A program made the translations under genes and the position numbers. Below are positions 1 through 32,506 of a stretch of 32,506 nucleotides of DNA, piece after piece (within the stretch, counting starts at the first letter, position 1; every line of letters starts with the position of its first letter). The stretch comes from Gammaproteobacteria bacterium (GTDB lineage: Bacteria > Pseudomonadota > Gammaproteobacteria > Pseudomonadales > Azotimanducaceae): contig JAPPAV010000086.1 of the NCBI GenBank assembly GCA_026705345.1, positions 1 to 32,506 of the forward strand. The letters are read 5' to 3'. The notes beneath the pieces were generated by a model. That model saw only the letters and a program-made list of their open reading frames with translations. It ran no database searches and was not told the DNA's origin.

Positions 1-694
1 CTCCCGGGCCGACCCCGCCAAGGACGCCCAGGCCTGGGCGGCTGTCATGAGCTATCCCCACACCCGGGTTTCGGCAACGGGCGACAGCCCCTACTACCCG
101 ACGCCCGAAGACTATGCGGCCCGGGCGTCCTGGACGGCACGGGAGGCTACGGGTTGGGTGCGCTCGGTGGGCGTCGATCCGATCCGAATCCACGAGTCCG
201 CGGACAAGGTCCACTTGGCGGGGGGCTGGACCCGCTACAACGCCAAGGACGAGCCGATCCTCCGCAATCGGGTGACCTACATCCTGACCCGACTCGACGG
301 TTCATGGGGGATCCAGGCGCGTTTCGGGACGGATTCCTTCACCGAGGGGGAAGTGCTGGACTCCTCGGCACCTCTAGGCGTCGTCGCGGCGCACTTGGAG
401 AATTGGTCGTCGGGAGATCTTGACGCCGCAACGGAGCCGCTCCTCTATCCGTTCACAAACGTCGGCGTCGGTCGGGTGGACCGCTACGGGAACGCGTCGG
501 AAGTTGCCGAAAAGCTCCATGTCGAACCGCCGGCAACAGTCGACGACATCGGGTCCGTCTGGGAGGGAAGGGACGGCATCGTTGCCGCTGCGACGTGGCA
601 GAGTGCCCAAGGTTCGGCGTTTCGGTCGGTGTTTCTCGTGGCGAGACGGGAGCCGGGCTGGCGCTTGGCCGCCGCCTCGATCATCGGCCCGTAG
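1..694 (+). CDS. NTF2-like (SnoaL-type) protein, 5' end outside window
   Basis: The reading frame is open to the first base of the window. The residues before the first ATG at 47 (…AWAAVMSYPH) run smoothly into the protein, so the true start probably lies upstream and the gene is partial. Two similar halves are visible. Each has a helix with Trp followed by a YPH or YPF segment (AWAAVMSYPH and LDAATEPLLYPF), then beta-strand-rich sequence such as VTYILTRLDGSWGIQARF. This is the layout of tandem NTF2-like domains, a cone-shaped fold used by small enzymes and binding proteins. No catalytic residues can be assigned and no signal peptide is visible in the part seen. The stop codon TAG (692-694) is the first triplet of a hairpin repeat that fills the gap to the convergent oxidoreductase gene. 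The family call is moderately sure; the function is unknown. Confidence 0.7.
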   Translation, partial: SRADPAKDAQAWAAVMSYPHTRVSATGDSPYYPTPEDYAARASWTAREATGWVRSVGVDPIRIHESADKVHLAGGWTRYNAKDEPILRNRVTYILTRLDGSWGIQARFGTDSFTEGEVLDSSAPLGVVAAHLENWSSGDLDAATEPLLYPFTNVGVGRVDRYGNASEVAEKLHVEPPATVDDIGSVWEGRDGIVAAATWQSAQGSAFRSVFLVARREPGWRLAAASIIGP

Positions 695-785
695 GGGCAA
701 CCCTTGTGGTCGCCTGTCCTAGGGCAGCGCGAGGCGTCAGCCGGTTGCGCGCCCGAAGGGCGCGCCGGGACGGAGTTCGTCGGCA
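692..785 (+). repeat. Modular hairpin repeat, copy 1 (supplies a stop codon)
   Basis: The element starts with the TAG stop of the NTF2-like gene. Hairpin A has arms 696-702 and 708-714 around a CTTGT loop (703-707), with one mismatch. Hairpin C is GCGCGCCC (747-754), GAA, GGGCGCGC (758-765), a perfect 8-bp stem. A degraded hairpin B follows (GGGACGGAGTTCGTC region). The order A-C-B, read away from the stop codon, is the same as in copy 2. The element fills nearly the whole 96-bp gap between two convergent genes, so it could act as a terminator. It lacks a clear T-run. Confidence 0.75.
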
Positions 786-790
786 ACCTG

Positions 791-2059
791 CTAGAACCCG
801 CGCTCGGCGCATTGCCGGTTGATCTCGTCGATGATCTCGCAGACGCGGATCGACTCGGCGGTGGTCCACTGCGGCAATTCCTTCAGACCGGCCGCCATGC
901 ACCGATGCACGGCTTGGGCCTGGTACGTGAAACCGTGCTGATTGCCCCCGTGCCACGTCCAGCCCTTGTAGGTGACAAGCCGTTCGCCGTTCCACCGTGA
1001 GCCCGGCGGCTGGCCACGCGTGATGGGTGCCGGTGTCGGCACGGGGTATTCGAATCGCTCCACCTGGTTGAACGGGCCGCTGCTCGGGTTGCGGTCCTGG
1101 TTCCAGTGCGTCTCGATCCAGTCGCCGGTCCAGCCCTCGTGCGGATCGAGTTCGATGACGGGTTTTCCTTCCTCCCGGCGCGTGCCGCGTCGCGGTGGCC
1201 GTCCGGTGCGGATCGTCACGGCGCTCGGGTGGTGCGACGGCGTTTCGATGGTGATGCGTCCCTTGGTGCCGATGTACTGGGACTCCTCGATGAAGCGACC
1301 GTTGGGGAAGGTGATGACGGCGATGCCTTCCTGGTTGGAATACTGCAGCACGGCAGCGCTCGGGGAGCCGCCGTGGGCGGAGTAGACCCCGTTGGCATGG
1401 GGCTGTGCCCGAGCTTTTCGGCCCGCCGCAGCGATGACGGGCATTTCGTCGGCGCCGAAGCCGGTGATGGCGGGATTCAGGGCGTAGACACGGTCGGGAT
1501 AGTCCGCCTGGACGACCCGGATGTCGCCGATGTCGCCGCGCTCCATCGCGGCTCTTGCGTGTTCGACGGCAGGGAAGAAACGCAGCCACATCCCCTCCCA
1601 GCACACGACGCCGGCCTTGTCGGCGGCCTCGAACGCCTCCTTGGCTTGGTCCGCGGTGTCGGTGAACGGTTTCTCGCAGAGCACGTGCTTGCCGGCGTCA
1701 ATGGCCATCTTGAGGTCCCGGTGGTGGTCCCAGGTCTTGGACGCGATGTAGACGATGTCCACGTCGGGGTCTTCGCAGAGAGCCTGGTAGGAGTCGTAGG
1801 CGGTGGCAATCTCGTGGGCGTCGGCGAATGCCCGGGCGCGGTCCATGTCCCGGGCGGCAATGGCGGCGAACTCCGCTCCGGGCACGTCCTGCAACGATTT
1901 CACCCAGTCGGAGGAGATGGAAGACGCCGAGATGATCCCCCAGCGTAGCTTGTGGTTGATGCCGTCCTCGTTCGTGAGACCCAGCCGAACGTCCATCGGC
2001 GTATTCATGGGGAAGCCGTTGTACATGTAGGGGTCGTCGTTGACGTTGGCTTCGCTCAT
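791..2059 (-). CDS. Gfo/Idh/MocA family NAD(P)-dependent oxidoreductase
   Basis: A 422-residue protein. A Rossmann NAD(P)-binding domain begins at residue 38 (LRWGIISASSIS). The family's EKP motif (residues 129-131, VLCEKPF) carries the lysine normally involved in catalysis. The C-terminal half is the usual alpha/beta substrate domain and includes WEGMWLRFFPA, as in dihydrodiol or glucose-fructose type members. These enzymes oxidise or reduce sugars, inositols or diols in the cytoplasm; the substrate here is unknown. The length is slightly above the usual 330-400 because of about 37 extra N-terminal residues. ATG at 2059 is chosen because GAGG precedes it closely; Met18 and Met22 lack ribosome sites. 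It lies 173 bp downstream of a PhyH gene on the same strand, with a hairpin repeat between them, and it ends tail to tail with the NTF2-like gene. Confidence 0.88.
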   Translation of the reverse strand: MSEANVNDDPYMYNGFPMNTPMDVRLGLTNEDGINHKLRWGIISASSISSDWVKSLQDVPGAEFAAIAARDMDRARAFADAHEIATAYDSYQALCEDPDVDIVYIASKTWDHHRDLKMAIDAGKHVLCEKPFTDTADQAKEAFEAADKAGVVCWEGMWLRFFPAVEHARAAMERGDIGDIRVVQADYPDRVYALNPAITGFGADEMPVIAAAGRKARAQPHANGVYSAHGGSPSAAVLQYSNQEGIAVITFPNGRFIEESQYIGTKGRITIETPSHHPSAVTIRTGRPPRRGTRREEGKPVIELDPHEGWTGDWIETHWNQDRNPSSGPFNQVERFEYPVPTPAPITRGQPPGSRWNGERLVTYKGWTWHGGNQHGFTYQAQAVHRCMAAGLKELPQWTTAESIRVCEIIDEINRQCAERGF

Positions 2060-2127
2060 GGATCCTCGCGCTCTGTTGGTCGAACTCGTTACCGTAGCGC
2101 AAATTTAGACGTGCGGGGACGCCGTAG

Positions 2128-2235
2128 GGGACGGGCTTGTCCCGTCCCGACGCGCCCTTGCGGGCGCGTTCGAGAATGCTGCGTGACCGACCGAAGCCGC
2201 GCGCTCTTCGCGGGCGACGACAAGCGTCGCCCCTA
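2128..2235 (-). repeat. Modular hairpin repeat, copy 2 (supplies a stop codon)
   Basis: Read on the minus strand from the TAG stop of the upstream PhyH gene (2235-2233). Hairpin A has perfect 8-bp arms at 2225-2232 and 2212-2219 around a CTTGT loop. Hairpin C has 7-bp arms at 2162-2168 and 2151-2157. Hairpin B has perfect 8-bp arms at 2141-2148 and 2128-2135 around CTTGT (plus-strand reading). This is the most complete copy, with all three modules intact. It occupies most of the gap between the PhyH and Gfo/Idh genes. Confidence 0.85.
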
Positions 2236-3093
2236 CGAGACCGATTTCAACAGTGGGTTGCGCAGTTTCTCTTGTTGCTCGTAGATGCTGCCGCCCGGGA
2301 CCCGGGGCAGGCTCAAGCGTACGGGCAGCGCCTTCATCCGAGGCTCCAGGGTCGGCTTGCCGCGCACGATTCGGCCATCGAGGTCCTCCAGGGAATCCGC
2401 GCCGGGTATGAGCGGCCAGGCGTCGGTCGCATAGAAGCCTATGAAGAACATCCGCCGCGGGCGGTTGGATTGATTGGGCTTGGATCCATGCACCATCCGA
2501 ACGTGATGCAGCGTGATGCCACCAGCCTTGACCGTGACCGATACGGCATCGTCGGGCCGGAATGCCGGGTCCGTGATCGCACCGACGAAGAGTCCGTCCT
2601 GGTGATGGTTCCAGACCCGGCCCCGGTGGCTGCCGGGAATCACCATCAGCGCCCCGTTGTGCTGGGTCATGTCGTCCAGCGCAATGCCGACTTCGAGGAT
2701 GCTGTCGTTCGTGTGCGGGTAGAACGCCCAGTCTTGGTGCCATTGCACGGCCGAACCGTTGTCGGGGTTCTTCATGTTCAGCTTGTTGTTGTGATAGCGC
2801 AGATTGGGCCCTAAGAGGCATTCCACGATGTCCAGGATGGGGCCGTGGCTCGCGTACTTGGCGTAGGTCGGGTGCTTGCTGACGGGGTGCTTTATGCGCC
2901 GCAGACTGGGCGACGCCGCGCTGTGTTCGGGCTCAAGGTCGAAGATGGCGTCGTTGGTGGTGACTTTCCGGGACTTCTCGACGAACTTGTCCGTCAAGCG
3001 CCGTAGTTCCTCCAACTCGCCCAGGGTCAGCACGTTCTCGATGGCGAGGTAGCCATTCCGGTCGTAGGTTTCGACTTGGGCCGCGTTGAGCAT
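2233..3093 (-). CDS. Phytanoyl-CoA dioxygenase (PhyH) family protein
   Basis: A 286-residue non-heme Fe(II)/2-oxoglutarate oxygenase. The iron-binding HxD motif is H119-Q-D121 (in WHQDW). The distal histidine is H202 (VHGS), followed by an Arg-rich stretch (211-214) that would bind 2-oxoglutarate. Family members hydroxylate unactivated carbons of small molecules or acyl chains in the cytoplasm; the substrate here is unknown. The frame is open 20 codons further upstream, but ATG at 3093 is chosen because the family's N-terminal 'Y..NGYL' region begins just after it and the extension would overlap the previous gene. It is 25 bp downstream of the small hypothetical gene, in the same minus-strand run. 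Its TAG stop belongs to hairpin repeat copy 2, so the last residues may have been altered by insertion of that repeat. Confidence 0.87.
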   Translation of the reverse strand: MLNAAQVETYDRNGYLAIENVLTLGELEELRRLTDKFVEKSRKVTTNDAIFDLEPEHSAASPSLRRIKHPVSKHPTYAKYASHGPILDIVECLLGPNLRYHNNKLNMKNPDNGSAVQWHQDWAFYPHTNDSILEVGIALDDMTQHNGALMVIPGSHRGRVWNHHQDGLFVGAITDPAFRPDDAVSVTVKAGGITLHHVRMVHGSKPNQSNRPRRMFFIGFYATDAWPLIPGADSLEDLDGRIVRGKPTLEPRMKALPVRLSLPRVPGGSIYEQQEKLRNPLLKSVS

Positions 3094-3118
3094 GGAGTGT
3101 CCCGGCTGGGATGGCCGG

Positions 3119-3532
3119 TTAGCTGGCTGCCTGCGCGCTCGGTACCTGCGCACTCGCCGTCCGGAACGCTTCGACTACGCGTTCGGTTGCAGGGCGCCAG
3201 TCGTCTGGCAGGTGGGATCCGGCCCGAGACCGGGTCAGGTAGTCGGGAAACCGTTCAACAAGCTCGTCCAACGCCCACTCGAACGCCTTGGGCGAGTCGA
3301 TCATCTGGACGGGCTCATCCAGGTAGGAGATACCCAGGTGAACGTGCGGCACGTTGTCGAAACAGTCGAAGCGCAGGATTTCTCGGTCCTCGCCTTCTAC
3401 CGGACCAAAGACGTGGATCGTCGGCCCCTGGTCGCCGGTGACGTGCCGGTACACCATCGCCAGGCGATAGGGACCCACCTGCTCTTGGACCGCATCGGCG
3501 AGATCCGGTTGGGTGAAGCGTCTCTTTGCCAT
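3119..3532 (-). CDS. Conserved hypothetical protein, 137 aa
   Basis: A small soluble protein without signal peptide or membrane segment. It begins MAKRRFTQPDL. Its middle has strand-like segments with several Asp and His residues (IHVFGPV, LRFDCFDNVPHVHLG) and its C-terminal half is helical (FEWALDELVERF). I do not recognise the family with confidence. The composition looks like a real coding sequence, and a strong ribosome site (GGAGGT, 5 bases before the ATG) supports the start at 3532. It lies between the family-5 binding protein (57 bp upstream) and a PhyH gene (25 bp downstream) on the same strand, so it is probably co-transcribed with them. The cluster of D, H and C residues could bind a metal; that is a guess. 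Confidence 0.7.
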   Translation of the reverse strand: MAKRRFTQPDLADAVQEQVGPYRLAMVYRHVTGDQGPTIHVFGPVEGEDREILRFDCFDNVPHVHLGISYLDEPVQMIDSPKAFEWALDELVERFPDYLTRSRAGSHLPDDWRPATERVVEAFRTASAQVPSAQAAS

Positions 3533-3589
3533 CGCACACCTCCGTCGAGAGTTGATGATACGCCGAGTGACCGTATGACGGTTCGGGCG

Positions 3590-5455
3590 TTATTCGCGCT
3601 CGAGCGCCCCATGGCCGACCTTGTCCGGGTCGATCCACCAGCTGTCAAGAATGCGCACCGAACTGCCGACCAGGTACTCGTACTTGGCGACCGCCTCGTG
3701 CTTGGGCCTTGCGAACCTGTCCCAGCGCACGAACCGTTCTTCGTCGGGGATGTTCAACGGTATGTGATAGAACCCCCATAGCAACACGCGATCCAGCGCC
3801 CGGCAGGCAGTCATTGCCTCTTCCAGCGACCCCACGATCCGCTCCGCCCGGTCGATGAGCGCGTCGACGACCGGGTTGCGCAGCCCCGCCATGTTTCCTC
3901 CGAGTTCGAGGTCCGCGGTTGTCGAACCGAAATAGCTCTGCAGTTCCCCCAACGGGGGATTCAAAAAGTCGTGCCCGCGGACATAGGCATCGAAATCGCG
4001 TTTTCTCAAGCTGTTCACCCACGCCACGTTGTCGAGCAGTCGCAGACGGGCATCGACGCCGAGGGTTTTGAGGGACTCGATGTAGGGCAAGAGGATCCGC
4101 CGCTGGGAGGGATTCTGCGTCGTCAACTCCAGCTCGAAGGGCTGCCCCGCGGCGTTGACCAGGCGTCCGTCCTGCATGGTCCATCCGGCTTCATCGAGCA
4201 GGTCTCGTGCTCTCTCAAGTGCCGAGCGGTTCAATCCGGTGGCGCTCGAGACCGGCAGGCGAAATGCCTCGGTGAACACCCGTTCAGGCAGGCGATCCCG
4301 GTAGGGGGCAAGCACGGCCAGTTCAGCCTGCGTGGGAGGTCCCGTTGCGGCAAACGGCGAGTTGGCGAAGTAGCTCGTGGCGCGCGTCTGTGAACCGTAC
4401 TGAAAAACGCGGTTCTGCCATTCGAAATCCAACGCCAGGGTCAGTGCTTCGCGAACACGGACGTCCCGCAGTCTTTGGCGATCGAGATTCAGGACGATTC
4501 CCGTCGCGAGGCCGATGAACTTCCGCACTGATCGCGTTTCCATGATTAGCGATCCCGCTGCCAGCGCCGGTATGTCGTACGACGACGCCCAATGCCGAAT
4601 GTCGGTTTCGAAATAGATGTCGAACAACCCTTTGCGAATCGCCTCCCTGGCAACCGTCGCGTCGCGATAGACGTCGTAGCGGATGGCATCGAAATTGTAT
4701 CGACCGCGGTTGACCGGGATATCCCGTCCCCAATAGTCCTCGACGCGCTCGTAGCGGACATAGTCGGCGTCGAAGTCGGCAACGCGATAGGGGCCACTGC
4801 CCACCGGCGGCACCAGCGTCGGAGCACTCGAGTCCTTGCCGGCGTAGTAGTGCGCCGGTCGGATGGGGAACCAGGTCAGCGCCACCAGGTTCGAATTGAC
4901 GAACGACCGCCGGTGGTGGATGACCAGCTCCTTGGCATTGACGATCTCCAGCGCTTCGATCCATGACTGGAGATAGACTTTCCCGAAGGCACGCTTCAAC
5001 AGTTCGTCGTAGGAAAACCTCACATCCGCCGTCGTCACCGGCACGCCATCGTGCCACCGCGCCTTGTCGTTGAGCCGGATGAAAAGCGATCGCCGGTCGG
5101 CGGCGAGCGCAATGCCGTCGGCAAGCTGGCCGTAGAGGCCGGACAGTTCATCCGCCGAGCGGATCATCAGCCGGTCGACGGTTCTCCCCAAACCCTGTGC
5201 GCCGGGTACGCCGGTTCCCGGCACGCCGGCGAAATTCCGGATCGGGTTGGTTGCCGAGAGTCTCAGTTCGCCGCCTTTCGGTGCGTCGGGATCGGCGTAT
5301 TCGAAGTGTTCGAAATCGGCGGGATACTTCAGTTCATGCAAGAGCGAAATGCCGTGCCGATAGGCTGGCTGTTCTGCCATGGTTGCGAGCGCCTGCAGCA
5401 GAATCACGCCCGGCAGGTAACGCTTGACCCGCGAAGGCCACGTCAGGAGGGCCAT
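3590..5455 (-). CDS. ABC transporter substrate-binding protein, family 5 (YejA-like)
   Basis: A 621-residue periplasmic binding protein of the peptide/nickel/oligopeptide class. The N-terminus has a basic segment (RVKRY) and a hydrophobic core (LPGVILLQALA), consistent with export. The family-5 pattern is clear: HGISLLHELKYP and PDAPKGGELRLS near the N-terminus, then LNDKARWHDGVPVTTADVRF, GSGPYRV, and DVRVREALTLALDFEW in the middle. The PDAPKGG start and the length match the YejA/microcin C type. It shares GRDIPVNRGRYNF and VYRDATV with the binding protein at 24988-26823, so the two are paralogues. No permease or ATPase subunits are in the window. It begins 13 bp after the PhyH stop at 5469, in the same run as the sulfatase. 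It probably captures a peptide-like or other small polar solute for import. Confidence 0.9.
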   Translation of the reverse strand: MALLTWPSRVKRYLPGVILLQALATMAEQPAYRHGISLLHELKYPADFEHFEYADPDAPKGGELRLSATNPIRNFAGVPGTGVPGAQGLGRTVDRLMIRSADELSGLYGQLADGIALAADRRSLFIRLNDKARWHDGVPVTTADVRFSYDELLKRAFGKVYLQSWIEALEIVNAKELVIHHRRSFVNSNLVALTWFPIRPAHYYAGKDSSAPTLVPPVGSGPYRVADFDADYVRYERVEDYWGRDIPVNRGRYNFDAIRYDVYRDATVAREAIRKGLFDIYFETDIRHWASSYDIPALAAGSLIMETRSVRKFIGLATGIVLNLDRQRLRDVRVREALTLALDFEWQNRVFQYGSQTRATSYFANSPFAATGPPTQAELAVLAPYRDRLPERVFTEAFRLPVSSATGLNRSALERARDLLDEAGWTMQDGRLVNAAGQPFELELTTQNPSQRRILLPYIESLKTLGVDARLRLLDNVAWVNSLRKRDFDAYVRGHDFLNPPLGELQSYFGSTTADLELGGNMAGLRNPVVDALIDRAERIVGSLEEAMTACRALDRVLLWGFYHIPLNIPDEERFVRWDRFARPKHEAVAKYEYLVGSSVRILDSWWIDPDKVGHGALERE

Positions 5456-5468
5456 AGCACTGCGCTTG

Positions 5469-6383
5469 CTAGTTGAAACGCATCACCACTGAGCGGTTGC
5501 CGGAGGCCTGATCGGCGATGGCATGGTGGTAGGGGACCGGCTCTGCGATGGCGTGCGTCGCCCCGGCTGGATTCGAACCGTATCTCTCGGGAATGACCGT
5601 GCCCTTCCGGGCGAGCCTCGCGGCCAAGGTGATTCTCCCGGACCGGATGTCGGCGTTCCTTCGGAGTTCCGGGTTCGGGGTGCCGAAGTAGCCGGGGCGC
5701 CAGTCCTCCTCCCGGTGTCCGTATGCCAGGCTGCGGTGCAGCAGCGAGGAATGGAACACTGCGAACTGACCCTTCTTTAGCGTCAGTGGGGTGATCCTGT
5801 CATGGACGACCTCCGGCATTTCGTCGAACAGGCGCGGCATCTCCCTGTCGAACCCGTCGATAGGCAGATGCGATCCCTTTATGTACTCGATCCGGCCGTG
5901 TTCCACGCCCAGATCGGACAATGCCACCACGAAGGAGAAATGATTGCTGGTGTCGTAGACCCGGATCGGATCATCGCCGTTTTCGACGATGCGATCATGG
6001 TGCCACCGGTTCTCTCCGACGCCCTCGTACTTCGGAAAGAACTTGGTCTGCCAGAGCACGAGGTCCTTGCCGAAACAGTCGGCTACCACGGACTGCAGGT
6101 TGGCGTCGAGGAAGAGTTCTCCAATCACGCTGAACGCCATGTGTCGGTTGATCAAGGTGGTATGCCGGAGCTGGTCTCCTTGTCCCGCTAGCGTTGCCAG
6201 CGAGTTCTGCGCCCGTTGCAGTGCCTGCAGTCCGATGGCCACCTCGGACACCGCGTCGAGTATCGACGGGTCAGCCAACTCGAACGGTCCGGTAAGGCCA
6301 TCCCGCTGCAATTGGGCGAGGAAGCGGTCCATCTCCGTTGGCGTATCGCGGCTTTTTTCCATAGAAATCTCGGCGTTCGGCAT
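5469..6383 (-). CDS. Phytanoyl-CoA dioxygenase (PhyH) family protein
   Basis: A 304-residue Fe(II)/2-oxoglutarate oxygenase. The iron motif is H128-H-D130 (in RWHHD). The likely distal histidine is H216 (SSLLHRS). FYxKY-type sequence before the HxD (WQTKFFPKYEG) and a GRIEYIKGSH strand after it fit the PhyH double-stranded beta-helix. It is clearly different in sequence from the other four PhyH proteins in the window. It starts 8 bp after the stop of the sulfatase at 6392-8005 and ends 13 bp before the binding-protein gene, so sulfatase, oxygenase and binding protein look like one operon. ATG at 6383 is taken; Met8 and Met18 are possible internal starts. The substrate is unknown; the sulfatase neighbour suggests a sulfated small molecule or its desulfated product. 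Confidence 0.87.
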   Translation of the reverse strand: MPNAEISMEKSRDTPTEMDRFLAQLQRDGLTGPFELADPSILDAVSEVAIGLQALQRAQNSLATLAGQGDQLRHTTLINRHMAFSVIGELFLDANLQSVVADCFGKDLVLWQTKFFPKYEGVGENRWHHDRIVENGDDPIRVYDTSNHFSFVVALSDLGVEHGRIEYIKGSHLPIDGFDREMPRLFDEMPEVVHDRITPLTLKKGQFAVFHSSLLHRSLAYGHREEDWRPGYFGTPNPELRRNADIRSGRITLAARLARKGTVIPERYGSNPAGATHAIAEPVPYHHAIADQASGNRSVVMRFN

Positions 6384-6391
6384 GTGGCTGA

Positions 6392-8005
6392 TTACTCCGA
6401 TGTCACCGCAATCTCAAAGGTCTTTTCCGGACTGTCGTGATAGCCGATCCGGGAGACCCGTGTCCTCAAACGATGGTTGCCGGCCGGTAGCCTGATTGGT
6501 CCGGTATAAACCCGCCAAAAGGAGACCTCGCCGTCGTCGAGCGTGTGGCAGACGCTACACCCCTGGGTCGGGCTGAACAGCTGCAGCCGGTGGTTGTGCG
6601 GCAGGCTGAACACATCCGGTGCCGGCGTTTGCCCGTACGAGTCCGGGGTGAACACCAGGCACCTGGCGTCGGTGCAAACCGGTTTTTCGCCGTTTGGATA
6701 GTGGATGCCCTTCATCACCCTTTCGTCGACCAATCCAAGGTCCCCGGTTTCCTTCTGCCAGGCATCGAGTTCTTCGCGCATGCGGTCAAGCACGTCTCGA
6801 TGGCCACCGTCCTCGGCAAGGTTGTGGACCTCCCAGGGATCGGTCTGGACGTCGTAGAGTTCCTCGACGGGCCGTCTCTCGGCGAACATGATCGACTGGG
6901 TCTGGTTCAGTTGGCCTTCCATCCAGGCGCGGTACCACTCCTGCATGATGGGGTGGCGATTGCGGAACGCGTTCCAGAGCAGGTACGGCTTCTCGGGAAA
7001 GTAGTTCTTGATGTACTTGTAGCGTTTGTCCCGTACCGCCCTGACCATGTCGTAGTCGGCATCGGAACGGTCGACGGACGCATGCACGTATTCCCTCTCC
7101 GGCCCGGCTTCCGTGCCCAGGAAGGCGCGACCCTGCATGTGCGGCGGCACGGTGATTCCGCAAGCGCTTAGCATCGTTGGCCCCAGGTCGACGGTGCTGA
7201 CGAGCCTGTCACTGGTAGTGCCGGGTTCGATCAATCCCGGTGCGCGGATGATCATCGGCGAGTGAATTCCCTGGTCGTAGGGGTGGCGTTTGCCCCTTGG
7301 CATCGGCCCGTGATCGCTCCAGTGCACGACGATGGTGTTGTCGGCCAGGCCGTCTTCGGCTAGCTGCTCGAGCAGCATGCCCATCACCTGGTCACATAGG
7401 GCGATGTTGTCGTAGTCCTTGGCGATGCTCCTTCTGACCTTGGGCGTGTCCGGGAAATACGGCGGCACCTCGACCGCATCGGGGTCGGTGGCTTGCATCC
7501 GACGCGGCAGAACGAAGTTGAACGGCCAGCTGCGATCCTCCTCCCACATGCCCGACTCGTGGGTGAACTCGGGGTTGAATACGGCGAAAAAGGGCATCGT
7601 CGGATCGGGCCGGTTCCGCCAGTGAGCGGTGTTGGAACAGTCGTCCCAGGCGGCGAACGGCGCTTCGAACTGGTAGTCCGTCTTGACGTTGTTGGTGCAG
7701 TAGTAGCCCTCGCGCCGGAAATACTCGCCAAGGCATTTGACGTAGTGTGGGGCCGGCGCATCGTACGCCTGACCCCGGGTCGTCCGCATGTGATGGGCAC
7801 CGATGCTGGTCGGGTACATCCCGGTGATCACCGCCGCCCGCGCCGGCGCGCAGATCGGCGCCGTGGAGAACGCATGGGGATAGACGCACCCTTCGGAGGC
7901 CAGCCGGTCAACCGACGGCGTGCTCGCGACCGGGTCGCCATAGCAGCCGTAGAGCGGCAGGCAGTCCTCGAAACTGATCCAGAGAACGTTGGGTTTGTTT
8001 GCCAC
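6392..8005 (-). CDS. Type I sulfatase, cytoplasmic, with chitobiase-like C-terminal tail
   Basis: A 537-residue formylglycine-dependent sulfatase that hydrolyses sulfate esters. The N-terminal strand PNVLWISFED carries the metal-binding acids (E13, D14). The activation motif is C52-A-P54-A-R56, where Cys becomes formylglycine. A second metal site is at SDHG (230-233). The protein starts directly with the catalytic fold and has no signal peptide, so it should act in the cytoplasm. The last 60 or so residues form a separate beta-rich tail (VSFWRVYTGPIRLPAGNHRLRT type) and include an unusual CSVCH (483-487). The start is GTG at 8005, supported by AAGGAGG nine bases upstream. It is followed within 8 bp by a PhyH oxygenase and then a binding protein. 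No sulfatase-activating enzyme is in the window. Confidence 0.92.
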   Translation of the reverse strand: MANKPNVLWISFEDCLPLYGCYGDPVASTPSVDRLASEGCVYPHAFSTAPICAPARAAVITGMYPTSIGAHHMRTTRGQAYDAPAPHYVKCLGEYFRREGYYCTNNVKTDYQFEAPFAAWDDCSNTAHWRNRPDPTMPFFAVFNPEFTHESGMWEEDRSWPFNFVLPRRMQATDPDAVEVPPYFPDTPKVRRSIAKDYDNIALCDQVMGMLLEQLAEDGLADNTIVVHWSDHGPMPRGKRHPYDQGIHSPMIIRAPGLIEPGTTSDRLVSTVDLGPTMLSACGITVPPHMQGRAFLGTEAGPEREYVHASVDRSDADYDMVRAVRDKRYKYIKNYFPEKPYLLWNAFRNRHPIMQEWYRAWMEGQLNQTQSIMFAERRPVEELYDVQTDPWEVHNLAEDGGHRDVLDRMREELDAWQKETGDLGLVDERVMKGIHYPNGEKPVCTDARCLVFTPDSYGQTPAPDVFSLPHNHRLQLFSPTQGCSVCHTLDDGEVSFWRVYTGPIRLPAGNHRLRTRVSRIGYHDSPEKTFEIAVTSE

Positions 8006-8057
8006 GGGCGCGGCCCTCCTTACCCGCGACGCTTAGACGGTGTCGTAGTGAACGGGG

Positions 8058-8498
8058 TTAGCTAGGCGGTACAGCCTTGTCCGACGGTCGCGCATCCGCC
8101 TCGACGGCGCTGAGCCGGGCGTCGAAACCCACCATCGCCGCGCGGATCGCTGCGACGTCGACCTCCACGGAGCGGAGGCGATCGTCGAGGCCGGCGATGT
8201 CCGAAGAAAGCTCTGTGCGGACCTTGTCGATGTCGTTGCCGAGGTCCCGATGGACTTCGTCGATGTCGTTGCGCAGGTCCCGATGGACTTCGTCGATGTC
8301 GTTGCCGAGGTCCCGGCGAACCACCTCGATGCTGCCCGCGAGGCTCGAATGTGCCGTCTGCACCATCGTGCCCAGCGTCAACGCCGCAGTCACGATGGTT
8401 GTCAACACGGCAAGGGTCCTCCCGTCTAGCCACGCGGGTAGGGCCAACCGGGTTCCTTCGGTCGGTTCGTTGGTGGGGGTGCCTTCTCCCATGGTCAT
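8058..8498 (-). CDS. Small membrane-anchored coiled-coil protein with 11-residue repeats
   Basis: A 146-residue protein. A short polar N-terminus is followed by one hydrophobic segment (about residues 27-47, LAVLTTIVTAALTLGTMVQ) and then a long helical region (57-133). Three near-identical 11-residue units (DLGNDIDEVHR and variants, residues 63-95) followed by diverged ones fit a hendecad coiled coil. The DNA is repeated as well, in 33-bp units. It resembles the anonymous single-TM coiled-coil proteins common beside unrelated genes; no function can be assigned. The start is ATG at 8498; Met3 is an alternative. It sits 52 bp upstream of the sulfatase start, on the same strand, and 209 bp downstream of the TonB receptor gene. 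Confidence 0.65.
   Translation of the reverse strand: MTMGEGTPTNEPTEGTRLALPAWLDGRTLAVLTTIVTAALTLGTMVQTAHSSLAGSIEVVRRDLGNDIDEVHRDLRNDIDEVHRDLGNDIDKVRTELSSDIAGLDDRLRSVEVDVAAIRAAMVGFDARLSAVEADARPSDKAVPPS
8214..8312 (-). repeat. Tandem 33-bp repeat inside a coding region
   Basis: Three 33-bp units encode 11 residues each. The two units at 8247-8279 and 8280-8312 are nearly identical; the third (8214-8246) is more diverged. They encode consecutive turns of the coiled coil in the 146-residue membrane protein. The unit length keeps the frame, so copy number could vary without breaking the gene. Confidence 0.75.
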
Positions 8499-8657
8499 TG
8501 CGCTACTACCGAGTCTGAGGAGTGCGAGATGGTGCCGTGCCCCACAACGCCCGTATGCCGGACATTAACACTACGGTGGGTAGGAAATCTCTCACGCCCG
8601 GCTAGGGGCTGGCTGGTTCGGATCCCGCGGTAAGCGTTTGGTTCCGTTGGGTTGCGT

Positions 8658-8697
8658 TTCCCTGGTGACGGCTCGCGAAGAGCGCATCACCAGGGAA
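8658..8697 (-). terminator. Hairpin just after the TonB receptor gene, likely terminator
   Basis: A perfect 11-bp inverted repeat (TTCCCTGGTGA at 8658-8668 and its complement at 8687-8697) encloses a smaller stem (GCTC 8671-8674 with GAGC 8680-8683). It begins 10 bp after the stop codon of the receptor gene. There is no T-run on either side, so it may be a Rho-linked stop or an mRNA 3'-end stabiliser rather than a classic intrinsic terminator. Confidence 0.5.
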
Positions 8698-8707
8698 GTA
8701 CATCGGC

Positions 8708-11515
8708 CTACAGCTTGTAGCGCACGCCCAACTGGAACCGCCGCCCGGCGTTGATCGCGGCCGCGAAGTGATCCTGGGTGCCAGTACCCAACCGATGGTA
8801 GTAGTAGACGTTTTCATCCGTCAGGTTGATGGCTTCGGCTGCAAACTTCAGCCTGTCGTTCAGCGCATAGCTGATCGCCGCGTCAAGTTGGCTGTACGGC
8901 TCGACGAAAGTCGGGTGCGGCTGCCAGGCGACCCCGATGTTGTCCAGGAACTCGTCGCGGTGGTTGTGCGACACACGCGCGCTCCACGGACCTTTCTCGT
9001 AGAACACCGTGAAGTTGATCGTGTTGTCGGACAAGCCCGGAACGCTGTACGAGGCGTTGGTTTTCTGGCTGACGAAGTCCGACCCCGAGTTGATCAACGT
9101 GTAGTTGGCGATCACGCCGAGCCCATCGAACGGCGGCGGCAAGAGGCCCTCCATCGTCCGCTGGAACGACAGCTCCAAGCCGACCAGGCTCGAATCCGCG
9201 GTGTTGAGCGGCGTGAAGTGGTCGAGGACGAGCGGCTGTCGCGTTAACGGGTCGATAATGTTGGGGAAGGGGACTGACTCGAAGTCATCCTGAATGAACC
9301 CTTCCATGTTCTTTGTGAAGAGGCCCACCGAGAAAATCGAGTAGTCCGCGAAATACCATTCCACCGCCAGGTCGAACTGCACCCCCGTGGTGGGGTCGAG
9401 TTCGGCGTTGCCGCCCCGCATGGTGCGGTTTCTTGGCTGAACGCTCAAGTTGGGGCGCGTTCGGCCGAAATCCGGCCGACTCATCACCTTGGCGACCGAA
9501 AGCCGGATCACGAGGTCGTCCCGGGGATCGAGTCGGACATTGAAAGAGGGCAATAAATGCTCGTAGGCATGCCCTTGACTGATGAACTCGGGGGCGCCTA
9601 TGAGGATCTCGGGCGCCGTCTCGTCGCTGAAGTCGATGCCGTACGGCTGCGCGACCTGCCCCTCCGAGCTGGTGTCGTTGTCGACGTAGCGCACGCCGGC
9701 ATTGCCGGAATACGGTATGTCGCCGAGTTCGCCGCTGAACGTGACCATGGCGTAGAACGCGGTGCTGTCGTCCTCGTGATCGACGTCTTCGTTGAAACGG
9801 CCGGACGTGTATTCGTCGAGGGACTTTCCGGTTCCCGTGTTGAACCCCCCGCCTGCCCGGATCTCGTCCGCCCGGGTGGTGAAGGCGTCCTGGAGGGCGT
9901 AAAAGGGCGGGCTGAGAACCCGGTTGGGGATGTCCGCCCCGATGGCGTCCAGGAAGTCCGCATTCGCCGGGAATTCGAGGCCGCCGCCGAAGTCGGAGAT
10001 CGGATCGTTGATGAAAGCCCTGCTGTTCAAGTACCTGGATCGGTCTCGGCGTTCCTGGCTGTAGGAACGGAAGCCGACCTGGACGGTGTCGAGCCAGTCG
10101 CCGCCGAGTTCATAGGTCGCGTCCACCCTGAACTGGATGTTCGAATCGTCGACGATGTGCTCCTGCACCGACTGTTTCACCACGCTGAAGAAACCGGGGT
10201 CGTTCAAGGGCGACGTCGAGGTCAGCGAGGGAATCCCGCCCGGGCCGTTCTGGCGGTAGGTCATCTGGGCCCGCGTGTTCCGCATCAGCGCGTCCCGATT
10301 CATGATCGGCGCTTCCGTGTCGGACACCGCCACGTCGAAGTTGAGGGAAAGCCTGTCCGTCGCCTGCAGCTGCAGGTTGGCGCCGTAGTTCACGGCCACG
10401 TTGTCGACCTCCTCGGTGGCGTGCTGCATGAACGCGCCCGCGCCCGAGGTCGAGACCATGGAGAAGATGCCGGTGCCGTTGTCGTCGTAGACTTCCGCCG
10501 CGGTGATCCTGGGATGTCCCTGGGACAGGCGGAAGGACCGCCAGTAGTCGATCTCCGAGGCCTCGTTCTTGGTGTACAGCATGTCGAACGTCACATCGAC
10601 ACGGTCGGAAGGCCGGAATTGCAGGGCGGAGGAGATGTTCAGGCGGTCCCGGTCCGTGAGATGCAGTTCCCCGTGAATTTGTTTTGGGTAGTAGCCGGTT
10701 CCGACAACCACTGGCGGGTCCTCTTCGGTTCGGCCCGGGATCACGACCGGCAGGGGATTGTTGATGAAGCCGTAGTGGTGAATGGAGTCCGAACGGAAGA
10801 CCCGGTTGTCCCACTGCGCCGAGACCATGACGCCCATCGTCTCGGTCAGCGTATCGCTGAAGAGCGCGAACACGCCGGGCGCGGTGTCGTCCGCCAGCTC
10901 GTTGATGGTGGAGTCCAGCGCGAAGGCGATATGTCGCTCGCCCAGCTCCAGGGGCTTGCGCGGCTGGATGTCCACGAAGCCGCCTAGTCCGCCTTCCACG
11001 TGGTCGGCCCGGGGCGACTTGTGCACCTCGACGGCCTGTACCAGCCCCGCCTGGAAGGCGTCGAAGCCGACGACGCGGGATTTCGGGTTCGTCTGACCCC
11101 TGCCGTCGTGGCTTCCCGGTGCGTTGTTGGACGCCGAGACACGCCCGGCGATGGTCGTTTGCACGAACTGGGGACCGAGTCCGCGGACGCTGACGAACTT
11201 GCCCTCGCCGCTCTTGCGGTCGATGGCAACGCCGCTGATCCGTTGCAGTGCCTCGGCCAGGTTCTGCTCCGGGAATGCCCCGATGTCCTCGGCGGTTATC
11301 GCGTCGACGAAGTGGTCCGCCTGACGCTTGCGTTCGAGCGACTGCTCGAGGCTGGTGCGGATGCCGCGGACGATGACCACTTCGACGTCGTCATCGTCGT
11401 CGGCGGTTGCCTCGTCTTCCGCCTCCTCCTGGGCCAGGGCGTTGCCCGCCAACAGCATGGCTGCGCCGGCCATGATGCTCCAGATCGCCAGTTGTGGCTT
11501 GTTCTTCGGTGACAT
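8708..11515 (-). CDS. TonB-dependent outer-membrane receptor (Xanthomonas/Caulobacter type)
   Basis: A 935-residue outer-membrane transporter. A signal peptide is visible (residues 1-28, ending ALA before QEE). A very acidic linker with DDDDD (about 40) precedes the TonB-box-like VEVVIVRGI. The plug domain follows with AFPEQNLAEALQRISGV and FVSVRGLGPQF, hallmarks of the subfamily once called TonB-Xanth-Caul. The rest is beta-barrel, ending in GRRFQLGVRYKL. Such receptors import large or scarce nutrients such as oligosaccharides, using the TonB-ExbBD energy system, which is not in the window. ATG at 11515 has a purine-rich GAAGGGGAAAAG region just upstream. It lies 175 bp after the large sulfatase gene on the same strand. 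The gene appears intact. Confidence 0.93.
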   Translation of the reverse strand: MSPKNKPQLAIWSIMAGAAMLLAGNALAQEEAEDEATADDDDDVEVVIVRGIRTSLEQSLERKRQADHFVDAITAEDIGAFPEQNLAEALQRISGVAIDRKSGEGKFVSVRGLGPQFVQTTIAGRVSASNNAPGSHDGRGQTNPKSRVVGFDAFQAGLVQAVEVHKSPRADHVEGGLGGFVDIQPRKPLELGERHIAFALDSTINELADDTAPGVFALFSDTLTETMGVMVSAQWDNRVFRSDSIHHYGFINNPLPVVIPGRTEEDPPVVVGTGYYPKQIHGELHLTDRDRLNISSALQFRPSDRVDVTFDMLYTKNEASEIDYWRSFRLSQGHPRITAAEVYDDNGTGIFSMVSTSGAGAFMQHATEEVDNVAVNYGANLQLQATDRLSLNFDVAVSDTEAPIMNRDALMRNTRAQMTYRQNGPGGIPSLTSTSPLNDPGFFSVVKQSVQEHIVDDSNIQFRVDATYELGGDWLDTVQVGFRSYSQERRDRSRYLNSRAFINDPISDFGGGLEFPANADFLDAIGADIPNRVLSPPFYALQDAFTTRADEIRAGGGFNTGTGKSLDEYTSGRFNEDVDHEDDSTAFYAMVTFSGELGDIPYSGNAGVRYVDNDTSSEGQVAQPYGIDFSDETAPEILIGAPEFISQGHAYEHLLPSFNVRLDPRDDLVIRLSVAKVMSRPDFGRTRPNLSVQPRNRTMRGGNAELDPTTGVQFDLAVEWYFADYSIFSVGLFTKNMEGFIQDDFESVPFPNIIDPLTRQPLVLDHFTPLNTADSSLVGLELSFQRTMEGLLPPPFDGLGVIANYTLINSGSDFVSQKTNASYSVPGLSDNTINFTVFYEKGPWSARVSHNHRDEFLDNIGVAWQPHPTFVEPYSQLDAAISYALNDRLKFAAEAINLTDENVYYYHRLGTGTQDHFAAAINAGRRFQLGVRYKL

Positions 11516-11690
11516 TCTTTTCCCCTTCTTAAGCCTTACTTCCCATGGGTGGATTCCGGTGTTCCCGGCTCGGCCTGTACGGCAGGCGAATCTCCCAAGT
11601 ACAACCCACGTAGATTACACGGTTTCGCTCGCCCGCGTTTGCCCCTCGGGGCCAGATTGGGGCCAGATGGGCGTTGTTGCGCGGCGGACC

Positions 11691-13922
11691 TTACCCAAGC
11701 CGTACGTCTACCGAACGAATGATCCCGGTGAACTCGAAAGGTGCGCGATACGCGTCGGTCACCGGTGCGTGCTGGTCGCGGCCAACGTCCACGCCGCGCA
11801 TCTTCGACATCCGCGTGACGTCCGGAATGTCGATCGAACCGGTTTCCCGTCCGTCCACCTGTAGGGTGAACTTGCCCGTATCGTCGTCGCCCCGTTCAAA
11901 GAGCAAGCCGACAGTCGTACGACCTGTAGGGAGCCTCGTCGCCGACCGGCCCGTGATGGCCGCGCCCAGCACGTTGAACACCAGGCACAGGGCCCCATCC
12001 TGGATGAACAGCGAGAATCCATCCAGGAACGAACCCTGGGCGTAGATGACGCCCTCGGTGGCAGCGTTCCCGATGTCGATGTCCGCGAGGAGCGACCAGG
12101 TTCCCCCTCCCAAGGTCGGTGACTGTGCCCGCGGGACGTGCGCCATCGGCGGGACGAAACGGTAGGTGAGTGTGTCGCTTCCGGGCGGGCGGCGCCATCC
12201 ATGGCGATCGTCCAACGGCAGCACGCCGTGGCGTCCCGCTTCCACCCACCACATGTCGATCATCTTGCGCAGGCGATCGGGCTCCGATGCCGCGAGGTTG
12301 TTCGTCTCGGAGAAGTCCCGGTCGAGGTTGAAGAGTTCCCATTCCTCGGTGTCGTAGTCCTCGTCGGGCTCGTGGCGGCTGACGGCCTTCCAGCCGTCGT
12401 GCCAGAGGCCGCGTTTTCCCATCATCTCGAAGTGCTGGATCGGCTTTTTGGTCGCGCAATCCCCGTCGCCGAACGTGTAGGCGAGACTCGTGCCCGCAAT
12501 CGGCATCTGATCGTAGCCGCGGTAGTTCGACCGGGGCTCGACCTCGAGAATCTCGAGTACTGTCGGGGCGATGTCGGTGACGTAGTGGAACTGGTTGCGG
12601 ACTGCCCCGGGTTCCTCGATGTTGCGCGGATAGTGGACGATCATCGGCACCCGCACGCCGCCGCCGTGGGTGTCCTGCTTGTACCATCGAAGCGGCGTAT
12701 TCCCCACCTGCGACCAGCCCCAGGGAATGTCGCTGTTGCTCTTGGGTCCGCCGATGTCGTCGAGTTTCTCCTGGATGGCATCGAAGTCCTCTTCGGGCTC
12801 GGGACGCCCGATTTTCTCGCCGAGGGTCAGCCCGCTCTTGGTTGCGTTGCGCCTACCGCTCGGGCCGGCGTTCATCACGCCGTACGGCCCGCCGTTCTGG
12901 CTCGTGCCATTGTCCGCGGTGAGAATCACGAGCGTATCGTCGAGCAGGCCCATCGTACTGAAGTGCTCGACTAACCGGCCGATCTCGGCATCGGTGTGTT
13001 CGAGGAATCCCGCCCAGGCTTCCTGCAGGCGGCACACGAACTTCCTTTCGTTGGGTTTCAAGTCTTGCCAGGGTTTCACGCCGGGATTCGGAGGTGCCAG
13101 GCGGGTTCCGGGCGGAATGATGCCAAGCTCGGTCTGCCGCTCGAAGTAGCGCTCCCGCAGTACGTCCCATCCCTCGTCGAAACGACCGCGGTACTTGTCG
13201 ATGTACGCCTTGGGCGCCTGGTGCGGGTAGTGCATGGCGCCGGTGGCGAAATACATGAAGAAGGGAGTGTCCGGATGAATGGACTTCAGGTCGTCGACGA
13301 ACTCGATGGCGTGGTCTACGAGGTCCTCGGTGAGGTGGTAGCCGTCCTCGGGGGTCTTCGGCGGGTAGACCGGGTGGTTGTCGTAGGTCAGTTCCGGGTG
13401 GAACTGGTCGGTTGCCCCTGGCAGGAACCCGTAGAACCGGTCGAAACCCCGGTGCAACGGCCACTCTTCGTAGGGACCGGCGGCCGAGTTGTGTTCGGTG
13501 GGGTTGAGATGCCACTTGCCGAGGGCGAAGGTGGCGAAGCCCTCCTCGCTCAGCATCTCCGCCAGGGTCGCGGCGTGACGGGTGATTCGGCCTCGCTGGT
13601 TGGGGTAGCCGTTGTCGCCGAACGTCGTGATCGTCGCGATGCCGACGGCGTGGTGGTTGCGCCCCGTCAGCAACGATGCCCGGGTAGGCGAACACAGTGG
13701 TGTCACATGAAAGTTGCTGTAGCGCAGGCCGTTGGCCGCGAGCGCATCCATGTGGGGCGTCTCGATCATCGAGCCGTAGCAGCCGAGGTTGCCGAAACCG
13801 GTGTCGTCCAGAAGGATCACAAGGACGTTGGGGGCGTTACGCGGCGGGGCGGAAGAAGACCAGTGGGGTTGTGAATCCTTGTAGGTCATTCCGATTCTGC
13901 CGCGGAAAGTGTCTGATGCCAT
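11691..13922 (-). CDS. Arylsulfatase, type I, with C-terminal jelly-roll-like domain
   Basis: A 743-residue formylglycine sulfatase. Metal-binding acids are in LLDDTGFG (D39, D40). The activation motif is C77-S-P79-T-R81. GKWHLN (135-140) and TADNGT (335-340) carry further active-site residues. The last 150 or so residues form a beta-rich domain (SLLADIDIG…GVIYAQGS…FTLQVDGR), typical of the long 740-790-residue arylsulfatases. No signal peptide is seen before the catalytic fold, so it is probably cytoplasmic. The frame is open to 14057, but ATG at 13922 (Met46 of that frame) is chosen: it is preceded by a GGGGGG-containing stretch, and it leaves room for a promoter shared with the divergent PhyH gene. 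Met57 (13889) is another option. The divergent PhyH partner begins 135 bp away. Confidence 0.9.
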   Translation of the reverse strand: MASDTFRGRIGMTYKDSQPHWSSSAPPRNAPNVLVILLDDTGFGNLGCYGSMIETPHMDALAANGLRYSNFHVTPLCSPTRASLLTGRNHHAVGIATITTFGDNGYPNQRGRITRHAATLAEMLSEEGFATFALGKWHLNPTEHNSAAGPYEEWPLHRGFDRFYGFLPGATDQFHPELTYDNHPVYPPKTPEDGYHLTEDLVDHAIEFVDDLKSIHPDTPFFMYFATGAMHYPHQAPKAYIDKYRGRFDEGWDVLRERYFERQTELGIIPPGTRLAPPNPGVKPWQDLKPNERKFVCRLQEAWAGFLEHTDAEIGRLVEHFSTMGLLDDTLVILTADNGTSQNGGPYGVMNAGPSGRRNATKSGLTLGEKIGRPEPEEDFDAIQEKLDDIGGPKSNSDIPWGWSQVGNTPLRWYKQDTHGGGVRVPMIVHYPRNIEEPGAVRNQFHYVTDIAPTVLEILEVEPRSNYRGYDQMPIAGTSLAYTFGDGDCATKKPIQHFEMMGKRGLWHDGWKAVSRHEPDEDYDTEEWELFNLDRDFSETNNLAASEPDRLRKMIDMWWVEAGRHGVLPLDDRHGWRRPPGSDTLTYRFVPPMAHVPRAQSPTLGGGTWSLLADIDIGNAATEGVIYAQGSFLDGFSLFIQDGALCLVFNVLGAAITGRSATRLPTGRTTVGLLFERGDDDTGKFTLQVDGRETGSIDIPDVTRMSKMRGVDVGRDQHAPVTDAYRAPFEFTGIIRSVDVRLG

Positions 13923-14057
13923 GCCTGCTCGTCCCCCCGATTGCACCTCGGCCAATCGGAGTAGGCTAGCACCGCCTCGAAGTTCCCGTTTGCCCGGTGG
14001 CGACGTTGGCGATAAGGTGCTGCTGCCCTCGATGCGGATGTTGGATCCGACCGCCAA

Positions 14058-14744
14058 ATGAACCCACTCGACTTCGATGCGCTCAAGGAAACCTTCGATG
14101 CCGACGGCTTCGTCGTGATTCGCGGCTACCTGTCATCCGACGAGGTGTCGGAAATGCGCAGCCGCCTGTCGACCTATCGGACCCACGTCGATGGCTGGCA
14201 GGGTGAATTCGAGGGAGGGGGCGCGGTCAAGGGCTTGGACAAGCACGACGAGTGGTACAGAGACTACCTGCTCGGCGGCAGGCACATCCCGCTCATGAAG
14301 CATCTCATCGAGGACGACCTCGTGCCCGACAACGTAACCTGGATCGACAAACCGGAGGGCGTCAAGCGCACGCTACCGCATTACGATGCCCTCGGCAGCT
14401 ACCTCTCGCCGCCGTCGGGCATCTCGCTCTGGATCGCGCTCGACGCGATCGATCTGCGCAACGGCTGCCTCCACTACGAGCGGGGTTCGCACCGACGCGA
14501 CAAGGCGAAGGCCTACCCGCTGCCCGACTACGACGAGGGAAATCCTTCGGCGGTGGCCGTCGAAGTGGAGCCGGGCGACGCGGTGATCCACAGCGCGCTC
14601 ACCGTGCACTGGAGCGGCGTTCGCGAAGAACACCGGTCCCGCACCGCCATGGTCTTCGTCTACTGGGGCGCGAGCTCCAAGTACGAGGCGGCCTTCGCGA
14701 AGCGGTCGAGATCCGGCTACGCGCGGGATCGGGTTACGGTCTAG
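14058..14744 (+). CDS. Phytanoyl-CoA dioxygenase (PhyH) family protein
   Basis: A compact 228-residue Fe(II)/2-oxoglutarate oxygenase. The iron motif is H108-Y-D110 (LPHYD), the distal histidine H184 (TVHWSG), and R195 is the likely 2-oxoglutarate contact. The N-terminus (ETFDADGFVVIRGYLS) is typical of PhyH proteins. GCLHYERGSH (136-145) is the usual strand before the distal histidine. It is transcribed away from the large arylsulfatase, and the 135-bp gap could hold promoters for both. The next gene, a lipoprotein, begins 2 bp after its stop codon, so the two are translationally coupled. The substrate is unknown. Confidence 0.88.
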   Translation: MNPLDFDALKETFDADGFVVIRGYLSSDEVSEMRSRLSTYRTHVDGWQGEFEGGGAVKGLDKHDEWYRDYLLGGRHIPLMKHLIEDDLVPDNVTWIDKPEGVKRTLPHYDALGSYLSPPSGISLWIALDAIDLRNGCLHYERGSHRRDKAKAYPLPDYDEGNPSAVAVEVEPGDAVIHSALTVHWSGVREEHRSRTAMVFVYWGASSKYEAAFAKRSRSGYARDRVTV

Positions 14745-14746
14745 CG

Positions 14747-15175
14747 ATGGCAACCGTGGACGGTGGACCAATCGCCGCGAAGGCGCTTCTCCCTGCGCTG
14801 CTCGCGACCCTGCTGGCGACGGGGTGCGCGATGGCACCGTCGGCAATGCTCGTCGACTCTGCCAGTGACCGTGCCGTGGTTCGCCTCGCATACGGCGTCC
14901 TGGGTCCAACCATCGAAGTTGCCGAAGCGTCGACCGGTCTGGTTGCACGGGACCATTGCGAAGCCTTGGGCAAGAGCCACGAATTGCTCTCGTCAAGGCG
15001 CGAGGCGACGGACCGGACCCGAGGCGAGTACGTCTTCTTCTATGCCTGCGAGCGCCCCGGCGACCGTCGGCGGGACCGCAAGGTCCTCGACCCGGCGATG
15101 GCCGAAGGCATCCGCGAACTAGCGCTGCCGATGATCGAGACCTCCCACGCCGAGGCGCGTCGGCATCGCCGATAG
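14747..15175 (+). CDS. Putative lipoprotein, 142 aa
   Basis: A small exported protein. A hydrophobic segment (ALLPALLATLLATG) leads to a lipobox LATGC, with the lipidated cysteine at residue 27. The mature part is about 115 residues, with two further cysteines (in DHCEALG and FYACERPG) that could form a disulfide, and a basic C-terminus (EARRHRR). I do not recognise the family. ATG at 14747 is chosen because it lies just before the signal sequence and 2 bp after the PhyH stop. The frame is open much further upstream, but that part is antisense-free shadow of the PhyH gene. It ends 30 bp before the convergent SDR gene. Confidence 0.72.
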   Translation: MATVDGGPIAAKALLPALLATLLATGCAMAPSAMLVDSASDRAVVRLAYGVLGPTIEVAEASTGLVARDHCEALGKSHELLSSRREATDRTRGEYVFFYACERPGDRRRDRKVLDPAMAEGIRELALPMIETSHAEARRHRR

Positions 15176-15205
15176 GTCGGGGTTGCCCGGTCTTGCCTCG
15201 TTGAG

Positions 15206-15976
15206 TCAGTCGCGCCTTCTTGGCGCCGCGCCGACCCTCGCCATTCCCCCGTCCACGGCCACGACTTCCCCGGTCACGTACCGCGACGCATCGCTCGCGA
15301 AGAACAGAACCACATCGGCCACGTCGTCCCCGTAGCCCCAGCGTTTTAGGGCGATGCCGTCCTCCAGGCGTTCAATGAGACCCGGGATGTTGCGGCGGTC
15401 TCCCTCCCAGATCGCCGTGGCGATGAGACCGGGACAGATGGCATTCACGCGGATGCCGTTGGCCCCCCAGTCGGCGGCCAGCGCCCGGGTGATGGCGTCG
15501 ACCGCGCCCTTGGTGCCGGCGTAGGCCACCCGCCCCAGCGGACCACGCAGGCTGGCAATGGAGGACACATTGACGACCGATCCGCCGCCCCGTTCGATCA
15601 TCGACGGCGCGAGTCCCAACGTCAGCATCAACAGCGAACGGACGTTGATGGAGAACACGAGATCGAAGTCCTCCTCGGTCAACTCCTCGGGTTTGCGGCG
15701 CATGGGGATGCCGGCGTTGTTGACCAGGATGTCGACGCCGTCCACGGTCGCGAGAACCCGCGCGGCGAGGTCCGTGCCCGCCCGGGCGGGCGCGAGATCG
15801 GCGTCCAGGATGACCGGATCGTTGGCCAGATCCGCGGCGACTCGTTCAAGGTCGGATACCGTGCGTCCGGTGAGCACGACCTGCGCCCCGGCCGCGTCCA
15901 AGGCCCGGGCGCTGGCTTCCCCGATACCCCGACTCGCGCCGGTGACAACGGCGATCTTTCCGTTCAGTTTGGTCAT
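15206..15976 (-). CDS. Short-chain dehydrogenase/reductase (SDR)
   Basis: A 256-residue classical SDR. The cofactor motif TGASRGIG (12-19), NNAG (86-89) and the catalytic triad S139, Y152 and K156 (YAGTK) are all present. The C-terminal YVTGEVVAVDGG is typical of FabG-like members. It reversibly oxidises an alcohol or reduces a ketone with NAD(P)H in the cytoplasm; the substrate is unknown. ATG at 15976 follows the PhyH stop codon by a single base (TGA-G-ATG), so the two genes are almost certainly translationally coupled. A longer frame to 16018 would overlap the PhyH gene. It may act on the hydroxylated product of the oxygenase. Confidence 0.92.
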   Translation of the reverse strand: MTKLNGKIAVVTGASRGIGEASARALDAAGAQVVLTGRTVSDLERVAADLANDPVILDADLAPARAGTDLAARVLATVDGVDILVNNAGIPMRRKPEELTEEDFDLVFSINVRSLLMLTLGLAPSMIERGGGSVVNVSSIASLRGPLGRVAYAGTKGAVDAITRALAADWGANGIRVNAICPGLIATAIWEGDRRNIPGLIERLEDGIALKRWGYGDDVADVVLFFASDASRYVTGEVVAVDGGMARVGAAPRRRD

Positions 15977-15977
15977 C

Positions 15978-16895
15978 TCAGCGTTGCTCCGGTACAAGCT
16001 CGCCCAACGCGTACTCACCCCGCGCGACCCATTGCCCGTGGTTCTCGTAGCCGCCGTAGCCCTGCCACGCCTTGAATCCGATCAAGGCCAGCAGTTCTGA
16101 CGACGCGTCCTCGACCACTTCCGGGAGCGTGCCCATGAGGAAGTTCTCCTGCTGTCGGAACTGGGGTGCGCAGAAGTTGATGGTCAGGCCTGTTCGCGGA
16201 CGGTTGGTGGTGTTGGCGCCCGTGGAATGCCAGACGCGTCCCTCGAACGCCAGCACGGTACCGGCGGGTGCGGTTGCAGGAACCCAGTTGGCGTTTGAAT
16301 CCAGATCGTGATCGGGTTGCCGGCCGCTCAAGTGGCTACCGGGAACGACTAGCGTCGCCCCGTTCTCGGCCGCGAAGTCATCGAGCATCCACATGGTGTT
16401 GCAGACCACCGCCGGGGCGATGGCCTTGGGCTCCATCGCCTCCTCGCCGCCCACGTGGTGGCCGCGGTTGCCTGCCCGCGTGACGGACCCGGGTTTCAGG
16501 AGCGTCTGCTTCCTCTCGTTGGTCGGAGGCGGCATCCAGAACTGGTCGGTGTGGAATGCCTTCGTCGTGCCTGGGTGCGCGACGTGCGCATGGTAGGCGG
16601 AGAGCAGGTACTCCTGGCCGAGCACGTGCCCGATCATGTCGCGGACGCGCTCGTGAAAGAGAATGTCGCGGAACACCTGCCCCTTGTTCAACAGGAACCG
16701 GACGAGTTGCTTCCTGTCCGGTAGCACGTTGTTCTTGCCGAGCTGCACCTCGGCTTCGAGTTGCTCGAATACGCGAATCCGCAGAGCGTCGACCTGTTCC
16801 GGTCTGAGCGCATCCCTTATCAGGCAGTAGCCGTATTCGTCCATGTGTCGTTTGGCAACGTCGTGATCGGCAGTTGGTTCGGGAAGACGGGACAT
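15978..16895 (-). CDS. Phytanoyl-CoA dioxygenase (PhyH) family protein
   Basis: A 305-residue Fe(II)/2-oxoglutarate oxygenase. The iron motif is H115-T-D117 (AFHTDQFW), the distal histidine H223 (VWHSTGAN), and R234 is the likely 2-oxoglutarate residue. The TLVVPGSH strand (181-188) is standard for the family. ATG at 16895 is chosen because the sequence before it, though open, matches no family and is a shadow of the upstream permease gene. It lies 86 bp downstream of the purine-type permease and is coupled to the SDR by a one-base gap. The three genes form a plausible uptake-and-oxidation unit. Confidence 0.88.
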   Translation of the reverse strand: MSRLPEPTADHDVAKRHMDEYGYCLIRDALRPEQVDALRIRVFEQLEAEVQLGKNNVLPDRKQLVRFLLNKGQVFRDILFHERVRDMIGHVLGQEYLLSAYHAHVAHPGTTKAFHTDQFWMPPPTNERKQTLLKPGSVTRAGNRGHHVGGEEAMEPKAIAPAVVCNTMWMLDDFAAENGATLVVPGSHLSGRQPDHDLDSNANWVPATAPAGTVLAFEGRVWHSTGANTTNRPRTGLTINFCAPQFRQQENFLMGTLPEVVEDASSELLALIGFKAWQGYGGYENHGQWVARGEYALGELVPEQR

Positions 16896-16981
16896 GGAAT
16901 TACGTGGCCGCGAATCGGAAGCCCACAAGACTACCAAGCTCTCACACGGACAGGTAACGCCCGGTGCCCCCGAGCGACGGC

Positions 16982-18280
16982 CTAGTCGAGCAGTGCGAAC
17001 TTGGCCGCGAACAAAAGCGCAACCCCGATCATTGCCGGCGAGCAATCGCGGAAACGTCCCGCCAGAACCTTGACCGCGACATACGTCAGGAACCCGATGC
17101 CGATGCCGTCGGCTATCGAGAACGTCAACGGAATGGCCATGGCCGTCACCACGGCCGGCGCCGATTCGGTGATCTCGGGCCAGTCGATATCCGCCAGCGC
17201 TCTCGCCATTAGGCAGGCGACGTAGAGAATGGCGGGCGCCGTCGCGTAGGCGGGAATCGATTGCGCCAGCGGCGCGAAGAATAGGCACGCGACGAACAAG
17301 ACCGCGACAACGACGGCCGTGATGCCGGTACGTCCCCCGGCGCTTGTGCCGGCGCCGCTCTCGATATAGCTCGTGACCGGCGAGGTGCCGAGCATGGCGC
17401 CCGCGACGGTTCCGGCGGAGTCCGCGATCACGGCCCGCTTGATTCGCGGCAGTTTTCCCTCGGCGTCGAGAAGATTCGCCTGCTTCGCGACGCCGATCAG
17501 CGTGCCGGTGGTGTCGAACAGATCGACGATGAGGAACGTCAGGATGACGCTGATCATCCCGACTTGGAGGGCACCGGCGATGTCCAGCGCAAGCAGGGTC
17601 GGCATGGGATCGGGCGGTGTCGCGACCAGGCCCTGCCACTGTGAAACGCCCATGGCGATCCCAACCGCCGTGACGCCGAGCACGCCGATGATGGTTGCTC
17701 CGGGGATACGGCGGGCGGCGAGTGCCACGATCAGGCAAAACCCGACGAGCGCCAGAACGGGGGCGGCGGTGAGCAGGTCGCCGGAGGTCACCAACGTCGC
17801 CGGGCTGGCCGTGACGATGCCCGCGTTCTTCAGGGCAAGAATGCCGAGGAACAGACCGATTCCCGCGGTGATGCCCATTTTCAAGCCGAACGGGATGGCG
17901 TCGATGATCCAGCGCCGCACGGGCGTCAGGCTCAGCGCCACGAACAGGAGTCCGGCAACGAAGACCGCCCCGAGCGCCACCTCCCACCGATAGCCCAACT
18001 CGAGGACGACGACGTAGCTGAAGAACGCGTTGAGACCCATGCCGGGGGCGAGCGCCACCGGGTAGTTGGCGTACAGCCCCATGATGAGGGTGCTGAACGC
18101 GGCCGCTAGGCAGGTCGCGACGAAGACGGCGTCGAACGGCATGCCCGCATCGGCGAGAATCTGCGGGTTAACGAAGGCGATGTAGGCCATCGTCAGGAAG
18201 GTGGTAACGCCCGCGCGCAGTTCAGTGCGTAAATCGGAACCGCGTTCAGACAGCCCAAAGCGGTGGTCTAGGTCGAGCAT
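16982..18280 (-). CDS. NCS2 family permease (AzgA/PbuG-like, guanine/hypoxanthine type)
   Basis: A 432-residue inner-membrane transporter with about 12-14 hydrophobic segments. Signature sequences of the AzgA branch are visible: TTFLTMAYIAFVNP near the N-terminus, APGMGLNAFFSY (78-89), and DLFDTTGTLIGVA followed by SPVTSYIESGAGTSAGGRTG. Known members bring in purine bases by proton symport. The length matches the family. The frame is open to 18529, but ATG at 18280 is chosen because the conserved N-terminus begins there (MLDLDHRFGL) and the extension would overlap the divergent sulfatase. Its neighbours downstream are a PhyH oxygenase and an SDR, an unusual context for a purine permease; the real substrate may be a different cyclic compound. 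Confidence 0.92.
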   Translation of the reverse strand: MLDLDHRFGLSERGSDLRTELRAGVTTFLTMAYIAFVNPQILADAGMPFDAVFVATCLAAAFSTLIMGLYANYPVALAPGMGLNAFFSYVVVLELGYRWEVALGAVFVAGLLFVALSLTPVRRWIIDAIPFGLKMGITAGIGLFLGILALKNAGIVTASPATLVTSGDLLTAAPVLALVGFCLIVALAARRIPGATIIGVLGVTAVGIAMGVSQWQGLVATPPDPMPTLLALDIAGALQVGMISVILTFLIVDLFDTTGTLIGVAKQANLLDAEGKLPRIKRAVIADSAGTVAGAMLGTSPVTSYIESGAGTSAGGRTGITAVVVAVLFVACLFFAPLAQSIPAYATAPAILYVACLMARALADIDWPEITESAPAVVTAMAIPLTFSIADGIGIGFLTYVAVKVLAGRFRDCSPAMIGVALLFAAKFALLD

Positions 18281-18362
18281 CCGACCGATACTAACGCGGC
18301 CTACGAGGGCTGTCGTGAGCGGTTGGCACGTAGTGGCCGCGCAACTTGGGGAACGACCGAGG

Positions 18363-19757
18363 ATGACATCCAGAAAACCAAACGTCCTGTACGTGTTCTC
18401 CGACCAGCAGCGCGCCTCGGCGATCGGTTGTGCCCATGGCGACCAGGATCTGCTGACGCCGAATCTCGATGCCTTGGCGGGTGAGGGATTGCGGATGAAG
18501 GCTGCCGTTTCGAACTCGCCGGTTTGCACTCCCTATCGAGTGATGCTGATGACCGGTCTGTATGGGCATCACACGGGTGTGACCACGAACAACTGCTACC
18601 CGGACTTGAGCCGTTACCCGCTTATCGGGCGAACGTTTGGAGACGCGGGCTATCGATGCGGATACATCGGGAAGTGGCATGTCGGGGAGGAGATGCGCCT
18701 CGACGCCGGCCATGCCATGCGGTTGGGGTTCGATGACGAGTGGTTCGTGGGGGTGAAGGGCCGACACAACAATCCCAATCGGGATCATGCGATCAACAGT
18801 CGGGAAACGGAGGTGGGCGAAGGCACCGATCGCACCGAGGCGGAGACCAGCCGAGCCATTGACTTCATCAACAAGCAAACTGGCGATACGCCCTGGTGTC
18901 TTTTCCTCTCGTGGTATCCGCCCCATCCGCCCCTGGTGGCCCCCGCACGGTATGTCGAGCCCTACCTGGATCGGGAACTTGGCAAACACCCGACGACGTG
19001 GAAGCTCTTCCATGACGACGAAGTCGCGGGATTGAGGGCCAACTATGCGCACTACTACGGCCTGATCTCCCAGGTCGATGCGGAATTCGGACGGCTGATG
19101 CAGGCGTTGAGGAAGTGCGGTCAGGCTGAAGACACCATCGTGATCTTCACGTCGGACCACGGTGAGATGCTCGGCAGCCAGGGTCTGTACTCGAAACACT
19201 GGCCCTATCGCGAGTCATCTGAGGTTCCTTTCTTGATTCGCTGGCCAGGCGAGATCGAGGCGAATTCCACCTCGGGTATGCCGTTCGGGACGCCGGACAT
19301 CTTTCCAACACTATGCGGGCTTGCCGGTGTCGACGTACCGGCGGGTTTGGATGGTGTCGATTGCTCGGCCGCGCTGCGGGGCGGGAAACCGGCCCGGGAG
19401 TCCGTTTATCTCGCGATGCAGCACGGCTATGTGGCGTGGCCCGGATGGCGGGGGCTTCGCACAGAACGGTACAACTACGCTCGGACCGAAGAGGCGCCGT
19501 GGATCCTGTTCGACCTGGAGAACGACCCGTTCGAAGAGAACAACCTGGTCGGTCGGAACGAGAGACTCGTTGCCCAGATGGACGCGTTGCTGCTCGAGAC
19601 CATGTCGGGCTGCGGCGACTCCTGGCGCGGGACCAGTCAGCAGCTCGGCGACTGGAACCTCTGGCCCGGAAGAAGCCAACGTACGGGTGGACGGGGCGGC
19701 GTCGACGACACGGTATTGCGACGGCCTGTACCGGCGGCAGTGATGGCGGGTCGCTGA
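18363..19757 (+). CDS. Type I sulfatase (choline-sulfatase-like group), cytoplasmic
   Basis: A 464-residue formylglycine sulfatase. The N-terminal strand NVLYVFSDQQ holds the metal-binding D14 and Q15. The activation motif is C55-T-P57-Y-R59. GKWH (103-106) and SDHG (264-267) complete the active site. SDQQR plus a CTPYR motif is typical of the S1-family group around choline sulfatases and similar enzymes. There is no signal peptide; the catalytic fold starts at residue 6. ATG at 18363 has GAGG immediately before it; the open frame up to 18201 overlaps the divergent permease gene and is not used. It faces a PhyH gene tail to tail with only 11 bp between the stop codons. Confidence 0.9.
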   Translation: MTSRKPNVLYVFSDQQRASAIGCAHGDQDLLTPNLDALAGEGLRMKAAVSNSPVCTPYRVMLMTGLYGHHTGVTTNNCYPDLSRYPLIGRTFGDAGYRCGYIGKWHVGEEMRLDAGHAMRLGFDDEWFVGVKGRHNNPNRDHAINSRETEVGEGTDRTEAETSRAIDFINKQTGDTPWCLFLSWYPPHPPLVAPARYVEPYLDRELGKHPTTWKLFHDDEVAGLRANYAHYYGLISQVDAEFGRLMQALRKCGQAEDTIVIFTSDHGEMLGSQGLYSKHWPYRESSEVPFLIRWPGEIEANSTSGMPFGTPDIFPTLCGLAGVDVPAGLDGVDCSAALRGGKPARESVYLAMQHGYVAWPGWRGLRTERYNYARTEEAPWILFDLENDPFEENNLVGRNERLVAQMDALLLETMSGCGDSWRGTSQQLGDWNLWPGRSQRTGGRGGVDDTVLRRPVPAAVMAGR

Positions 19758-19768
19758 GACTCGGATCG

Positions 19769-20857
19769 TCAGAGCGTGATGTCGCGCTGCCAGTACTCGT
19801 CGCCGTCCCGGCGAATCTCCGCACGCGTCGCCTTGTTCCACGACCCGTCGCCGATGTAGCTCCCTCGATAATCGAAGGGCTTCTCGTCGGGGCGATGCTG
19901 GCGCCGGGCGTCGATCGCGAGCGGGATCATGCGAGCCCGTCGAAGCACATAGTCCTCGGTGTAGGTGATTTCCTTGGTGTCTGTGCCCGGTTGCTTGAAG
20001 GCGTGCACGTTCGTTGTCGTCGCACCGATCGCCGAACGGCGTTGGTGGAAGCCGAGCACCATCGTAACCCGCCGTTCGGCGGACTTGTTGGGGTACGAGC
20101 CGTGCAAAGCGCTGCGGTTGACGATGCCGCAATCGCCGGGTTCGAGGAGCATGGGCACGGCGTCGGCCAACCGTTCCGTGATGGGCGGAAATTTCCCGCC
20201 TCCCGCCAATCGCCAACGTCGGTGGCTTCCGGGCACCACCCAAAGGCAGTTTTCCGCTGTGCAGTTGGACCAGGACACGCTCATGTTGTAGCCATGGCAT
20301 TTGCCGCTGCCGTCCGGTTGCTCCAAGGCGTCCCCGTCCTCGGTCCAATGCGTGCGCCCGTCCTGATGCCAGCGGGTGGGAAACCCGTTGCCGGGCGCCT
20401 TGTAGAAGATGCCTTCGTGGAACGGCACGAAATCCGCTCCGTAGAGGCTCTCCGCGATGGCGAGGATCTTGGGGTGCGCGTAGACCCTCAAAGTCGATTC
20501 CATGTAGATGAACGGGTGCGACAGCAGCGACACCCGGGCCGGTGCGTCCGGGTCGTCTTCGTCCTCGACCATCGTGAAGTAGCCGCCGAACGGCGATGGT
20601 CGACCGTAGCGGTCGGTGTCGCCGTTCGATTCAGTCGGGACGTTGTCGAGTATTTCGTCGAACTCCGTCGTCAAGTCGCGGATTTCGTCCTCGTCCAGCA
20701 CCCCGGTGAAGACGTAGAAGCCGTTCTGGCGGTACGCATCGAGAATGTCCTGTACGAGGTGTCCGTCGCCGTCAAGGCGGACCGGCCCCCTGTTGCCGAG
20801 GGCGAGAGCGCGCTCGACAGCCGCTTCGGCGTAGGCGTCCCAGGTTGGTTCGGTCAT
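19769..20857 (-). CDS. Phytanoyl-CoA dioxygenase (PhyH) family protein, long form
   Basis: A 362-residue Fe(II)/2-oxoglutarate oxygenase, the longest of the five here. The iron motif is H164-Q-D166 (RWHQDG), the distal histidine H252 (LHGSYPN), and R262/R263 are candidate 2-oxoglutarate residues. An NGFYVFTGVL start of the fold lies at 45-54. The N-terminal 30 residues and the insert after the HxD (HWTEDGDALEQPDG) are extra relative to smaller members. ATG at 20857 is chosen; the frame upstream is hairpin repeat and terminator sequence. It is convergent with the sulfatase (11-bp gap) and downstream of the broken TonB receptor gene. Confidence 0.88.
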   Translation of the reverse strand: MTEPTWDAYAEAAVERALALGNRGPVRLDGDGHLVQDILDAYRQNGFYVFTGVLDEDEIRDLTTEFDEILDNVPTESNGDTDRYGRPSPFGGYFTMVEDEDDPDAPARVSLLSHPFIYMESTLRVYAHPKILAIAESLYGADFVPFHEGIFYKAPGNGFPTRWHQDGRTHWTEDGDALEQPDGSGKCHGYNMSVSWSNCTAENCLWVVPGSHRRWRLAGGGKFPPITERLADAVPMLLEPGDCGIVNRSALHGSYPNKSAERRVTMVLGFHQRRSAIGATTTNVHAFKQPGTDTKEITYTEDYVLRRARMIPLAIDARRQHRPDEKPFDYRGSYIGDGSWNKATRAEIRRDGDEYWQRDITL

Positions 20858-20870
20858 AGTCGACGGCTCC

Positions 20871-20888
20871 AAAAACGCCTTCGGGCGT
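20871..20888 (-). terminator. Short intrinsic-terminator-like hairpin
   Basis: On the minus strand ACGCC, a CGAA loop and GGCGT (20888-20875) are followed directly by four more Ts. It lies between the TonB receptor gene and the PhyH ATG at 20857. The stem is only five pairs, so it may be weak. It would end transcripts of the receptor and separate it from the PhyH gene. Confidence 0.5.
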
Positions 20889-20897
20889 ATGCCGTTG

Positions 20898-20975
20898 GGG
20901 ACGGGCTTGTCCCGTCCCGTCTTAGACGGCGCCGGGCGACCGCGCACCCTAACGGGGGCGTTAGGGTCGCCCCTA
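20898..20975 (-). repeat. Modular hairpin repeat, copy 3 (nested hairpin, supplies a stop codon)
   Basis: On the minus strand it starts with the TAG stop (20975-20973) of the TonB receptor gene. The two 8-base arms of hairpin A (20965-20972 and 20934-20941) are intact, but the loop holds a second hairpin whose arms are CCCTAACG (20947-20954) and its complement (20959-20966). Hairpin B follows with perfect arms at 20911-20918 and 20898-20905 around CTTGT. Hairpin C is missing or reduced to GGCGCC. Confidence 0.8.
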
Positions 20976-23584
20976 CGGGCGCCACCGCACTTGGAGGCCG
21001 ATTCGCCGCGGGTCGGTCAAGGTGCCCATATGAGGCACGCTGCTGTTCGTCGACCGCTGCAGAAATTCGACCAAGCCAATCTTGTCGAGTGCGTTTTGAA
21101 CAAAGAGCGTTGCCGAGAGATCCCCATCGGGCGAGGTCCACGTACCCCTCAGGTCCAAACGGCCGTAGGCCTCCAGATCAGCCATCGGCGAGTTGTTCAA
21201 GTCCGCGTGCCGGTCGCCGGTCCAACTGTAGGTTGACAGCAGCAGCAAGTCGCCGCCGATGTCGAGCGGTCTCGAATACGCCGCCGTCACCGCGAACTTG
21301 TGCTTCGGCTGCATGGGCAGCGCGTTCCCGGTCATGTCCGTCGGCAGGACATAGGCGCTGAGCCGGGGTTCGCCGGTCTCGAAATCGCGGTGCTCCCAGA
21401 CGCCGTAGGTCGGATTCGGATCGCCCCGGACAACCTCCGCATGCTCGCCGATCTCCGAACCCAGCCAGGCGTAGTAGCCGGACAAGCGCCAGTTCTCGTT
21501 GGCTTGGAAGATGAACTCGGCCTCGGCACCCCAGATCTTCGTCTCCTCGATGTTGTCAGTGAACTCGATAAGCGGAGACTCCGCTGTTGGTGGGATTATC
21601 GGATTGGGATTCTCCTTGGTGCCGTTGATCTGATAGTCCGAATAGTCGTTGTAGAACGCCGCCGCCGTGAGTTGAAGCCGCCGGTCCAGGTACAGGCCCT
21701 TCAGGCCGACTTCGTAGTTGACGAGGGTCTCTTCCTTGATCGGGTCGGTGGGCGCACCCGGGGAAAACGTGTTGAACCCGCCTGCCCGGTACCCCGTGGA
21801 CAGCCGACCGTAGAACAGCTGGTCCGGCGCCGGCGCGTATTCCAGACTGACATGGCCGATGGTCTTTCCCCAGGTCCGCTTCTTCAGGTCCGAATCGTCG
21901 AAATACAGGATCAACGGGACACCGCCGATCGGAAAGATGATCCAGCCGCCGTCGAAGAGCTGTTCCTTCTCATCCTCCGTGTAGCGCAGACCGCCGGACA
22001 CCTGCCATTGTTCGTTGACTTGGTACTCGGCATTGACGAAAGCTGCGTTCGTCGTCGATCCACCGTTGGTCGAGAAAAGAAAGAGGTGCGTGTGGTCGTT
22101 TCCTTCGGGACAATCCCAGCCTTGGGCGACATCGCGTCCGCCCCGGGATACGCCGATGCCGAATCCCTCGATGACATTGGTCAGTACATCCTGGCAATTC
22201 GATACCGGTACGAAACCGAAAATCGGTGATGCCGCGACGGCGGCCTCATCGGCGCTCTGGAAGCGGAACGAACTCGCGTAGTTCCATACGGGCACGCTCC
22301 AGGTGGTGTGGTTGTTGTAGCGGAAGACCCCGGCGATGAAGTTCAAGTCGCCGTCAAGCTCGGATACGAGCTGCAGCTCGTGGGACTCTTCGGTGTAGTC
22401 GTAGGTGACACCAAGGACCACGTCCTCGAAAGGAACCCCGGCATCGGCGGAGAGAAGCGGGTCGGCTGGGCTACCGACCCGGTTCGTGAAGTCGTTGTCG
22501 CGGGTCACCTGTTGGAAGTTGTCGGTACTTCCGTAGTTGTAGCGTAGCGAGAACGAGTCGGTGAGTTGGTAGTCGGCGCTTAACGTCCGTTGATCACCCT
22601 CGCTGCCCGATATGCCGGGACGGTTGACGTGCAGCTTGTTGGAGATGTCGCCGCACTCGAAACCTGGCCTTCCGGGCGGACAATCGTCGGGTACCGAGGG
22701 TAGGGGTTCCGTGTATAGATACCAGAAATTGTCTTCGCATTCGGGTTCCTCGTCGAGGGACAGGGGATCCACGATGCACTCCGACGTGCGGTCACGCTCC
22801 GAGAGCGGCACCTGCATCCGGGGAGACCCGTCGTCGTTGACCAGCGCGATCCTTACGTTCACATCCAGACGATCGGTCTTGTAGCGCAATTGCGGGGTGA
22901 AGGTCGTCTGGTCCGGGGCCGCGTAGTCGCCACCGGCACCGCTGTTCTTCTGGCGCCGTCGCCGGTGTAGAAACCGCCGTTGATGCGGAAGCTCAGGTTG
23001 CCGGCGAGCGGTCCACCGAAAGCCACGTTGTAGCGTTGGGTCGTCTGGTCGGTGAATTCCACCTGGAACAGCGAGTCCCACTCGTCGGTGGGCCGCTTGG
23101 TGAAGTAGCTGATCGAACCGGCGATCGAGTTGCGCCCATTCAGCGTGCCTTGGGGACCACGCGCCACCTCGATCCGTTCGACGTCGAACAGGTTTGGCGC
23201 GACGCCGTAGGTGCCGATGGTGTAGACGCCGTCGACATAGGTTGCGACGGCCAGGTCCGAGTGGGTCTCCCCCGCGAGGCGCGAGCCGATGCCGCGGATG
23301 ACGGTCCCCTGGCCAACCTGCTCGCCGTTGTCGCCGAACTGCAGACCCGGAACAAGCTGCTCGATGTCGTTCGGGTTGGTCATGCCGAGCTCTTCGATCA
23401 TCTGCTCGCTGAACGCGGACATGGTGAGCGGCACGTCGAGCAGCCGTTCCTCCCGCTTTTCCGCTGTGACGATAATCTCCTCGATGGGCCTGCTTTCGCT
23501 TGCTCCAGGGTCTTGGTCAGCAGCCAGTGCGGGTACTCCGGCTAGCACGAAGGGCAGGGGGCACAAGCGAGTCTTGGCAGCCAT
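20973..23584 (-). pseudogene. TonB-dependent outer-membrane receptor, broken by a one-base frameshift
   Basis: The gene is split between two frames. 23584 to about 22951 gives the signal peptide (cleavage near residue 21), a TonB-box-like EEIIVTA (35-41) and a plug domain (DIEQLVPGLQ, IRGIGS, VDGVY, ERIEVARGPQGTLNGRNS). From about 22949 to 20973 a second frame gives the beta-barrel (LRYTEDEKEQ, YRAGGFNTFSPG, NYEVGLKG). One missing base near 22950 explains the break; with it restored the protein would be 870 residues, normal for this class. It resembles receptors of the sphingomonad/FyuA-like type used for siderophore or carbohydrate uptake. A good ribosome site (GAGGT) precedes ATG 23584. The stop codon TAG belongs to hairpin repeat copy 3, and the final residue is Pro instead of the usual aromatic residue. 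It may be a real pseudogene or a sequencing error. Confidence 0.85.
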
Positions 23585-23720
23585 AGGTTTACCTCACTGG
23601 GAATGGCGGAAGCGAGCAAACCAGCGTACTCCCCGGTGGGCGGACTGTCCAACGAGGTGGCTCTCCGCTGCTCCGACTCCTCCGTGGCCTGACCAAACTA
23701 CGGGTGATCGTAGTCTAGTC

Positions 23721-23748
23721 TTGACCAAGTTACGATAGACACGATAAT
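23721..23748 (+). promoter_or_regulatory. Sigma-70-like promoter of the ATPase gene
   Basis: TTGACC (23721-23726) and GATAAT (23743-23748) are separated by 16 bases. This is the best-looking promoter in the window. The start codon at 23757 lies only 8 bases after the -10 box, so the transcript would begin at or within a few bases of the ATG. No ribosome site is visible, which fits a leaderless message. A related GACCAA…TACG motif lies about 30 bases upstream and might be an operator half. Confidence 0.5.
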
Positions 23749-23756
23749 GGTCAGCC

Positions 23757-24959
23757 ATGGCAACGCCCCGCGTCTACGACAATCTCTTGGCTTGGCATCT
23801 CGCGAGCGACCGCCAGATGGCGTTCATCAGCGGTCCGCGCCAGGTCGGCAAGACCACCGTCGGCCGGCGGGGCACGGACGCCTACATCAACTGGGATGAT
23901 GCCGACGATCGCCAGCTCGTACTCGACGGTCCCCGACGCGTTGCGGAGACCCTGAAACTCGACCGTCTGGCCGCTGCGCCGCCGACCGTGCTGTTCGACG
24001 AACTTCACAAGTACCCGCGCTGGAAGCAGTTCCTGAAAGGCTTCTTCGACACCTACGGTGCCCGTGTGCGCATAGCCGTCACCGGCAGCAGCCGACTCGA
24101 CGTCTACCGGCGCGGCGGAGACAGTCTGATGGGCCGCTACTTTGCGTATCGCATGCATCCGTTTTCGGTGGCGGAAGTCGCCAACGAGACCCTGCCGCCG
24201 GACCGCGTGCTGCGCGATCCGACGCCACTTGCCGAGGAGGACTTCGACGCCCTGTGGCGTTTCGGCGGCTTCCCGGAGCCCTATCTGCGGCGCGACGTGC
24301 GCTTCGAACGGCGCTGGCGGTCCCTACGTTTGCGTCAACTCGTTCGCGAGGACGTCCGCGACCTGACGCAGATCCAGCACCTCGACCAGCTCGATGCGAT
24401 GGTGCGGCTCTTGGTCGAGCAATCGGGAACGCAACTCGTCCTCAAGAACGTCGCGAACCATGCTCGAGTCGCCGTGGATACCGTGCGTCGCTGGGTGGCT
24501 ACGCTTAGCGACCTGCATCTGGGCTTCATCGTCCGTCCGTGGTTCCGCAACGTGTCGCGGTCCCTGCGCAAGGAACCGAAGTGGTACGTACGGGATTGGG
24601 CCGCAGTGTCCGATCCCGGCAGACGGGCGGAGACGTTCGTGGCCGCCCACCTGCTAAAGGCGGTGGAGGGCTGGACCGATTTGGGCCTCGGTGACTTCGA
24701 ACTCGGCTATCTGCGAGACAAGCAGAAGCGCGAAGTGGACTTCGTCGTGGTCCGCGACGGGGAGCCGTGGTTCCTTGTCGAAACGAAAGCGGACGATGCG
24801 CCGGCTAGCCCGGCCTTGGCGTACTTCCAGCGGCAACTTGACGCGCCGTTCGCCTTCCAGGTGACCATCCGCCAAGCCTACGTGCCGCGGAACTGCTTCG
24901 ATTCCCCGGGGCCGCCGCTTGTCGTCCCGGCGCGCACGTTCCTGTCGCAGTTGTTCTGA
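23757..24959 (+). CDS. AAA-type ATPase with DUF4143 nuclease-like C-terminus
   Basis: A 400-residue protein of the AAA_14/DUF4143 type. Walker A is GPRQVGKTT (26-34) and Walker B TVLFDE (77-82), followed by the sensor-like VTGSSRLD (108-115). A winged-helix-like segment is likely around 225-255 (LVLKNVANHARVAVDTVRRW). The C-terminal part has a PD-(D/E)xK-like pattern: D328 in REVDFVV and E342-x-K344 in LVETK. Proteins of this family are widespread and often mobile or sporadic; their cellular role is not settled. It is a single gene, divergent from the TonB receptor and convergent with the binding protein (28 bp apart). It appears to have its own promoter and possibly a leaderless start. Confidence 0.88.
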   Translation: MATPRVYDNLLAWHLASDRQMAFISGPRQVGKTTVGRRGTDAYINWDDADDRQLVLDGPRRVAETLKLDRLAAAPPTVLFDELHKYPRWKQFLKGFFDTYGARVRIAVTGSSRLDVYRRGGDSLMGRYFAYRMHPFSVAEVANETLPPDRVLRDPTPLAEEDFDALWRFGGFPEPYLRRDVRFERRWRSLRLRQLVREDVRDLTQIQHLDQLDAMVRLLVEQSGTQLVLKNVANHARVAVDTVRRWVATLSDLHLGFIVRPWFRNVSRSLRKEPKWYVRDWAAVSDPGRRAETFVAAHLLKAVEGWTDLGLGDFELGYLRDKQKREVDFVVVRDGEPWFLVETKADDAPASPALAYFQRQLDAPFAFQVTIRQAYVPRNCFDSPGPPLVVPARTFLSQLF

Positions 24960-24987
24960 TCCTGTCCCGGTGCCGGTGGGCATGCTC

Positions 24988-26823
24988 CTACCGGTTCAAG
25001 ATCCGCGCCGCCTTGGCGTCGTCGTACCACCACCCATCGGGAAATGCCGGCCAGTACTTCGCCTCGAAGTCCGGAATGCCGAACTTGTCCCAGTGGACCG
25101 TGCGACGCAAGTCCACCGCGTACAGCGGGATCTGGTAGTACTGCCAGAGCAGCACCCGGTCGATGGCCCGGCAGGCGGCGGTCATCTCCTCGAGGGTCGT
25201 GGCCAGATTGGCCTGGGTGATCAGGTAGTCCAACACTGGATGGCCGATGCCGGCGACGTTGCGCGACACCGGGTCCTTTGCGGCTTCGGAGTGGTACGTG
25301 GCCTCGAGTTCGATGACCGGCGGCATGAGTATGTCCTGGTTCTGGAGGACGGCGTCGAAGTCGAAGTCGCGTCGCAGGTTGATGTACTGGCTGCTTTCGA
25401 CCAGCCGAATCGTCGCGGCGATGCCAAGTCGTTTCAGATCCTGCAGATAGGGAAGCAGGATGCGGGAGTCCGCCACGTTCTGCGACAGGAACTCGATCGT
25501 AAACGGCTCGCCGGCCGCATCGGTGAGAACACCGTCGACGGCCCGCCAGCCCGCTTCGGAAAGCAACTGCCGGGCACGGACGAGGTTCTCGCGGTGATCG
25601 TCCACCGAGGTCGTCTCCGGGAAGCGGAACGGCCGGTCGAAGAGTTCGCTCGGCAGTTGATCGCGAAATCGTTCCAACAACGCGAGTTCGGCGTCGCTCG
25701 GCAGGCCCGTCGCAGCCAGGATCGTGTCCGGCCAGAAGCTATGGGCGCGCTTGTGATGACCCATGTGCAACGTCCGGTTCTGCCAATCGAAGTCCATCGC
25801 GAGCGTAAGCGCTTCGCGGACGCGTCGGTCGTTGAACTTCGCCCGGCGATTGTTGAGGGCGATGTTGCTCCGCACGCCGACTTCGATGCCGAAATGGCGG
25901 CGGATCTTCTTGACCCAGCCCTTGGCGAAAGCCGGCGTGTCGAAGGAATCGTGCCAGTAGCGAATGTCCGTTTCCGTCCAAATGTCGATCAGACCCTTGC
26001 GGAAGCTCTCGCGGATTACGGTGGCATCGCGGTACACGTCGAAGCGAACCTTCGCGAAGTTGTACCGGCCCCGGTTGACGGGAATATCGCGGCCCCAGTA
26101 GTCGGGATCGCGTTCGTACTCGATGAAACGTCCCTGCTTGATGGCCGAGACCCGGTAGGGCCCGCTGGTCAGCGGCGGGTCAAGCGTGCTCGCCGACGGA
26201 TCCCGGTCGCGCCAGTAGTGCTCGGGCAGGATCGAGGTGAACTGAACCATGATGACGTTGTTCAAGGTGATCGGGGAATGCAGGTGGACCACGACGTGCC
26301 GGTCGTCCAGGACTTCGACGTCGCCGATGAAGCTGTAATACATGCGGCCTTCGATCTGGTTCCGGAGGCTATTCAGGGTGTACGCCACGTCGCTGGCCGT
26401 GACGGGAACGCCGTCGCGCCACCGTGCATCGGCGTGGATTCTGAATGCCATGAACATTCCGTCGTCGGCGACGGCGATGCCGTCCGCGAGGCGACCGTAG
26501 AAGGCGCTGACCTCGTCGCCGGCGCGGAGCAGGAGGGTGTCGGAAGTGAACCAGAAACCATCCGGGGCACTGATGCCGCGCGTGGCCATGGGTGCCAGGT
26601 TGTTGAATGCGCTTTGGGTCGCAAGGACCAGTTCGCCGCCCTTGGGCGCGTCGGGATTCAGGTAGTCGAGATGCGTGAAACCCGCCGGGTACTTGAGGTC
26701 CTGGAAGAAGGCGATGCCGTGCTTGAACTCGAGATCGTCGAGTATGACGGCGTGCGCCGCGTTCGACGCAACAGCCAGAACGAGGGCAACCGAGGTTTTC
26801 CCTAGATCAGCCAACGCCATCAT
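24988..26823 (-). CDS. ABC transporter substrate-binding protein, family 5 (YejA-like)
   Basis: A 611-residue periplasmic binding protein. It has a signal peptide ending AHA (residues 23-25). HGIAFFQDLKYP and NPDAPKGGELVLA are the same N-terminal landmarks as in the paralogue at 3590-5455. SGPYRV, GRDIPVNRGRYNF and RRVREALTLAMDFDW follow. The length matches the YejA/microcin C group. No permease or ATPase gene is nearby, so it must use a transporter encoded elsewhere. ATG at 26823 or the adjacent ATG at 26820 could be the start. It is divergent from the helicase and convergent with the ATPase. The substrate is unknown; peptides or other small polar compounds are typical. Confidence 0.9.
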   Translation of the reverse strand: MMALADLGKTSVALVLAVASNAAHAVILDDLEFKHGIAFFQDLKYPAGFTHLDYLNPDAPKGGELVLATQSAFNNLAPMATRGISAPDGFWFTSDTLLLRAGDEVSAFYGRLADGIAVADDGMFMAFRIHADARWRDGVPVTASDVAYTLNSLRNQIEGRMYYSFIGDVEVLDDRHVVVHLHSPITLNNVIMVQFTSILPEHYWRDRDPSASTLDPPLTSGPYRVSAIKQGRFIEYERDPDYWGRDIPVNRGRYNFAKVRFDVYRDATVIRESFRKGLIDIWTETDIRYWHDSFDTPAFAKGWVKKIRRHFGIEVGVRSNIALNNRRAKFNDRRVREALTLAMDFDWQNRTLHMGHHKRAHSFWPDTILAATGLPSDAELALLERFRDQLPSELFDRPFRFPETTSVDDHRENLVRARQLLSEAGWRAVDGVLTDAAGEPFTIEFLSQNVADSRILLPYLQDLKRLGIAATIRLVESSQYINLRRDFDFDAVLQNQDILMPPVIELEATYHSEAAKDPVSRNVAGIGHPVLDYLITQANLATTLEEMTAACRAIDRVLLWQYYQIPLYAVDLRRTVHWDKFGIPDFEAKYWPAFPDGWWYDDAKAARILNR

Positions 26824-27021
26824 TGACCGTTCCCATCGAGCCGATCAGGGGTCGTAAAGGTCGAAGACCCATGGTGTCCGGCAATCTGTCATAATGCGGC
26901 CACGCGCTCGACGCGCACGCGATGATCATCGCGCTTGGGTTTCTCCCGCAGCAGTTGGCCAGCCGGCCTTCCCTGCACTACTACTCCGCGCTGAATCACC
27001 TGTGTTACCTCTTTTTTGGAC

Positions 27022-27027
27022 AAGGAG
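27022..27027 (+). promoter_or_regulatory. Strong ribosome binding site fixing the helicase start
   Basis: AAGGAG lies 11 bases before ATG 27039. It decides against the earlier in-frame start at 26922, which has no ribosome site. A T-rich run (CTTTTTT) immediately precedes it. A possible -10 box (CATAAT at 26890-26895) would give a leader of roughly 140 bases. Confidence 0.6.
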
Positions 27028-27038
27028 TCCAATTCCGC

Positions 27039-28408
27039 ATGTCTTTAGAATCCCTCTCGACGAGGCGCGATCGCCAACGCGCGACCGCTCGTCCGACCAG
27101 CCGTGGCCGCCGCCACGAAGTCACGTGCGCCGCGTGCGACACGTTGACGACCGTTCCCTTTCGCCCGGTCGCAGGCCGGCCAGTCTACTGCCGTCCTTGC
27201 TTCCGTAACCAGCGCCGTCCGGCCCGGGGCGCCACTGACCGGCAGAACCTGTCGCCGAGGGTGGCTGACTTTCCTGAAGCGTTGGCCTGCGCGAGCGACG
27301 CGTTCCCGGACATGGTTCTTTGTGACGCGACCCGGAGCGCGATCGCCGGCATGGACATTTCCGAGCCGACGGCCATCCAGGAACAATCGATTCCCCATCT
27401 TCTTGCCGGACGGGATTTGATGGGCCAAGCCCGCACCGGATCGGGCAAGACGCTCGCGTTCGCCGTTCCCCTGGTCGAACGCTGCGATCCGTCGCTTCGA
27501 CGCGTCCAGGCACTGGTGCTGGTGCCGACCCGGGAACTGGCCATCCAGGTGGCTTCCGTCGCCGACGCCTTGGCCGTGACGAACGGCCTTCGTGTCCAGT
27601 CGTTGTACGGTGGCCGGTCCCTCCGGCCCGAACAAACGGCATTGAACGCGGTCCCCAGGTTGTCGTCGGGACGCCGGGGCGCACCCTCGACCACCTGCGA
27701 CAAGGCAACCTCGACCTCGGTGCCGTACGGTTCCTCGTTCTCGACGAGGCCGACGAAATGCTCGACAAGGGCTTTGCCCGCGATGTCGAGGCAATCCTCG
27801 ATCGTACTCCCAGCGAGCGACAGACCGCGCTGTTTTCCGCGACGATGCCGAAGTGGGTGGCGAACACGGCGAAAAAGCATTTGCGCAAACCCGAGAGGGT
27901 TGAGATCGTCGGCGGCGTACAGGCGCCGCCCACCGTCGACCACCTGGTCTACACCATCGACAAGGCCGACAAGATTCAAGCGCTTCAGACGCTATTGGAC
28001 GCGGGTGATGGATCGATCATCGTCTTCGGCAGGACCAAGCACGGGGTGCGAAAGCTGGCTCGACAACTCGACTCTCTCGGCTACCGGGTCGGCGCGCTGC
28101 AGGGCAACCTCAAGCAGAACGCGCGCGAGCGCGTGCTCGCGAACTTCCGATCCGGTGCGGCCCCGGTCCTGGTCGCCACCAACGTGGCGGCCCGCGGTCT
28201 CGACATCGAGGGCGTGGACCAGGTGGTCAACTACGATCTGCCGGACTCGCAGCAACTGTTCACGCATCGTGTCGGACGCACCGGCCGGATGGGTCGTAGC
28301 GGCGAGGCGATAACGTTCGTGACCCCCGACGAGGTGCGCAAATGGCGCCAGATCGAGCGAGGTTTGGGACACCGCGTCACGCGCGAACCGTGGCGAGCCG
28401 CCTCGTAG
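27039..28408 (+). pseudogene. DEAD-box RNA helicase with N-terminal zinc ribbon, one-base frameshift
   Basis: An ATP-dependent RNA helicase in two frames. The first part has a zinc ribbon (C30, C33, C51, C54), the Q motif (EPTAIQ, 109-114), motif I (ARTGSGKT, 131-138) and motif Ia (PTRELA, 163-168). The second frame continues with VVVGTPGR (Ib), DEAD (II), SAT (III), IIVFGRTK (IV), ATNVAARGLDI (V) and HRVGRTGRMGR (VI). Adding one G at 27644/27645 joins them through ALERGPQVVVGTPGR and gives 456 residues, normal for the family. All motifs are intact, so the break is either very recent or a sequencing error. The role is RNA remodelling, in ribosome assembly or cold adaptation. The TAG stop is the first triplet of hairpin repeat copy 4. 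Confidence 0.88.
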
Positions 28409-28535
28409 GGGCGACCCTTGCGGTCGCCCGCGAGTGGCCGATAGATCGTAGGGGCGACGCTTGTCGTCGCCCGCGCCTAGCGCGCGGCCTCGTAGGAAGA
28501 CCCCAAACGCGCCCGGAGGGCGCGCGGTCGCCCGC
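28406..28535 (+). repeat. Modular hairpin repeat, copy 4 (two A hairpins, supplies a stop codon)
   Basis: It starts with the TAG stop of the helicase (28406-28408). The first hairpin A has perfect 8-bp arms at 28409-28416 and 28422-28429 with loop CTTGC. A second TAG plus hairpin A follows at 28449-28472, with perfect arms and loop CTTGT. Hairpin C has perfect 7-bp arms at 28508-28514 and 28518-28524. A further TCGTAGG fragment lies near 28490. The element fills the gap to the convergent HAD gene. Confidence 0.85.
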
Positions 28536-28540
28536 AAGCG

Positions 28541-29239
28541 TCAACGCGTCATTTGGCGCGCGAAATCGCCATAGTCCGCCGCGCTGACGTCGAACCCCTC
28601 AGTGGGTCCGTCGGCACCGGGTTCCCACACCTTCGGCTTGACGTAGCCCGTCTTGAGCCCGGCACGTCGACCGGCGAGAAGATCGCCCGGGTGAACGGCA
28701 ACCATCATCACCTCGCGGGGCTCGGCGCCAAGCAGCCGCGCCGCTGTCCGGTAGGCCGCGGCATCGGGCTTGTAGACGCCTAGGAACTCGCACGAGATGT
28801 ACGCGTCCCAGTCGATTCCCGCGTGCCGGGAACTATCCACCACGATCGACAGGCTCAACACCGTGAGAATCGACACGATGTAGTGTTCGCGGAGTTTCCG
28901 AAGTGCGTCAGGAACGTCGTCCCATATGCCCATGCGATGCCATGCGCGGTTGAGTTCGTCGCGGTCCCCGTCGGACAGTTCGAGTTGCGGGTAGCCGTCC
29001 GCCAACTCGTCCAGAACGGAGCGATGGAGCTGGTCGGCATTCCGCCAAGGTAGATCGCCGCGACGGACCCTGCCAAGTTCCTCGAACATCCGTCGACGCC
29101 ACGTCATCGTGAATGCGCCGTCGTCCACGTCGACGCCTCGCGCTACAGCGAGCGCCCGGACGGCGCGGCGGGTGGCGGTTTGCCAGTCGAAGACGCTGCC
29201 GCCCACGTCGAAAGTGAGGGCCTTGATGCCGTTTCTCAT
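28541..29239 (-). CDS. HAD-superfamily hydrolase (2-haloacid dehalogenase-like)
   Basis: A 232-residue protein. Motif I is FDVGGSVFDW with the nucleophile D11; the usual second Asp is replaced by Gly13, which fits the haloacid dehalogenase branch, where that acid is absent. K157 (VYKPDAAAY) is motif III, and AVHPGDLLAGRRAGLKTGYV is motif IV with D186. The motif II region (LTVLSLSIV) lacks the usual SNG. The length is normal for type II dehalogenases (220-240). The reaction may be dehalogenation or phosphate-ester hydrolysis. ATG 29239 overlaps the upstream stop codon (ATGA), so it is translationally coupled to the diheme protein. The longer open frame up to 30100 is a shadow of that gene. Confidence 0.85.
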   Translation of the reverse strand: MRNGIKALTFDVGGSVFDWQTATRRAVRALAVARGVDVDDGAFTMTWRRRMFEELGRVRRGDLPWRNADQLHRSVLDELADGYPQLELSDGDRDELNRAWHRMGIWDDVPDALRKLREHYIVSILTVLSLSIVVDSSRHAGIDWDAYISCEFLGVYKPDAAAYRTAARLLGAEPREVMMVAVHPGDLLAGRRAGLKTGYVKPKVWEPGADGPTEGFDVSAADYGDFARQMTR

Positions 29240-30378
29240 TGCTTTGCCTTGTGATTGCGTGTCTTGTTGCCGAACGCTCGCTTGGACTTTCCCTTGAATC
29301 CTTCCCCGCCCGTACCGGTTTCCGGAAGGTTGAGCGCCTCGCGACCGGGCCGGTTGAATGCCGCCTTGTGGGGATAGTCGACGCCTACCACACGACCCGG
29401 CGCATCCCCGGTAGGGGGAACAACCCAATCGCAACCCGGGGTGTTTTCGGGCCTCTTCTCCCAACATTCCCGAAGCGCCTCCCAGTCCTCTCGGAGGCTG
29501 CCGGGGTTCTTCGGGGGCATGTGGTCGTTGGGATCCCATCCGTATCTCATGAACAGCGCGGCGGTACCCATGCCGATTCGATGGCAATCGAGGCACGCGT
29601 TGCCTTCGATGTGAATCGTGCGCATATCCCAGTTGTCTCCGCCGAGGACGTGGTAGGGGAGGTCGGTTCGCATGTCCCTGTCCCTTGTTCGGATTCGGGG
29701 AACGACCGGTTCGTCGGTGCCCGGCATCCTGGCGGCGTCGATGAACGAATTGTGGACGAAGGGGTCGTTCTGGTGGCACTCGACGCACTGGGTCTGGCCG
29801 GGTGTGCGAAAAGCCCGGTTGAACGCCTCCGGGTCGTCTATCCACGGCATCGCTCCCGACAGTCGATACGTCTCGGGATCGACGTCCGCCCAGGGGTCGA
29901 TACGGTCGCTGCTCTCGAAAAACGCGGTTGCGCCGGTCCATTCGTCGTAGCCGATCATCTGCACGGACCCGAGAACATGGATCCTGTCCCGGTACGAGAA
30001 ACTGGAGTTCCGACCGAAACTCACCCACACCACCCCGGGCAGGGGTTTGCCGTCGCGTGTCCGCCCTTCGTGCCGCTGCAGCACGGAACCCGATACGCAT
30101 CCCTTACCGAGCCGGCTGGGGTTGTCGCATGACTTCAGGTAGCCGCGCTTCTGAACGCCGTCGACGTACAGCGGAATCTCCACTCCCTCGCCAAGATCGA
30201 TCTTCGGCGGAACGCCGAGTTCAGGCTCCACCATCCTGGCGTACTCGAAGGCGGTCTTCGGGAAACCACCCGCTGGGTATTCGGTCCCGCCTTCCACCGC
30301 GAATAGAGGCGCGTGGAACAGGGCGAGGGTCACTCCAAGGGTGATGGTAGCGATGTGGGTTAGGTTGAAAGCGTGCAT
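29236..30378 (-). CDS. Exported diheme c-type cytochrome-like protein
   Basis: A 380-residue protein. A signal peptide spans residues 1-27 (TLGVTLALFHAPLFA before VEGG). Two heme-attachment motifs are visible: CVECH (198-202) and CLDCH (262-266), plus four other cysteines. Conserved-looking stretches around them are QNDPFVHNSFIDAARMPG and GGDNWDMRTIHIEGN. The C-terminus is basic (KSKRAFGNKTRNHKAKQ). I recall similar proteins in several marine phyla but no established name. It probably transfers electrons in the periplasm. ATG 30378 precedes the signal peptide; the frame upstream is a shadow. It lies downstream of the VOC gene, with repeat copy 5 in the gap. Confidence 0.8.
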   Translation of the reverse strand: MHAFNLTHIATITLGVTLALFHAPLFAVEGGTEYPAGGFPKTAFEYARMVEPELGVPPKIDLGEGVEIPLYVDGVQKRGYLKSCDNPSRLGKGCVSGSVLQRHEGRTRDGKPLPGVVWVSFGRNSSFSYRDRIHVLGSVQMIGYDEWTGATAFFESSDRIDPWADVDPETYRLSGAMPWIDDPEAFNRAFRTPGQTQCVECHQNDPFVHNSFIDAARMPGTDEPVVPRIRTRDRDMRTDLPYHVLGGDNWDMRTIHIEGNACLDCHRIGMGTAALFMRYGWDPNDHMPPKNPGSLREDWEALRECWEKRPENTPGCDWVVPPTGDAPGRVVGVDYPHKAAFNRPGREALNLPETGTGGEGFKGKSKRAFGNKTRNHKAKQ

Positions 30379-30454
30379 CGGACCTCGCGAGACCGGAGAC
30401 TCGTAGGACGTCCATGGTAGCGCCGTATGCTGGGCCGCCGCGATGTTGGCTGTG

Positions 30455-30495
30455 CGCGACGGAGGGACCGGGCTTGTCGTCCCGGACGGCGGCAC
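30455..30495 (+). repeat. Degenerate modular hairpin repeat, copy 5
   Basis: GGGAC (30464-30468), a CGGGCTTGTC centre and GTCCC (30479-30483) resemble hairpin B with its CTTGT loop but the stem is rearranged. No hairpin A and no stop-codon overlap. It lies between the VOC stop and the cytochrome start. Treated as a decayed member of the family. Confidence 0.45.
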
Positions 30496-30511
30496 GCCCG
30501 TTTGGGATGCG

Positions 30512-30982
30512 CTACGGTGGACGCGGTGCCTGGTACAGCTCGATCTCGTAGCCGTCCGGATCGCGGAAGAACACGATCGTCGGCGGGTTGTCGCCTGGTA
30601 TCGTGACGAAACGGGTCGTGGAACCGGCGGCCTCGGCTTTCGCCGCCAGCGCCTTGGCGTCGGCGGTGTTGACGATGATGCGACCGTACCTGCCCTTGCC
30701 CTCGGGGAGTGGGTCGTCACTGAGATGCGCGAGGACCAGACCCGCGCCGCCGCCCGGTGCCGCCAAACCAATCTCGATCGGCGCAGCCGAATCCGGCGGG
30801 TACTCCCAGACGCGTTTGAACCCGAGCACGTCGCGGTAGTACCTCTCGGACCGGTCCAGGTCGGCCACGTTCATCGCCACCTGCGCTAGTACCGCGTCCG
30901 AACTCTCGTTTTCCGCCGCAAGAACTGCCGTTGCGACCACCAACGCCGCGGTGGTCAACGCCTTTAGAGACCCCTTCGCCAT
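30512..30982 (-). CDS. Exported VOC (glyoxalase-fold) family protein
   Basis: A 156-residue protein. A signal peptide is apparent (residues 1-22, LTTAALVVATAVLA). The rest is one VOC/glyoxalase unit: VAMNVADLDRSERYYRDVLGF (35-55) and FFRDPDGYEIELYQ (138-151), with E148 at the usual metal-ligand position. The first ligand position holds Q34 rather than His, and the third is not an obvious His, so metal binding may be altered. VOC proteins are usually cytoplasmic, so export is unusual. It starts 37 bp after the sulfatase stop and is likely co-transcribed with it. The function could be isomerase, dioxygenase or binding; unknown. Confidence 0.8.
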   Translation of the reverse strand: MAKGSLKALTTAALVVATAVLAAENESSDAVLAQVAMNVADLDRSERYYRDVLGFKRVWEYPPDSAAPIEIGLAAPGGGAGLVLAHLSDDPLPEGKGRYGRIIVNTADAKALAAKAEAAGSTTRFVTIPGDNPPTIVFFRDPDGYEIELYQAPRPP

Positions 30983-31019
30983 GCTCCCTCGTCAACACTG
31001 AATCAACCGCACGGCCCTG

Positions 31020-32506
31020 TCACTGTCTGGCGCTGGCAGCCATTCCTCTAGCCGACTTCAGATTGTCCAGCATGTGCGACCAGGACTTGACGCCGCAGCG
31101 TTCGGCCCAGGCATCGTGGATCGCGCCGAGTTCCGCCACGACCTCCGGATGCTGCGCGGCCAGATCCTCCGTTTCCGTCCGGTTGGCGACGATGTCGTAG
31201 AGTTCCCAGTCGCCGGGATACTTGCACACCAGTTTCCACCGGCCTCGCCGTACCGCCTTGTTGCCTTCGTGCTCCCAGATCAGCGCTTCCTTGTGATTGG
31301 GTTGCCCGTGGAAGATCGGTGCCAGACTGGTGCCTTCCAACGGGATGATGTCGTTGCCGTTGAAGCGCGTCGGGTAGTCGGCGCCAGCCACATCGAGGCA
31401 GGTCGCCATGATGTCGGTGAGTTGCCCCGGCGCGTGCCGCAAAGCGCCGACATCGTCGACGACGGCTGGCCAGTGAACGATCAGCGGCGTGGCGATGCCG
31501 CCCTCGTGAACCCAGTGCTTGTACTCCCGAAACGGCGTATTCGAGAGGTTCGCCCAGGGGACGCCGTAGCTCTGGTAGGTGTCCTCGGATCCCGGCATGA
31601 CGCTGGGATCGTTGCCGCGCATGACGGTTCTGCCGTCCCGTGTTTGCGTCGTGCCCGCGGGATAGGTGCCCGGCATGGGACTGACCTCCCGCGCGAACTC
31701 CTCGGCGCAGGCGCCGTTGTCGGCGAGAAAGAGAATCAGGGTGTTGTCGATCTGGTTGGTCTCTTCTAGCGCTGCAACGATCCGCCCGATGCCCTGGTCC
31801 ATCCGGTCGATCTGCGCCGCGTACACTTCCATGCGGCGCTGCTCCCAGTCCTTGTGCGGAGCCTCCTCCCACGGCGGTTGGGTCGGATCCCGGTCCGTGA
31901 TCGGCCACGCCGCATCGACGATGCCCATGGCGCGCATCCGTTGCAGGCGCTCTTCGCGTAGCTTGTCCCAGCCGGCGGCGAACCGGCCCCGGTAACGCTC
32001 GATGTCCTCCGGATGGGCGTGCAGGGGCCAATGGGGCGCCGTGTAGGCGGTGTAGAGGAAGAACGGTGCGTCGGTTCCGTTTTCGGCGTGTTTGCGGATG
32101 TAGCCGGCAGCGTGGTCGCTGATCGCGTCGGTAAGGAAGAAATCCGCCGGCAGGCCCGCCACGTCGACGGCATCGTTGTTCCGGGTCAACGATCCCGGCT
32201 GCCAGTAGTTCGCCGCGCCCCCGAGAATCCCGAAGTAATGGTGGAAGCCGCGCTGGCAGGGCCAGGCATGCTTTGGGCCGTCCGGCGCGACGTTCCGGCT
32301 CACGTGCCATTTGCCGCTCATGTAGGTGGCGTATCCCGCCGTCCCGAGCGCCTCGGCGATGGTCACGCACTTGTCGTTGAGACTGCCCCGGTAGCCGTCC
32401 TCGTCGAGATCGGTCGTCATCCAGCCGACGCCGGCCTGGTGGGGATGGAGACCGGTGAGGATCGACGCCCGGGTGGGGCAGCAGCGGGCGGTGTTGTAGA
32501 ACTGGG
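31020..32506 (-). CDS. Arylsulfatase, type I, N-terminus outside window
   Basis: A partial formylglycine sulfatase (495 codons visible). The window starts within the activation region: YNTARCCPTRASILTG, with the first Cys of C-C-P-T-R as the formylglycine. SGKWHVSRN, AYTAPHWPLHAHPEDI and LFLADNGACAEE follow, then EGGIATPLIVHWPA, all standard for 500-600-residue arylsulfatases. The metal-binding N-terminal strand and any signal peptide lie beyond the end of the window, so its cellular location is unknown. It is the first visible gene of a minus-strand run with VOC, diheme protein and HAD. Unlike the other three sulfatases it has no PhyH neighbour in view. Confidence 0.9.
   Translation of the reverse strand, partial: QFYNTARCCPTRASILTGLHPHQAGVGWMTTDLDEDGYRGSLNDKCVTIAEALGTAGYATYMSGKWHVSRNVAPDGPKHAWPCQRGFHHYFGILGGAANYWQPGSLTRNNDAVDVAGLPADFFLTDAISDHAAGYIRKHAENGTDAPFFLYTAYTAPHWPLHAHPEDIERYRGRFAAGWDKLREERLQRMRAMGIVDAAWPITDRDPTQPPWEEAPHKDWEQRRMEVYAAQIDRMDQGIGRIVAALEETNQIDNTLILFLADNGACAEEFAREVSPMPGTYPAGTTQTRDGRTVMRGNDPSVMPGSEDTYQSYGVPWANLSNTPFREYKHWVHEGGIATPLIVHWPAVVDDVGALRHAPGQLTDIMATCLDVAGADYPTRFNGNDIIPLEGTSLAPIFHGQPNHKEALIWEHEGNKAVRRGRWKLVCKYPGDWELYDIVANRTETEDLAAQHPEVVAELGAIHDAWAERCGVKSWSHMLDNLKSARGMAASARQ

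Follow-up and report, generated by a model that had tools for sequence, protein, structure and literature searches.

Four genes in one stretch of gammaproteobacterial DNA close their reading frames in the TAG of the same hairpin repeat. How does a repeat come to supply the stop codons of its neighbours? The stretch is contig JAPPAV010000086.1, positions 1 to 32,506 (GCA_026705345.1; Gammaproteobacteria bacterium, Azotimanducaceae), and is referred to here, as a whole, as the window. A preliminary description had offered two alternatives: insertion of the element at gene ends, with loss of the original stop to the repeat's own, or a dedicated 3'-end module.

The repeat and its putative transposase

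The four stops, at 692, 2235 (minus), 20975 (minus) and 28406, were found as first described, each frame closing in the TAG of a GTAG with the hairpin following it (Table 1). Pfam agrees with the identities given earlier for the PhyH, TonB receptor barrel and helicase C-terminal domain genes, whereas the NTF2-like label has behind it a single sub-threshold match. The helicase gene looks to be split by a frameshift, with the DEAD part in ORF 26922-28313 and the C-terminal part in 27758-28408. Four of the five class A heads in the window are used as stops, the exception being the exact head at 28448.

Table 1. Genes and GTAG repeats of the window
Feature	Positions	Strand	Remarks
NTF2-like gene (sub-threshold label)	47..694	+	DUF6841, E 0.021, 15.8 bits vs cut-off 27; terminus CCG-TAG-GGGCAAC
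PhyH dioxygenase gene	2233..3093	-	PF05721, E 2e-38; terminus TCG-TAG-GGGCGAC
TonB-dependent receptor gene	20973..22889	-	PF00593, E 3.4e-39; start uncertain, ORF extends to 23081; terminus CCG-TAG-GGGCGAC
DEAD-box helicase, C-terminal part	27758..28408	+	PF00271; terminus TCG-TAG-GGGCGAC
Class A GTAG REP	691..715	+	TAG 692-694 ends ORF 47-694
Class B REP	2124..2148	+	Pairs with 2212-2236, heads outward, 112 bp from head to head; REPIN-like
Class A REP	2212..2236	-	TAG 2235-2233 ends the PhyH gene
Class B REP, degenerate head (GTTG)	20894..20918	+	Outward-facing partner of 20934-20976; read by eye
Class A REP, longer hairpin variant	20934..20976	-	TAG 20975-20973 ends the TonB receptor gene
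Class A REP	28405..28429	+	TAG 28406-28408 ends the helicase C-terminal ORF
Class A REP, no stop role	28448..28472	+	Exact head
Degenerate long class A REP (GTAGGAAGAC...GGTCGCCC)	28492..28533	+	Read by eye

The repeat belongs to the repetitive extragenic palindromes (REPs) of the GTAG type and is called class A here; its GTAG tetranucleotide lies directly 5' of the palindrome, and in 99 of 103 copies the GTAG is itself preceded by a C. Its exact pattern occurs 150 times in the genome and that of a partner, class B, 243 times, while the reversed A and B patterns do not occur in it. Copies lie mostly outside genes, only 11/103 of class A falling within a gene call, about seven of these probably through miscalled starts. 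A stem of at least 7 follows 155 of 3772 GTAGs (4.1%), compared with 1.3-2.4% for seven other tetranucleotides, and 76 of those 155 carry a class A or B stem. No Rfam family matched the window at gathering thresholds. Class A copies are often one end of an inverted doublet: 45 of the 103 have an outward-headed class B copy within 200 bp, two have a class A partner and 56 no exact-head partner, and the paired heads are a median 75 bp apart. These A/B pairs have the inverted-doublet form of REPINs, and on both C5 and C45 two convergent genes take their stops from opposite ends of one pair.

A Y1 transposase gene on C29, encoding 215 aa, adjoins an array in which six class A copies take turns with class B. 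The gene itself stops at a class A TAG, and so does its relative in G004 (74%). The best NCBIfam match, REP-associated tyrosine transposase NF047646, scores 73.3 bits, below the cut-off of 80, though the gene is flanked by the same REPs, as is expected of the RAYT companion of a GTAG REP. This RAYT-like transposase presumably spreads the repeat. The score below the cut-off and the distribution, with this RAYT found in only 2/28 genomes as against a class A pattern present in 10/15 same-genus relatives, are weak points of such a spread.

Frame, orientation and read-through

How often the repeat ends a gene was counted in sampled stretches of the genome holding 103 class A and 69 class B copies. 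In these stretches 25/103 class A copies supply a stop in the TAG frame (13/69 for class B, and 4/25 class A copies in the loci of relatives); most class A copies, 78/103, are not stops. The nearest head-side gene points at the class A head in 64 of the 103, and it is in this set that all 25 genes ending exactly on the head's TAG are found, together with one gene call (C46:1230) that begins just before the head and continues through it. Stops 5-30 nt ahead of a head number only 13, approximately one per two bases, and no complete gene that starts more than 60 nt upstream runs on past any of the 103 class A heads in either of the remaining frames. If frame-interrupting heads were equally likely in each frame, 25/25 in the TAG frame would have a probability of about 1e-12, an arithmetic figure that does not tell insertion preference from selection. 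The idea that a common intergenic repeat overlaps gene ends by chance could draw on the known closeness of GTAG REPs elsewhere to gene 3' ends (described in parts of PMC3733652), but the pile-up at one exact offset, the frame count and the lack of any head-first read-through near a gene end among the sampled class A copies contradict it, and, as the preliminary description had surmised, it can practically be dismissed.

The orientation shared by the four genes, from which that description had also argued, proves nothing, because a stop is present in one frame of the element read head-first and in no frame of it read tail-first. With captured stops left aside, 39 gene 3' ends point to the head and 67 to the tail. 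When read-through was recounted with the 60-nt limit dropped, ten of the 103 class A copies lay tail-first inside a gene call. Six coincide with the called start, which is probably miscalled, and the other four look real or possibly real (C10:39992, C29:24830, C47:81095 and C71:85347). At C47:81095 the translated repeat forms the protein's C-terminus, GDHKGRPYG, and at C71:85347 the class A copy makes up, with a head-first class B copy at C71:85270, an A/B pair inside one gene. That class B copy and the class A copy at C46:1230, again a probable start miscall, are the head-first cases. Copies translated inside genes do exist, and they are few.

We consider it very probable that these gene ends are the work of a mobile GTAG REP whose TAG is captured as a gene stop and whose misfit copies would mostly be selected out. 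This REP, often coupled with the second GTAG class in an inverted, REPIN-like doublet that has a GTAG at each outer end, is presumably spread by the RAYT-like transposase. Where a copy lands among a gene's final codons with its head upstream and its GTAG in phase, translation would stop at the repeat's TAG, only a few codons away from the former stop, and a copy in another frame or tail-first would be read through; the rarity of such read-through would most simply reflect selection removing most of these copies.

Gene ends in relatives

Relatives lacking the repeat at a site end no more than four codons away in 31/38 comparisons, often with TAA or TGA (median difference between REP and non-REP ends 2 codons, the 38 comparisons not being independent), and ten of 13 orthologue groups with a REP stop have a TAA- or TGA-ending member. 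In one example VEL-TAG runs into the REP in three species and the fourth has VELPS-TAA. This comparison of C-termini with repeat-less homologues, proposed in the preliminary description, favours the first of its alternatives: since the relatives end so close by, often with other stops, the repeat most likely replaced the old one. A flank-joined search for empty sites, covering 85 sites with both flanks against other genomes of the genus, gave no clean one. Nearly all extragenic empty-site alignments were, by eye, gapped or ran over other REPs, leaving the target sequence unreadable, and among those listed some intergenic positions had no GTAG in the relative, in alignments too weak to count. 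Intergenic sequence has turned over too much between these species for the precise boundary, or the direction of change, to be proven at individual sites.

GTAG stops are also shared by relatives in which the hairpin has decayed or is different. A GTAG end without an exact head is found in 20/45 members of groups with a REP stop, as against 29/312 genes in groups without one, and such stops may therefore be readable traces of past insertions. They could in part be ancestral native stops. A rival reading takes GTAG or TAG for a native target motif of the transposase, comparable to the TTAC required by IS608, the element landing 3' of TAG stops that the host already had. In its favour, relatives without an exact head often close with YCG-TAG at the matching codon or close to it, as do PhyH in G011 and G001 and the NTF2-like gene in G011 and G009. 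It sits poorly with the TAA and TGA ends in ten of 13 groups, and with the degenerate or variant REP that by eye follows about 17 of 53 REP-free GTAG stops (7/53 in a strict stem test, 2.6 expected). In addition, PMC8266576 counts GTAG as belonging to the REP itself, where it guides cleavage at CT or CA sites. We regard a native target site as improbable.

The other proposal, that gene ends retain the hairpin because it serves to terminate transcription, protect the mRNA or control translation, gains from capture itself, which sets the hairpin directly after the stop codon, and from the folding of the stems, which beats that of shuffled sequences in three copies out of five (z -2.24, -2.68 and -4.08; others -1.00 and -1.89). 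In E. coli, REPs at most 15 nt from a stop reportedly reduce translation (cited in PMC12306157), a distance within which the hairpins at captured stops fall, and the hairpin may affect the mRNA. Such a dedicated module is not supported, because 78/103 class A copies end no gene. Moreover, at captured stops it is the hairpin that decays or differs between species and the GTAG that stays, the opposite of what selection for the hairpin predicts, and a terminator scan of 20700-28700 gave five sites against 6.0 expected with no REP hairpin among them. We judge a dedicated module to be quite improbable. An intrinsic terminator proper (GC-rich hairpin plus T run) was rejected, the REPs of 20700-28700 having no T run.

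Stop capture by a mobile REP might further act as a one-way ratchet, a tentative extension that is rather less likely to hold than to fail: once the REP's TAG is the only stop, selection would hold the GTAG after the hairpin decays, and later REP copies could overwrite it by recombination or RAYT cleavage. If so, gene ends would be landing pads for the turnover of REP classes, with TAG usage and C-termini reshaped across the genus.

Comparison with known repeats

That the TAG of a GTAG repeat can be a gene's stop is already published, and is reported here for another bacterial genus. GTAG REP termini were found often to provide the TAG stop (termed opal) to flanking ORFs (Di Nocera et al. 2013, PMC3733652), and REPs immediately behind the rayt stop, or very near it, have been described (Nunvar et al. 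2010, PMC2817692; NAR 2021, PMC8266576). What is possibly new is the persistence of the GTAG stop while the hairpin decays or differs between species, for which a limited search, through partial texts on stop supply by REPs or MITEs, gave no report. A mobile repeat would thus edit gene ends, determining where host genes stop and which residues come last in their proteins.

The repeat resembles the GTAG REP superfamily (PMC3733652) in its terminal GTAG, short palindrome, high copy number and location mostly 3' of ORFs, a likeness by description and not by family lists; here, however, stops were also compared across orthologues. Like the RAYT/TnpA-REP REPtrons, as outlined in PMC2817692 and PMC8266576, it includes a Y1 transposase gene flanked by GTAG REPs, although the best family match lies just below the curated cut-off and the transposase activity is putative. 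With REPINs, as characterised in part of Bertels and Rainey (2011, PMC3116915), it shares the inverted REP doublet with a spacer, but its two ends are mostly different REP classes, A and B.

Repeat classes and a companion transposase

We assign the repeat to the GTAG-type REPs (repetitive extragenic palindromes) because GTAG precedes the palindrome, copy number is high and a companion Y1 (tyrosine) transposase is present, features that two published accounts give as hallmarks of these elements and their REP-associated transposases, RAYTs (PMC2817692, PMC3733652). The pattern GTAGGGGCGAC-loop-GTCGCCC (class A) has 150 exact copies in the 5.07 Mb genome, of which the window is an entire contig, and GTAGGGGACGGG-loop-CCCGTCCC (class B) has 243; an exact-pattern search of this genome with the reversed class A pattern gave none. 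Class A is present in 10 of 15 same-genus relatives (own genome not counted) and in none of the 13 genomes of other genera searched. An outward-headed class B partner (the head being the GTAG end, the tail the other) lies within 200 bp of 45 of 103 class A copies, a class A partner accompanies two, and 56 lack an exact-head partner over that distance. The base directly 5' of GTAG is C in 99/103 class A heads of this genome, and a pyrimidine stands ahead of that position in 91/103. Together with the published model in which GTAG acts as a guide (PMC8266576), this excess hints at a putative cleavage preference, although the RAYT cleavage sites given there are CT or CA.

The genome has five PF01797 matches, four of them above cut-off. 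Among them is a 215-residue RAYT-like protein encoded on contig C29, scoring 73.3 bits to NF047646, REP-associated tyrosine transposase (cut-off 80); 4er8 TnpArep, the sole solved chain listed for it up to E 1, is not significant (E 0.082). Its gene adjoins an array in which six class A copies alternate with class B; the closest class A copy provides the TAG at which the gene itself stops, just as a 74% identical RAYT in the relative G004 stops at the CCG-TAG of a class A REP. At E 1e-20 the C29 RAYT was found in 2 of the 28 genomes searched, its own included; the nearest named record, own-genome records possibly left out, is from the MAG Gammaproteobacteria bacterium SB0670_bin_10 (74% identity). 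The relatives G005 and G009 have 117 and 119 class A pattern copies, neither with a match to this RAYT at that threshold. The other Y1 transposase matches are tabulated; those on C132 (42.8 bits to NF047646) and C121 seem to belong to a distinct second type.

Positions of the split helicase, other window features and further Y1 transposase matches
Feature	Contig	Position	Strand	Remark
Helicase DEAD part	window	26922-28313	+	one frame
End of helicase DEAD part and C-terminal domain	window	27758-28408	+	another frame
Three direct copies of a 33-bp unit	window	8219-8331		within ORF 8058-8498 (-)
Two collinear ORFs	window	3590-5455 and 24988-26823	-	shared stretches of 73-74% DNA identity
Y1 match	C132	37532-37717		
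Y1 match	C121	190-372		
Y1 match	C10	11-136		
Y1 match	C123	11-124		

Genes that end in the repeat

The preliminary description had four window genes ending in the TAG of the repeat's GTAG, and the reading frames confirm this for the stops at 692, 2235 (-), 20975 (-) and 28406. Its gene labels hold for PhyH, the TonB receptor and the helicase C-terminal domain, all recognised by Pfam, but the NTF2-like label is weak. The shared orientation of the four copies is likewise real, but it is forced: read head-first, the class A consensus offers a stop, TAG, in just one of its three frames, tail-first it is stop-free in all of them, and class B shows the same pattern in both directions, therefore any copy supplying a stop is necessarily head-first. 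Once captured stops are set aside, 39 gene 3' ends (counting C46:1230) point towards the head and 67 towards the tail.

A frameshift appears to split the DEAD-box helicase gene and may be a sequencing error in the draft assembly; gene calls of 1098 nt for this gene's counterparts in three relatives (G003, G004, G011) suggest a longer gene there. The 33-bp unit would encode an 11-residue repeat if the ORF containing it is the gene, and the two collinear ORFs look, from their sequences, like paralogues.

Overlap with stops in the wider genome was counted in stretches around about 100 of the 150 class A copies (some 458 kb, window included), with genes called by a codon-pair model trained on those same stretches. 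The nearest head-side gene points at the head in 64 of 103 class A copies, and 25 of these 64 end exactly on its TAG; the next-closest ends lie 5 nt (2), 10 nt (1) and 17 nt (3) ahead of the head. Class B copies are stops in 13/69 cases, the stretches being chosen around class A and hence no random class B sample, and class A copies in 4 of 25 loci of relatives (27 minus two with short upstream sequence). In two REP pairs (C5, C45) each end gives a stop to one of two genes.

Gene ends in relatives and copies that are read through

Syntenic places in relatives, retrieved in part with six DNA pieces (three from window positions 1-28900 and three, each roughly 20 kb long, from the same genome), gave 408 called genes in 10 genomes, ending in TGA (227), TAA (46), TAG with an exact REP head (27) and TAG without (108). 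The base preceding the stop is G in 53/108 non-REP TAG stops vs 57/273 TGA or TAA. A degenerate or variant REP is recognisable by eye after about 17 of these 53 REP-free GTAG stops, and a stem of at least 6 directly follows seven (2.6 expected). A REP stop occurs in 13 orthologue groups; of their members, 45 lack an exact head and stop at GTAG (20), TAA (11), other TAG (8) or TGA (6). In the 69 groups without a REP stop, 29/312 genes have GTAG stops. The comparison of C-termini proposed at the outset placed REP and non-GTAG ends a median of 2 codons apart, and at most 4 apart in 31 of 38 mutually non-independent comparisons, the extremes being -12 codons and +22 codons, where the gene call used for comparison was far shorter. 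In the TonB gene the same codon is followed by a short class A, a long class A or a class B REP, depending on species.

Within a 60-nt limit, complete upstream genes read head-first through 0/103 class A and 1/69 class B copies, and genes span the repeat tail-first in 4/103 and 0/69. With limits removed, the copies read head-first are a class B copy on C71 and class A C46:1230, the latter with four codons before the repeat and a probable start miscall, and ten class A copies lie tail-first inside gene calls. Six have just 3-25 codons ahead of the repeat, with low coding scores there in the five scorable (0.08-0.09 per codon), and look like start miscalls, unlike the four at C10:39992, C29:24830, C47:81095 and C71:85347. 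Translation of the repeat at C47:81095 gives the C-terminus GDHKGRPYG, followed by a stop (1014-nt gene call), so gene ends can be remade by tail-first copies as well. The class B/class A pair at C71:85270-85347, within one 1545-nt gene call that scores well as coding to either side of it, appears to be a translated intragenic insert resembling a REPIN, an inverted REP doublet with GTAG at both outer ends. Class B heads are read tail-first at C34:14842 and C99:6271, each 12 codons past the called start, and at C69:23816, where no REP hairpin follows the head and the sequence after it looks like ordinary coding DNA.

A simple account and known REP behaviour

The simplest account would be that a mobile REP or REP pair inserts near gene ends and that selection removes most copies through which the repeat becomes part of a protein, only an in-phase GTAG both interrupting a frame and closing it immediately. 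The captured stop would then remain under selection, while the hairpin may degenerate or give way to another. We infer both the insertion by the C29 RAYT and the role of selection in filtering copies. GTAG REP termini are already described as often supplying TAG stops to neighbouring ORFs (PMC3733652), so the REP-supplied stops themselves are a further example of known behaviour. The orthologue comparison, with stops that seem to outlast the hairpin, may be new, a limited literature search having found no earlier report.
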